DNA of 64,000 nt from Stropharia rugosoannulata. Taxonomy: Eukaryota > Basidiomycota > Agaricomycetes > Agaricales > Strophariaceae. How positions within the stretch are numbered: position 1 is the stretch's first letter; each line of letters begins with the position of its first letter. Under the pieces are notes generated by a model. The model saw only the letters and a program-made list of their open reading frames with translations. It made no database searches and was not told the origin of the DNA. Shown here in pieces: positions 1 to 64,000 of this stretch. A program made the position numbers and the translations under genes. The DNA is taken from the NCBI GenBank assembly GCA_028532985.1, contig JANCIK010000005.1, positions 1,060,501-1,124,500 of the forward strand, written 5' to 3'.

Positions 1-1928
1 CTCTCCAAAGTCTTTCACCCAGCGGTGCAGTCTCACAGTCTAAACACTACAGTGCAAGTTTTCGTACACAGTTGTACTGACTCCCCACTGAGCTCTCCAA
101 ATGACCCGGTGGCCAGAAGCTATCCAAAACTTCTATAATTCACAAATACTTCACAGTTAAGACCCTAACAAAAGCTAAACACAGCCTGCTGACAGCCTGG
201 GACAGAACCCAGCACACAGATCTAGTGGGTAGACCATTGCTTGATTACTATAGACAAGGATACAGGTTTATATGTGATGCATGCATGTGTACTAATAATA
301 AGGTAAAGTAAATACTAGCAATGCACGGCCAAAGGTCCGTGCATCGCATCCGGGCTTCCCTCGAGTATCCTGGTCCCTTGGCATTCACTGTGCACACGTT
401 TATTCGTTCCCTTGGGCTTTTGCACGTCTTTTGATGCGCGCCGCCACGGTCACATGATGTGTGGACTTAGGCAAATTCTGCCTTTGCAATGCACGCACAG
501 CCCTTCACACTGCCTTTGGTACCTGCTCAGCTGTACTCACACCACACTTCGCTGGTGCTTAATCGTTCTGCGCCTCCTTGATTGCTCGCACAGATGGCCA
601 GACTATGCACTTTAGGCTGTGCAGCTTGCTGACTGATCCCTCTCGCAATACAGTGCGCACAGGCACTTATAGTCATAAAGCACGCTGATAGCTATGGACT
701 ACGAGTCAGGCGCCACTCTAGTCCCTCTGTGTTTCCTGTGCACAGCTATCCCACTAATGGAACTCCTGACTGTTTACACCCGTAGCCAAAAAGCAGCCCT
801 GTCAACGGTCATCTGAAAACCAGTAAACACAAGCTTCATAAAGCGGCCAGGGCTCTGAAGAGCATGTCCAGCAGCGCTCGCTAGTAGAGTGTGCATTGTC
901 TTCTGAATACAATCTAGTCTGTCAAATTAGGTAGTAGTCAACACATGTACTTCAGGTTGTATTTAATCTTAATTTTAGTGGCAATGTGATGATTACATTG
1001 TTGTGGTTGATGAGCTGTGTTGGTTTCTTTTGGTACAATTGAGCCTAATGTAATATATGTAACATATATAATCTCTTCAGGATACTACATATTCTCCATG
1101 CTAAATTATGTTGGTCATGTAGATCTATGTCACACAGAGCATGACCAATGTCAGCCTATGTAACATCACATGTTATCTATTCAGGCTATGTACAAACAGG
1201 TGGCAGCAATTGCACACAACCCAGGCCTCATAGACCCCATAGAAGTCAGGCACAGCTACCTGTTGAATATCACGTGTTCATGGACTTCCGGTGCTAACAC
1301 GTACATACAAAGCTTACCATCACGATGTATCCTAAATTAGACCTTGACCAGAATACACACATTCTTCCCTCGCACGCCCGAGCCCAGGCACTTTGTGTCC
1401 ATTCCCACACCAGGATGGCCGGTTAGTCGATCTGTTTGGACGACCCCTTGCACCTGCAACACCAGCAGTGTGCCGTACACCCCCTTTCCAGGCCCCTATC
1501 TCAGCAACAGTGACGAGCTGTTTCTAACACTACCGAGTCTACATATGCCTTGCTCAGGCTTACATAGACATTTATTTTTTCCTGATGTAGCTGGCCTTGT
1601 ATCAGGGGGTTGGAAAATGGGTCTAGGGCACCAACAGTTGGTGCTGTCAGTGCTTTCAGGTGTTGGTGCTTTCGGGGCTCCAACTGGCATGATGTCAGGA
1701 CCTCACTCGGATGTGACTGTGGCTGTGAGCTTGGATTCCAGTAGAATGGAGCCGTAGGCCACAGTACATAGTTAGAAACCAGTTCTGTCTGTTAGGTATG
1801 GTCAATACCTTAAAATAGATTCCTCAGGAACAAGACTATAGTGTATAGTATATATTTAGATCCTGGTTACACCATTATGTATGGTACCAGGGGACTGTTC
1901 TATGTGCTGATTCTTAGAGAGGGGGTGA
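1..1928. other. No gene recognised; low-information left edge
   Basis: I find no reading frame with a recognisable domain or a believable exon series in this stretch. The open frames here are short and of odd composition. The last part (about 1900-1928) ends in a purine-rich tract just before a TG...CA-bounded segment that looks like an LTR, so some of this stretch may be decayed retroelement interior. Confidence 0.4.
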
Positions 1929-2186
1929 TGTCAGGGTATGTTCTCTATTCCAGAACATTCACTCTTCTGGTACCATATCCCACCCCTTTTCTATATTTAC
2001 TATGTGTACCCATGATGTTATTGCACCCTTCTTGAGATATTGTTGAACTATATGCTAGACTCTCAGGCTGATATGTAGTTATTATTAGTTCATGTGTATT
2101 TAAGAGAGCACTGGGTTGCTTTGGGCTCTAGCCACTCACTTGGTTTCTGAGCTACTTCTCATAAGACCTTATGTTGACTTCTAACA
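1929..2186 (+). mobile_element. Probable LTR remnant of an LTR retrotransposon
   Basis: The segment starts with TGTCAGGG and ends with CTAACA, giving the short inverted TG...CA ends of an LTR. A G-rich tract resembling a polypurine tract (AGAGGGGGTGA) lies immediately before it, which would make it a 3' LTR of a plus-oriented element. A TATTTAAG box lies near 2098, as expected for an LTR promoter. No 5-bp target duplication and no second complete LTR were seen. The sequence just after it (about 2187-2235) resembles the first 60 bases of the LTR again, so a second truncated copy may follow. It lies immediately behind the 3' end of the DUF6698-like gene. Confidence 0.45.
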
Positions 2187-2305
2187 ATTCTATTCTGGAA
2201 CATCCACTCTTCTAGTACCATATGCCAGCCTATTTGTATAGTAGTAAAAATTGGTATTACCATTTTGTAAAGGACAAACAAACAAAACAGATTTATGTGT
2301 AATAA

Positions 2306-3867
2306 TTAATAATCATCATCTTGTTCTAAAAGTAACTTATGAGACTCATTATTATTATTAGAAACAGAAACAAATTGAGGAAATATCTTTCTATATAGTA
2401 GCTATTAGTTATCTTCACAAAGTATATTTTTAATTAAAATACCTTTTCCACCATTTCAAAAGATCTTGTACACGTTTGGTTGAGGCTGCACTCCGTTCCA
2501 CCTCAAAGTAATCAACCAAAAAATTGTAGAATTCCACAAAACTAAAGTTATTGTGGCTATGTGTCCACTGGGTAGCATCTGTTAAGTTAAATACAAGCTA
2601 ATGCAATATTTGAGATATCAGTTTTGATAGTATATATAATAACTGACCATAACTGCTGCATATGCAATGGATCTGCCTGTAACCTGGCCTGCTATGCCTA
2701 GCAATGCAGACACAGATGACTTTGTACATTTATTGGACTTTTTTGCTCCTTGGGGTTGACTTGATTCATCAATCACAGCATCAGCTGAGGATGGAGATGT
2801 GAAAATAGCAGCATAGACCTGAGTTTTTGTTAAGTACTGCAAGCTTCAAAATAAATACCAGTACAACTGTGATTAACAACTAACCTGCACTAAAAGATTA
2901 TTTCGCAAAAAGCCTTCTTCAATACGCTTGAAATTTGTAGGTTGTTTCGAATACAAACACCGAAGATAGTAGTTTGTATTGATTGCAAAGCCCTCCTTGC
3001 TTCCACGGATACTTGCACGTACCCTATATAGTATACCATTAGTAATTGTATCCATGTAATACTAGACATTGAAAAGTGCACTCAAGATCATCCCAATCAA
3101 ATGTAACAGGGCATAGTAGCCTTCCACACAAGTCATGCTGAATACCCCGGTTTAGACGATCATTTTTGTGTAAAAGAACCTCAGGCTTAAACTGGCTGTT
3201 GATACGAGAGCAAATCTCAGCTTTAATGCGATTAACATCATCACTGCGTGCACTATTAGCTCCATGTTGAAGCTATATGCAAAGGCTATAGTGAGAAATT
3301 TATTGAAAACATTGTAATTTATGGAATAGTTATTACCTCATTAAGATAAGCCATAATAATATCAACATCTTCTTCATCTTTGAGAAGCTGTTTAAGAGGT
3401 GGGACAAGATCCAAGATAATAGGCCAAGCAGCAGCCATTCTTTGCTGTCTAAATATCAACTTCTTGTAAGATTTCAAAGAAAGTATGATAAAGTTTAAAA
3501 GCCATTGAACCTTCGATCAACTTGAGTTTCTTGATTCTCTGAGTTTTGTGAATCAACTTCATCAAGCACAGTTGATATACTATCATATAATGTTGCAATG
3601 CGGCGTATTCCACGCCCTAAAGTAATTGTAGTCCTAATAAATGCTTGAATTAGAGAAACCTAACATTACAAATAAACAAGATTATACAAACCGGACTTTT
3701 CTAGAGCGCTTATTACTGGAACTTAACTGGTCTGTCATTACAGCCAGTTTACACTTTAGAATCTTGATTTGTGTCACTGTGTTAGCAGAATTATCCAAGT
3801 CATTCAAACTGTGGTCTGTTTTGGCCACTTCTAGTTGTGAGTTACTAGGCTCTTGATTCAAAGACAT
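2306..3867 (-). CDS. DUF6698-like protein, left copy, 8 exons, intact
   Basis: I rebuild eight exons: 3867-3692, 3633-3511, 3448-3337, 3272-3082, 3023-2885, 2818-2648, 2597-2443 and 2390-2306. All junctions are GT-AG and all phases close, giving 383 aa. The N-terminus is polar, with a KRSRKVR basic patch. Then come LGRGIRRIATLYD, an LQHGANSARSDDVNRIK block, NRGIQHDLCGRLLCPVTFDWDD, RIEEGFLRNNLLVQ, an IFTSPSSAD motif and SIAYAAVM, ending in an acidic QDDDY tail. This series matches my memory of basidiomycete proteins carrying DUF6698, whose function is unknown. No signal peptide or membrane segment is seen. The right-hand paralogue at 60232-61849 has the same intron positions. No catalytic role can be proposed from the sequence. 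Confidence 0.72.
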
Positions 3868-4517
3868 GGCCTACAGGCTTTGAGGAAACAAGGGAGAGAA
3901 GATGTTAATGTTTGCAATACCACAGTATGCTTGTATTTATACCTCTAATATTTAACTACATGTGCTGTGGAGCTAGTATATATTGTGAATACAAAATTTA
4001 ATAGAGCGCAGCGCCGCAGCATGAAACACGAGTCATTATAAACCATGATGACTGTAACTTAGTTCAAACATTATAAGCGGCTGCTGGAGTGACTACTACT
4101 ACCTCCGAATGACTCGGCACAGGCCCAAATTATGACTCTCTGTTTGACAAGATAATGCATACATACAAACAGCAAATGGTTCGATGTGGCCACAAGTCCG
4201 TACTACTACTAACCGCGACGGTACTGTAATACGTACTTGAAGAATGGACTCAAGATCGACACACGTCAGGCTAAGTAAAAAAAAGGGGTACTTTACATTG
4301 AGCAAACAACTGGCGGCTCACAAACATATGTTTTGGTTCTGCTTGAGAAGATTCGGATGTGCGAAAAAATGTGTGTGTTGACTAGTAGAGCTTGCATACC
4401 AGGAGATGCAAGATGTACGGACAAGAATACTGTTTTATGCTCACAAGAAACTTTTTTGGTGAGAGTGAATCCAACAAGAGAGAAATGAGCTGCGCTCAGG
4501 ATATGTGACCGAGACCT
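3868..4517. other. Intergenic; nothing recognised
   Basis: This is an AT-rich spacer between the start of the DUF6698-like gene and the 3' end of gene W. It may hold the DUF6698-like promoter. No conserved reading frame or repeat was recognised. Confidence 0.4.
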
Positions 4518-7170
4518 TCATGATTTGTTAACAAACGCCAAGATTTCGCTGGCCGCCTTTGCTGAGTTATTGACTGCCCGTCGAACAAGACAATGAGCTC
4601 TTATAACTTTTCGCCATTGCGAGGCATTGCGAGGTCCTGCACTACCTGACTCGAGCTCTTTCAGCCGTGTTTGATATAAGTCTTCTAGAAAGTCGTTCCA
4701 GGTCGGAGATACAACAAGTTCGTTCCACAACGAGGCTTGTGGCCACCACGATAATACTGCTTGTTGGATGCCACGCCCTAGACGCGATGGTATAAACGTC
4801 ACAAACCAATACTAAGTTTCAGACTACTAGATTGATGTTGAATTCACACTTACCTGTATATACCTTGTAGACGCCGCAGATTATGTCTTTTTCGGACTCG
4901 TGTAGATGGTCGTCGACCCGTATCTGCGTATCACCTGAATCAAAGGCTTGGCAGTCCCTATGCAGAGTTGCGCTGCCTGTCGGTCCCTCTAGGACCTCGC
5001 TGAAGCTTACATTTAACTCAATCGATAATCGCCAGATAATTCCGCCCTCTTTCAGAGCGGCACGACCAATCCTGGGAGTGCAAATTAAATTAGCGCGTTC
5101 TTGCTTGTAAAGCTCGTAGTCTGCAGTTGAGAAATTATATGAGGACAACCTGACGCGAGGAATATACACTGGGGCAAATTTATTCACGTGGGATGCAGGG
5201 TCCCTCGACACTAGTTTCAAAGTGAAAAAGCCCACTCCACGATTTAGTAGCTCGTACGCTAGACGGTATTCATTCCATTCTGCGTCTAGGCGCACGACCA
5301 GAAGTGCCAATATGGGGCCTTTTACTGCCAATAACCAGGGTGCAGCTGTACGTGTACCGAATTTGAAGACAAATAGGTCTCCCGGTAGCCTCTGAATTGT
5401 GCTCAGACGCCATGACTTCTTAATGGACTTTTGATGGTTCAAATAGGTCAAATCGTACAATTCGTTTCGAGGGGATGAGTCCAAAAGATATTTAACAAAA
5501 TCAATTGCGGCCTGACCCGTGGCGGATTTGAAGTAGTTATCAGTAACTGATGGAGCCCCACAGACAATGCGAACTATATTTGCTTCTGATTCCACTGCAT
5601 AATTGGGTAGACGCAGGTTAGACCTAGATGTAGGATATATAAATCCGTGGAGAAGATAGAGTATGTTTTCGGGAGAATATATTTCGGGCTCGCACTCCTC
5701 GCTGGGGCGACGAACGCTCTGCACCTGTGATGTTATGTTCATTTTGAATGATGGATTGGACGATGCTGATTCTGGAGGGAATGTAACTGTTGCAGATATT
5801 TCCTGTTCGTTAGTAGGTTTGATACCGCTATTGCTGGTTGAAGCGACAGTAGTTGTAGGGAACATGTCCGGCATACTATCATCTTCATCACTCCAAGCCT
5901 CCTCCTGTAATTCTTCAACGGTCTTCATTCCCATAGCCTCACAGCAATCCCATTCATTGGTGAGTTTGTCGTGATACTTTTGCGCGGCGCCGTAATCACG
6001 CAGGGTTTCTTCATGATCACGTTTATTAACCGCATTCCGTTTCCATACCCCATCCTCTCTTTCCCAAACAAAAACCCTCCTTGGCAGTTTGACCGGTGTG
6101 GCTCCATGCTTTTCTAACTGTCGGCTTTTCCTCTTCTCTATGAAGACTTTCCAGGAGGGCTCATCGGTGGAGAACGGTAAGCTGTTCATTGGTAACAGTG
6201 AAGGCTCCTTGACAAGATAAGATTTTGCTATTTGTAATAAGTGTGCTGGAGGCTTCCAGCTACCCCAGACTGCCGGATTACCACGGAGGTGGTACTCCTC
6301 TCTAGCTCCCCAAGGATACCAGATAGGTATATTCCATCACACAAAAAAATCTATAGCTGGATGCTGAAATGTTTCGCCCATAATTTTCAAAAAGACGCCT
6401 GCTCTGGGATGATTTTCAGAGAATAGGGCTAGCTCTTGTCGGATGCCTGCAGCAACAGGAGCGTCGTAAAATTGAAGTAGAGCGTGCATCCACACAGGTA
6501 CTGGAGTAGCATCGCTTTCGTCATCGCATGTTTGCCCTACTGCGATTCCGAAAGAAACCAATCCCATCCAAAGAGCAAACCAATTTCGACAACGCTTCTC
6601 GGTAGCCCTGAATTGGCTCGTATACTGGTAATCAGCAGCGAATGCAACCGATGTTGACACCACATAATCCATATCAGGAATGCTGTATGCAGAGCAGAGA
6701 CGTTTAAATATGTCTTGCATGGTTTGTTCAGTGAGTTTCCATTTCATAACGTCATGAGGATTTGCTTGCTGTCTACGCGCCTTCTTGGACGTTTTTACTG
6801 TCATTGGATTCGAACGAAGTTGGTGAAATGGAACGATATCGAAATTTGGGTTTTGGGGTATAAAGGGTAGATATGCCATTTCTTTGACCCACCAAAGTGG
6901 TTGCTGTATTTCAGCGACATCATCTTGATTAGCATTTCGAAAAAAGGGTTTTCCATCATTGCACGGTAAACGGGGAACATGAGAGCTATTTGGAGAGTAG
7001 TAGATGTCACCTCCCAGAACAATAGCCCTGCCACGTTCTGAGTGGATTTTTTCCGGTTGGTCCAGTAGCTTTCGTATTGCAAGGTGGTATTTACGAGGAA
7101 CATAATCCGGCCTAATGAGCTCGAGTGGCAGCGATGGCGAAGACGATGACATATCCTCAAGTCTGCCCAT
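4518..7170 (-). pseudogene. Gene W: large basidiomycete protein of unknown function with one in-frame stop
   Basis: A frame runs from the ATG at 7170 to 4864 and is joined by a GT-AG intron (4863-4812) to a last exon at 4811-4518, giving about 866 codons. A single TGA at 6339-6337 interrupts it. The protein continues in the same frame directly after the stop (WNIPIWYPWG), so this is a nonsense change, not a shift. Recognisable stretches include WFALWMGLVSFGIAVG, HPRAGVFLKIMG, the WYPWG motif and a C-terminal LSWWPQ block with a basic QWRKVIRAH segment. This order recalls a large uncharacterised basidiomycete family; I know no function for it. It lies between the DUF6698-like gene and gene D and has no partner in the right module. 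CGA to TGA by C-to-T transition would explain the stop, but that is inference. Confidence 0.65.
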
Positions 7171-8711
7171 AAGTTTTTAAGTGATGTTGGATGGATGGGG
7201 TGGGTTGAATGTGGGTTTGCTTACCGTTCTGACAATGATAGAAAAGTGCCTGTGCCTCTATCTTTAAAACAGCGAACTCGCAGCGATTTGCCCAAAGGCT
7301 AAGACAGGTAGACCGGAACGAAAGAAAACACAGAAGTACGAAGACCTGGAAGCCAGAGTCAGATTCGTAGGACTGGTAGTAGTAACAGACGAGATTTGAA
7401 TTTGAATGTCAGCGGGGGTAAGTTAAGTGACTCTCTTTGGAACCGCAAACTCTCAGCTATTTGGCCGAAGGTTAGGACAGGTGGACCGAAATGAAAGCAA
7501 ACACAGAAATACGAAGACCTGGAAGCCAGAGTCAGATTCGTAGGACTGGTAGTAGCGCAGACGAATTAATCGCAAGCGAAGCAAACATAGAATGTCACCG
7601 TGCTGAAAGCTAAGGTCCCACGGTCTAAATGTTCCTTTTTATCCAGAGACAAGCATCGCCAAATACTGGAGACGGGGGAGCTTTTGGGATCCTGCTGACC
7701 AATTCTGGTACGATAACAATGAATCTTTATGTAATCTCTTCTTACATAACAAGATAAGATAGTGCTCAGAAAACAGCGAAGTTACGCAACAACTCGGAGT
7801 CGGAATTCAAGGGGACAATAGCTACCCTACTACCATTAACCATTTGCTACCCTGACTTTTGTTATCTCATTTAACTACTATGTCAAGGGAAACATCTCTT
7901 AACGGAGATGTTTCGCTTGGATGTTCAGTAAATAAGAGACTTCTGAAACATAATTCCCGAAGCTTTTGTGAAGCTTTTATAAGTTGGTAGTGCTGCGGCG
8001 TGACTGCTCTCTTTTGAGTCCTTAATCAAACACATAGGCGTTTAATTACAATTCAATTACCTTAATTCTTCAAGCTTTCTGCCCTTGTTTGGGCAGCCGG
8101 AACTAGCTCGATCAACTCCGACAACCTCCGACGACTGCTACCGCAAGACGGCAGCGGTCCAATGAAATGTTTACTTTGCAATTACTTCAGGAAGTTGACT
8201 TCGGGCAAACTTTGGGTTTAATCTTGAAGCTTAACTCAGGCTTATTATTATTATATTGCACCACTATTAACTTATTATGCCCATCATGTATCTTACATGT
8301 ACCCCATATTCATGAAGTCAGATACACGAAATATATTGTCTATAAAAATACAAGCCTGAGATGATTAGTTGCACTGGCGGAGACTAGGATTTGACTAGGA
8401 TGACCAACAAAGGAGATACCTGCACATGCAGCGGCTTATCAATTATATGAACGGCCCGAGTTCATAAGTTAGGCCGTTCCCAACGGACCCCATCACATGT
8501 TCTCTTGCTGACATTTGGCTGACATATAGTTAACGCATAGTACTTCAGTGCTGCAAACAGCGGTTTACTATATGAACAATTAGACATCCCCAAACATAGT
8601 AGACAATACCAAGACAATACATAGCAATACACGTTACAGTAATAAGAAATCCTGGCACTAAAGACATAAATAACGTTGGAATAACCAGCCCATGAATAAT
8701 GTGAATCGTGA
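7171..8711. other. Intergenic spacer with a diverged direct duplication
   Basis: No gene is recognised. The stretch holds a direct repeat described separately (7268-7567). The rest is AT-rich, with short open frames only. Confidence 0.4.
7268..7567. repeat. Two diverged direct repeats of about 125 bp
   Basis: The segment at about 7268-7393 recurs at about 7441-7567. Both copies contain the run GAAGACCTGGAAGCCAGAG followed by TCAGATTCGTAGGACTGGTAG, and both begin with a similar GCAA/GCGA-AACTC...CAGC-ATTTG lead. The offset is about 173 bp. The pair lies 100-400 bp upstream of gene W, so it may be a duplicated promoter segment. Confidence 0.7.
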
Positions 8712-9793
8712 TTAAACGTCCACGTAGAGTTGGGATTGCTTCAACAACTGTCCGATTATAGCATTAGTTTCGTCCAGAGAAGACCGGCCTCGAGGCGTAA
8801 CATTGAGCCTGGATTGAATACTGCATTCAATCTTTGACTGCACGGACCGCTGGGAATATTTGAAGGATGGGTGAAAACGCGTACTGTAGGGAAGACGGGT
8901 ATCGAGTCCATAAAGATCGATGCGGCGATGTTTACCTTTTTCGCACTCTTCTTGTATGAGGTGTATGCTCCTGTCGACGTCTTCCATGTTTAAACTATCC
9001 CTCTGGTAGATTTGTAACAGAGGGATCACTTTCAAATGCAGCCAGTAGTCCAGATCAAGTAATACGGCAGATTGACGAAGAGACAAAGCATTCCGCGCGT
9101 CACTGGCAGCAACAAAGACATCTTCCAAATCTTTGAAACCACATTGAGAAAGGAAAGTTTCAAGCTAACAATGGTGTTAATAAACTATAGTAAGCCGACA
9201 GAAAATAGAGAGCTTACATTTAGATGATTAGTTACGCTTCGCTTTTCCAATTGCGCCTTATACATTTCTAAGGCAATATTGGCACTTCCCATGAGTCCTG
9301 GGGTAAGGCATAAAATGCTGCCGTCGTCCTTATCGAAGTCGGAACCGGAATGGTCACTATTACTGTCGCTGCCTTCATCGTCCTTTAAAACATTAAGGGA
9401 CGTTAGCATAGAACATAAATACTGAAATAGTTAGGAACGTACATTCCCAGTGTGCAGGCCGGGTTCACGCCCACTGTACAATGTAGCTGAGTCAGATACT
9501 CTAGAAAAGCTCTTATCATCCGTGTCAGAGGCGGAAGTTGTACTTGACGTCCATGCGTAGATGCGGTCCCTGTCGAAATGCGAAGAATTAAGTGAGGAAT
9601 GGTCAGCTTGTTCGACATCCTTGGGGTCCTTCGTCAGGGCGTCCGAGTCGATCATTGCAGAGCTGAGGGATACCCTGTATCCCTCAGAAGTCATGAAGTC
9701 GATATACATCTTGTCTTCAAAGGTGGGCGCAGACTCTGCTTCCGTTGAAGGCCAGGTATTGGAATTTACAGTGAGTTGGTGGCAAGCAGGCAT
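8712..9793 (-). CDS. Gene D, left copy: unknown protein, 3 exons, intact
   Basis: Exons 9793-9443, 9382-9218 and 9164-8712 join with GT-AG introns to give 322 aa. The N-terminal exon is Ser/Asp-rich and probably disordered. The middle exon carries an acidic stretch and an ALEMYKAQLEK helix-like segment. The last exon holds the conserved core: EDVFVAASDARNALSLRQSA, then VIPLLQIYQ, then KHRRIDLYGLDTRLP. The right copy (58019-59102, 323 aa) has the same three-exon plan and the matching core EDFFVTASDAKNAASLRRSA and HRRVDLYNLESRLP. No known domain is recognised and I propose no function. The start is the first ATG giving an open first exon. It lies 288 bp from the Gypsy-1 insertion, which separates it from gene C. 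Confidence 0.7.
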
Positions 9794-10075
9794 ATTGAGG
9801 GCAGATGAGCAATGGGGAGTTCATGGGAGAACCATCATCTTAGAACTCACCAAATACAATGGAGGATCATACACGTAATCATGGGAATGACAAATTCTCA
9901 TTACTTATTTGATGTTTTGTTCTCAGTTGACACTGACGCTGTCAGGACGCTGTCACCACCGGGGATTTGCGGCTCAACTCACACTGCAGGGTGCTCAGAG
10001 TCAGAGGCCAACTCGAGATAGAAAAAACATTAGGGTCGCCATCATACCGTCACTGAATAAAAGCTGTCACTTGGA
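9794..10075. other. Spacer between gene D and Gypsy-1
   Basis: This is probably the upstream region of gene D, cut off from its former surroundings by the retrotransposon insertion at 10081. Nothing else is recognised. Confidence 0.4.
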
Positions 10076-10080
10076 GTACT

Positions 10081-10632
10081 TGTTATGAAACACGCACCGT
10101 CTTTTCCTTTTTCTTTCACCCTTATCTTATCGCGATATGATCCTTTCTTGTCATTCCATCTTATCTTATCATATCGCCCCTTTCCGTTTACTTAAGCAAG
10201 CAACATTGCAGTTGTATTTCTACTTACGAACCTTCTCGATGGAGAGAGAACAATAACTACTTCTCTCTCTCTCTCGCACCCCTGGGACCTATCCCACACC
10301 CGTGGCAAAGGAACCCAATTACCATTTACTTCTTACCGCGCCCCCTTTCCCCTTCGGACTCCGTGTGCGCGCACTACTATTTATACTATACGTCGATAGG
10401 TATATAAGATGTAGTAGATACCGAGCTAACTCTCCAGTTAGTTCTTTAAGAATCCAACCTCTTATACCTTTCTTCGACTTAGGGCTCATAAGTCGGCTAA
10501 CTCTCTCTCCACGACTCTGTCTCATCGCGTTGATAAGACATTCGTCGAGAGATTGCTTCCAGAACCTCTGAACGATCGAGAGATTAGAACAATTGCTTAG
10601 GACTTATAGACTCCGTCTTCGAAGTCCTAACA
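10081..10632 (+). repeat. Gypsy-1 5' LTR
   Basis: The 552-bp direct repeat begins TGTTATGAAAC and ends CCTAACA. It differs from the 3' LTR at only two positions that I could find, both C here and T there, and both in TCG context (near 10131 and 10175). It contains a CT-rich tract, a TATATAAG box and the inferred transcript start. Confidence 0.95.
10401..10408 (+). promoter_or_regulatory. TATA box of Gypsy-1 LTR
   Basis: TATATAAG lies 35 bp upstream of the A at 10436 that begins the segment complementary to the primer-binding site. That spacing suits a TATA box directing initiation there. The same box is at 17908-17915 in the 3' LTR. Confidence 0.65.
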
Positions 10633-10644
10633 AAAGAACTAACT
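10633..10644 (+). promoter_or_regulatory. Self-priming primer-binding site of Gypsy-1
   Basis: The 12 bases directly after the LTR, AAAGAACTAACT, are the exact reverse complement of AGTTAGTTCTTT at 10436-10447 inside the same LTR, just downstream of the TATA box. In Tf1/sushi elements the 5' end of the mRNA folds back onto a site beside the LTR and serves as the reverse-transcription primer. The position and perfect pairing here fit that mechanism. I saw no tRNA-type TGG primer site. Confidence 0.8.
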
Positions 10645-10792
10645 CCCTCATTGTTACGAGTCCTACCTCGTAACAACCCGATACCACGACACCACGGCAA
10701 CCAGACCCTGGGCCAGCAGATCAACAACCCCGACTGAGTCAACTAGGACCTCAGAATCGTACTCGACAGAACCAGACAGATTCCTACCAAAC

Positions 10793-11986
10793 ATGGAAGG
10801 AGAAGGACCCATGTTCGAGCAACCCGCCGAACAGGCACCACCACCGCCCGTCACAGCCGAATTCTTGGAACATTGGCACCGGGCAAATGAATTAATGGAA
10901 ATCAGAACTCGCGACCTAGAGGAAAGGGAGCGAAGATTGGCCGAGGCAACGATAGCCAGGACCCAGGCGGAAACCATCCGCCCCGAAAAGGAAGACAAAG
11001 TGAAGATACCGTTGTTTAACGGAGCTCCAGAGAAATGTCGCGAATTCCTCATTAACCTGAGACTTCACTTCGCATCAAACCCTGGAAGATACACCGACAG
11101 TGCCTCAAAGATCATTTTCGCCCTCCGACATATGCAGGACGGAACCGCAGGACCATGGAAGAACAACTACATCGCCCAGAACACAACCGTGCTCGACAAC
11201 CTCGTCATTAGCGACTCGTACGCACACTTTAGGGACAAGATCGAGGCGGCGTTTGCAGGAACTAAACTCGAGCTAGATGCCGAGCAGAAACTAAGGGAAC
11301 TCAGACAAGGATCCATGCCGATCCAAGAGTTTATCACGAAATTCGAAATCCTGACCGACCAGGCCAGGATCACCGACAACAGAAGAAAAGTCGACCTCTT
11401 CTGCAAAGCGCTTAACCCCGCTGCCTGGAAGAAACTCCTCTTCCACGAATCCCCACCCGAAACCTACGCTGAATGGAAAGAGCGATCCATCAGGCAGGAG
11501 CGCAATTACAAACAAGCGCGCGAGCGAATGAACGAGGTCAAACACATGACCTACAGACGAACCAACAACGGCGGATACAAACCCGCCAGGGACCCCTTCG
11601 CGATGGACGTCGACGCCATCAAGATCAAAAAAACCAGGGAGCAGAATGAAGAGAAGGCCGTCGCCGCCCTCTCCTTCGCAGAACGAGGGGAACTCCTCCG
11701 CAAGGGGGCATGCTTTAATTGCAAACAAACCGGGCATCTCGCAAAAGATTGCCCAAAGAAAGCTTCGTCCTCCAACGCAAACCGAACCACCAAACCATGG
11801 TGGAACAACGACAAGAAAGAAACCCCAAAGAGAGCCGAACAACCGCAGAAGTTCAATCTCAACTCCGCCAAGAAATTTGTCAGACAAATGGAATGGGAGA
11901 ATGAGAAAGACGCCACCGCATTCTTCAAAGAATGCGCCAGAATAGCTACCGCCGCACCAGACTCCGACGACGAACAGGATTTTTAA
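10793..11986 (+). CDS. gag: Gypsy-1 Gag polyprotein
   Basis: The 397-aa capsid/nucleocapsid protein would build the cytoplasmic particle and bind element RNA. A Retrotrans_gag-like core lies at about residues 75-235 (PLFNGAPEKCREFL, FALRHMQDGTAGPW, QEFITKFE). A CCHC zinc knuckle, CFNCKQTGHLAKDC, sits near residue 303. The C-terminus is charged. The ORF ends with TAA inside a T5A5 run, and pol begins in the -1 frame at that point. The ATG lies 160 bp behind the LTR. No breaks were seen. Confidence 0.93.
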   Translation: MEGEGPMFEQPAEQAPPPPVTAEFLEHWHRANELMEIRTRDLEERERRLAEATIARTQAETIRPEKEDKVKIPLFNGAPEKCREFLINLRLHFASNPGRYTDSASKIIFALRHMQDGTAGPWKNNYIAQNTTVLDNLVISDSYAHFRDKIEAAFAGTKLELDAEQKLRELRQGSMPIQEFITKFEILTDQARITDNRRKVDLFCKALNPAAWKKLLFHESPPETYAEWKERSIRQERNYKQARERMNEVKHMTYRRTNNGGYKPARDPFAMDVDAIKIKKTREQNEEKAVAALSFAERGELLRKGACFNCKQTGHLAKDCPKKASSSNANRTTKPWWNNDKKETPKRAEQPQKFNLNSAKKFVRQMEWENEKDATAFFKECARIATAAPDSDDEQDF

Positions 11987-11990
11987 AAAG
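11980..11990 (+). promoter_or_regulatory. Candidate -1 frameshift site at the gag stop
   Basis: The gag codons GAT TTT TAA are followed by four more A. Slippage back by one base on the T run gives TTT TTA AAA and enters the pol frame. This would be a stop-in-A-site slippage, not a textbook heptamer. The alternative is that one T was lost from a run of six, by mutation or consensus error, and gag-pol was one continuous frame as in Tf1. Confidence 0.45.
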
Positions 11991-12762
11991 GAGAGACAGT
12001 TCAATGTATGTTTCTCCGGATTTTTCGATTCACAATGTACAAGTAGATAGGGAACGAAAATACACGACCTTACCCATAAACTTCCCCATCGAAAGTATAA
12101 GTGACAAAATCATTGAAAATAACGCCCTCGTCGACTGCGGAGCAGAAGGATCGTTTATCGACCAAAATTACGTGCGAAAGAACAAAATCGAGACGACGAC
12201 GTTGGACCAACCCCTCAAAGTACGGAACGTAGACGGAACACCGAACAAACGAGGGACCATCAGGCGTAAAGCGGTACTAACATTTACAGCACTAGGACGG
12301 ACATTCACGGAGGAATTCTTCGTTACGGGACTCGGCCGACAGGACATAATTCTAGGACACCCATGGCTTAACAAATACAACCCAGACATCAACTGGGTTA
12401 CGGGAGAAATTTCCTGGAGACAGGATAAGACAACTACGGCAACGGACAACGGACAAACTGGCAACAAACGGGAACTACTGGAAACAGTCATCCAGACCGC
12501 GACACTCGATCACTCAGAAGCGGAAACATGGATACGCGCTAAGACCACCATCTCCCATGAACTGGCAAGAGACGACAAACCGGCTAAACCGCTTGAGGAC
12601 ATGATACCAGAAGAATACCACGATTTTCTGGATATCTTCAGAAAACAAACGGCTGATCGACTACCGGAAAGAAAACCCTGGGATCATAAGATCGAACTAA
12701 AGGACACCTTCGAACCCAAGTCATTCAAAATTTACCCGTTGAATCCTCGAGAAGAGGAGTAG
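11980..12762 (+). CDS. pol: Gypsy-1 Pol, N-terminal part: aspartic protease
   Basis: The -1 frame overlapping the gag stop encodes a retropepsin with the active-site motif VDCGAEGSFID (about residue 55 from the shift point) and the partner motif DIILGHPWL. The residue after the catalytic Asp is Cys, where Ser or Thr is usual; Gypsy-2 shares this. The segment continues to the start of the reverse transcriptase (RKPWDHKIELKDTF, IYPLNPREEE) and then meets a TAG created by a deletion. An ATG at 12004 could allow separate initiation, but frameshifting from gag is the simpler reading. The protease would cut Gag and Pol during particle maturation. Confidence 0.88.
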   Translation, partial: FLKRRDSSMYVSPDFSIHNVQVDRERKYTTLPINFPIESISDKIIENNALVDCGAEGSFIDQNYVRKNKIETTTLDQPLKVRNVDGTPNKRGTIRRKAVLTFTALGRTFTEEFFVTGLGRQDIILGHPWLNKYNPDINWVTGEISWRQDKTTTATDNGQTGNKRELLETVIQTATLDHSEAETWIRAKTTISHELARDDKPAKPLEDMIPEEYHDFLDIFRKQTADRLPERKPWDHKIELKDTFEPKSFKIYPLNPREEE

Positions 12763-15506
12763 GGAAGAAAGACGGAAAACTGCGACCCTGCCAGGACTAC
12801 AGGTATCTAAACGACCACACGGTTAAAAACGCGTACCCGCTTCCACTTATCTCGGACCTGTTGGATAAGCTAAGAGGGGCCAAATGCTTCACGAAATTGG
12901 ACCTCCGCTCCGGGTACAACAACATACGGATACACGACGGAGACCAATGGAAAGGAGCCTTCACCACCAAGTTTGGCCTATTCGAACCGGAAGTAATGTT
13001 TTTTGGAATGTGCAACTCACCTGCGACCTTCCAGGCCATGATGGACAACCTGTTCCGAGAACCCCTCAGGAAGAACTACGTCATCATCTACATGGACGAT
13101 ATCCTGATCTTCGCCCAAACAAAGGAAGACCTCGAGCGGTATACACGAATGGTACTAGAAATCCTGAAGGAAAACGACCTCTATCTCAAACCAGAGAAAT
13201 GCGAGTTTGAAGTGACACGGCTCGAGTATCTCGGAATGATCGTTTCAGAAGGACAGATAGCCATGGATCCTAAGAAGGTCGCCGGATTACTAGAATGGCC
13301 AACCCCGACAACCGTAAAACAAGTACGATCCTTCCTAGGATTCGGAAACTTCTACAGGAAATTCATCCGTCATTACTCCGAGATAGCACGACCACTTAAC
13401 GAACTTCTCAAAAAGGACAAGAAATTCGAATGGACAGAAGAAACGGAACAAGCGTTCATGGAACTCAAAAAGCGCTTTACTGAACAACCGGTGCTTACTA
13501 TGCCGGACCAAACCAGGCCGTTCATCATCGAATCAGACGCATCAAAATACGCTAGCGGTGCCGTCCTCATGCAACTGGATACCAACGGACAAAAACATCC
13601 ATGCGCATTCATCTCAAAAACCTTCTCTCCAACGGAAAGGAAATACGAGATATACGACAGGGAATTACTGGCAATCATCCGTGCGCTATCGGAATGGAGA
13701 CACTACGTGATGGGAGGACCGCACAAATTATTAATCCTCTCGGACCACAAAAACCTCACGTATTACCGCACCCCTCAGAAACTGAACGGACGACAGGCAC
13801 GATGGCTACTCCTTCTATCACAGTACGACTTCGAGATGAAACACACTCCAGGAACCCAGATGATACAATCCGACGCGCTATCCAGAAGACCGGATCACAT
13901 ACCGAAAAACGATGAAAACGACGAAAAGGTTACCATGCTGACTGGAGATTTATTCGCAAGGTTGATCGAATACCAAAACGAGGCCCTATCAAAACTATCC
14001 ATACGACAACTTAGCCTCGACAAAGAGATCGAAATCAACTACATCGATCTGGAACTCCAAGACGAAATCTCGCAGGCGCTGACAACCGACGACTTCGCCC
14101 ACAGGATTATCGACTTAATAAACGATCCCACCGGGAAAGGAGCAAAAGAAGTCCCAGAATGGACGCTCGAACAAAGCGGTAGCGAAAAAGGACTATTTTA
14201 CCAAGAAAAGCAGTACATACCCGATAACCTGCTGCTCAGAAGGAAAATCACTCAACGCTACCACGACAACCTAACCGCGGGCCATCCGGGGGAAACGGAA
14301 ACGCTCAATAACGTAAGGGACATATACTGGTGGCCAGGGATGGCGGTATTCGTCAAAAACTACTGTAAAGGCTGCGGCACCTGCCAAGAATTCAAAATAA
14401 ACAGGCGCCCGAACAAACCCACTCTAAACCCAATCAAAGCGCCCACCTCCAACCGACCATTTGCTAATTGCGCTTGGGATCTGATAACCGACCTCCCAAA
14501 CAGCGACGGGTATGACGCCATTCTATCCATAGTGGACCATGGATCTACTAAGGGGCTAATTACCGTAAAAACCAACAAAACGGCAAACGAGGAGGAAATC
14601 GCGCAGCTTTTGATCGACAACCTGTTTAGAAGATACGGTCTACCGGACGTGATTACCAGCGATCGAGACCCTAGGTTTACCGCAAGGGTCTTCAGGGAAT
14701 TCATGAAACTACTCGGTATCACGCAGAAACTGTCCACCGCATATCACCCACAGACCGACGGAACGGTGGAACGCTTCAACCAAGAAATTGAAGCCTATAT
14801 CTCCATATTCTGCGTAAACAACCCGACCACATGGAGCCGAAAACTAGGAACATTGGATTTTACCCACAACAGCCGAAGGCACGCCGACCGCCAGAAAACC
14901 CCATTCGAGCTACAGATGGGAGTGAACCCCATCGCCATCCCAACCACGTACAAATACACGAAATTCCCAGAAGCGGAAGAAAGATTCAAGACGCTTCAGA
15001 AGGACAGAGAAGAAGCCTTGGCCGCTCACGAACTAGCACGACAAAGAATGATCAAACGGACTAAGCACGACTCACCGACCTACAAGAAAGGAGATATGGT
15101 CTGGCTCGACGCGCATAACCTCAAGATGAACTACGCATCGAAAAAGATATCCCCGAAAAATGTTGGCCCGTTCGCGATCACGGAAGTGCTCTCCCCCGTT
15201 ACGTATAAATTAAAATTACCAGCCCACTGGAAAATCCACGACGTGTTTCACATCGTACTACTCAAACCGTATAAGGAAACCGAGGCCCACGGACCTAACT
15301 ACGCACGACCACCCCCTGAATTAATCGACGGGGAGGCTGAATACGAAGTGGAACGAATCATGCACCATAGAAGGAAGGGCAAAAGAACTGAATACTTGGT
15401 CAGATGGAAGGGCTACGACGCCAACGAGGACTCCTGGGAGCCACCAGCAAACCTGAGAAACGCCTCAGACGTACTTAACAAGTATCGAACCCAGCACCGT
15501 CTATAA
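12759..15506 (+). CDS. pol: Gypsy-1 Pol, C-terminal part: reverse transcriptase, RNase H, integrase, chromodomain
   Basis: The frame runs from GKKDGK to the stop at 15506, about 915 codons. The reverse transcriptase has KLDLRSGYNNIRI and the catalytic YMDDIL. RNase H has IESDASKYASGA and the DREL motif. The integrase has an HHCC finger (ending CKGCGTC), catalytic Asp residues in DLITDL and TSDRDPRF, and Glu in DGTVERFNQE. A chromodomain at the C-terminus (VERIMHHRRKG, YLVRWKGYDANEDSWEP) would target integration to modified chromatin. About 30 residues expected between PREEE and GKKDG are missing and the frame changes there. The polymerase therefore lacks an early fingers segment and is probably dead. 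The rest is intact. Confidence 0.92.
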   Translation, partial: VGKKDGKLRPCQDYRYLNDHTVKNAYPLPLISDLLDKLRGAKCFTKLDLRSGYNNIRIHDGDQWKGAFTTKFGLFEPEVMFFGMCNSPATFQAMMDNLFREPLRKNYVIIYMDDILIFAQTKEDLERYTRMVLEILKENDLYLKPEKCEFEVTRLEYLGMIVSEGQIAMDPKKVAGLLEWPTPTTVKQVRSFLGFGNFYRKFIRHYSEIARPLNELLKKDKKFEWTEETEQAFMELKKRFTEQPVLTMPDQTRPFIIESDASKYASGAVLMQLDTNGQKHPCAFISKTFSPTERKYEIYDRELLAIIRALSEWRHYVMGGPHKLLILSDHKNLTYYRTPQKLNGRQARWLLLLSQYDFEMKHTPGTQMIQSDALSRRPDHIPKNDENDEKVTMLTGDLFARLIEYQNEALSKLSIRQLSLDKEIEINYIDLELQDEISQALTTDDFAHRIIDLINDPTGKGAKEVPEWTLEQSGSEKGLFYQEKQYIPDNLLLRRKITQRYHDNLTAGHPGETETLNNVRDIYWWPGMAVFVKNYCKGCGTCQEFKINRRPNKPTLNPIKAPTSNRPFANCAWDLITDLPNSDGYDAILSIVDHGSTKGLITVKTNKTANEEEIAQLLIDNLFRRYGLPDVITSDRDPRFTARVFREFMKLLGITQKLSTAYHPQTDGTVERFNQEIEAYISIFCVNNPTTWSRKLGTLDFTHNSRRHADRQKTPFELQMGVNPIAIPTTYKYTKFPEAEERFKTLQKDREEALAAHELARQRMIKRTKHDSPTYKKGDMVWLDAHNLKMNYASKKISPKNVGPFAITEVLSPVTYKLKLPAHWKIHDVFHIVLLKPYKETEAHGPNYARPPPELIDGEAEYEVERIMHHRRKGKRTEYLVRWKGYDANEDSWEPPANLRNASDVLNKYRTQHRL

Positions 15507-15511
15507 ACAAA

Positions 15512-15838
15512 ATGCCCTTCACCAAGTTCTACCGCTACTGCAGGAGACTGATATTTAACTGGCTTAATAAAACTCCCACCATAACATCCCACTTTCCCAT
15601 AATGCGCGGCATGAGGACCCCTCCGCTCTCACCAGAAGACGTCCCATGGCCATTGCGAACCCAGGACTTACATCAGGCGCTGGAACTAGTCAAGATATTT
15701 AAAGAACACAGCGAAACCAGCGAGTCAGCGGACCCGCTAAAAGAAATTTACAGAGACATCGTGGCTGACCTTGCGGGGGTCGAAGAAGACCTGAGGGAAA
15801 AAGAAGCGAGAGGAGAAAGAGGCGTGCTGATAACTTAA
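15512..15838 (+). CDS. Gypsy-1 extra ORF 2: 108-aa basic/acidic protein, unknown
   Basis: This ORF starts 5 bp behind the pol stop. It encodes a basic N-terminus (KFYRYCRRLIFNWLNK) and a charged helical C-terminus (PLKEIYRDIVADL, EDLREKEARGERG). I recognise no domain, signal peptide or membrane segment. Its close spacing suggests translation from the same genomic RNA, perhaps by reinitiation. It could also be chance reading, but it is preceded and followed by ORFs on the same strand and has similar GC-rich third positions. Confidence 0.55.
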   Translation: MPFTKFYRYCRRLIFNWLNKTPTITSHFPIMRGMRTPPLSPEDVPWPLRTQDLHQALELVKIFKEHSETSESADPLKEIYRDIVADLAGVEEDLREKEARGERGVLIT

Positions 15839-15918
15839 AATAGATAAGATAACGAAAACCTTTAAAAAACTCACGAAGGGAAACCCCACCTCTCCAGTGA
15901 GCCCTCACCACGACCAAC

Positions 15919-17553
15919 ATGACATCGTACCACTCTACCTTCGACGACACCCTCGCCCACTTCGCCGACCAGCTTAACCCTCGCACCAGGGGGGACTACT
16001 GTGCTGGAGAACGAGCTCGCTACATCATACTGGGAAGGGTCGTACGCTACCGCCTGGCCCTAGCCACGGACGAGATAGTAGCCCCAAATCTGGACGAATG
16101 GCCCTACCCCATGCCCGAAATCGCAGCCGTATACGGCACCCCCATTCCATTAGACCCACCGCAGATCGGGCATACCCGAGCACGCTTCCTGCAGGCGAGT
16201 TATCGGGAAAGGCTGAATGAGATCGACTACCTTCTCTCTCTCGCCAACCAGACGTTCGAACCCGAATCTGCAGCGAGCCTTGCGAGCAGACTCAACCTCC
16301 GTGCCACCCTCGCGGGAGTCCGCTTATATATCCGAGCGAACCAAAACCACCACCAGCTCTCCACAAGCGACGATGAACAAATAGAAATCGAGATCCCATC
16401 ACCCATGTCCGTACCCATCGAAACCCCTGACCCGCGCATATCTCCTGAACCCTACGTCTCTCTCGACGAGTTCATCGAGTTGATCGACCCCAGAATAAGC
16501 TTCCAGAGGATGACCGCCCGAATTCCGGGCGTATTAATCCCCACAATGAACCACCTGGATGACGTCAACAGGACGCTCGAAAGACACCAAGTAGAAATGT
16601 CCATCCTCACCCGAACAAGGGAGCAGCTCTGGCGACACCTAAACCAACACCCAGACTTCCAAACCCGCATCCTCCTCGAACGACACGCAATCCTCACTAC
16701 CGCCCCCGCAAGACGAGACCCCGTAGTGCGATACTCACGGAGATTCCTCCATCACCCATATCCCGATTTCGCCAACGCAGAAGAATCGTCGGGAGAAGAA
16801 GACGCTCCCCTAGGGATCAGAACAGACACCCCCTCAATCAGGGCCAGACGACGAGTCACCCCATACCCCCGGCGACGACTCCAAATGCCGAGAACGCCCG
16901 AGGAGGGACTATTAGAAGCTTCTCCATCCCCTTCCCCCGAACCGCGACTCATTCGACTCTCGCCATGCCCAGAGGAGATAGAAAACAGGTTCCCGTACGA
17001 AATCCTAACCCAAATCCCACCAACGCACGCCCCAACCCTACCAGTTGGCATTGAACCGACCCCGTACACTGAGACCGTCGAAAGTCTGCTAAGAGAACAA
17101 GTAGAAAGGACGTTACTCCCCGACCAATACCGGCGAATCGCCCGCCGACACTCGCTCCCGGCACGCAACCCTAGGTCCTCACCCGAACCCGGACAAACCA
17201 TGTGTATTAACTGTGGGTCGTACGGCCACCCAATGCGCCTCTGCAGGAACCCTTGTGGAAACTGCAATCAAATCGGCCACCTCATCCTCACATGCACCAT
17301 ACCTCAGGGAGAGTGGAACCCCCCTCCTCGATTGTTGCTCCCACACGAGCGAGTACACCAACGATCCCCTCCAATGTTGAGACCCGTCGACATACCCACG
17401 AGAGGATCCACTCCTTTCTTCACCCCGGCAGAGGACATTACCGACCTCATTGCCCAATTTGACCGCCCAGCTACCCCGAATCACGAAGAAACCCCTGACG
17501 ATTACGAAACCACTCTCTACGACATACTCGCAGAGTGGGTCAACGACCCTTGA
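15919..17553 (+). CDS. Gypsy-1 extra ORF 3: 544-aa protein with two zinc knuckles
   Basis: This long ORF lies between pol and the 3' LTR, where most chromoviruses have nothing. Two tandem CCHC knuckles lie near residues 431-460 (CINCGSYGHPMRLC, then CGNCNQIGHLILTC), both fitting CX2CX4HX4C. The N-terminal half is rich in Arg, Leu and Glu and looks folded; the middle (about 250-420) is rich in Pro, Arg and Ser and probably disordered. There is no signal peptide or transmembrane helix, so it is not an envelope protein. Knuckles of this kind bind single-stranded nucleic acid, so an accessory nucleocapsid or RNA chaperone is a reasonable inference. It could be a second gag-like gene or a captured host gene. 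The stop is 34 bp before the LTR. Confidence 0.8.
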   Translation: MTSYHSTFDDTLAHFADQLNPRTRGDYCAGERARYIILGRVVRYRLALATDEIVAPNLDEWPYPMPEIAAVYGTPIPLDPPQIGHTRARFLQASYRERLNEIDYLLSLANQTFEPESAASLASRLNLRATLAGVRLYIRANQNHHQLSTSDDEQIEIEIPSPMSVPIETPDPRISPEPYVSLDEFIELIDPRISFQRMTARIPGVLIPTMNHLDDVNRTLERHQVEMSILTRTREQLWRHLNQHPDFQTRILLERHAILTTAPARRDPVVRYSRRFLHHPYPDFANAEESSGEEDAPLGIRTDTPSIRARRRVTPYPRRRLQMPRTPEEGLLEASPSPSPEPRLIRLSPCPEEIENRFPYEILTQIPPTHAPTLPVGIEPTPYTETVESLLREQVERTLLPDQYRRIARRHSLPARNPRSSPEPGQTMCINCGSYGHPMRLCRNPCGNCNQIGHLILTCTIPQGEWNPPPRLLLPHERVHQRSPPMLRPVDIPTRGSTPFFTPAEDITDLIAQFDRPATPNHEETPDDYETTLYDILAEWVNDP

Positions 17554-17576
17554 TCCATGCAGTGCATGAATCCTAG

Positions 17577-17587
17577 TACGGGGGTAA
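17577..17587 (+). promoter_or_regulatory. Polypurine-tract-like site of Gypsy-1
   Basis: A G run (ACGGGGGTAA) directly precedes the 3' LTR. It is in the correct place to prime plus-strand DNA, although it is short. Confidence 0.55.
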
Positions 17588-18139
17588 TGTTATGAAACAC
17601 GCACCGTCTTTTCCTTTTTCTTTCACCCTTATCTTATTGCGATATGATCCTTTCTTGTCATTCCATCTTATCTTATCATATTGCCCCTTTCCGTTTACTT
17701 AAGCAAGCAACATTGCAGTTGTATTTCTACTTACGAACCTTCTCGATGGAGAGAGAACAATAACTACTTCTCTCTCTCTCTCGCACCCCTGGGACCTATC
17801 CCACACCCGTGGCAAAGGAACCCAATTACCATTTACTTCTTACCGCGCCCCCTTTCCCCTTCGGACTCCGTGTGCGCGCACTACTATTTATACTATACGT
17901 CGATAGGTATATAAGATGTAGTAGATACCGAGCTAACTCTCCAGTTAGTTCTTTAAGAATCCAACCTCTTATACCTTTCTTCGACTTAGGGCTCATAAGT
18001 CGGCTAACTCTCTCTCCACGACTCTGTCTCATCGCGTTGATAAGACATTCGTCGAGAGATTGCTTCCAGAACCTCTGAACGATCGAGAGATTAGAACAAT
18101 TGCTTAGGACTTATAGACTCCGTCTTCGAAGTCCTAACA
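17588..18139 (+). repeat. Gypsy-1 3' LTR
   Basis: This is the 552-bp partner of the 5' LTR, with the same TG...CA ends. The two differences from it are both CG to TG changes in this copy. It is followed by the target duplication GTACT. Confidence 0.95.
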
Positions 18140-18144
18140 GTACT

Positions 18145-19184
18145 ACAAGTGGTTGAAAAAATTGATAGGCTTGCGGAAGGCAAATATCAATTAATACGGC
18201 CATTAAACTTCAGCATAATATATCACAGGTAGTAGGACTAAGTAAGACAAGACGAGGATAGTGGGCAAGCTCCAAATGATGATTAGTATGACTTAAAAAA
18301 CGTTTGAAAATGCCACAACTTACTCAAACTCGGAATCTGCCGCTACCAATAAATAATTCTTCCTCAGGTGCGATGATATACGACAAAGCTACTTCGTGGT
18401 GTGAAGGGAATCGCAGCAGGGCGCGTACGTCGCAGCGCTGCACGGACACATGACGATAATTCGGTGAATGCCACCAGTACTAACGGGTAATATTTTTACT
18501 AGTACCTGCCACTGCTGCCCCATGACTCATTGACAGCGCGGCCCTGACAGTTGGTGGGCAGCGGCTGGAAGAAATATTATGCACCCAACATGCAGCTGCC
18601 ACCTCGGAGTGACCGTTTTTTGTGAGGTCCTCAGTTTAGTAATAGTAGATTGCCATCACATTTCAAGAAAATTCTGAATTGAAACTTGAACTTTAAAGTC
18701 AACTATTCTCTCGTAGTAGTAGGCACAAGTTAAGAAATCTCCAGGTACCTGAGGAGACGGCGAGTCATCATGATAGCATTTTTATCAGAGGAAGCAGTAG
18801 CTGTCAAACCGTTAAACACATTGGACTCGCTTCAAAGAAGAGCCAGTACCTGGGCCATAGTAGTAGTAGTTTCTCAAGTTAAGAAGTGAGATATGAAAAA
18901 CGTTGCATTTTATTTTTGCGGTCATCATGAGACCCGGTTGACCCCAAGTCGACCAACGATCCTTACTGAGAATAGTAATGAAATACCCAGCCTGAAGCAG
19001 CTGTAAAGAAAACTCACAAAGAACTACTCATGATTTTTCCACTGCCAATTCATTTGATGCAAAAAATGCGACGTGCACACTGCAACAGGGACTGTAGTTC
19101 CCTCAGGTCTCCGAGGGGTACTGAAAGTATATAAGATACTCACTGGAAGATCAGTGAAACCCCCACTGTAACCGAGTCATACTC
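18145..19184. other. Spacer upstream of gene C
   Basis: This is non-coding as far as I can tell. A TATATAAG box at about 19128-19135, some 50 bp before the gene C ATG, is a plausible core promoter. Nothing else is recognised. Confidence 0.4.
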
Positions 19185-20962
19185 ATGTCCTCTCAGCGCT
19201 GTCCACACAACGATGCGGCACCCTTCATGGTGTCCGATATGCTTAGCAACTTCGCTGTCGTGACTCTTCAAGAGTCCTTAAATGAACAGGGCCTGGCTTT
19301 CACGCTCCCGGACCCCACATTGGAAGCCTTCAACGACATCTTCCGAAATGCGGCCGCAGCATCAGCCTTGGGGCCCGCTCCATCTGAAACGGCAAGGTCC
19401 GTTGCCACGGCTGAGTTTGCGGACAATTTCCCTGCAGACCGCAGGTCTTTCATCACGATGTTCTTTAAACAGGTTAGCATCCTCAGTACGACTGAGCAAA
19501 AGATTTTCTTGTGTATATTTGACATTCATTTCTTCAGGAGCAAATTGACAGCGGGTTGATGGAAGCCGAACCGCTGCCCTCCCTGACGCACTTCATGGAA
19601 AGTGTAAGAAGACACGGGGGCGGAAAAGCTGTGAATCCTTTCTCTGGTGAAGAGAGGAATGATGCTAAATGGGTCTTGCGGGAGAACAACTACGGCTCTG
19701 GTATCGAGGCGATAGACTCTGCCGCTCTCTACACGTCCTGTTATAATCTGGGGCGCTGTCGCCTTACAACCGCAATCTGGCGCGGTCTACCCATTACCAA
19801 TATTTTCGTGAGTGTTCATTTGGAATAAAAAAGAAATATAAAATCTGATACCGTGACCAATAATAGACCGCCGTCACCACAACTATTATTGGGGACATGA
19901 ATTATGATAAACATTTTCGAAGGTTGTGGATAAAGGCTCGAGATTCGTCATTGGCAAGAACCTTGCTGTTAGAGAATGTCGACCAGTCCCAACTCGGATC
20001 GTGGCCCAACCCCCGCGGAGGTGATTCTATTGCTGTGGCTCTTCTCAACCCGTTCTTCCTTCGTATCGTGAAAGATGTCACTGAATGGGTAAGTTCTCCT
20101 TTTTTTACATTGACCGATGGATCACAGTTCAATTTTCTGAAACTTACGACAGCTCCGCGAGCTTATGGACGGTACCACTGCTCATCTTATTGCGGTCGCT
20201 TCCCACCACCTCTACGAGCGAAAGACTAGCCTGATGGCAGGGGATCCCAGTGTTGTGCTTGGCCATGGAGATAGTGTCATGTACGCGATCGACGACCAAG
20301 GTTCCCACTTGTACACATACGTTGGCCTAGAAGAAATTTGGGAATGTTACAGGGATCGCGGTGGGTCTCGATGGGCTGAGGCATGCGCAAATGTGTCCGA
20401 TAGCGGCCAGAAGAGGGTAATTGGTTTTTATACTTCCCATTTGGTCGAGGTCCTCTTCCGTGCATTAGTGGAATACCTTGGCTCCGAGACACTGTTTGAA
20501 ATCAACAGGACTTCAAAGGGCCTCATCAGCGAGGTTCTCGTGCTCCCAATCGCCATTGTGAGTTATAAAATTTGACCTATTATTCAAGTTCCCTGACTTT
20601 CCGTATGTGGCATGAAGGCTGATCGAATTTTGGCAAGTTGCGCCGGCTATCCAGAAGGCCTTGAAGCGGTTGCTCCCCCGATCAAATTGCACGGGACCGT
20701 CGTGAAGGCCTGCAAGATACATCTTAAAATGATTCATCAACATGTTCTAGAAGTGAGACGGCCTCACAGAAACGGCCAGGCACAGGCGAGTGAAGTCCAA
20801 TCTTTTGTGCAAGCCCAGTTGGACACTCTAGACGTGCCTTCCACTACCACGCTTCCTGTGCCACCCAGGACAGAACTCGACCCCAACAACTTAATATACC
20901 ATTTCTACTCTCTTTCCAATTTCGGATCTGCGCCGTACTTGCCTGATCGCGGTTCCCAGTGA
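19185..20962 (+). CDS. Gene C, left copy: unknown protein, 5 exons, intact
   Basis: Exons 19185-19472, 19538-19807, 19867-20088, 20153-20557 and 20618-20962 all end in phase 0 and join to 509 aa. Visible landmarks are LPSLTHFMESVRR, a WVLRENNYG block, MNYDKHFRRLWIKARDS, LFRALVEYLGSETL and ADRILASCAGYPEGLEAV. The C-terminus is Pro/Thr-rich. No signal peptide, zinc motif or catalytic signature is seen. The right copy (56832-55066, 513 aa) has five exons with matching phase-0 junctions and aligns through the pattern L-x2-LV/T-x-F and RR...NP...W-L, although overall identity is low. That conservation of frame argues for a functional protein. It is followed closely by gene B on the same strand. 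Confidence 0.75.
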
Positions 20963-21498
20963 GGATGTCGCCGGCCTTCGAGGGCAGCGAGCTTGTTGTT
21001 AAACAAAGAAGGTGTATCTTGTCATACAGAATTTTATGTCGCATAGCCCGCGAAATAAATTTTTTGAAAAAAAATTCCCGGAATGCAAGTTTGTGGTTAA
21101 GATGTTTTTGCCCACTGTCATGGCATTGTTCAAGTTAATAATAATAAAAGGTCTGATGACATGATCGCAGTTGTGCTACAAAATGAATAAAGGTGGCATA
21201 GACCAGATCCAAGCCAGGTTATTCTCCGAGATATACAGCAAGCGGCATATAGGTATTACGTTGAACCAATTTGGGAAATGCAAACATGACTGGAATCACG
21301 GTGAGTGGTCCTTGACGTTTTATGCGGACTTGGAACCGGTTACCGCAGTACTCCTCGCAGCGGAGAGCACAGTCACTGCATTCACTATCAGATGTACTAG
21401 GCTGTAGCTTAAATATCATAAACTGAACAACAACCACCCCCCACGGCGCATATATTGAACTTCAATAGCGGGATCGGCTCATTCCATTACTTTCTGTT
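20963..21498. other. Spacer between genes C and B
   Basis: This holds the presumed gene C terminator region and gene B promoter. No conserved reading frame is recognised. Confidence 0.4.
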
Positions 21499-22314
21499 AT
21501 GCCTGGCGCCCCGTCGTTGCAACATACATTCCAGGACATCACTGGCACTTGTGAGAATACACAGCCAACCACCATTATTTCCGGTGTCAAGCACACATTT
21601 CGCCCTCTTCGTCCCCGTGTGTTACGAAGACAGGGAGGTTACTACATAATGCCACCTTCACCTGTGTCCCCCAGCCCCGTGCGTGGAAGCAGCGTTTTTT
21701 GCGAAACAAAGGAAACGTGGCCATACGGATTAAAACCAACTCGTACGAAAATTGCATGTAAGAACTTATTCTTGTCGTCGTTTTCTGAAGTAAACCCTGG
21801 AGAAACAGCGTCGCAACTAGTAATCGTCGAACCCTTCCAAATGTCGGACGTGGCAAGAGAAGGCAAAATAGTCAATGCATGCACAGCACGGTTGTTCGAC
21901 CCTTCGCTGGAATACAAGACGTCATTTTCACAGTTGTTGAGCCTGGAATGGCTGCCCGCCTATGGACTATCTGGGGAAGAGTTCTGGAAGTTATTTATGA
22001 GGTGTCAAAAGTGTTCCAATTTCTTGACTACCAGGACCGTCCCCTACCACAGATGTCCCGATAAAGAAGGCCATGAGGATATATTCGGCACAATTGCGGG
22101 GATGAAACAAGTATCCATGAGGCTACTGGATGCCCACGACCCTGACAACGCTGGAGGAGTTCCGATATATGTATTCAAAGATATATTTCATGTCTGCGTA
22201 CACTGCGGTAGGTACATGGCGAAGAAAGTGGCGAGAAACCATTACGATGCGGATCTCAATGACGGCGACTGGTTAAACGATTCAAAGACTTGCATTTTTA
22301 TGCAACAGCGATAG
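21499..22314 (+). CDS. Gene B, left copy: putative zinc-binding protein of unknown function
   Basis: A single exon encodes 271 aa. A Pro/Ser-rich N-terminus leads to LLSLEWLPAYGLSGEEFWKL, which is followed at once by a possible metal site, CQKCSNFLTTRTVPYHRC (CX2C...HX2C). After a short linker comes VSMRLLDAHDPDNAGG and then a second cluster, CVHCGRYMAKKVARNH. The right copy has RCQGCFNFVTARTVPYHKC and RLLDAHDPDNAGG, with all Cys and His of these motifs kept. I do not recognise the family. Two short Cys/His clusters suggest two small zinc ribbons or knuckles, so nucleic-acid or protein binding is likely, but that is inference. It lies just behind gene C and before the divergent A genes. Confidence 0.75.
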   Translation: MPGAPSLQHTFQDITGTCENTQPTTIISGVKHTFRPLRPRVLRRQGGYYIMPPSPVSPSPVRGSSVFCETKETWPYGLKPTRTKIACKNLFLSSFSEVNPGETASQLVIVEPFQMSDVAREGKIVNACTARLFDPSLEYKTSFSQLLSLEWLPAYGLSGEEFWKLFMRCQKCSNFLTTRTVPYHRCPDKEGHEDIFGTIAGMKQVSMRLLDAHDPDNAGGVPIYVFKDIFHVCVHCGRYMAKKVARNHYDADLNDGDWLNDSKTCIFMQQR

Positions 22315-23338
22315 ATTGACAAGTTGGTGGGACGGGTAACAGCCGAAGACGGGGACATACGTGTTCTAGATACAATAATTTAGCATCGACATCTGTCTAT
22401 ATTTCCATAGATAAAGTTCATGCCTACTAACATGACTGGCCTAACAAACGAGCTCAACAAAGCCAGACTTAGCACAGTGTTAGACGAAAATCTTTGAAGA
22501 GACCTGTTTGAAGCATATTACAAAGTCCAATAGAAGCCTAAGAACGATCTCGCTGCATGTACTACTACCTTGGAAGCCAAAGATAGATTGAAGATAGATA
22601 TCTAGACTGTCGCAAGACTGTCGCCTAAGATGGGTTGAAGATGAGCTGCGTACACCTTGGATGCCAAAGGTGGGTAGTTGTTTTATGCTCCATGTACCTT
22701 GAAAGCCAAGATAGTATGTATAGCAAATGTACAGTCCGAGTCATCGAACGTAGACCGAGGGAACGGTCACTGGTGTACATTGAACGCTGATTGCATTACC
22801 ACACTCTTGAAATTCAATCGGAGCTTGAAACACATACATGTTGCTTCAGTTGCGTCTCTGAGACTTGTATGTCAACAGCGCTGTCTCTGGCTTCCTGGAC
22901 ACAGCTGGACGTCACAAATACTTACTCCAATTGGCTTCAAGTCAACAGTGCTGTCTCTGGCTTCCTGGACACCACTGGACACCTTCTCAATCCTTGCTTG
23001 CTTCCTAGCACGAATCGTTGACTATCCTACTATCCTGGCTGCCGGGATACTATTGGGACGTTTTTGCTATGCACATCCACCATATATCTTACTTGCAAAC
23101 TCAAGGCAGCCCTTATGGAATGGATCTGCCATATGTTTCAATCCCAGCTCCGGTTGCTGTATCTATTAGTGCCCATTGAATCTTTATTTTTCCGCCAAAC
23201 GAAATGGAAGGGCGAGTAATTATTCTTAGGAACCAGCTCTGCAGACATGCTTTAACAAATGTACAACGTTTAAGTCAATACAAAGCTTTGTTTACCACCC
23301 GAACGCGAATCTTTTGAAGCTCCCCACAGTAGTATCAA
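22315..23338. other. Spacer with a short direct duplication
   Basis: No gene is recognised. A 40-bp sequence (TCAACAG-C/T-GCTGTCTCTGGC and following) occurs at about 22871-22910 and again at 22941-22980, an offset of 70 bp. Phrases around CCTTGGATGCCAAAG also recur loosely. Confidence 0.5.
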
Positions 23339-24114
23339 TCAAGAAGGCCAATACTTCGATGCACACGTCAGCGTGCATTTCTTAATTGCCCCGCTTTCCA
23401 GTTTACCTTTCAAGCGCGTTTGAAGCAATTGAACAGTGTCGCCTTCCAGAATAATGGAACCCTTTTCCACGCAGGGAGTCCTTAGAAGTAACTGCTTTCC
23501 GATATCAGAATATGACTTCTACCGCCAGCTTTCGATCTACCTTGTCACCAATACAAACTCTTTGGACATCGAACCCGTCAGGGAATGGCGCGTACGAGCG
23601 AGCATGGACAATGGCATAGCCGTCAGAAAGGAAAAATGTTGCGCTGTGAATCGTGTCGCCTTCGCATGTTTCATAGGCAATTTGCATGATCTGCACCAGT
23701 ACTTTTATTGGGTTTTCAAGACGCTGACATCCTGGAAGTACCGGCCATTCCGCATCAAAGCCTGTCCCTGGGATTACCGACTCGGCGAGGTTAGAAGCCA
23801 GGAGTTCCTCGTATATTGAGTATTGCAAATCCGTGGCGAATTGGTCTTCGTCTACATACACCCGTCTATAGCACATAGCTAGCCATTGCTAAACACAGAT
23901 AATAAATCAGTATTAGGACTGGAATCGCCATGGAACTGTTTACTTGATCTATGACGGGGCAGGAATATTCTTTCATTACCCATTGCAGCAGGGAGATTGG
24001 AAACGTTATATCGGTTGAGAGTAACTTGGGTGCATGCATTTTCGACCAAAACTGGAAATTCTCCATTTCCTCTTCCGACATTAAGCGCTGGTGTTCTCGT
24101 CCGGACTCTTGCAT
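23339..24114 (-). CDS. Gene A', left tandem paralogue of gene A, 3 exons
   Basis: Exons 24114-23944, 23888-23541 and 23494-23339 close in phase 0 to give 224 aa. The match to gene A (25167-24332) covers all three exons: exon 1 ends ...IDQ versus ...IDK; exon 2 has EELLASNLAESV, FFLSDG, HARSYAPFPDGFDVQRVCIGDK; exon 3 has VEKGSIILEG and KLESGAIKKC, and ends KYWPS. No known domain is recognised. The two A genes are arranged head to tail on the minus strand, divergent from the neighbouring Plavaka gene. Similarity is low enough that the duplication is not recent. Confidence 0.65.
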
Positions 24115-24331
24115 GTTGTCGCGTCTTTACTATTGAAGTGAGACGAGTTCTTACCCTGGTGCGTATGCCTCTTTTAAAGAAATATGAGAACTCATCAAAA
24201 TCGTGTCTTGTAGATGCTGATCCGTAATTGCTCTGCGTAAAACTGCGCCCGCATGATTTAGCGCAAGTCATCATGAAATTATTTTGACGCATCCTAAGGA
24301 GAACCCTTGCTACGGACAGCATTACGACCTA

Positions 24332-25167
24332 CTATTGCCAGTATTCCGGATCACAAGCTATTATACACTTTCTAGATGCGCCGCTTTCCAAATTACCCAA
24401 CATACACTCCGGGAAATATAAACATCTGGCACTGCGCATTTCAAGGAGTAACGATCCGTTTTCAACAAAAGGTCTGGATAAAATCAACTAATTGTTTACG
24501 ATGATTTAATTATTGACCAATTTCTCTGCCTGGAAGCACTTACTTTGCTCCCAATCCTTACGTGTTCGGTGTCCAGGCCTTCTGGAAAGGGGGCGCGTGC
24601 ATGTGCCTTGATTAGTTTCTTGCCGTCCGATATGATGTAATGGATTTCTTGCATATTGTCGTCGCCGTGTGTTTCGAATGAAACTTGCAAGACTTGGACC
24701 AACAAGTTTCTTGAAGTCATCAGATTCTCGCCATCCTCGGGTAACGACCATTCTTCTCCGGGTCTATGTACTATCGAATTTGCCAAGTTTGACCCTAGAA
24801 ACTGCCAGTACATAGACAGCAGTAGTTTGTTACAATCGACTCCTTTCCCTTGAACCTTTATATCGGCCAATATGTCTTCGTCTGTCAAATGCCATAGAAA
24901 GCAATCCCAAAGCCACTCCTGCCAAGACAAGTTCAGTTTTTTGTAAGACGGAATTTACCCAAAATTTATCCGTCTTACTTTATCGATGCGACTCTGTAAA
25001 GACAGAGAATCTGCCCATTGTTGAGCGGCAGACCACCCAAATAACATAATTTCTGTTGTTTCGAATGGGAATAGCGATTTGTCCATTGCTTCTGAAAACG
25101 AAGAGATTTGCGCACGGCGTCTATGAGAAGGAGTCAAATCGTCCCAGTTGGCAGAGAATAGACTCAA
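24332..25167 (-). CDS. Gene A, left copy: unknown small protein, 3 exons, intact
   Basis: Exons 25167-24979, 24918-24544 and 24487-24332 give 239 aa, all junctions in phase 0. Conserved elements are LFGWSAAQQWADSL, WLWDCFLWHLTDED, YWQFLGSNLANSI, the motif IHYIISDG, then KAHARAPFPEGLDTEHVRIGSK, and VENGSLLLEMRSA. The protein is rich in Trp and has no obvious signal peptide or membrane helix. Its right partner at 50949-51695 keeps each of these blocks. It is transcribed away from the Plavaka gene, with 410 bp between their ATGs, so the two may share a bidirectional promoter. Function is unknown. Confidence 0.72.
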
Positions 25168-25577
25168 GTAAGTTTGTATTATTATGTTTACTCATAGCTG
25201 AGGCTTATGTACTCGCATACTATACAGCTGCGTAATGTGTTTACATCACACTTGCTCCGCTTGGTTAACCCTAAAAAACTGCGCGGATTAAAGCTTCATG
25301 ACCCTACGGGATGTCAGATGTTTGAAAATTGTGTTGTTTACTGTTTGACACCGTCAGGTTGACTGTGCCTTCAGTACGAACTGCGCATCTGACTCTAGAT
25401 CAGATCGGAACAAGGAGGTGCAAGGGAGAGCCTACAACACAAGCGTGTTCTGGTTGTTGACTCACCTGTTTCACTACTGCCGATATGGATATGATGTTAA
25501 CGTGAGTACAGGGAGGGATTGTCATTGAGCAAAGTCATCTTCCCGACTTCCTTGTATCGTTTCTGCTCAACAGTCGT
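25168..25577. promoter_or_regulatory. Divergent intergenic region between gene A and Plavaka-L
   Basis: This 410-bp region separates the start codons of two divergently transcribed genes. The equivalent region on the right (50392-50948) separates the same pair. No specific box can be assigned with confidence. Confidence 0.4.
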
Positions 25578-28500
25578 ATGCCGCAGGAGTTTTCTTGTGT
25601 CCCATCGTGCGGGAAAACATTCGCAAGGCCAGCTTCACTGTCAAAGCACAAACTAGGCTGTGCGCAAGTGCATGAAACCCGCAAAAAAGCTCTTGAGGCA
25701 CGCTCTTATTCTAGAGTAGAATATGCGTCCCCCACGGTAGATCCTCGTCGTAGGCGTTTCTCCGTATGTTTTAACGCCCCACAATGAAACAGAATCATAT
25801 TTGCTGACACCAGTTTACTCCAGAGCTTGGTTACTAGTGAACATGGTCAGCATCCCCGTGGGCCAAGCTACGTTGCAACAACTTCCCCAACGACTGCTGC
25901 AGCGCCAAGCGTCGGAGCAACATTAGACACCCCGATGCTAGCTGCTTCCATTTCTGATTGTAGTAACGATAACATGCTCTCGCCTTCTCCACTCACTCGG
26001 TCTAGTCATCCGAGGTACAGAATCCCTGCACGATTTGTGGACACTCCCCCGGAACCGCTTGCCCCAGTTGATGATTTCGAATCTAATGTGCCGACTGTCC
26101 TGGCGATTGTCCGTAACAAGCTAATTACACCGGCAAATAATTTTGGGCTATACAGAGATTACGAATGGCGCCCAACTTATGATCCAAGTGGTCAGTTGTC
26201 ATTAGAAGATCTAGCTAATACACCCGAATCACCACCTGCTATTGGCAACTCTGATGCCAAAGAAGAGATACGTTCAGTTTACTGGCCATTCCCTAATATC
26301 ACTATTTGGCGAACAGTGTCCTGGATGAACAATGGAATCACTACGAAATCAGAAGGAGAAGTAACATCTTTTGTGAAGAACATTGTTCAACAAACCGACT
26401 TTGACGTGCACCATTTCGATAACTTCGATGCACATAGAGAAAACTGTCGTTTCGACAGAGCTGTAGCTAAAACGGATTCTATCAGGAGTCAATTTATGGA
26501 GTCTTCAGTCGATATTCTTGTACCATCAGGCAGTGTCAATATTGCACCTCAAACGTTTACAGTCTCAGGTTTACTTCATCGTAGTCTCAGTGCAACAATT
26601 GTCAAAGCATTTCAAGACGGTCTTTCCCACATGCTGCACTACTCACCGTTTAAAGTTTTTCACCGCAATGCTCATACTGGTCACGTTCAACGTGTTTACG
26701 ACGAACTGTATACTACGGATGCCTTCCTGTCGGAGCATGAAAAGTTACAAAACTATGGCCAACTACCTTCGGATGCTATAAATTGCAAGCTTGAAAGAGC
26801 AGTGGCTGCTTTAATGATTTCATCGGACGGGACACATTTAACAAATTTTGGCAACGCCAAAGCCTGGCCTATTTACTTGATGCTTGGAAACTTGTCAAAG
26901 TATGTTCGCTGTAGGCCTAAGTCGGGTGCAATGTACCACTTGGCCTATATCCCATCGGTAAAATGTGAATCATTCCTATTTATACCAGGATATTGACAAA
27001 TATCATAGCTCCCTGACTCGTTTTCTGACATGGCTTCCAATTTCCATTCGAAGTGGAGAACCCAAAAGGATGACATACTGAGGCATTGCCGACGAGAACT
27101 AATGCATGCTATCTGGAAAAAAATACTTGATGATGAATTCATTCATGGGTACTGTTATGGCATTGTCATAAAATGCAGCGACGGAATAGAGAGAAGAATA
27201 TACCCTCGGTTCTTCACATACTCTGCTGATTATCCCGAAAAGTGAGGCAATATTATTTAACTACAATTGAATAAAATAAAATAACATGCTTATTCTTCAT
27301 TTTTATTCTAGGGTTCTGCTTGCGACTATCCGGGGTGAAGGCTTATATCCTTGTCCAAGATGTCTTGTCCCCAAATCTCGAATGGATCGTCTGGGAACGA
27401 AGCAAGATAATGGCGTACGGTCCTCCCAGGTCAGGCAGCACATGGCCTCAAATGTTAAAGCTGCTCGCGAAGCCATATATAATTTGGGCCTCGGAATTCG
27501 GAGTCAGGCTGTAGAGAACTTACTGAAAGAATTTTCCGGTGTTCCTACCATTGTAAGTTTCTACATGTCACACTGATGGATGAGCGACGACTTACTCTCC
27601 ATAGAATGCTTTTGTAGATCGTTTGGGTAATGGTTATAACCCATCTGAAATGCTCGTCCCCGATCTCATGCATGAATTTGAGCTTGGTGTCTGGAAAATG
27701 TTATTCATACATTTAATCCGCCTTCTTCATGTGTCAGGCAAGGGGACCAACGATCGAGTGATTCAACTAGATAGAAGGTTTGTAATGAATTAATTTTGAA
27801 GATGACCTTATCTGAGGTCTTGTAAATGTCAGATTCAGGGAAATACTCCCTTTCGGACGTGATACCATCCGAAGATTCTCTGATAATGTTTCCGACATGA
27901 AAAAACTTGCAGCTCGAGACTACGAGGACATTTTGCAGGTAAGAGGTCCTTCTATGTAACAACAAGCAGCCATTGATAAGCAATAGTGTGCTATTCCAGC
28001 TTTCGAAGGGCTACTCGAGCCCCCACATAATGCGCGACTAATGACGTTGCTTTATCGTACAGCCGAGCTACATTGCTTGCTCAAGTTTCGCTTACATACC
28101 GAGGACACCCTTGAAAGAACTCAACAACTGATCTTCGAATTTGGGAAACTTATGCGGCAGTTTCGCGATACCACATGCAAGGAATTTCGGACAGTAGAGC
28201 TTCCAAAAGAGAAAGCCGCTCGATTCCGGAGGGAGGGAGCCAAAGTAGCGTCAGGAGCAAAAACGACGCCGGCAGAAAAGGTGGGAACAGGTAGAATAAA
28301 ACAGCTCAATCTAACCACTACAAAATTTCATGCACTGGGAGATTATGTTCAATACATACGCAAATATGGTACTACTGACTCGTATACCACACAACTGGTT
28401 TGTTATAATGTTGATAGTGAAGAACAACGCTCATTACTGGATTGCACTTAGGGTGAAGCTGCTCATGGCCCTCTCAAAAAGGCCTACGCCATGACAAACA

Positions 28501-29679
28501 AGCGAAATGCATTAAAACAAATGAGCAACATTCACATGCGTCAACAATTACTCAAAAGCCAGGCAGAACTTCAGGAGTACGAGGAAGCTAGCAAACCAGA
28601 AATTTTAGCAAAGCACCACGTAATCTCGCATGTAAGGAATGATTCCTTGAATATTTTTACGTTCGTTCAAGATGGCGATCCTGCAAAAAAGGTATCGAGC
28701 CCTCCAAGTTTACTTTTAAAAGATGATGAAAAAATCATTACTTTTTTGCCTTCGTAGGGCTTCATCCCGAAATTACAGGATCATCTACTTGGCCGACTGC
28801 TTAACCTTGACTTCGACGGCGATGACCCCGATGTTTTTAATCATGAAGACCGCAACACAGTACGCTTGCGAAATTCGTCGATTTACAGACATTGTACTGC
28901 CAGAATCAACTACACAACGTATGATATACGCCGCGAATTTGACACCATAAATCCCAAAACTCGCCCATATGTAATGATGGCACGCCCTGCACGAGGCTCT
29001 GAATCCGACGGCCATATGTTCTGGTATGCTCAAGTACTGGGCATATTCCATGCCGACGTGCAGCATATAGGGCGTCGGTCTACCACTAGCTTCACATGGC
29101 AACAGATGGATTTTCTATGGGTAAGATGGCTTGGCGCTGAGCCTGGGACGGTGCATAGTCAGAGAAGCCCAAAGCTTCCTATGATTGGATATGTACCGGA
29201 AGACGACGACCTTGCATTTGGCTTCTTGGATCCTAGCCTCGTCATAAGAGGTTGCCACTTAATACCCGCATTCGTCAATGGTCGTACAAATACACTACTA
29301 CGTACAGAACAACCTACAGAAGCCCGACCAAGTGGGAATACATCAGACTGGGTGAATTACTATGTTGGAATGTAAGTAAGCCTGTATGTGTACTAGTACT
29401 TTGTCAGCCTAACAATAAGAAACTTGCAGCTTTGTTGACCGAGACATGTTTATGCGCTTTTCTGGAATGGGTATCGGTCACCGTGAAATGACACCTGCGA
29501 GTCTGCCAGACGTAGAACCTGATATTATGGAGCTTCAAACTTCTGTTAATACTGAGTCCGACTCAGAAAGTCATAGCGAAGAGGACATATCTTCAGGCGA
29601 GGAAGAGTCAGAAGCTGAGGCTGAAATAGACGACGAAACGTATTCCGATTTCTCTGACAGAGAATACGACGACCTATAG
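25578..29679 (+). CDS. Plavaka-type transposase, left copy, 10 exons, intact
   Basis: Exons 25578-25763, 25824-26957, 27009-27241, 27312-27552, 27605-27777, 27833-27938, 27987-28397, 28452-28691, 28758-29371 and 29430-29679 close in frame to 1195 aa. An N-terminal Cys2-His-Cys finger (CVPSCGKTF...HKLGC) probably binds DNA. The Plavaka core follows: YEWRP-YDPSGQLS, WMNNGITTKSEGEV, VDILVPSG, LLHRSL, HYSPFKVFHRN, the acidic site SSDGTHLTNFGNA, and later PDLMHEFELGVWK, which I take as parts of the RNase H-fold acidic centre. The tail is very acidic. Plavaka elements are CACTA-like cut-and-paste transposons of basidiomycetes. No stop or frameshift was found, so this copy may be active. No terminal inverted repeats were identified around it. 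Confidence 0.88.
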
Positions 29680-32600
29680 ATACTAACTACTTCATATCCC
29701 CGAGCCATTGTAAAAGACTTGGAGTGCACTAGAATTTGTTCGTCACCGCGTCCATTTTATAACTGTTTCTCTGGTCAGCTCAGACGCGCCAGAACGGATC
29801 CATTAACCACTTGGGCCGGAGTCACTGTGTGCTAGGTTATGCCTCTGACTACTTTGATAAATGCCGGATCTACTTCCCCATTGAACCAATATTAAATTCC
29901 ATGCCGAGCTTCTTCGTACCTTCCCTTGACAAGCGTAGCCGCGAGACTACAGTGAGTAGATAGATACCCAGTGGCGTGAGTTTTATGCCTATGGAACGAG
30001 AGTGCTGTATATTGAACTGCAACTTGGCGGGAGGGCTGGTTTCAAGTTACCGCTTCACAAAAGCTAGTATGGCCATCTCGAGTCTTATGAGGATAAGGCG
30101 ATTTTGACCGAAGCTACTCGGGAACAAGGAGATCTACATTTACCGCCGCAACAAGGAAAAGAGTGAGATCGTGATAAGAGGGGCACCCACATCCACCTGC
30201 CATGCTGAGCTTGAGCAAATCTATTTGGCTCAGCCATCAATTTTTCCGCTCAACCATACTAGCTCTCTGATGTATACGTCCCCACCCTCCCCGGTCCTTA
30301 CCGCCCCACCCCGCGTGCTCCTCACACGCGTTGCTGTACGTCCGGAATCGTCTCCTCTATTGTTCATAACCTCAGTGACCGTGACTAGATTGGACAGTCA
30401 TGCTCTTCGCTGCGCTCGACTTTTTTTATCCCTCCAATAGTACTTGCCAACTAGCTCGGCACGCTAGCCGACTTGGAGCTGCTCGTTGGCAAGTCCCTCC
30501 TCTTTCGTCTATCCTTCGGATGACTGCCAAGCAAAAATTCACGACAGTAAGCGTTCGCTTTTTATCCTCCATTCATGTCTCGTTTCTCTGATCAGTGTCC
30601 GCTTTTCACGTCTATCAATGGTCCGCAGGCAGTTCAAGTTACTCTTCATACAGCTTCTCGAAGTTTACGATATCTGCGAGTCTGCTTTGTATTGACTTTA
30701 CAGGCTCTTCAGGAGTGATAACAGCCTTTGTAGCATGTCGCCCGGCGGTTGCTATCCGCGGGAGAGAAACTGGAGATACAAAAGCATGTCATCCGAGAGA
30801 AAGATTTTCCTGACAGCCGCAATCCAGTAGACGAACTCTGTTTATGTAACTATGCAAGACCTCCCCGCTTCCCCCGATCATACAACAACGGTGCAGTCAG
30901 TATAGAAGGCTATCCGCATGCCCTAGTACTTTCCCAGTTCCTTATGGCTTCCCGCCGATCCGTGTCTCATGTTTAATACAGGTCTCTATCTCATCTGCAA
31001 TCCGTGTTCACTACCACCGCCACCGCCACCGCTCCCGCCGCTCGTCATTGATAAAGCAGTCACGAATATAGTCCTGTCGGTATTCCGTAGTGCATGCAGG
31101 TAAAGGATCCCCAAGAAATATCGTATCAGTATCCACAGGAGTGCGCGTGTGCATGAGCATGAGCAGAATGGTTCGGCGGGTAGTACGAGGCCGCAGCGCT
31201 GATAAATTCGGAAATCCTGGCACGTAATATCATCAGTTACTTGCTCTTGAACTTCGCCAGGACTGAGTATACTTCAAAACCTAATGTCTAGAGCTATCAA
31301 CTGGGACATGCTGTATCTCTGAATGCGAGAGATATGAGCATATTCATGATTCATTCGGCGTGGAGAGCCTTAACTAACTAGTAACGAATACACAACAGTG
31401 CGTTGCGTTTAAAGATACGGATGAACTTATGCAATTATGGATATGATCACAAGTTATCGGCCACGCACATTTTCTGGATTAGACTCTAGATACAGGGATC
31501 AAGGCGCTCTCGCCTGTATCAAGGACTCTGCGCAAATGTAAAGAGGTTGGTTAATGCATACAGAAAGCACGCAGATCCGTACTTGCAGAAGGCAAAGAAA
31601 TCCTTGAAATTGTCGCGCGGCTCCTCCCTGACGCCATCGAGGAGAGGCTAATGCTCAACTAGGGGGTGTACAACAGCTCGGGGCGGGACCTCGGACACAC
31701 GATATTCGAGAGTGGCGGCAGGACGGGCCTTTCGGGCAACGGACATGACCTCATCTCCAGATGGTTTCACTGGAGGGTGAATCCTTACATTAGCACAAGA
31801 AGAGGCTGTTTCTAGTGGTCACAGCTGCTTACATTTGTGTACTAGGTCACCGCGTCCATTGGAATAAACCGCCACGCGCTTCGGGCCCGTAGTTTGCAAG
31901 TAGTCTCTCCGACTCACGCGTCTTGGCAAATGAGTCAACGCCTTTCTGTGCTCGCATGCTATGGCCATGCGGATTATCCGACAACCTGCTAGCTAGGCAA
32001 GTCAGCCCAGCTTTTACTGTCCATGTGCACGATCCACTAACACTTTGTGCGCCCAAGTGATCCGTCGTGAAATGGTCGTCGCGCTCCCGATATTTCAAGT
32101 AAGCATTACTTCCTGACATAGGCATGTCCCAATATCTAGTACGTATCCCGAAATAAGTCATATCAAACAAGTTCTTAACGTCGATATACAATGCTTACCA
32201 TACAATAAGAGACCATCGTTAGATAAGGACTTCATGATGCTTTCCGTCGATCGTTGCTCATGGCCAGGCCTAGTATGCTACTGATAGCCTAGGATGACAT
32301 TCAGTTCGTCCATTCGACAACATTGGACTACACTCTTATATCCCAGGGTGCTGGCATGTTTTCCTCCTCGTCCTTGTCACCGCTTGCACTTGCACTGCCG
32401 CGCATGTATCTCTGTAAACGCGAACGAACTGGGTACGCAAAATAAGCTCAGCAGGCTCTGTGTTTGGAAAGAACCATACTCACAAGGAATATCAGTTCGT
32501 CTGGAGTAGTGATTGCAGGAGCAAACGTGACGGATTATCGTCATTCTGAGTTAGAGGTCTCCCTGTTCTCAGAATATCTCAGGCCTGGCCCGCTTCACAT

Positions 32601-33324
32601 CGTCGCAGTTCGCATGCGAAGGGCATTTTTGAAAGCCGTGTGCCCGGGAAGTTGTCCACAATTTCTCGTGGTATTTCTCCTGGCAAAGTATGTTATGTGA
32701 GCAGGCCCGGATCGATGACACTGGGTAGGCACAGTCGGGACTCCTGGGGGCTCCATGGCATGGTATCGCATCGGGATGACAGGCGTACGTCACGTTGTTG
32801 CCTCAGCGCAACGTTCAGGAAGAAGAGGAAAGCAGTACAGTTTATGAAAACACGCTGTCGGGTACTAGTATGATTGGGTCGGAGGCCGTAGTTGAGCGTC
32901 ATATCCGAACATACCTGCCCGGGCAATACTATCTCCAGAAGTCCTACATCTCCGATTGTGGATTTTACGAGTCAGAATAGCAAATTCAAGTATTCAGGTA
33001 AATAATAAAGGTATCGAAATTTCGATGTGAGATGATTGTTGCGGTAAGCTCAGGAAGATCACGCCGGTAGTACATGATCATGGTCTGTTTGTACGTCTAG
33101 GAAGCGATAAATTCGGTACTCCGAATTTGATCACGTCTCCGATTGTTTACTCTTCTTCCTACGATTTCATGCCACTCACTACTAACTCCATCCAAATAGA
33201 TTCAACTCGTAAAATCATACCGTGACCTTTACCGGCCAACGCCAGTGCCTTTAACAAAACGTTTTGGTGAAACCTCAATAGTACTTCACGGACTCCGACG
33301 AGTTGAACGATCATCATCCGACAA
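29680..33324. other. Central region, left part: no confident gene
   Basis: I find no confident gene. A minus-strand frame at 31847-32191 looks protein-like and is listed separately. The rest has short frames with biased composition. A pyrimidine-rich, promoter-like stretch runs at about 30270-30450. Confidence 0.4.
31847..32191 (-). pseudogene. Protein-like fragment of unknown origin
   Basis: The 114-codon open frame contains FGIRTRYWDMPMSG, LKYRERDDHFTTDHLGAQS and ASRLSDNPHGHSMRA. Its composition is that of a folded protein and not of random frame. I cannot name the family. No believable exons extend it on either side, so I treat it as a remnant of a longer gene. Confidence 0.35.
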
Positions 33325-34033
33325 ATGTCAATAGTCATCCTAGTTCAACCACCATTGACTTCCGCTACCCCCGCTCCAACGATATTCGAAAGAAGCTCGC
33401 CCGACCTTATTTTTGACCTGGAGCTCGAATATACGCAGTCAGACATACAACAAATAAATTATTACGGTCCTATTTGGTCTACCCTACAGTATTTCATTAC
33501 ACCCAAGGTATGTTTTTGCTTTCAAGTCTAGGCTCCCCATTTACTGAGTCTCCTCTTCATCCGACGCTCCTCTTTGCATTCGTTTTTATTCTCCCTACCG
33601 TTTCACCTTTGTTCGCTCCGGGTGCTTTTAGCGGAAGGCTCCCCCGCGGCCCAATACTATAACCACAGACTCATTCAGACGATACAAGGTGCCAGCATAC
33701 GTACAAATTGGATATGCTCAACCCTCGACTATGGTAAGCCTTCAAGTCATCTTCTTTGTACTTTAGCCCCTTCCAAGGTCACGGTGACTCACCGACCTTC
33801 TACTGTTTTTTCAGGTGTCACGAATTGAGGCCCTATCATGCTCCAAGGACACTATCATTGTCATACCTTATGACTCGGATGAAAGGGAAGACAACGTTGA
33901 ATGTTCCTCAATTGTGGGATACATTCTAGTAGGAGCTTTGGGTGACGAAGTTAAGAAGGGACTGAGGGATATCTTGTCCTCGTTGAAGTTCGGCTGGCTC
34001 GTTGTCAAGTCACGAACATGTCCACGACGGTAA
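33325..34033 (+). CDS. Small spliced gene of unknown function in the centre
   Basis: Three exons, 33325-33507, 33632-33733 and 33815-34033, all in phase 0 with GT-AG introns, give about 167 aa. The first exon contains FDLELEYTQSDIQ and STLQYFITPK; the second is Pro/Arg/Thr-rich; the third is IIVIPYDSDERED followed by IVGYILVGALGDEVKKGL. No domain is recognised. The coherent splicing supports a real or recently real gene. It lies outside the mirrored modules. Confidence 0.45.
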
Positions 34034-35041
34034 GGTTGAACTTCTTGTAGTACTACATACTATGGTACCGTTGAGGCTCGTATCGAGAATGATTCATGTT
34101 CAGTACGTTGAAGAATTTGAGTTTAGTCACGTAGACTCCCATCCGAATGATAGTATCCCCTGAAGTTAAGCGCCCGTAAATTACATATGTGGCTTGAAGT
34201 AGTTTGATCAACGAAATCATATGTATTTGTAAATGACAATGACATAGTACCTTTGTAAAATCTGCTACGATATCAAACTACTAACATTATGGTATAGTTT
34301 ACTGCGCCGCTTTCCGCACGATGATGACATGAAGTGCGAGATACCGTCCAATTGCTACTTATAAGTAATGTAGTGGTATAGTAAACATATAAAAGCAATA
34401 ATACTTCAACACTTATAACATATTCATTCAATTGGACGATAAGTTATTGTCGGAGATAATAAACTCATTCAGGCAACATATATATAGACGATAAACATGC
34501 AGGTAATCTACATTTGATCCACGTACAATGTTTAACAATACTGGTAGGGTTAGCGAGACATCATACCATACTTCGTAAGTTTGACAGCCGGCGATCAGAG
34601 TTGAAACGACGAATCGAGTTTCAGCATTATTGCTAAATGGGATATTACACAGATATTCTGTGATCACATCGGTCCATTGTATGATAAGGCGTTGCATTGA
34701 CATTGGAACCACCAGTCACAGAGACAGCTTGAATTTAATTAGGGCACTTGCAGACTATTGGATATAAGGCACAAATTTAATGACGAAGTCAATAAAAGAG
34801 CATATTTTTTCAAGAGATACGTACATTACATTGTCACGCTTTCGCTAAATGAGCTCACCTTTCACTCTAGAGTAATTTTGGGTATGTGTACATATTTCTG
34901 CTTTGTTGATTATCACAGTTAAAAGGTAATCCCAAGTTTTGCGTTTTTTAGTGATGTAAGGTATACTGATACACAACTCAATCTCCATGTTAAATACAGA
35001 ACTGTCTTTTGGAGCATTTTTTCTTTCCCCTTCATACATTC
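34034..35041. other. AT-rich spacer; nothing recognised
   Basis: AT-rich sequence with no believable coding exons or repeats. Confidence 0.4.
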
Positions 35042-35260
35042 TCACCAAGGAAACTCCTTGCCTTTAGGCCCGAAGAATCTGGATGTGGACGCGTTCTTTT
35101 TGATCACCACAAGATGCAGAAGTCCCTTCGCTGCTTCCAGCGGTGTGTCGACGCCTTCCATAAAGCCGGTCAACTGCGTTGAGGTCAGTCCGGGAGTTAC
35201 TGTATTGACCTTGATGCCCTCCTTCTCCAGCTCATAGGCCAAATGAACATCAGTAAAAAG
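35042..35260 (-). pseudogene. Short-chain dehydrogenase/reductase, C-terminal fragment
   Basis: The frame encodes about 66 residues matching the end of an SDR oxidoreductase: AYELEKEGIKVNTVTPGLT is the conserved stretch after the catalytic YxxxK helix, where the PG motif closes the cofactor site. The fragment ends ...GPKGKEFPW with a stop at 35042. The Rossmann GxxxGxG motif, the catalytic Ser/Tyr/Lys and about 180 upstream residues are absent from the sequence upstream (to about 36000). It is therefore a truncated relic of a host NAD(P)-dependent reductase. Confidence 0.75.
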
Positions 35261-36074
35261 TTGAGAAGTTGTTAATGTGTTTTAACTCCGACAATCAAGG
35301 TGTTGATGTTAGCCATTCATATACAGACTTACTGGACAATGTGAACTTCATTCACATTGCCTATAATCTATAACGGTAGTGCCAGAACTATTAGATATGA
35401 TATGTATGTACAAATACTGTGTATGTATACCTCAGGTTTATCGGGACGGTTGGATATTATAAACACAGTAACATTACTTTGGGTTCTTGAAATAATCTAC
35501 AAACATTAAGTGGAGGTATGTGAACTTAGACATACAATGCCACGTTTAGATTTTGACATTCCACTGACGTAGTCTTGACATAGAGTAGAAGTCTGGTTAT
35601 AAATTATCTAAGTCTACCACTACAGTTGGCTAATTGGAAGTAAGAACAGAAGTGGTAACTTAATTGTAGAGACCTTAACTTAACGAGGGGCCATATCGAA
35701 GACATCAAAAAACTCTCAACATATATTCCTCTGTCACAACATGAACGGTCATAGTGATATAACACTTCGTTAACTAGTAGTTACATAACGTGGCCCTATA
35801 TTATTACAACTTATAAGTTAAACCGCAAACGGGTTACAAGTTACAAGTTTACAACGGTCGTCGGGACACGGCCACCGTGAGCGACGAGCATCTTTATCAT
35901 TGGCGTACCTTCTCTGCAAAAAGAAGGTTCGCATCGACAATTGAACCCCAAGCCTAGCAGCACATCGTACGACGATTTACCAATACACCACAACGCAGAT
36001 ATCTGCGACGTACTGTTACAATTCGCATTGAGAGACTCTGTTCAACAACTATTAATAACCATTCCTACTTCATA
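35261..36074. other. AT-rich spacer; nothing recognised
   Basis: No coding signal is seen. A remaining upstream piece of the SDR gene was looked for and not found. Confidence 0.4.
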
Positions 36075-36708
36075 ATGTACGCTGCCTTCACCGTCGTTAC
36101 TCTCCTCGTCGTCGCGTCCTCCCACTTCACGAACTACGCTGCCTTCACTATCCTGACTTTCCTTCGTCGTCGCGTCCTCGCAATGTACCTGTCCGCTATA
36201 CTTCGTGCTCTTCGTCCATCTATTTCTATCCTCTCTGCACATTACCCAAAGATGCCCGCTGACCGCAAGAAAATCGAGAACGACGTTCGGAAATCATTTA
36301 ACGGTTTGAAGAAGTTGAGGAAGGTACCGGTAGAAAGCTATAATGGACATCTGGTCATAGCGTAAGTCGTTGTGCCTTCTTGCTCCAAACATACCTACCT
36401 GACAATCCCGTTGTGTTAGCCATAGGCTGTCCAAGGGGCACCGAAGGTACACCACGCGAATCTTCGGAGACGACGCGAGCGGAAATGAATACCTTGGATC
36501 GATCCACTCGTTTAACGACGACGAAAACGAGGACACATTCCTTTCCGCAACGAAGGGCAAACACCAAGCTTGGAAGGGATCCAACTTCAGCCAGCATCGC
36601 ACGCGGCCATTACCTTGGTACGCCTCGAATATTCAGATCTTTTTATTGGTATCTCAACATTGTTCTTCGTGTAGATTCTGCTTTATTCGTGTTCTTGTGA
36701 CCTCATAG
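36075..36708 (+). CDS. Small spliced gene of unknown function with internal duplication
   Basis: Exon 36075-36361 joins 36426 onward (read to the stop at 36706-36708). The N-terminal 60 residues are hydrophobic and partly duplicated at DNA level (about 36078-36130 and 36135-36185, sharing CGCTGCCTTCAC and TCGTCGTCGCGTCC). A lysine-rich segment (MPADRKKIENDVRKSF) follows, then a region conserved-looking in sense but unknown (GHRRYTTRIFGDDASGNEYLGSIHSFNDDENED). The hydrophobic N-terminus could be a membrane anchor or could be upstream non-coding sequence, with the true start at the later ATG (36252). No family is recognised. Confidence 0.4.
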
Positions 36709-36845
36709 TCGTATCGTAGTTAGTCTTCCAATGTAGATATCATTCTGAGCTTGATGTTTCTGTTCCAAGTAACCCCAATCATTTATTTCTTGTTCATCCA
36801 CAATAATATACATTGCGTGAGCCCCTCGCCTTCATTATACTTTCA

Positions 36846-38504
36846 TTAGTGTTTGAAGTGTCCACGCGCGCCGTGTCTCCTGCTGCCTGGTGACGAACCG
36901 CTCAGGACGATCAATGACTCACTGCTCCCCCTTCTGCGCAAACGCGTCGATTCTTTTCCCAGTTCTGCCGAGACAGGTGTGCGGCATACTGTGCCTGCTG
37001 TTGCATCTGTTGCTGCTGGTAGGGGTGGGGCGTACCCGAGCGAGACACAGCCGTACGCCGCAGCGGGTGGGCCCACATCGTCGTCATCATCGAGATACAT
37101 GGGCTGCACGTACATCGCGCGCTCGTGCTCAAGAATCGCCGTGTGCCCATGCGCACCATGCGCGTGCCCAGGGTGGCGCGCGTGCACACTCCCACCCGCG
37201 GCCGAACCTACGCTCGGAATGGCCATCGAACTGCTCTTCCGACGAAAAGCCAAAGATGGTTCCCTCTCCGGGTATATTTCGAACTGTTGGGACATCATCC
37301 ATGAGATCTTCCGTGTCTGGCAGATAGATTTCGCTCTCCGATTCTTGGAAAGTCAGCAACCGTGACAAGGAAGAGGCTTCAAGGGCAGACACGAAGAATG
37401 GAGGTGCATCACGTTCCTCAAATGGTGGGGGCGCACCTGGATGCATGCTCGGACCTGCTTCGCCTTCAGAATAGTGAGGTATTGAGCTATCATATTCTTC
37501 CTCCCTATTTGTTTTCACAGACGGTCGATCATGCTTCTTTTTATATGCGTTATCTAGCGCTGGAGAAACTTGCGGAAGCGGTGCGGGAGTATAGTGATGG
37601 GCATGACAAGTGTAGAAATCCGCTCAGACTGAGTTGTATCGACGAAAAACAATGTGAATCTTGATATGAAACGAAACTGAATGTAGCAGTGTGGATTGGG
37701 TTACAAGAGGACTTTCGATATCACTTTCGATTCGGGTGAGCTCTGTGTGTGAGTCGGAGGGTGATGGGGAATTATTGGGATGCAGAATAAAGCGCAACTG
37801 AATGTGTCTAGATGAGTGAAAGCGACAAGATGCTCCAGAACGTGCTATAACTGTACGGTGAGATGATCCTAAGAATAAGGGTGAGAGAGGCAACTTGGAT
37901 GAGGAGGCGCCATTTGTCCTGCTTGTGTGACTGTCTCCGGGTTCCAGTAGACTTGAACCGCCTCGTAGGCGCCTCGCCGACAGGCAACATCTCCCCATCC
38001 TCGTCCTTCTCCCCATGTTCACCATGCACGCCGATGTCATGTAGAGAGTGAGGGTGGAGGGGGACGTACGAGGAAGCGCCCGTTGAGCGTCTCGCGGCGC
38101 TCAGCGGTGTTGACTCTACTGCTCGGCTTGCGCTTTTTGAGCCCGCGGCCCGCAAAGGTAGCAGGTTGGTTGGCATTGGCGTTGGAGGCCGTTTTGTTCT
38201 GGGTCTGGGTCTGGTTACCGGCATCCTCGAACAGCAGAACTGAACCTGCCGTGTCATCCCTCGTGCCCTTGAATAACTACACCAAGATGCTATGTGCGTC
38301 AGGCGACACGCCCAGTCCCCGGTCGATGATGCTCATGCCGTGAGCGTGCGCCGCATCACCGTGGTCCATGTGAGCCACAGCTATAATCATGCCGTTATCG
38401 ACGGTGGTCAACTCGTAGCGCTGGCTCTCCACTGGCGAGATGTGCAGGACGGCTGGGGAGAAAGTGTGCACTTTCTCGAGGTCGTGTATGCCTTCCCCGT
38501 GCAT
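36846..38504 (-). pseudogene. Decayed unknown gene with disordered, His/Gly-rich product
   Basis: Several minus-strand frames follow one another: 38504-38277 (ESQRYELTTVDNGMIIAVAHMDHGDAAH), 38257-37808 (HGEHGEKDEDGEMLPVGEAPTRRFKSTG), 37518-37129 (acidic, ESESEIYLPDTEDL, GFSSEEQFDGH) and 37298-36846 (GHAHGAHGH, LDDDDDVGPP, SSESLIVLSGSSPG). They switch frame near 38275 and 37200. Together they look like one low-complexity regulatory-type protein broken by indels or by introns I could not place. No domain is recognised. Confidence 0.4.
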
Positions 38505-40101
38505 GTAGTCCCCCAGTCATAAATACACCGAGTTTTTCGTCGCGCTCATTGCGATCCGCAACTGCCATGGATAAATAGGAGCCGCGCATGCGACGCTGTC
38601 ACTGCGATGCAGGCAAAAAAAAAAAAAAGGTTCATTTGATGGGGATGTCCTCGACATCGTCGGTTTGAGAAATTTGCCTGTCATGCGAGGTTATTGCTTT
38701 AGCGTGGGTCACCGCACAACGTTCTCGTGGCGAGGGGACAAGCCTGCGGTTCATGTAAGTAGGATGTACTGCTAGACTAGCATGGATGACTGGTCGCTTC
38801 CGCCCGTTTCCTGGTCTTACATGTCTAGGCTGTCCATCGATTTCCCCATCAAGATACGTGCCCGTCTTCCAGAGTGGCACCCGTCTTTGTGACGCCAAGA
38901 TTAGTAGTCGCAATCTGTTTTACTGATTGCCGTTCTGCTGCTCTTCCTATGCGTGGTTTTCAGGCGGGAATGCTTACTACTAAGCATTCAACCTCCTTCA
39001 ACCAGTCTGCATTATGCTGGTGGTAGCACCGCCGTTCGAATGATGCTGTTGTAAGGCCTCCGGGGTAAGTGCATTCTGGGGTAAGGGGGACAGTGTGTGT
39101 CAACCCCTATATTTTCCTGGGTTGCAGAATTATAGACGAAAAGGGAGCTGCGTCGAGAAAGCCACGTGTGATGAACAGATGCTTTGTCTACAGTTGCTTG
39201 ACTCTTTGCACCATTTCAAGCTCCGAATCAATTTGATAACCAATCGTGAAGTCTAGGTAGGCTCGTGACCCAAACACGGCTGAGAGATGCCCCCAACAGG
39301 ACTGGCTAGCGAGCTAGAGCCTAGGTAGTGCTGCCGCTGCCATGAAGTGATTTTTGATGGACTTTAATTCGTTGAATCCGGATGGTCGGAGTTAATAGTG
39401 TGTAGTCGGTAGGTCCTTCTGCGGGCAGCTAGTAGGGTTCAGAAAATCATAGGCAAAGAGACGTGAGGTCAATACCCACAGTTTGATGGCACAGATAATG
39501 GGAAGAGCTTGCACGATGAAACCATGTGACTCACAAACAGTGGAGGATGCACAGGCTGCAATACACGCGGCACTTGCCTTCCAGAAGTGGCTTGAACAGC
39601 GACGGGCCGATCTGTCATTTCTGGAAGAGCAAGGGAAGTGTTTCCGGCATGAGGGCGGACCTATGTGGTCTGCGACAAAGACGGTAGAGGCGAAGTTGCA
39701 GTGGATGGGCATTATCCAAATGCTCTGCGATGGACGATATGTTGGTGTGAGATGTCAAGAATTGTTGCTGCTCGGCAGGTTCGCGTTCGCTCAGGGTTTA
39801 AACCGAGCATGAGCCGTGCGCTCAAGGGGTGGAAGAGTAGTTTTTCCAAGTGAAATCTGGCACTACCTGGACGGTAAGTTGTCGATGCGGTTTCACACGC
39901 GTCAAGCAAAGCGTCTGCCTGTGTGCATGAGTACCATCTCGCCTATGATCCCGAACCTCGAGATAGTAATGATAAGAGACGGTGAAGAAAGGCTTGAAGA
40001 ATAATACGGCAGTGATAGAAACAAATCCTTGTGAATGATAGAATGCATGGTTGGTTACAGCAGAATTGCCGCAGCTTTGGGCGTCTGGTGGAAGAATATA
40101 T
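38505..40101. other. Spacer before Plavaka-R; nothing recognised
   Basis: No coding exons are recognised. A 14-base A run lies near 38615. A plus-strand frame at 39483-39812 has plausible composition but no recognisable motif, so it is not called. Confidence 0.4.
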
Positions 40102-41549
40102 TTATAGATCATCGTATCCCCCGTCCGAGATATCTGAGACTGATTCATCTGTTTCAAGGTCTTCCGACTCGCTCTCTCCCGCGGGTATGTCCTCTTCGCT
40201 ATCGACGTCTGAATCAGAGTCTAAGCTACTATTGGCGTCCATATATTCGCTCCCTTCAAGTGGAGCTGATGAATTTTCACAGTGGCCAATACCCATGCCA
40301 GAGAAGCGCATGAACATATCTCGGTCAACGAAGCTTGATTACTATTAGCTTGATAAGCTAGAAACAAGCTGGTACACTTACATCCCAACGTAGAAATTCA
40401 TCCAGTCTGATGTTTCTCCGCTTGGCCGCGCGTCTGTTGGCTGTTCAGTGCTCAGAAGCAAGTTTGTCCGTCCTTTGTCGAATGCAGGTATTAAATGACA
40501 GCCTCTGATGACAAGATTAGGATCTAGGAAACCGAATGCCAGGACATCGCCTTCAGGCACATAGCCAATCATAGGAAGTTTTGCGATTTTTCTACCGTAC
40601 AATCCATCTGGTTCGGCACCAAGCCATCTCACCCACAAGAAATCCATCTGTTGCCATGTGAAGCCTGTGGTGGACCGAGCTCCAATGTGTTGAACGTCGG
40701 CATGGAAAATGCCCAAGACTTGAGCATACCAGAAAGCATGGCCATCGTATTCAGGCTCCGTAGTGGAGGGTCGAGCCACCATGACGTACGGGCGAGTCTT
40801 GGGATTAATGCTGTCAAAGTCTCGGCGTACATCATATGTAGTATAATTAATTCTGGCAGTGCAGTGCCTGTATATTGTCGAGTTCCGCAAACGTATTGTG
40901 TTCCAATCTTCATGGGTAAAGACGTCAGGATCGTCGCCGTCGAAGTCGAGGTTAAGCATTCGTCCAAGTAAATGATCTTGTAATTTTGGAATAAAGTTCT
41001 GTTGGAGCAGAAATTCAGCAAGAATTTCAATATGAAGTAGTAGTGCGTAAGACCTTTTTTGCCGGATCGCCATCTTGAACAAAGGAAAATATGTTAAGGG
41101 GATCACGACGTGCATGTGAGATTACATGGTGCTTGGATAAGTGCTCCGGTTTGCTAGCTTCTTCATCCTCTTCTCGCTCCGCCTGGCTTTTGAGTATTAC
41201 TTGCCGCATATGCCTGTTGCCCATCTGCTTTAGTGCATTTCGCTTATTTGTCATGGCATAGGCCTTTTTAACAGGGGCATGAGCAACTTCACTCTAAGCA
41301 CCGCCAAATTATGAGCGATTCATGCCAACAACTGAGTCCATCACTCACCAACTGTGTAGTATATGAGTCAGTCGTACCGTACTTGCGTATATGGTGAACA
41401 TAATCTCCAAGCGCATGAAATTTGGTAGTAGACAAGTTGAGCGTCTTCTTTTCGCTACTAGTTGCCTTTTTTTGCCTTGAGGCTGAATCAGGCAACTTGC
41501 TTGAGTTGACGTTCTCCCGACGAAAGCGAGCTGCTCGCTCCTTCGGAAG

Positions 41550-42012
41550 TGTAAGGGCGACTCTGCGCAGTGTCGAGCTCACACGAGACCTAGCAGAGGG
41601 ATTCCGAAGTTTATTAAGCTGTAAACTATAAATACAATAGAAGCGCACCTAGCAGAGGGATTCCGAAGACAAAAGCCTAAGGAAACCCGCTGCTGGGCGC
41701 CACAGTACATAATAGAAGCGTTGATTGATGCGTGAGAATAAACTATACAGTTGATCCGCCACAAGAAGCCACCACATCACGTCCTCATGTGATGTGCATC
41801 ATACATCATATGCACAACACATGATGGACGTGTCCCATCAGTACGTCACATGATGTAAACCGCGCGCGCCTGTGCACAGTACACACTGCAGAGCATAGTG
41901 TACACTGCACGGGCTGCGCGCGGCGTAAGAAATAAAAATAAAATAAAATAAAAGAAAGTGAAGGAAGACGAAATGAATAAAAATAAAGGGTGACGCACAG
42001 CGTCCCCTTACA
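41550..42012 (-). repeat. Gypsy-2 3' LTR
   Basis: 463 bp, reading TGTAAGGGGAC...CGCCCTTACA on the minus strand. It is identical by eye to 47289-47751. Its plus strand contains an internal repeat of CCTAGCAGAGGGATTCCGAAG (two copies 60 bp apart). Confidence 0.95.
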
Positions 42013-42015
42013 TCA

Positions 42016-42025
42016 CCCCCCCTTC
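42016..42025 (-). promoter_or_regulatory. Gypsy-2 polypurine tract
   Basis: On the minus strand GAAGGGGGGG lies three bases before the 3' LTR. It is a clear polypurine tract for plus-strand priming. Confidence 0.8.
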
Positions 42026-42863
42026 AAGACACGGCGTCCCGGCGTGGCAAGGTGATCCACTCGCCACCATTGACTGTTCTATACCGTCCAGGCTCAATTG
42101 CCAGGGAGCCAATAACCCGCGGAGCATCAGGATGTTCCCGGTAGAACTTGGCCACCAGCTGAGGTGAGAAGACGTCTTCCGCATGCTCCCAGGAGTTCTC
42201 CTCATACCCATACCCCTTCCATTTGACGAGGAACTGAAGCCTGTTTCGATGGATGCGGCTGTTGAGGATGGCCTCAACCTCGTACTCCAGCTCGTTATCC
42301 ACCAGCTCAGGTTCCGGAGGAGGCGCTGCAATGCGGCCCGGAATAGGGTCAGGGAGACAGGGCGTGAGCTTGACAACAGGGAAGACAGGGTGGAGACGCT
42401 TGAGAGAAACTGGGAGTTTGAGACGGTAGGCATGAGATCCAACAGCAGCCTCGACCGTATACGGGCCCAGGAGACGGTGGGACAACTTCTTGGAGGGACG
42501 GGAGGTACGGATGTCTGACGCATCCAGGTAGACCTTGTCACCTGGTTTGTACACCGGGAGAGGGTCACGTCGCCGGTTGTAGAAGCGAGCCATGTCATCT
42601 TTGGCCTTAGCCAGCGCTGACTTGGCTTCTTCCAATGTACTAGCCATCCGCTCCTTGAACTCATTCACAGTCTCCAGAGACGATGGAGCTTCATGAGGTT
42701 CAAAGCCCATCCGAGGGTGTCGTCCAGTGTCGAGCATGAAAGGTGTATGCTGGGTGGAGGCGTGGACATGGTTGTTGTACTGGAACTCGGCCAGAGGCAA
42801 GAGATCCTCCCAGTCGCCCTGACGCTCATTCACGAAGGTCCGCAAGTACTGTTCCAACTCCAT
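42024..42863 (-). pseudogene. pol: Gypsy-2 Pol C-terminus: end of integrase and chromodomain
   Basis: About 279 codons continue the integrase (QYLRTFVNERQGDWEDLLPLAEF), followed by the GPY/F-like region (LLGPYTVEAAVGSHAYRLKLP) and a chromodomain (EVEAILNSRIHRNRL, FLVKWKGYGYEENSWEHAED). The frame differs from the integrase core by one base near 42893, where four C on the minus strand would need to be five. Confidence 0.88.
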
Positions 42864-43714
42864 GTTAACGCGCTCCGTCTGACCATCAGATTGGGGTGGT
42901 AGGCAGTGGACGCCGCCAGGCGGATTCCCAACAACCGGTAAAGCTCTCTAGTGAACTCGGCAATGAACTGAGGCCCACGATCCGAGAGGACTATCCGAGG
43001 GAGACCATGGTGGCGCCAGACATAACGGAGATAGAGCCGGGCCGCTCCAAGTGCACTAACAGTGGTAGTCGTTGGGATAAAGTGACCGCGCTTGGAGACT
43101 GAGTCTATCACGTTCATGATGGCGTCATGTCCATTGGAGAGAGGGAGTTCCACGATGAAGTCCACACTGATAACCGCCCAGCGCTGCTCAGGGATAGGGA
43201 GAGGATGAAGCTCACCAACCGGGCGGTGACGCTGGATCTTGGTGCGAATACAGAGGTCACAGGTCTTGCAGTACTGTCCAATGTACCGAGACATCTGGGG
43301 CCACCAGTAGTTGCGCGATACTAACTCCAGTGTCTTCCAACGTCCAGCATGACCAGCCACCTTGGTGTCGTGGTGTAAGGAGACAATACGGCGGCGGAGA
43401 TCAGGGTCGTTGGGGACGTAGATCTTATCCCGGAAGCTGAGGAGACCATCTTGCATCCTCCACTCCGAGGATCGCACAGAACGGGCCCCACTGCTCAACA
43501 AACCCTTTGCTGCCTTCGCCACCATCTCCTCATGTTTCCCCTGACGGTTTCCCTTCCGGATCTCGTGCAACAAGTCCTTCTCCTCGCCCACCAGCTCCAC
43601 CGCCTCGAGCGCCCGGATAGCAAAGAAGGCGGGCTTGAGGAGTGTCATCTCAGCATTATCCCCAGCGCCGTCTCCATGATCAGCTCGTCGCGAGAGGGCA
43701 TCAGGTTTCCCCAT
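42864..43714 (-). pseudogene. pol: Gypsy-2 integrase core
   Basis: The frame holds the linker after RNase H (GKPDALSRRAD), an HHCC zinc finger (HHDTKVAGH ... YCKTCDLC) and the first two catalytic acidic residues (in VISVDFIVELP and VLSDRGPQF). The catalytic Glu region lies at the frame break near 42880-42893. It is separated from RNase H by a one-base loss in an A run at 43793-43796. Confidence 0.88.
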
Positions 43715-44232
43715 GGAACGGCCAGGGCGGTGGCGGAGCGTGAAGTCGAAGCGGAGAGGTAGAGGGACCAGCGGGCCTGTCTGCGGTTAAGCTTTTGGCC
43801 GTCATGAAGTACTCCAGATTCTTGTGGTCTGTCCAGATCTCCACCGGATGAGCTGCACCTTCAAGGAAGTGTCTCCACTCCTCCAGGGCTCGAATGACCG
43901 CTAGCATCTCCTTGTCATGGATCTCGTAGTTACGCTGTACGGGACTGAGGCTCTTGGAGTAATAGGCGACAGGGTGCCATTTCCCATCTTCACGCGACTG
44001 CTGAGAGAGCACAGCACCAGTAGCAAAGTCCGAGGAGTCTGCCTCAACGCGGTAGGGCAGGTCGTCACGAGGGAAAGCCAGGATGGGAGCCGAAGTCACC
44101 GCAGTACGCAACATATCAAAGGCGGCCTGAGCATCAGAGGACCACGACCAGGGAGTATCCTTACGCGTCAGCTCAAAAAGCGGACGGGCATGGTGAGAGA
44201 AGTCCTCGATGAAGCGGCGATAGAAGTTGACG
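43715..44232 (-). pseudogene. pol: Gypsy-2 RNase H and RT connection
   Basis: The frame encodes VEADSSDFATGAVLSQQ (first RNase H Asp), the DKEMLAVIRALEEWRHFL segment and WTDHKNLEYF. It is joined to the reverse transcriptase across a two-base deficit at about 44232 and leaves frame again at 43793-43796. Confidence 0.88.
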
Positions 44233-45267
44233 GCCCAAGAAGCTCTGTACCTCCTTGCGTGACTTGGGAACCGGCCACTCTGCTACACCTGCAATCTTGA
44301 CCGGGTCCATCTCCACCTGACCTTCCGAGATGATGAGCCCCAGATACTCAATGCGACGCTTCTCAAACTCGCACTTCTCCGGCTTGAGATACAACCGGTG
44401 GAGTCGCAGACGCTCCATGACCAGACATGTCACCCGACGATGTTCCTCGAGGGTCTTGGTGTAGATGAGGATATCGTCAAGGTAGACACAGACAATGCCC
44501 TCGAAAATGAGGTCGTTGAATATCTCGTTCATCATGGTCTGGAACGTTGCAGGCGAGTTGGTGAGACCAAAGAACATAACCGTAGGCTCGAACAGACCGC
44601 GGTTTGTTCGGAACGCTGCCTTCCACTCATCTCCCTCCTTGATGCGCACATTGTTGTACCCCCACCGCACGTCAAGCTTGGTGAAGTAGCTGGCACCACG
44701 GAGTTGTTGGATGAGGTCAGAGACGAGAGGAAGCGGGTAGCGGTTCTTGATGGTCATGGCGTTCAGCACACGGTAGTCCTGGATGAGGCGCAATGACCCG
44801 TCCTTCTTCTTGATAAAGAAGACAGGAGACGCCATCGGAGACTTAGAGGGACGAATACGGCCAGTGGCGAGGTTCTCCTGTAAGAACGCATCTAGTTCCT
44901 TCTGCTCAGGAAGCGTCATAGGATACACCTTGCAGTTGCTGGGTGTTGCTCCGAGTTCCAGTTCAATGGCGTGATCCCAAGGTCGACATTCTGGCAAGAC
45001 ATCAAAGGACTCCTTTGAGAAGACGTCCTTGAAGTCATGCAAATGGTTAGGAACGTCGTCGCGGAAGTCCTTCTGTCCAGAGTTGGACGCAAAGGCTTCT
45101 GCGAGCCGCTGGGACACGGTGGAGGTAGACTGAATGAACTGGGACTCGGGGGGTAACGACGCCGCAAACAGCCGGTTGTCGTCGTCCTCCCAGACAGAGT
45201 GGAGGGCCTCTAGTAAGCTGCAAGCGTCCTTAGGAGCAGGCAGCGGTTCAACTTCCTCCAACTCCAT
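44173..45267 (-). pseudogene. pol: Gypsy-2 reverse transcriptase
   Basis: The frame encodes a nearly complete [13 protein letters not shown] entry, [40 protein letters not shown] and the catalytic [10 protein letters not shown], through [10 protein letters not shown] to QSFLG. The segment between PEQ and KKKDG that is missing from Gypsy-1 is present here. Frame is lost on both sides, at 45271-45273 (protease junction) and 44232. Confidence 0.92.
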
Positions 45268-45995
45268 CTCGGGACTTCGTCGTCATCGTCCTCCAGCTCC
45301 ATAAGGAGGGGCATAGGGCCCTGGGTACAGGTCTCTACCGCTCTGATCTCTGCGCGAAGCTTAGACTTCTCCGCACGGATCTCATCACGGCACGTGGAGC
45401 ACCGGCGTGGGCACCGTGACATCTTCACCTCTCCAGTGATCCAGTCCACTTCAGGGTTGTGTTCTCGAAGCCAAGTGTGGCCCAGAATCATATCCTGACG
45501 TCCGAGGTTGGTGACGGGGAAGACGGCGCGTTCAGTGTGGTCCTTGTAGCGAAGGATGAGCTCCACAATGGACGTGATAGAGCCGTCTTCATTGAGTGAA
45601 CCGTCAACGTTGTGGACTGGAATGGGGACCAAGAGAGGGCGTTCCGTCAGCTTGTGCTGCTGGACGTACTTGCGACTGATGAAGCACTGGTCAGCGCCGC
45701 AGTCAACCAGGGGCCTGAGGCGGCGCTGGCCCGTGTCCGTGGTCTCGATCTCCACTGGAAGGTGAAGGGAGTTGGGACTCGGAGTAGCGGCAATGGTGTA
45801 ATGAGAGGAAGTGCGCTCCCAGCGGCGAGCACGGGCCTGGATGCGTAACGCAGCAATGGAGTGAGACTTGGGAGCAGGGGATTTAGGCGTGTCAGGCAGT
45901 CGTGAAGGTAGGTCTGGAACAGAAATAGATTCGCAGGGCTCTACCGACAGTACACTATAACGACTGCCACGCGCGAACGAGGGCACGCCGCTCAC
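45210..45995 (-). pseudogene. pol: Gypsy-2 aspartic protease
   Basis: About 240 codons include the active site VDCGADQCFISRKYV and the partner motif DMILGHTWL. As in Gypsy-1, Cys follows the catalytic Asp. The end of gag overlaps its start in another frame (gag ends HRDE at 45992). The frame breaks into the RT after DDDDEVP at 45271-45273. Confidence 0.85.
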
Positions 45996-47260
45996 TCGTC
46001 GCGATGCACAAAATCCTCCTCCTCCTGGACATCATCCTCCTTCCTTTCATCCACCGGCGGAATAGCATCCTCCTGGCCCTCCGCAGCGCGCATGTGCTCG
46101 AGTTGCTCCTGAAGCTCCGTGAGAGTCATGTGGCGAATGTCGAAAGCCCGGGGACAATCTCGAGAGATGTGACCAGGTTTACCACAGCGATAGCAGGTAG
46201 GGGGTGTCTTCCCAGCACTACGAGCACGATCAATGTCCATGGGAGCGCCCAGAGGAAGAGCAGGGGCAGCAGGCGCGCGAGGGGCAGGAATAATGGGCAG
46301 AGAAGCACGTGGAACGGTTGCAGGGGAGGCGGATGAACGCGTAGCCGCGGGGGGACCAGAAGGCGTAGGGTGTGCTGCACGGAAGAGCTGGTTGGTCTCG
46401 CGGTTGCGAGCAACCTCCACGGCGCGTTCATACCATCCCTGAAGCGAGGCGGGTCGACTCTCCGAGGGCAGGTTGGCGACTTGACTGTCCAGCGAAGGGG
46501 ATAGACCACGACGGAACTTCATAATCAACGCCTTCTCGTCAATGTACCCAGACTTGAGGACAAGGTCCTTGAAGGCGTCGACGTATTCTTCAGCAGAGCG
46601 GCGGCCTTGATGGTAGGAGGTGCTCTCGAGGGCGAGCTGAGCGTGCTCGGCCTCGTGCTGCTCGCAAAAATCGCGAATGAACACGGCTTCAAAGGCGTCC
46701 CAGCTACGCAGATTGAAGTCGGAAAATCCAGACATCATGGCGCGTTTCGAGAACTGGGCGGCGCGGCCTCGCTCATGAAAGAAAGGGCCCAAAGAACTCG
46801 AGAGAATTCGTCAGGAAACTGCGAGCCAGCCAGGGCGAAATAAATGGTGCAAGAATTAAGAAAAGAGCGCCCTTTTTCGCGTGAACCATCAAATGGTTTG
46901 GGAGACGCAGGTTTGAGGCGAGAGACAGTGGGAACTGCAGCTGCAGGAGCCGTGTGGGCGTCGAGATGAGGAGGGGATCACGAGGCGCAGGAGGGCGGGT
47001 GCAGGTGCAGAATGCGAGCTGGCAAGTGTAGTCTCGAGGAGGGTGCGGATAGTGTGAAGGGAGCTCGAAACGTCGGCCAATTCCTTCCGAAAAATCGCGT
47101 TATTGTGGTCGACGTACTCCAGAAGCGACGTGAGGGTGAGGGCGGGTCTGGACAAGGTATTTCCCGCCTCAGGGCTCGCAGAGGCGTCTGTATCCATCGA
47201 CATCGAAGCAGGGAGGGGTGTTGGAGTCCTAGGCCGTTTCCGAAGGCAGTAGGCGTCCAA
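45992..47260 (-). pseudogene. gag: Gypsy-2 Gag, two frame breaks
   Basis: The first frame (47260 down to about 46973) starts MDAYCLRKRPRTP and includes LTSLLEYVDHNNAIFRKELADV. The middle part (about 46970-46770) contains KPASPKPFDGS, FLNSCTIYFAL and FPDEFSRVLWALSF. The last part, from 46792, has the gag core (FSKRAMMSGFSDFNLRSW, SAEEYVDAFKDL, FRRGLSPSL) and one CCHC knuckle, CYRCGKPGHISRDC. The three parts join if one base is added at 46973-46976 and one at 46767-46768, both within short runs. Confidence 0.85.
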
Positions 47261-47276
47261 AACTGGTCCCAGGCAG

Positions 47277-47286
47277 AGGCTTTTGT
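47277..47286 (-). promoter_or_regulatory. Self-priming primer-binding site of Gypsy-2
   Basis: On the minus strand ACAAAAGCCT lies two bases past the 5' LTR end. It is the exact complement of AGGCTTTTGT within the LTR (plus coordinates 47408-47417). The pairing is 10 bp, slightly shorter than in Gypsy-1. A TATTATG sequence lies about 36 bp upstream of that LTR site on the minus strand. Confidence 0.68.
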
Positions 47287-47288
47287 AC

Positions 47289-47751
47289 TGTAAGGGCGAC
47301 TCTGCGCAGTGTCGAGCTCACACGAGACCTAGCAGAGGGATTCCGAAGTTTATTAAGCTGTAAACTATAAATACAATAGAAGCGCACCTAGCAGAGGGAT
47401 TCCGAAGACAAAAGCCTAAGGAAACCCGCTGCTGGGCGCCACAGTACATAATAGAAGCGTTGATTGATGCGTGAGAATAAACTATACAGTTGATCCGCCA
47501 CAAGAAGCCACCACATCACGTCCTCATGTGATGTGCATCATACATCATATGCACAACACATGATGGACGTGTCCCATCAGTACGTCACATGATGTAAACC
47601 GCGCGCGCCTGTGCACAGTACACACTGCAGAGCATAGTGTACACTGCACGGGCTGCGCGCGGCGTAAGAAATAAAAATAAAATAAAATAAAAGAAAGTGA
47701 AGGAAGACGAAATGAATAAAAATAAAGGGTGACGCACAGCGTCCCCTTACA
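47289..47751 (-). repeat. Gypsy-2 5' LTR
   Basis: 463 bp, identical by eye to 41550-42012, with TG...CA ends on the minus strand. The adjacent GGAAG (47752-47756) is the target duplication. Confidence 0.95.
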
Positions 47752-50391
47752 GGAAGTTCCTCTGTCTCTATTTCTGCACACGTTGTATCTCGGAATTGTC
47801 GCATAAGCTTTCCAAATTCAGAGATTTGGCGATCGGTTTGCTTAAGCGTTTCCTCGGTATGCAAGCGGAGCTTAAGGAAACAGTGCAATTCTGCAGTGCG
47901 GTAGAGTAATTTGAGCAAGCGTTTATTGTGGGGTGCATCAAGGAGCCCTTCAAAAACTGGAATGGCGCACTATTGCGATATTCAGCTTTTTGATATTTCC
48001 GGAAGGTGAAGCCCTGACCTGTAACATGTCTTCAAAGTCTCGAGCCGCAAGTTTCTTCATATCGGAGACGTTATTTGAAAATTTTCGAATTGTATTATGC
48101 CCGAAGGGATCAATATCCCTAAACCTGATGTATGTTAGGAGACAGCAGATGAATACAATTTTCAAGATACCTTCTATCAAGCTCAATAACACGATCTTCA
48201 ATACCTTTGCCTGAAGCACGAAGAAGGTGTATAAGGTGAACGAACAGGGTCTTCCAGATACCAAGTTCGAATTCATGTAAAAGGTCCGGAACAAGCATCT
48301 CTGATGGATTATAGTCAGGGCCTAAACGATCTGCAAAAGCATTCTAATAGAGATGATCGGATACTGTTTGCATACTATCGAAAAGACTTATGACAGTAGG
48401 AACTCCGGAAAAACTCTTTAATAGATTCTCTACGGCCAGGCTACGAATTCCAAGACCCGATTTATATATTGATTCGCGGGCAGCCTGAACGTAGGAGGCC
48501 ATATATTTCCGGAATTGTGTAATGCGCGCCTTAGCATCTCGTTTGAGTCCCAGGCGGTCCATATGAGATTTAGGAACAAGGCATCTGGGGCAAGGACATA
48601 GACCTTTAGGGCGAATAGTCGCAAGTAGAACTCTTTAGTTCACGCTAAGCATCCTTTTATGTAATCACAGTGAAGAGTATTAACTCACTTTTCCGGGTAG
48701 TCAGCAGAATATGTAAAAAAACGCGGGTATATTCTTCTTTTCACTCCATTGCTGCACTGAATGACTACTCCATAGTGATATGCGTGCAGAAATTCTTCGT
48801 CAAGAAGCTTTTTCCAAATCGCATGCATAAGTTCACGCCGGCAGTGCGTCAGTATTTCATCCTTCTGAGTTCGCCATTTAGCATGAAATTTTGAGGCCAT
48901 GTCGTCAAACGAGTCAGGCAGCTAAGTTTGTAATAAGCTTGATAATCAGAGGGAGAAAATGGACATCGTACCGATGGTATATAAGCCAAATGATGCATAG
49001 CTCCTGATTTGGGTTTACAACGAACGTACTTGGAAAGATTTCCCAGCATCAAGTAGATAGGCCAGGCTTGAGCATTTCCGAAATTCGTGAGATGTGTACC
49101 ATCTGAAGATATCATTAAGGCTGCGACTACCTTTTCAAGCTTACAGTTCGTAGCATCTGGAGGTAGCTTGCCACAATTCTGCAGTTTTTCATGTTCCGCA
49201 AGAAATGCGTCGGAGGTGAACACCTCGCCATAAACGCGCTCAACCTGATCTTGATCGGTAAGCCTGTTCCTGTGGAACAATTTGAATGGTGAGTAGTGTA
49301 GCATGTGAGAGAGGTGGTCCTGGAATGCTTCAACAATCACAGCAGTAAGGTTACGATGAAGAAGGCCCGGTACACTGAATACTTGAGGCGGAACGCAAGC
49401 CCTGCCTGAAGGCACCAGAATATCTACAGAAGATGTCATGAATTGACTCTTGATAGAGTCAGTGCCAGCTATAGCATTGTCAAACCGGCAATTTTCTCTA
49501 TGGGCATCAAAGTTTTCGAAATGGTGCAGATGGAAGTCTGGCTGTTGAATGACACTCTTCACAAAAGATGTTACCTCCCCTTCTGATTTTGTTGTAACAC
49601 CATTGTTCATCCAGGATAACGTTCGCCAGATGGTAACATTAGCAAAAGGCCAGTATGGTGGATGAAGTTCCTTCCAGTTGCTGGAAGAAGCGCTGTCAGA
49701 GGCAGAAGTTTCGGGTATGTTGGCCAACTCTTCCAGCGACAACTGGCCACTCGGGTCGTAAGATGGGCGCCATTCATAGACTCTATATAGTCCAAAGCGA
49801 TTGGCCGCTGTAACGATTTGATTGCGCGCGACTAGCAAAACCCTTTGCATACTATTGGAAGCTTCAGGCTCAGCTTCGTAAGCCGGGGCAAGTGGTTCGG
49901 GGGGATTGTCCATAAATCGTGCAGGAACTCGATGGGCACGCCTTGAAAGGCCAGGTTGAGCGAGCATGGGCAAGGGTAAAGGTGCACTTTCGGTATCTCC
50001 TGAATCTGAAGCAAAAGAGTTATAAGGTATAGGTGACGTTTGGGTGGCTGCTGAAGTCCCGACAGTGATACTTGAAGTCGTGTTAGTCAAGGCGAAAGTG
50101 GATGCAGCGCGATTTTGCATAGGCAGCTTCTGACTGTGCTCGGCCCTAATTAGAGACTGACATAGGCTTGGGTCAGCACCAATGTTTGAAAATTCGCACA
50201 ATATGGTAACTAACATCGAAGCGCCTACGCCGAACATCTACAGGTACAAGTTGAATCCTTGAGGTTGGCGGGACTGTAGGCTGTTTGCGACTAACGAAAA
50301 CATGCGCACAAGCGCGTCTGTGCTTGGATAGTGAACCAAACTTAGGAAAGGTTCTTCCACATGCAGGAATGCAAGAAAATTCCTGTGGCAT

Positions 50392-50948
50392 AAGTTGAGG
50401 TGGATCGTTCGAATTCGCAAGGTCAGTGCTGAAAGCTCAATTGGAAGCCAAGATATCTTGCATTCTTAGTTTTCCAAATTGCAGATAGCTTTCTTTTAAC
50501 ACGCTCGCACGAAGTTGATGAGATCGGAGGCGCAATAAGAGTGAGTCAACGACTGTGCTTATTGACCTAAAATGCAGGACTGAGCAACCATCCCTTGAGT
50601 CTGGCCTGAAACCGTTGTGAGAGTCATACTTTCCAGGCATTGCCTGTCTCAGTCCTATGCTTGTCGACTACTCGATGACTCTAACCGGTAACAAAAGCGC
50701 TCCGCAGCACTCAGGGATGAATGAATGCGCAGGTGGCGCAGGTGCAGCGCGAGTGCGCTTTGCTACGCCGATTCCAAATGAAACGACGTTATTGAAGGCT
50801 GCGGCATATCCTTGCTGGTATATAAGCATAGGCTCTTCATAAGCAGATGGTAAATTGAACTCACTCATCAAACCTGTCTGCAGGCTGCACTGGTACGAGT
50901 GCGAGCTAATCCTCTCGATTCCTTAACGAACCTAGTGCCTTCAAAGAG
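50392..50948. promoter_or_regulatory. Divergent intergenic region between Plavaka-R and gene A
   Basis: This is the counterpart of 25168-25577. Two minus-strand frames (50640-50437 and 50871-50668) are open but carry no recognisable motif. The second contains VVSFGIGVAK, which faintly recalls gene W (VSFGIAVG); I do not call it. Confidence 0.35.
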
Positions 50949-51695
50949 ATGGATGGAACCTTGTTTGCATATAAAACGGAAGAGAATTTGCTCTTCGGTT
51001 GGTCTGCAGTGCAAGATTGGGCGAGATCGCTGTCTTCACAGAATCGCATCGATGAGGTAGGGGTCGTCATTGGAAATTTAAGAAGAATTTGATGCAGTTA
51101 AGCATAGATTTGGCTTTGGGAATGTTATCTATGGCATTTAACCGATGGAGAAACACTTGCCACCATCAAGGCCGAAGGGGGGTACATCAATTGTCCGGAA
51201 ATGCTGCATTCAATCTACTGGCAATTCCTGAGTTCCAATCTAAGCGATTCAATGATGCATGGAGGTGGACTTGGCCGGGAAGGATGGGCACTGCCCCTCA
51301 ATCGCGCGGGCCCAGCGACCTCCAGATGCCTCTTAGTCGAAATTATGGAAATTTATTTCAAGAAGGTTATGCACCAAGACAATACCGATACGATCCAATT
51401 CATTATCTCGGACGGTGGTCAATACGTCAAGGCACATGCCCGCGCGCCTTTCCCAGACGGCCTGGACCACAAGCGTGTCAGGATTGGAAGTAAAGTAAGT
51501 GCTGTTTGGAAGCCCGAATTCAGCTGGTTGAGCGCTAGTAACTAGATGGTTTTATTCACACCATCTGTTGAGCATGGATCATTACTCCTTGACATGCGCA
51601 GTGCGAAGGTATTATTCGTCGCAAGTTACTCGAGAGAAAATGAAGAATACGGATCGCATCGGAGGGGCATGATGGGCTGTGATTCAAAGAACTAG
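50949..51695 (+). CDS. Gene A, right copy, 3 exons
   Basis: Exons 50949-51056, 51108-51494 and 51546-51695, all phase 0, give 214 aa. It matches left gene A in order: LFGWSAVQDWARSL, WLWECYLWHLTDGETL, YWQFLSSNLSDS, FIISDG, KAHARAPFPDGLDHKRVRIGSK, VEHGSLLLDMRSAK. The start is uncertain: the left copy has about 25 more N-terminal residues, and similarity continues upstream of this ATG for a few codons before a stop. Divergent from Plavaka-R, as on the left. Unlike the left module, there is only one A gene. Confidence 0.7.
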
Positions 51696-53535
51696 CAGTA
51701 GCAAGAACAGATGTAGCGCATTAGTTGGAATGATGCTCTATTTGCCCGGTGGGGTACCATAAGATGCTGCAGCCGCATCAAGGAGATTGAAAGGCTAGCC
51801 GACTTTCAAGTTTGGGACCGGGCATGAAAGACTCCCACTAATTGATAGCGCATTCTGCAGCGTTGCCAGAGAAGCAATACTGTTACTAAACACAGTGGTG
51901 GACATCTCTTGAGATGAAGCAGAGCGAGAAAAAGAGCCATTAAGATAATGTGGTGTTGAGCAAGTAGGGAGTCTCACCTCCTTTTCATCTCGAGCTCTTC
52001 AGATATCTCTGCCTGAAGTTCAGAGCATCGAATGACCAGAGTTATGAAGATGATGCGCCCAATATTTATAATTAAAAAAAGGAATGGCCAGTGTCGATTC
52101 CGCAGACACATCCTACAGGAAACAGGGCGACCTTGGCGGCGCGGCCAGCTGGCCTCCCTTTCTTCCCGGGGCAAACCTTCCTTAGCCTTCTGCTTGAGCA
52201 AAAGCACTGGGTGGGTACGGCCTTGACGTGTAGGATATGAGGAGTGCCGAGTGCGAGTGAACACGCCGCGCTAGCACGTATGTGCTGGCTCAGCGTAATG
52301 CTTCCTTCTTCTAAATGGGCGATCAAGTGGACGTCCTGGCTTGTCTTGAGGCTCTAGTCGGTAGGGTCAAGCAAGGCTTAGGAATGGCTGGAGAGAGCCA
52401 ACCTCCTGGCCTGCCTTTCAGCGGTACTGACGCATGAGGCCGGCAGTGGGCCGTCTCGACTTGAGAGGTCTAAAGAATGCGAGGTGGCGGATACGGGTGA
52501 AGGAGATGAATGCGCAGACGGGATCGTTATCGCGCGGTAGGGTCAAGCAAGGCTTAGGAAGGGCTCGAGAGAGCCAACCTCCTGGCCTGCCTTCAGATTT
52601 TAGTCAAGGCATTGGGGAAGATAGCCTCCGGGTTTGAAAATGCGGGAGCTCACAAACCAACACGTGACTCGTCCAGCATGCTTATCACTATAGTGGTAAG
52701 CAAATGGGGCCAAAATGGGGCTTGCTAGGTCAGAAGGCAGCCACGCGAGTGCATGGATTCTGGTATTTTGGACAGATATTTAGTGCTGTTGCATCCTACC
52801 GTGACTATGTCAAAAAAAAAAAAATTAGAAGCAGATTGCAAACAAGATGCGAAGATGTGTGGTCCGGGCCCGGATTTCCCGGACCGTCCCCGCAGTGCTA
52901 GGCGAGCGCTTATCATCCTTGCCTGACAATCGCCCGAACAGACTTCTAATATGCTTTGAAAATGCTCGCAAGTTAGGGCATAGATGAATTCAGACTGTCA
53001 CCTTCCTCGCCGGACCCCTCTGCCTTCGCTCAAGCTACCTCCAAGGGTGCCTCTTTTGAGCTCCTCCCGAGCTGCCTCAGGGCACACCCGCGCCTTGCTT
53101 GAAAGTGCCTCGAGTGCCAGCATTCTTGCCCCGCGACTCCTTTTAAGTCATGCTGCGCTCTGCGCTGTGAGAAGCGTCTGCGTATCTCTAGAGCACCCTT
53201 CGAAGAGGCCGAAAAGTAGGCCACGCGAGTTTCAGCACTTGAGCCCCTCATATTTCCTTTGATCTGCAACTTCTAGCTCAGTCGTAGGATCAAAAGAAAT
53301 GTCCTTCCGCGTGCCGCAGCTGGTCGTGCAAAATCATAGCTCTATGGTGAGCACAGTGGCAGGCCAGGTCAGTGCTCCCTTGCCTCTCATTTATTTGATT
53401 GGAAAACGTTTTCAACGCCTCCAGGAGAACTCGCGCTTGGGTCCCTCTAAAACCACTAGGAATAGCTCTGTTTACACTACACCTGACGCTACGGACACCG
53501 ATCGGGGCCCGGGGCTAGGGCAAGCCAATAGATAT
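51696..53535. other. Repeat-containing spacer
   Basis: No gene is recognised. It holds an inverted relative of the 62-kb minisatellite (52361-52595), a stretch with similar words near 52100-52260, and a 12-base A run at 52812. A plus frame at 53299-53826 is antisense to gene B and is not believed. Confidence 0.4.
52361..52595 (-). repeat. Inverted relative of the 73-bp minisatellite
   Basis: Two units (52361-52430 and about 52538-52595) read, on the minus strand, as AGGCAGGCCAGGAGGTTGGC ... CCTAAGCCTTGCTTGACC. The sequence between them (CGCATTC, GGCGGATACGGG, GATGAATGCGCAGACGGGAT) is the reverse complement of the flank at about 62630-62695, so unit and flank were copied together. Confidence 0.75.
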
Positions 53536-54452
53536 TCATTCCAAATCGCTAGTATCCTGTGCTCCCGTCGAGCAACCCTTGCTCTGAATCAGGGCGATGC
53601 AGCCCTTTACACTACCCAGCAAATCGCTATCGCCAAAGCCTTCATCGTAATGGCTCCTTGCCACTCGCTTTGTCATATACCGACCACACCGTGTGCACAC
53701 ATGGAATATACTTTCAAAATCCTGCATAGGGAGCCCCCCCGCGTTATCGGGATCATGAGCGTCGAGCAATCTCATCGAAATTTGGGCTCTTCTTGGTGCT
53801 GGATTAAAAATATCCTGCTCGCCTGATATTGCTACTGCAGTGAGCAAAATAATTGTGAATTTGCGTTCTCTAGCACTGACCAGTTATCTCAGGGCATTTA
53901 TGATAAGGGACTGTCCTGGCCGTCACGAAATTAAAACACCCCTGGCACCTCACGAACAACTTCCAGAATTCGTCCTCGGGTAGCCCGTACGCAGGCAGCC
54001 AATCAAGGCTCAATAACTGCAAAAAACGGGTCCTGTGTTGCTGCAAAGGACTAAACATGGATGCCGCCTGCGCATTGAAGAAGCCAGCTCTCCTTTTCAA
54101 ACCCAACGGCTCCTCGAATTGCAACGGCTCTACTGCAAGCTTGCAAACTGTATTTTTGTGTATGTTGGCCTTGAGATATTGGTGTAATAGTCCGGCTCTC
54201 ACCTGGAAATTTTATTAAGTCATATTTAACCCCTGGCCGTTTTCCACGATTTTCATGCTGGACGCTGGTATGACCGTGCCCAGACATCGGACTAGGAGAT
54301 GCCGGCGAGCGGGGTAGCATATAGAATCCTCCTTTCCTCTTTCTTACCCTCGGGCGAGGCTGAGGCATTCCTGGCTCCATGCCGGGCGTAGCGATGAGCG
54401 GGTCCGGCTTTCCTTCACCATAAGATGCTCGCTGTTCCTGTTCATTTAACAT
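53536..54452 (-). CDS. Gene B, right copy: putative zinc-binding protein
   Basis: The main exon ends at 53881 and joins 53822-53536 by a GT-AG intron that the left copy lacks. Kept features are LLSLDWLPAYGLPEDEFWKL, the cluster CQGCFNFVTARTVPYHKC, ISMRLLDAHDPDNAGG and CTRCGRYMTKRVARSH. The N-terminal part (54452 to about 54200; RKRKGGFYMLPRSPASPSP) aligns with the left copy (RRQGGYYIMPPSPVSPSP). It is one base out of frame with the rest around 54170-54230, so an extra intron or a frameshift lies there. Confidence 0.65.
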
Positions 54453-55065
54453 ATAGAGGTAACAATTTAAGAAGTGCGAAGCTTCGAATCACCAAGTGTG
54501 CTAAGGGCTAGCTACAGTTGTACGTCTTATGTATACTTAGGCAGAGGCTGAGCGCGCAGCAGCATGTTGCGAGCCCATCTACAGTCAGGGATGAGTCCGC
54601 TCTCAGGTTTGCGAGTCACTGACTCATCCCGCAGCTGCCTAGGCTGGCAGTAAAGGCGATCTTTCCAGAAACTAGCTACTAGCGTGTTCATTGCAGCACA
54701 AGCTAACTATTGGAAGCGCATAGGTAAATAATTACTGGATTGGTCCAGTGAGTGATATGGTCGGTCACAAACCACAAATCAACAATCAAACAAATGTCTT
54801 TTTGAAACCATAACAGTCCCCTCTATCTTTTTGTAGTCGGGCCCATCTGTATTTGCACTCAGTACCAGTTGTAATAATAAGTGTGTACTGCTCTAGGGGA
54901 AAGCACTTTTTAACTCAAGTCAGCATAAACAGATTGAATCAATCTATGGGATGTTATTGTCAAAAAGGGGTACATGATGTCCTAGTACACGCAGCCAGTC
55001 ATAGTCACAAATGGTAAATACAGAGGCGGGCTAGAATCGAAGATGGTGACAACCAGACCTGCTTA
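54453..55065. other. Spacer between genes B and C (right)
   Basis: Nothing is recognised. An inverted pair, TCAGGGATGAGTCCGC against GACTCATCC, lies near 54590-54630 and may form a short hairpin. Confidence 0.4.
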
Positions 55066-56832
55066 CTAAACACCAGCCAGACCAAGGCATTTGATCCTGC
55101 GAATATACTCAGCCAGTAAGTTACTAAGGTATTCAAATTCTTCTTCAGAGATCAGGCCCATTTGCTGCGCTGCCGTCAGAAGCCTCCGAGTAGTTAAGTT
55201 GGAAGGCTGGGGTAATTTCAGGTTTGGGCGAATGCAGGCCAGGAGGAGCGCTACGGGGCTCAAGATCACGGAAGGCCTACGCAGGGGCTGGGACGACGCC
55301 AACACGACGATCACCTGCTGGATAATCCTAGCGTGCAGCCTTATGGTAAAAACAAGAGGCTGGGAGAAAGCGTAGTTGTTCAAAGTTTGTTGCGCCTGCT
55401 CTATGCCGTCGGCACTGGCCAAAAAAATATCGGTCTTCAACGAAAGCAACATCAGGAATGGGAACAGTCTATAGCAAATTATTGCACTCACAAAAGCTGC
55501 CGCTAGCGCAAGTACGGTCGATGGTAGGGCTTCCGTTGATTGCGGAATTGCGGTCAAGGCGTCAGCGCCGATGAACTGAACCATGACCCTAAACAGCTGC
55601 TCAGTAAATGGAGATATGTGAATGGACGATATTCTAGAAAGCAACTTGGAAGTGGGGGAAATCTTGTAGCTGGTCTTGACTTTGCGACCGGATCCAGATA
55701 GGTCCCACAACAATGGCAGGTCCACTGACTGGTAGGCGCCGGAAGCTCCGCTCTGACGGCATGGCTCTTTCCCCCAGGCAAAGCTGTGAGTATATTGCAG
55801 TTTGGTCGCGGCGTCGTGCATGGTTTCCAGAAGTTTATTTGAGAAACCCTGGATCTATAAGATTTTATTCAGCGCCAAAAAAACGATCCAAAGAGCCAAA
55901 TATCAATCCTTACAGAGTAGGTCACCTCTTCGACGCAGTGAACATATAGTGTGTCTTCGTCCGGTTCCCCAAAGCGCGAGCTGAGGTGGGGCAACCAACG
56001 GCCGTGCCTCAATGGGCCTTCCTCTGGCACCAACTGCTTGATAACGTTTGATTCGCTGACAGCCAGCCATAACGCGCTGAAGTCATAGTTAAGCTTGAGG
56101 GCGATGATAGTTTCGACTACGATGAGCTAGTTAAAGCAATGAGTCACTGCAGCCTTGTGCAAAATAGGCTGATAACGTACTCGAGTCTGTTTGGGCATTT
56201 TCTCCCCCTTGAGGACATACTTGAGCAGCGTATCTCGGGAGCCGATGAAGACTTCGGAATAGAGCTCCAGGATAAGTGGCGCTTTTTCAGGATCAATGTT
56301 GAAGTCGTTGTCGTGAAGTTTCCAATCGATTGGGAAATGAGGCTTATTGTCGTACAACCCGGTCGTCCAGGGGTTGTCAGCCATACAATTGGCTTGACGC
56401 CTTATTTGTTCGAAGTACTCGACAAGCGGCCTCAGCGCAGGTTCCGAACTTGCTTCGAGCTGCTTGATCTTGTACTGCGGAAGCCAAATTGTAAATACTA
56501 AACAAAAGCCTGGAGTGGCAGACTCGTACTGGTAACGTAAAAAGAAGTTGCAGGGGTTCCTTGGAATCCGGGGCAAGCGGTGGGAACGGGCTGCCGCTGA
56601 TGGCGCGTCGGGTCCCTTGGGGTGAGTCGCGCAACGATGATAAGGTGGAATACGACTCCATGATAGTAGATACTGGAGCCTCGGGGCTTGTGGAAAATGA
56701 ATCTTCTTCGAACCAATCGATGTTGGGCACAAGTGACAAGGTTCCACCGGGCAACGAAGTGAGAGAGGAACCACAGGCTTGTCGGAGGACATCTGAAGAG
56801 CTGGCTTCAAGGGTTGATAGAAAGGTTTGCAT
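55066..56832 (-). CDS. Gene C, right copy: unknown protein, 5 exons, intact
   Basis: Exons 56832-56530, 56474-56181, 56126-55914, 55854-55492 and 55434-55066, all phase 0, give 513 aa against 509 on the left. The alignment is weak but colinear: LRPLVEYFEQIRR versus LPSLTHFMESVRR; WKLHDNDFNI versus WVLRENNYGSGI; LNYDFSALWLAVSES versus MNYDKHFRRLWIKARDS; LFRVMVQFIGADAL versus LFRALVEYLGSETL; TDIFLASADGIEQAQQTL versus ADRILASCAGYPEGLEAV. The C-terminus differs. Keeping five exons and length despite this divergence suggests selection on the protein. Function is unknown. Confidence 0.72.
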
Positions 56833-58018
56833 AGCGAGTACTCTGGGCTTTCAGGAGGATACCTGTTGCGGCGAATCTTGGACAAGGTATGCTTTTAATA
56901 CAGTTCGGACTTGCTATTACTAGGTAGTAGTTTGTCGATATCATGGCCAAAGCTGCAATATAGGCCAACCAATACACTGGTAGTAGTAAGGCTCTGTGGA
57001 CCAGACGGACTTCTTGTATCAGTAATTTCCCACTTGCAGAAATTTTGTTATTCAACACTTCCTGAAACTTTATGGAATGTCCTGCGAAGTAGGTCATGGC
57101 GCCTCGTTCTTGAAACGTGCTGTCGCAGATCGGTCTTGCCGTGTCGCAAAACTGATGGTAGATTCTATTAATTTGCTGATAATGAGTATCATTACTAGTA
57201 CTATTCCAGGCTGGGACTAGTGAACTGGGTTTTGTTAAATCATTCTTTTCATGATGCGGGTCCGGGGACTGGCATGTAATTAATTGAAGTCCTACGGTGT
57301 AGACACATGATTGTTGAAGCTTGAAGCTGAATCGCTGGTGCTGGCAGTTGAAGGAGACACGGTAGTAGTAAAAATAGAAATCACCTTCTACTATCTGCAA
57401 TCGATTGCGCATTAGCCACAATCCACGGGCCACGACCCTTAAACTAAAATACTTGAGAAGAACTATTTCTGCACAGTCAGAACCCCATGTCTGCGGTGCA
57501 AGTCGGGAGCAGAAGCAACATACCGCCTTTCCACCTGGTGGTCGTTTATGCCGCGCCCGCGGCCCGGTATCCACTGATTGCCGATCAAAACTTGTCCTTC
57601 GGCTTATGTAGTATTGTTTATTATAAGTAAGAAATGAAATTTAATAAAGAAGAGACGATTCTATCATACCATGGCCCAACCATGGCCGTAACTCTCCAGC
57701 ATATCTGATTCTATGACCTGTTATAATTCGAACGCATGTCGAGCCCGTGACCCCAAACTCGATTATGACTGATTTTTATCGATAAGTTGCCCGCCAGTGA
57801 ATGTTTGCCGCTTGCAGTTAGCTGTGGCTCAACTCAGTAGCTTGAGCGTGAGTATATAATATAATTGCGGCACCTCGGCCATCACTTGACTGGTCATCGT
57901 ATTGGTGACTTTTTGAATGGATTTATTCCATAACTTAGGGCAGGCAAAGTCCATTTGCACCTGTTCCACTTGTCGTACACCGCCGCAAACATAACATACC
58001 GCCTCACACTAGCAGGAA
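56833..58018. other. Divergent spacer between genes C and D (right)
   Basis: Between the divergent starts of C and D, the position occupied on the left by Gypsy-1. A minus-strand open frame at 57574-56807 overlaps the first exon of gene C in another frame and lacks motifs, so it is not called. A TATATAATATA stretch at about 57855 may belong to the gene D promoter. Confidence 0.4.
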
Positions 58019-59102
58019 ATGTCAGTCAACTTCTGGTCAAAGTACGCAGCCATGCGACAGCGTGCACTGAAGCTTACAGGACGACCCTCCTTCTTCTCTT
58101 TTTCTCGGGAAAGCACCGACTTCCCCAAGTTCCCGACTTGCGTTCCAAATCGAAGCCATGTTGGTCCTCTTGTCAGTCTCTCAGAGTCTGGCGCCACCAG
58201 TGAAATCAATGTAAGGGACTGTCAGCATACGAGCCCGACAGAGCCTAACTCGACGGAGTCGGAGCTGCGCTCTGGGATATCAGACCAAAACTCCAATCCG
58301 CATTATCTGGAACCGGAAGCCGCTTTACAGGGTCCGGCAGCAAATACAGCAGATAACTTTGATATCACTGCCAGCAATGACTTCATTCAATATTTGTCTG
58401 ATGTAAGCTACTGATAAACTGCGTCGAAATTTTACTAATTTCAATGGCCGTTTCCAAAGACTAATCGCAAATGCGGGTGCGGTGCTGGCGCACTAGGCGC
58501 AGATAGCGCATATTGTCTTTCCCCTTTACTTAAGGCAGCTGTGGATGACGCATTACAAGCCTATAAAGACATGCTTCAGGAGCATTCTTTAGATGACCAA
58601 TGCGCTGTATGTCCTTTTGTTGTCCTTCAGGATCATATATATACTGAGATTATCGAGCTAGATTGAAGCATACCTAGCTCAGTGCTCCCTACAATCTTTG
58701 GAGGATTTCTTCGTTACAGCCTCTGACGCCAAGAATGCGGCGTCCCTCCGCCGATCTGCTATCTTGCACGATGTTGACCACTTCCTGCTAAAAATCGTCC
58801 CCCTTGTTCAAGTCTACCAGAATGATTTTGCTGCTCTAGGTGATATCGAAGAGAGCATTGATCTATTACGAAGGGAAGTTAACAAGCACAGTCATCGCCG
58901 TGTTGACCTGTACAACCTGGAAAGTCGTCTTCCTGGCGATACTCGCTTCCCTCCTTCCTTTATGTATACCCACCAAGATAGCCAGACTAAAGTCGAAGAA
59001 CAGAGGGAGAAGCGTCCCATGGCTCGTTATTTTTCTCGCCAATTCATTGAGGATGGCTACGCCATCAACGACCAAGACTTCATGTCATTCTGGAAGAAGT
59101 AA
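58019..59102 (+). CDS. Gene D, right copy: unknown protein, 3 exons, intact
   Basis: Exons 58019-58402, 58460-58606 and 58662-59102 give 323 aa, against 322 for the left copy. The middle exon starts TNRKCGCGAGALG and contains DDALQAYKDMLQE, matching ALEMYKAQLEK on the left. The last exon holds EDFFVTASDAKNAASLRRSA, VPLVQVYQ and HRRVDLYNLESRLPGDTRFPPSF. The N-terminus starts with an aromatic/basic segment (MSVNFWSKYAAMRQRALKL) and then becomes polar. No known domain. It is followed by the DUF6698-like gene on the same strand. Confidence 0.72.
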
Positions 59103-60231
59103 CTTCCGGCGCTTTCCCTATTGGTCAGTCCCAATTCTCTTTGCTCTATGAATGGTCCTGATATAATTCACTCCGGTGTCACTACCTTTGCTTTACCTCT
59201 CATGTTGGTGGTATAGCTAAGTAATATCATCACTCTCTGCAATTTCAAGCACATCAACTATATCAGTTTATCGTTCATCCACCTGTATGCTTTTTATTTG
59301 CTTGTATCCGTTCTCTATGGTATCTCTCCCCCTCCTGTGCTGTATTGTCTTGAAGTTAGCTATGTTATTTATCTCTCTTTTACCCCTTTCCTCTTCCACG
59401 TGTTTGTACTCATTATCCCCGTTTAGCAAATATATTTTTGAACTTGCCTCAAAATATCGGACCAACTTCAAGAAACACCTCAACGCTTTGAAACATAGTT
59501 AGTAGTATGATCTCGAGCCTAGCAAGGCTTTTCTGTCAGCACTGACTCAGCTGTGGGATTCTATAGCATAATCTGCCACGGCAGCACAGCCTGGCCCAAT
59601 GATCCGCATAATATTCTGGATCCTGCAGGCCTGGACCATGAAGGATTTTATGGGCAGGACTCATTGTACATACACCGTCATTCACTCCTTTAATATGCAT
59701 ATGCTTTAATCTTGGGCTTTCTTAGGCGTCTTCTCTCTTGTTCGAACAGGTCGGTCATCACACAATCCTGAAGTTGGTTGACGATATGATATGACAATGC
59801 AGCGCTAGCAGGCTCTTTGTGGGTGTTATTGGGGTGTCCTGGGCTCTGGGCCTCTTGTTTTCAAGGTCTACAACTTGCTCTGGAATCTGGTATCCTCTGT
59901 GAACTTGTGTCCATAAGCTACCTCAAATTTACTCGAGTGGCAGGACTCCCTTCAATTCAAACCGAGCCGTTGACCTAAATTGCTCAGATTCCGGCATTAT
60001 TTACTTGCGGGTCACAGCGAACAGCAGCGGCTGCGGCGCATGCTCAACCTGAAATTTTAGTACACCTGCTAGTACTGGATCATAGTACCGCAGAACATGC
60101 CGTACTTGCCTTCCGAGCTTATAAACATTTGCATATGGCGGCTACAACGGTCTTATAACCTGCAACCCATTTCAATCATTGCTTACTTTGTGACTGCTCC
60201 GATCTCCTGATTTTTCAATCGGTGCTTTCAA
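59103..60231. other. Spacer between genes D and DUF6698-like (right)
   Basis: In the left module gene W fills this interval. I looked for any piece of W here and found none. Only AT-rich non-coding sequence is seen. Confidence 0.45.
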
Positions 60232-61849
60232 ATGTCCAGAAACACAAGTGCCCAATCAGCGAGCACATCACACAGTGGTCTCAGCCCACAGCAACTGCAA
60301 CCCTCAACAAGTGTGGGCGACGATGATGGCACATCCAGTAGTAACGATGCCGAACCTATGTTGGATCCAGAGGACGCAGCGAGCCAAATCAAGTCTTTGA
60401 AGCGCCAGTTAGCAACTATGTCAGAGCAGATAAACTCGCGCAACAAAAGGTCGAGAAAAGTTCGGTGGGATATTCAATGCTCTGACTTGAGTTCTCTTCG
60501 GTACTCACGCTGTTATATTTACAGGACAACAATGTCATTGGGGCGAGGAATACGCAGAGTAGCTACACTATATGATAATGTTGCCACTGTACTTGATGAA
60601 GTCGATGCTCAGAACTCGGAGCCTGATGCAATCTATGACCGCAGGTTAGGTTAATTTGATCTGCTTTCAATCGGCTTAAATCTGTCTAATTTCTTTTTTG
60701 TATATCTAGTCGGCTGCGTACTGCTGCAGCCTGGCCAATAATCTTGGATCTTATTCCTTCTTTGAGGCAACTCCTCAAGACGAACAAGACGTTGACATCA
60801 TAGTGAGCTACTTAAATGAAGTATAACTATACAGCTACATCTACTCTGTGTATCAACTAATTGTTCTATCTACTCTATTAGCTACAACATGGAGCCAACA
60901 GTGCCCGTAGCGACGATGTTAACCGCATCAAGGTTGAAGTCTGCTCCCGAGTGAATAACCTGTATAAGCCAGATATTCTTCTTCATAGAGCTGACCGAAC
61001 AAACCGGGGCATTCAACACGACGTATGTGGAAGACTTTTGTGTCCGGTAACATTTGATTGGGATGACTTGGAGTAGGTTTGCTTGAATCACTCATATACA
61101 CATAGCCTCTAACATGTTCACTTCTAGAGTGCGAGCAAATATTCGTGGTAGCAAAGACGGCTTCACGATCAATACAAACTACTATCTAACTTGTTTATAC
61201 TCAAAACGTCCTGCAAATCCTAAGCGCATTGAAGAGGGATTCCTCCGCAGTAATATTTTGGTACAGGTTAGTAATCTGCCTATCGCTTAATATCATCCAA
61301 TTCTAATGCTTAGTATGAAAGATATATGCAGCCATCTTTACTTCCCCATCTTCAGCCGATGCTATTGTCGACGATGCCTGCCAGCTTCAAGTACTGAGTC
61401 CAGTTAAGTCTAGCAAATGTACCAAGGCGTCAGTGTCCGTGCTTCTAGGAATGTCTGGCCAGGTTACTGGCAGATCCATCGCATATGCCGCAGTTATGGT
61501 GAGTGCCTTGAAATCTCAACAAATGATTGTTAATGCCTTAATAAATTATACCAGCTCGTGTTCAATTTGACCGATGCGTCACAGTGGTCTCACAGTCATA
61601 ACAATTTCAATTTTGTGGAGTTCTATAATTTTCTGGTTGATTATTTTGAAGAAAAACGCAGTACAGCCTCAGTAAAACGAGTTCAAGATCTTCTTGGATG
61701 GTGGAAAAGGTAGGGTCATATATACCTTTCAAGATTGAGATGATTAACTTCGGAGTTTTTTTAGCAAAATCTTTCCTCAATACATAGCTGTTTCTAAAGA
61801 TAGTAACGAATCACAAAGAATTCTTTTAGAGCAAGACGACGATTACTAG
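60232..61849 (+). pseudogene. DUF6698-like protein, right copy, one-base frameshift
   Basis: Eight exons (60232-60464, 60525-60644, 60710-60820, 60882-61072, 61128-61266, 61322-61498, 61555-61709, 61765-61849) match the left copy in phase. Exons 4, 5, 7 and 8 have exactly the same lengths. Exon 3 is 111 nt instead of 112: at 60779 AAG-GAC has become AAGAC, which shifts the frame before the DVDIIVSYLNE segment. Motifs are LGRGIRRVATLYD, LQHGANSARSDDVNRIK, NRGIQHDVCGRLLCPVTFDWDD, FTSPSSADA, SIAYAAVM and the QDDDY end. The N-terminus is longer than on the left. If the missing G is a consensus error the gene is intact (about 403 aa). Confidence 0.75.
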
Positions 61850-62268
61850 CAAATTACTTATAGGTGTTGTATAGGTGCTCCGAGATTGCTAATTAAAGGC
61901 ATGCTTCCTGGCAGTCTGTCAATTTGTCCGCAACAAGTCTTATTTACTCAATTATAAGTCACCCTCATATATAGATTACTACCGCCTGTGTACATAATAC
62001 ATAATTACATACTGATTTCTGAACGTTGACTCTGGTTTATTCAGTACAAAGTTGAAACTGCGGCGTGAGACCGCGAGAGAGAGAGAGAGAGAGAGAGAGA
62101 CGTCACGTGATGTATGGCAAGTGGTGATACCTTTCGACCCTCGATACCGTCGCCCAGTATTTGACACCACGATCCCGTTCTGCGCATCCATCTCCTCTGC
62201 ATCCCTCTCGCATACTAGTTTGATTCGGAGTCGAGACGGCCCACCAGCCTCATGCGTCAGTACCACTG
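61850..62268. other. Spacer with a GA microsatellite
   Basis: A (GA)n tract of about 24 bases lies at 62077-62101. The segment from about 62150 carries words repeated at 62630-62660 (TCTGCGCATCCATCTCCTC), so it is already part of the repeat unit that follows. Confidence 0.6.
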
Positions 62269-62633
62269 AAAGGCAGGCCAGGGAGTTGGCTCTCTCGAGC
62301 CCTTCCTAAGCCTTGCTTGACTACATCGGCCACTGAATAGGAAAGGCAGGCCAGGGAGTTGGCTCTCTCGAGCCCTTCCTAAGCCTTGCTCGACCCCATC
62401 GACCGCTGTATAGGAAAGGCAGGCCAGGAGGTTGGCTTCCTTGAGCCCTTCCTAAGCCTTGCTCGACCCCATCGACCGCTGTATAGGAAAGGCAGGCCAG
62501 GAGGTTGGCTTCCTTGAGCCCTTCCTAAGCCTTGCTCGACCCCATCGACCACTATATAGGAAAGGCAGGCCAGGAGCTTGGCCCTCTCGAGCCCTTCCTA
62601 AGCCTTGCTTGACCCTACCGCGCGATAACAATC
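62269..62633 (+). repeat. Five tandem units of a 73-bp minisatellite
   Basis: Units begin AAAGGCAGGCCAGG at 62269, 62342, 62415, 62488 and 62561, exactly 73 bp apart. Each contains GAGCCCTTCCTAAGCCTTGC and a CATCGACC-like spacer. They differ by a few substitutions. An inverted relative lies at 52361-52595. Confidence 0.92.
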
Positions 62634-62699
62634 TCGTCTGCGCATCCATCTCCTCCACCCGTATCCGCCACCTCGCATTCTTCTGGACCTCTTCAGTCG

Positions 62700-64000
62700 T
62701 CGCTTGATCAAGAACTGCGCGAAAGAGTTGATTCACTACCTTCTTGACTTATTGTTGTCTAACGATGATCCAAGACACCCTCCTAAATGGCTTGCTGCTC
62801 ATCTATCGGTCACTGAAGCTCTCTTTGCATTAGCAGATGAGCCTCGGTCTATAATGCTTCCCCAAGAAGATGAGCATGTGATTATTGGTCCAATATCCGT
62901 GGGTCCTTCTCGAGCGGAAGCTCAGGCCATAGTGTTCGACTTCTGTCTACTCCTCCTTGCTGTTGATACTCTGCTAGCAGATGAACTGCTATCTGTTTTA
63001 CGATTGTTTGTTCTTCTCATCCGTGATCGTGAAATGGCGAACCAATTTGTCAAGCGCGATGCACTGAATATGCTTTTCAGACGAATCAGAACGTCGGCAG
63101 TTTCGGGTGGATCATCATAAATTGCTGTAATACTTTGCCATATCATGGAGGCCAATATGCAGCAAACTGTTAAACATTACTTTAACCAACCACGGAAGAG
63201 GCTCATCGATGTCAACACATATGTCAGGAATTGTAGCGCCATCGCTTTGCGCGATATACAGATCTTTATCGACACTACGGGATCACTATGTCAGTTGGAG
63301 CAACCGTTTTCTTCTGTTCCGCACATCAAACTCCAAGTACCCGCCATTACTGCAGAACAAGAACATCATTCAGATGTTGAACCTGCTTCTGATGTGCAAG
63401 TGGATAGCCCTGCTCATCCACTGGATATGCCCCAGAAAGCTGCAGAGAGTGTGATACACCTCCTTTCCGAGTTAATGAATACGACAAAGGTTGTTAGCGA
63501 GGCAACTCCTGTCGGCTCAGGTGACCTGCAACCATCTCCTACCTCGGCATCCATAGACCAAATTCAGGCTAATGTATCCTCAGCTGATGAATTACTTCCT
63601 CCCCTGTCGATATCAATGACAAGAATCAGTATCTCTGCTTCTTGATGCAATGTTTGACTAAATTGCTGTTTTCTTATGACGCTTGCAAGGTGGCTTTCTT
63701 AACATACTCGACTAAGAAGCGCCCCCAGCAACTCCATGCTAAGGAGTCAACCAACAAATTCAGGACGGTCACTTTACATTTCCTTCTCTCGGAGCTGGTT
63801 ACATATGGTACTACGAACCCTTCGTCCTGGCCGGCTCCTTGCTTTGACAGACCTTTGTCATAGGCTACTCACCGTTAGAGTGCAACCCACATCAAGGAAG
63901 CCCCAAGATGATGTTCCAAGCCATCTGGCCAAAATCATGCTGGAAAAGAATTTTGTCGCTCTCTTGACAACGTCACTTGCCGAGGTGGATCTTAACTACC
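62700..64000 (+). pseudogene. TOM1/HUWE1-like HECT ubiquitin ligase, broken internal segment
   Basis: Consecutive frames encode the middle (helical-repeat) part of a giant HECT E3 ligase of the TOM1/HUWE1 type, upstream of the HECT domain. Landmarks: LRERVDS, NDDPRHPPKWLAAHL, LLSVLRLFVLLIRDREMANQFVKRDALNMLF, then a stop near 63117, KHYFNQPRKRLIDVNTYVRNCSAIALRD, a frame change at about 63604 (four C where five would keep frame), YDACKVAFLTYS, KESTNKF, then a deletion of roughly 100 residues at about 63835, CHRLLTVRVQPTSRKPQDD and LEKNFVALLTTSLAEVDLNY at the window edge. Frame changes also occur near 62730. The intact family exceeds 3000 aa, so this is a decayed partial copy; the true gene is probably elsewhere. 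Confidence 0.82.

Follow-up and report, generated by a model that had tools for sequence, protein, structure and literature searches.

Mirrored gene modules in the mushroom Stropharia rugosoannulata as probable giant DNA transposons of the PlavakaB kind

Several groups of mobile elements resemble the locus described here. Starships of the Pezizomycotina are giant, multi-gene, cargo-carrying mobile elements of fungi, the captain of which is a tyrosine recombinase (DUF3435). CACTA and Pack-TYPE elements of plants have a transposase from a related clade and capture fragments of host genes. Plavaka transposons have been placed in the CMCT clade; the ends of PlavakaB are given as CATCA..TGATG, with target duplications of 2-3 bp, and PE-type TETs were found by structure only, according to the portions of the source consulted (Kojima 2025, PMC12730594). 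Plavaka elements are also reported from Marasmius oreades in the consulted parts of two papers (PMC8290104, PMC9674265).

The window analyzed here is a 64,000-nucleotide stretch (C5:1060501-1124500) of a 48-Mb, 20-contig genome, whose contigs are denoted by C-numbers; all locus counts and copy comparisons come from this one genome. It contains two gene modules in mirrored arrangement. We consider it highly probable (about 0.9) that a single giant DNA transposon of PlavakaB type, approximately 30-34 kb long without its LTR retrotransposon, makes up each module, and that the two modules were inserted separately. The assignment to PlavakaB would rest on the transposase domain, the ends, and the target duplications. 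The Plavaka transposase domain PF18759 is over the cut-off in both window copies, and the TGATG 3' end and 2-bp duplications, in a host of the Agaricomycete type, resemble the published features as far as the consulted text describes them. In contrast to the CATCA given there, the 5' end here is mostly CATCG. The elements also differ in having six or more extra gene families and slices of host genes, set against the same portions of text, and would differ in their size of 30-41 kb. The CPRC motif (C(2)C) of the CMCT clade is present in five of five transposase copies, in which the H(3-4)H motif was not located, and no TET/JBP dioxygenase matched among the 55 protein pieces, a subset of the open reading frames, that made up the Pfam scan.

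Like Starships, these elements are giant, multi-gene, cargo-carrying, and fungal, but they have a DDE-type (Plavaka) transposase with 2-bp duplications, and no tyrosine-recombinase domain (DUF3435) was among the Pfam matches of the 55 pieces. They share a related transposase clade and the capture of host gene fragments with CACTA and Pack-TYPE elements, from which they differ in being fungal and in confining the fragments to one bay of full-length multi-gene elements. A literature search, judged by titles and the starts of abstracts, returned no giant transposable elements of Basidiomycota, and outside subscription journals it returned no paper on Starships with cargo in Agaricomycetes. As far as searched, novelty lies in the size, in the conserved backbone of several genes, and in the captures. 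These elements show that a Plavaka (CMCT-type) transposase can accompany a multi-gene load of more than 30 kb in fungi.

Element ends and the inverted pair

The element ends could be fixed because near-identical copies are present elsewhere in the genome. Family a comprises copies at C1:1576358-1610098 (a1; 33,741 bp) and C13:98336-132092 (a2; 33,757 bp), which are 99.6% identical, and family b comprises copies at C1:3335166-3367055 (b1; 31,890 bp) and C2:4003142-4035480 (b2; 32,339 bp), which are 98.6-98.8% identical in their main blocks. Copies of a third family (c) are 99.7-99.8% identical in the main blocks of the portion compared; in all three families the copies compared are on different chromosomes. 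All eight elements with ends read have the termini 5'-CATC ... TGATG-3' and a 2-bp target duplication (CA for a1, TA for a2, TG for b1, and CA for b2). The 5' terminus is CATCG in seven of the eight, and CATCA in the left window element only. Searching the genome for the 5'-end pattern gave nine sites, eight of them at expected ends and one outside all 27 related loci defined below, compared with four for a reversed control pattern. The evidence for mobility consists of dispersed copies within one genome.

An earlier note had described six gene families, mirrored in order and strand, as an inverted arrangement spanning 2306-61849. Self-alignment of the translated window (self-tblastn) recovers the mirrored pairs, in order and strand, for DUF6698 (2642-3783(-) and 60373-61504(+)), D (8748-9164(-) and 58662-59075(+)), B (21610-22308(+) and 53584-54356(-)), A (24499-25128(-) and 50910-51539(+)), and Plavaka (25578-29676(+) and 50391-40105(-), the right copy being split by an LTR element). 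Homology was thus direct for five of the six families. The C pair (approximately 19158-20959(+) and 55069-57640(-)) did not match directly between left and right at E<=0.01 and is linked only through an intermediate copy, b1, which matches left C at 2e-31 and right C at 6e-4 in three colinear pieces (tblastx). The arrangement is real and more significant than first stated, and the interpretation of a unit is partly supported, being right in kind; the unit, however, is one module, a single transposon, and not the mirrored pair. The elements actually span -5941..34956 and 35248..71266 and are separate insertions of two distantly related transposons, with different target duplications.

The left element (+ strand; 40,898 bp, of which 1..34956 is in the window) begins left of the window at -5941 (TA|CATCAGAG) and ends at 34956 (...TTTTTTAGTGATG|TA). 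Its genes are DUF6698 (2280..3788, -; PF20414 1.6e-15 on the exon; DNA similarity to a1, b1, and c1, a copy of family c), W (4518..7416, -; open frames 4822-6336 and 6340-7176 with one in-frame stop between them), D (8715..9893, -; frame 8715-9164), C (19158..20959, +; tblastx matches to a1 and b1), B (21469..22311, +; 281 aa, with CxxC and HxC motifs recognized by eye), A2 (23508..23888, -), A1 (24350..25128, -), and the Plavaka transposase (25578..29685, +; PF18759 2.6e-16), followed by the 3' bay and end (29686..34956, +), whose similarities to copy a1 are all short. The right element (- strand; 36,019 bp, of which 35248..64000 is in the window) has its 3' end at 35248 (CATCAGTAAAAAG on the + strand) and its 5' end, with a TT duplication, right of the window at 71266. 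From the 3' side it contains the bay and end (35248..40099, -), the LTR-split Plavaka transposase gene (40100..50392, -; PF18759 2.3e-16), A1 (50910..51683, +), B (53584..54371, -), C (55069..57640, -; tblastx to c1 5e-52 and to b1 6e-4), D (58016..59130, +; frame 58662-59099), DUF6698 (60027..61857, +; PF20414 at 60888-61070, 9e-14 in the genome search), and, near the 5' end beyond the window, gene X (946 aa). Gene W and a second A gene on the left had been proposed as the only differences in gene content; both are real, but the 3' bays and gene X differ too.

The interruptions of the modules, previously ascribed to unrelated retrotransposons, are two recent, independent insertions of Ty3/gypsy-type chromodomain LTR retrotransposons with RVT, RNaseH, integrase, and Chromo domains. 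The left one (10081..18139, +) has 99.6% identical LTRs and the target duplication GTACT, and the one inside the right Plavaka gene (41550..47751, -) has 100% identical LTRs and the duplication GGAAG. That the colinear order predates these insertions is borne out, for a unit of one module. The left element therefore combines a stop-interrupted W with one LTR element, and in the right element the LTR insertion lies in the transposase gene.

The window elements lie tail to tail with 291 bp of a host gene between them (34957..35247, -). This spacer carries the 3' portion of a gene for a short-chain dehydrogenase (coding 35045-35245); the right element interrupts the gene, the upstream part of which lies beyond 71266. 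The frame is unbroken across the element when one TT is counted; against PF00106, the upstream piece gives 1.3e-15 (profile 52-160) and the spacer piece 0.0035 (profile 163-187), the latter being below the cut-off when taken alone. The two elements would have inserted separately and in opposite orientation, one into this gene and the other just behind it.

The alternative that a composite element or an inverted duplication made both modules move or arise together draws on the mirror symmetry around the 291-bp center and on a second inverted pair on the same chromosome, in which 5' ends at 3387960 and 3388147 are only 186 bp apart. Under uniform insertion, the chance of two among 27 elements lying less than 300 bp apart is 0.45%, and two such pairs are observed. 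However, the target duplications of the window elements differ (TA/TA on the left and TT/TT on the right), a result on which a single composite unit was rejected, and the D and A proteins of the two elements are only 45-50% identical (D, 45% over 139 aa, E 6e-43, BLASTP). The second pair is head to head rather than tail to tail and has two different duplications of its own (TC/TC and TG/TG), and such a partner is lacking at most of the 27 loci. A common origin of the pair is therefore improbable. Since transposon insertions tend to cluster, the close pairs are only a hint of target preference.

Recurrence of the gene order and the backbone genes

To look for the arrangement elsewhere, the genome was searched with Plavaka, B, D, and A as queries, and locus counts from these searches are lower bounds. 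At least 52 Plavaka-like loci were identified (hand-selected, 52 of 92 rows, leaving out partial exons and short weak matches). At least 27 of them, including the two of the window, have a transposase that shares 58% or more identity with the right window copy, a threshold chosen post hoc after inspection of the table. Among the 27 listed loci, genes are found upstream on the expected strand for A in 21, B in 24, D in 25, DUF6698 in 23, and W in 18. B followed by D, with order and strands kept, recurs at 24 of the 27, A, B, and D in order at 19, and these three with DUF6698 at 17; the full A-B-D order is missing in the other 8. Most listed matches have a Plavaka match no more than 30 kb away (A, 40/42; B, 26/26; D, 28/34), in a zone that covers at most 6.5% of the genome. 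These tallies took 42 of 42 rows for A, 34 of 35 for D, and 26 loci out of 56 rows for B, with positions set by hand. Linkage of the families across loci of this genome is strongly positive, and the earlier judgment that chance clustering is unlikely is borne out by the repetition of the arrangement at many loci.

Duplication of a normal, non-mobile cluster of host genes would also conserve gene order, and such a cluster could include several genes without known mobile-element domains. The exact CATC/GATG ends with 2-bp duplications at dispersed sites, the interrupted host gene, and the transposase at the center make this very unlikely. Equally unlikely is an origin from a large DNA virus that integrated and that uses a Plavaka transposase. 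The size of the elements and the several long genes that lack Pfam relatives might suggest such remnants, but no W or transposase relatives were confirmed in a viral contig collection and no viral hallmark match was over the cut-off in the 55 Pfam-scanned pieces, which are part of all ORFs.

A giant transposon would be laid out, from 5' to 3', as a CATC end, X in some copies, DUF6698(-), W(-), D(-), C(+), B(+), A2(-), A1(-), the Plavaka transposase(+), a variable bay, and a TGATG end. The order varies in copy c1, where W is placed between C and B; this copy also carries X, with 61% identity over 695 aa to the X of the right window element. W has an 818-aa frame in copy b1 and is open over 785-895 aa in 19 of 24 listed loci (taken from 45 rows, with 19 loci entering the gene-order count), of which two carry a stop within the matched region. 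No W lies upstream on the opposite strand among the other 25 listed Plavaka loci, and a distant W relative is found 12 kb downstream at C1:2470291. Comparing families a and b gives W a dN/dS of 0.12-0.13, and D has 0.24-0.52 in the 7 pairs out of 10 that were computable, showing that both genes are under purifying selection. Synonymous change between the families is near or at saturation; the lineages are therefore old. Scanned pieces of A, B, D, and W matched no Pfam family over the cut-off, W and B had no PDB match, and X, which has no similarity to W, gave a single chance-level Pfam match (0.18) and none in PDB. AlphaFold models of A and B (pLDDT 34.0 and 35.6) were too poor for use.

DUF6698 was represented by 69 positions, approximately one per gene, drawn from those of its 184 matches that were listed; 24 of the positions entered the gene-order count. 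Among the listed positions, 58 of 69 are within 40 kb of a Plavaka match, in a zone that makes up no more than 8.7% of the genome. The most distant Plavaka transposases (34-43% identity) occupy ten loci, at least four of them recent copies of each other. In all ten, DUF6698 is divergently oriented (opposite strand) at a distance of 1.3-2.4 kb from the transposase, and it therefore looks like a core transposon gene. Of the 15 loci with 48-54% identity, 12 have DUF6698 no more than 40 kb away; it is upstream and opposite in strand in five of these, and downstream with the same strand in seven. The ancestral pair may have been DUF6698 and Plavaka, with the giant elements acquiring the genes in between. 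No mention of DUF6698 was found in the literature outside subscription journals, supplements, and Repbase. These results would give a mobile identity to DUF6698 and to the long orphan families W, X, and A-D. In transposition, the Plavaka transposase would cut at the element ends and insert at 2-bp staggers, and DUF6698 and the other backbone genes may serve as accessory transposition or anti-silencing factors. We regard it as slightly better than an even bet that giant Plavaka elements form a class in mushroom-type fungi, independent of Starships, with a conserved 8-9-gene backbone, a bay that takes up host gene pieces time and again and disperses them across the genome, and DUF6698 as the core second gene.

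Host gene slices in the 3' bay

The bays of copies b1 and b2 share pieces similar to C1:1657048-1658466 (97%; Arrestin_C 0.004, below the cut-off) and C12:2009559-2012056 (91-96%; GmrSD_N exactly at the cut-off). Copy b1 alone has a piece similar to C4:3270242-3271128 (99%; CBM21 2e-23). This slice of approximately 885 bp, with a shared GC at its junction, is present in b1 and absent from its approximately 98.7% identical sister b2, consistent with filler DNA acquired after the two split; host DNA might enter the bay in this way during break repair. Intron loss as the origin of two deletions in the b1 bay was rejected, since the lost stretches are not GT..AG. Near-identical copies together with a recent capture make gene capture and mobility directly testable.

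The bay of the right window element contains an arrestin-like slice of 756 bp (37214..37969, no strand assigned) with abrupt limits that is 95% identical to a gene at C3:3018617-3019384. At the C3 host locus, the reading frame stays open for at least 589 aa (Arrestin_C 0.0063, below the cut-off). Transfer probably ran from host to element; the C3 locus is the one host locus that was read, the others being given as coordinates. A relative of the right-element bay (91%) is present at C6:455834-459099.

Features of the window elements

Gene X, carried by some giant Plavaka elements, is an orphan with a long reading frame; it lies close to the 5' end in both the right window element (stretch L036:2-2839 of the same genome) and copy c1, another giant element (L021:648-2900). 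The right element also contains 73-bp tandem repeats and, 10 kb away from them, related copies in inverted orientation (window 62268-62632 and 52357-52631), and interrupts a short-chain dehydrogenase gene, parts of which are located at window 34957-35247 and from 71267 onwards (L039). The Ty3/gypsy-type LTR retrotransposon within the left element has an additional 550-aa open frame downstream of pol (window 15901-17550), for which Pfam gave no family above the cut-off.

Copies elsewhere in the genome

Copy b2 contains a ~960-bp stretch (C2:4017823-4018781, L019) that is bounded by 228-bp inverted ends and missing from its near-identical counterpart b1, and is probably a small inverted-repeat transposon. 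Another inverted pair of giant elements, oriented head to head, is present at C5:3387960 and C5:3388147 (L042-L044), with a spacing of 186 bp and a separate 2-bp duplication for each element. Their similar search scores suggest that the two are near-identical copies.
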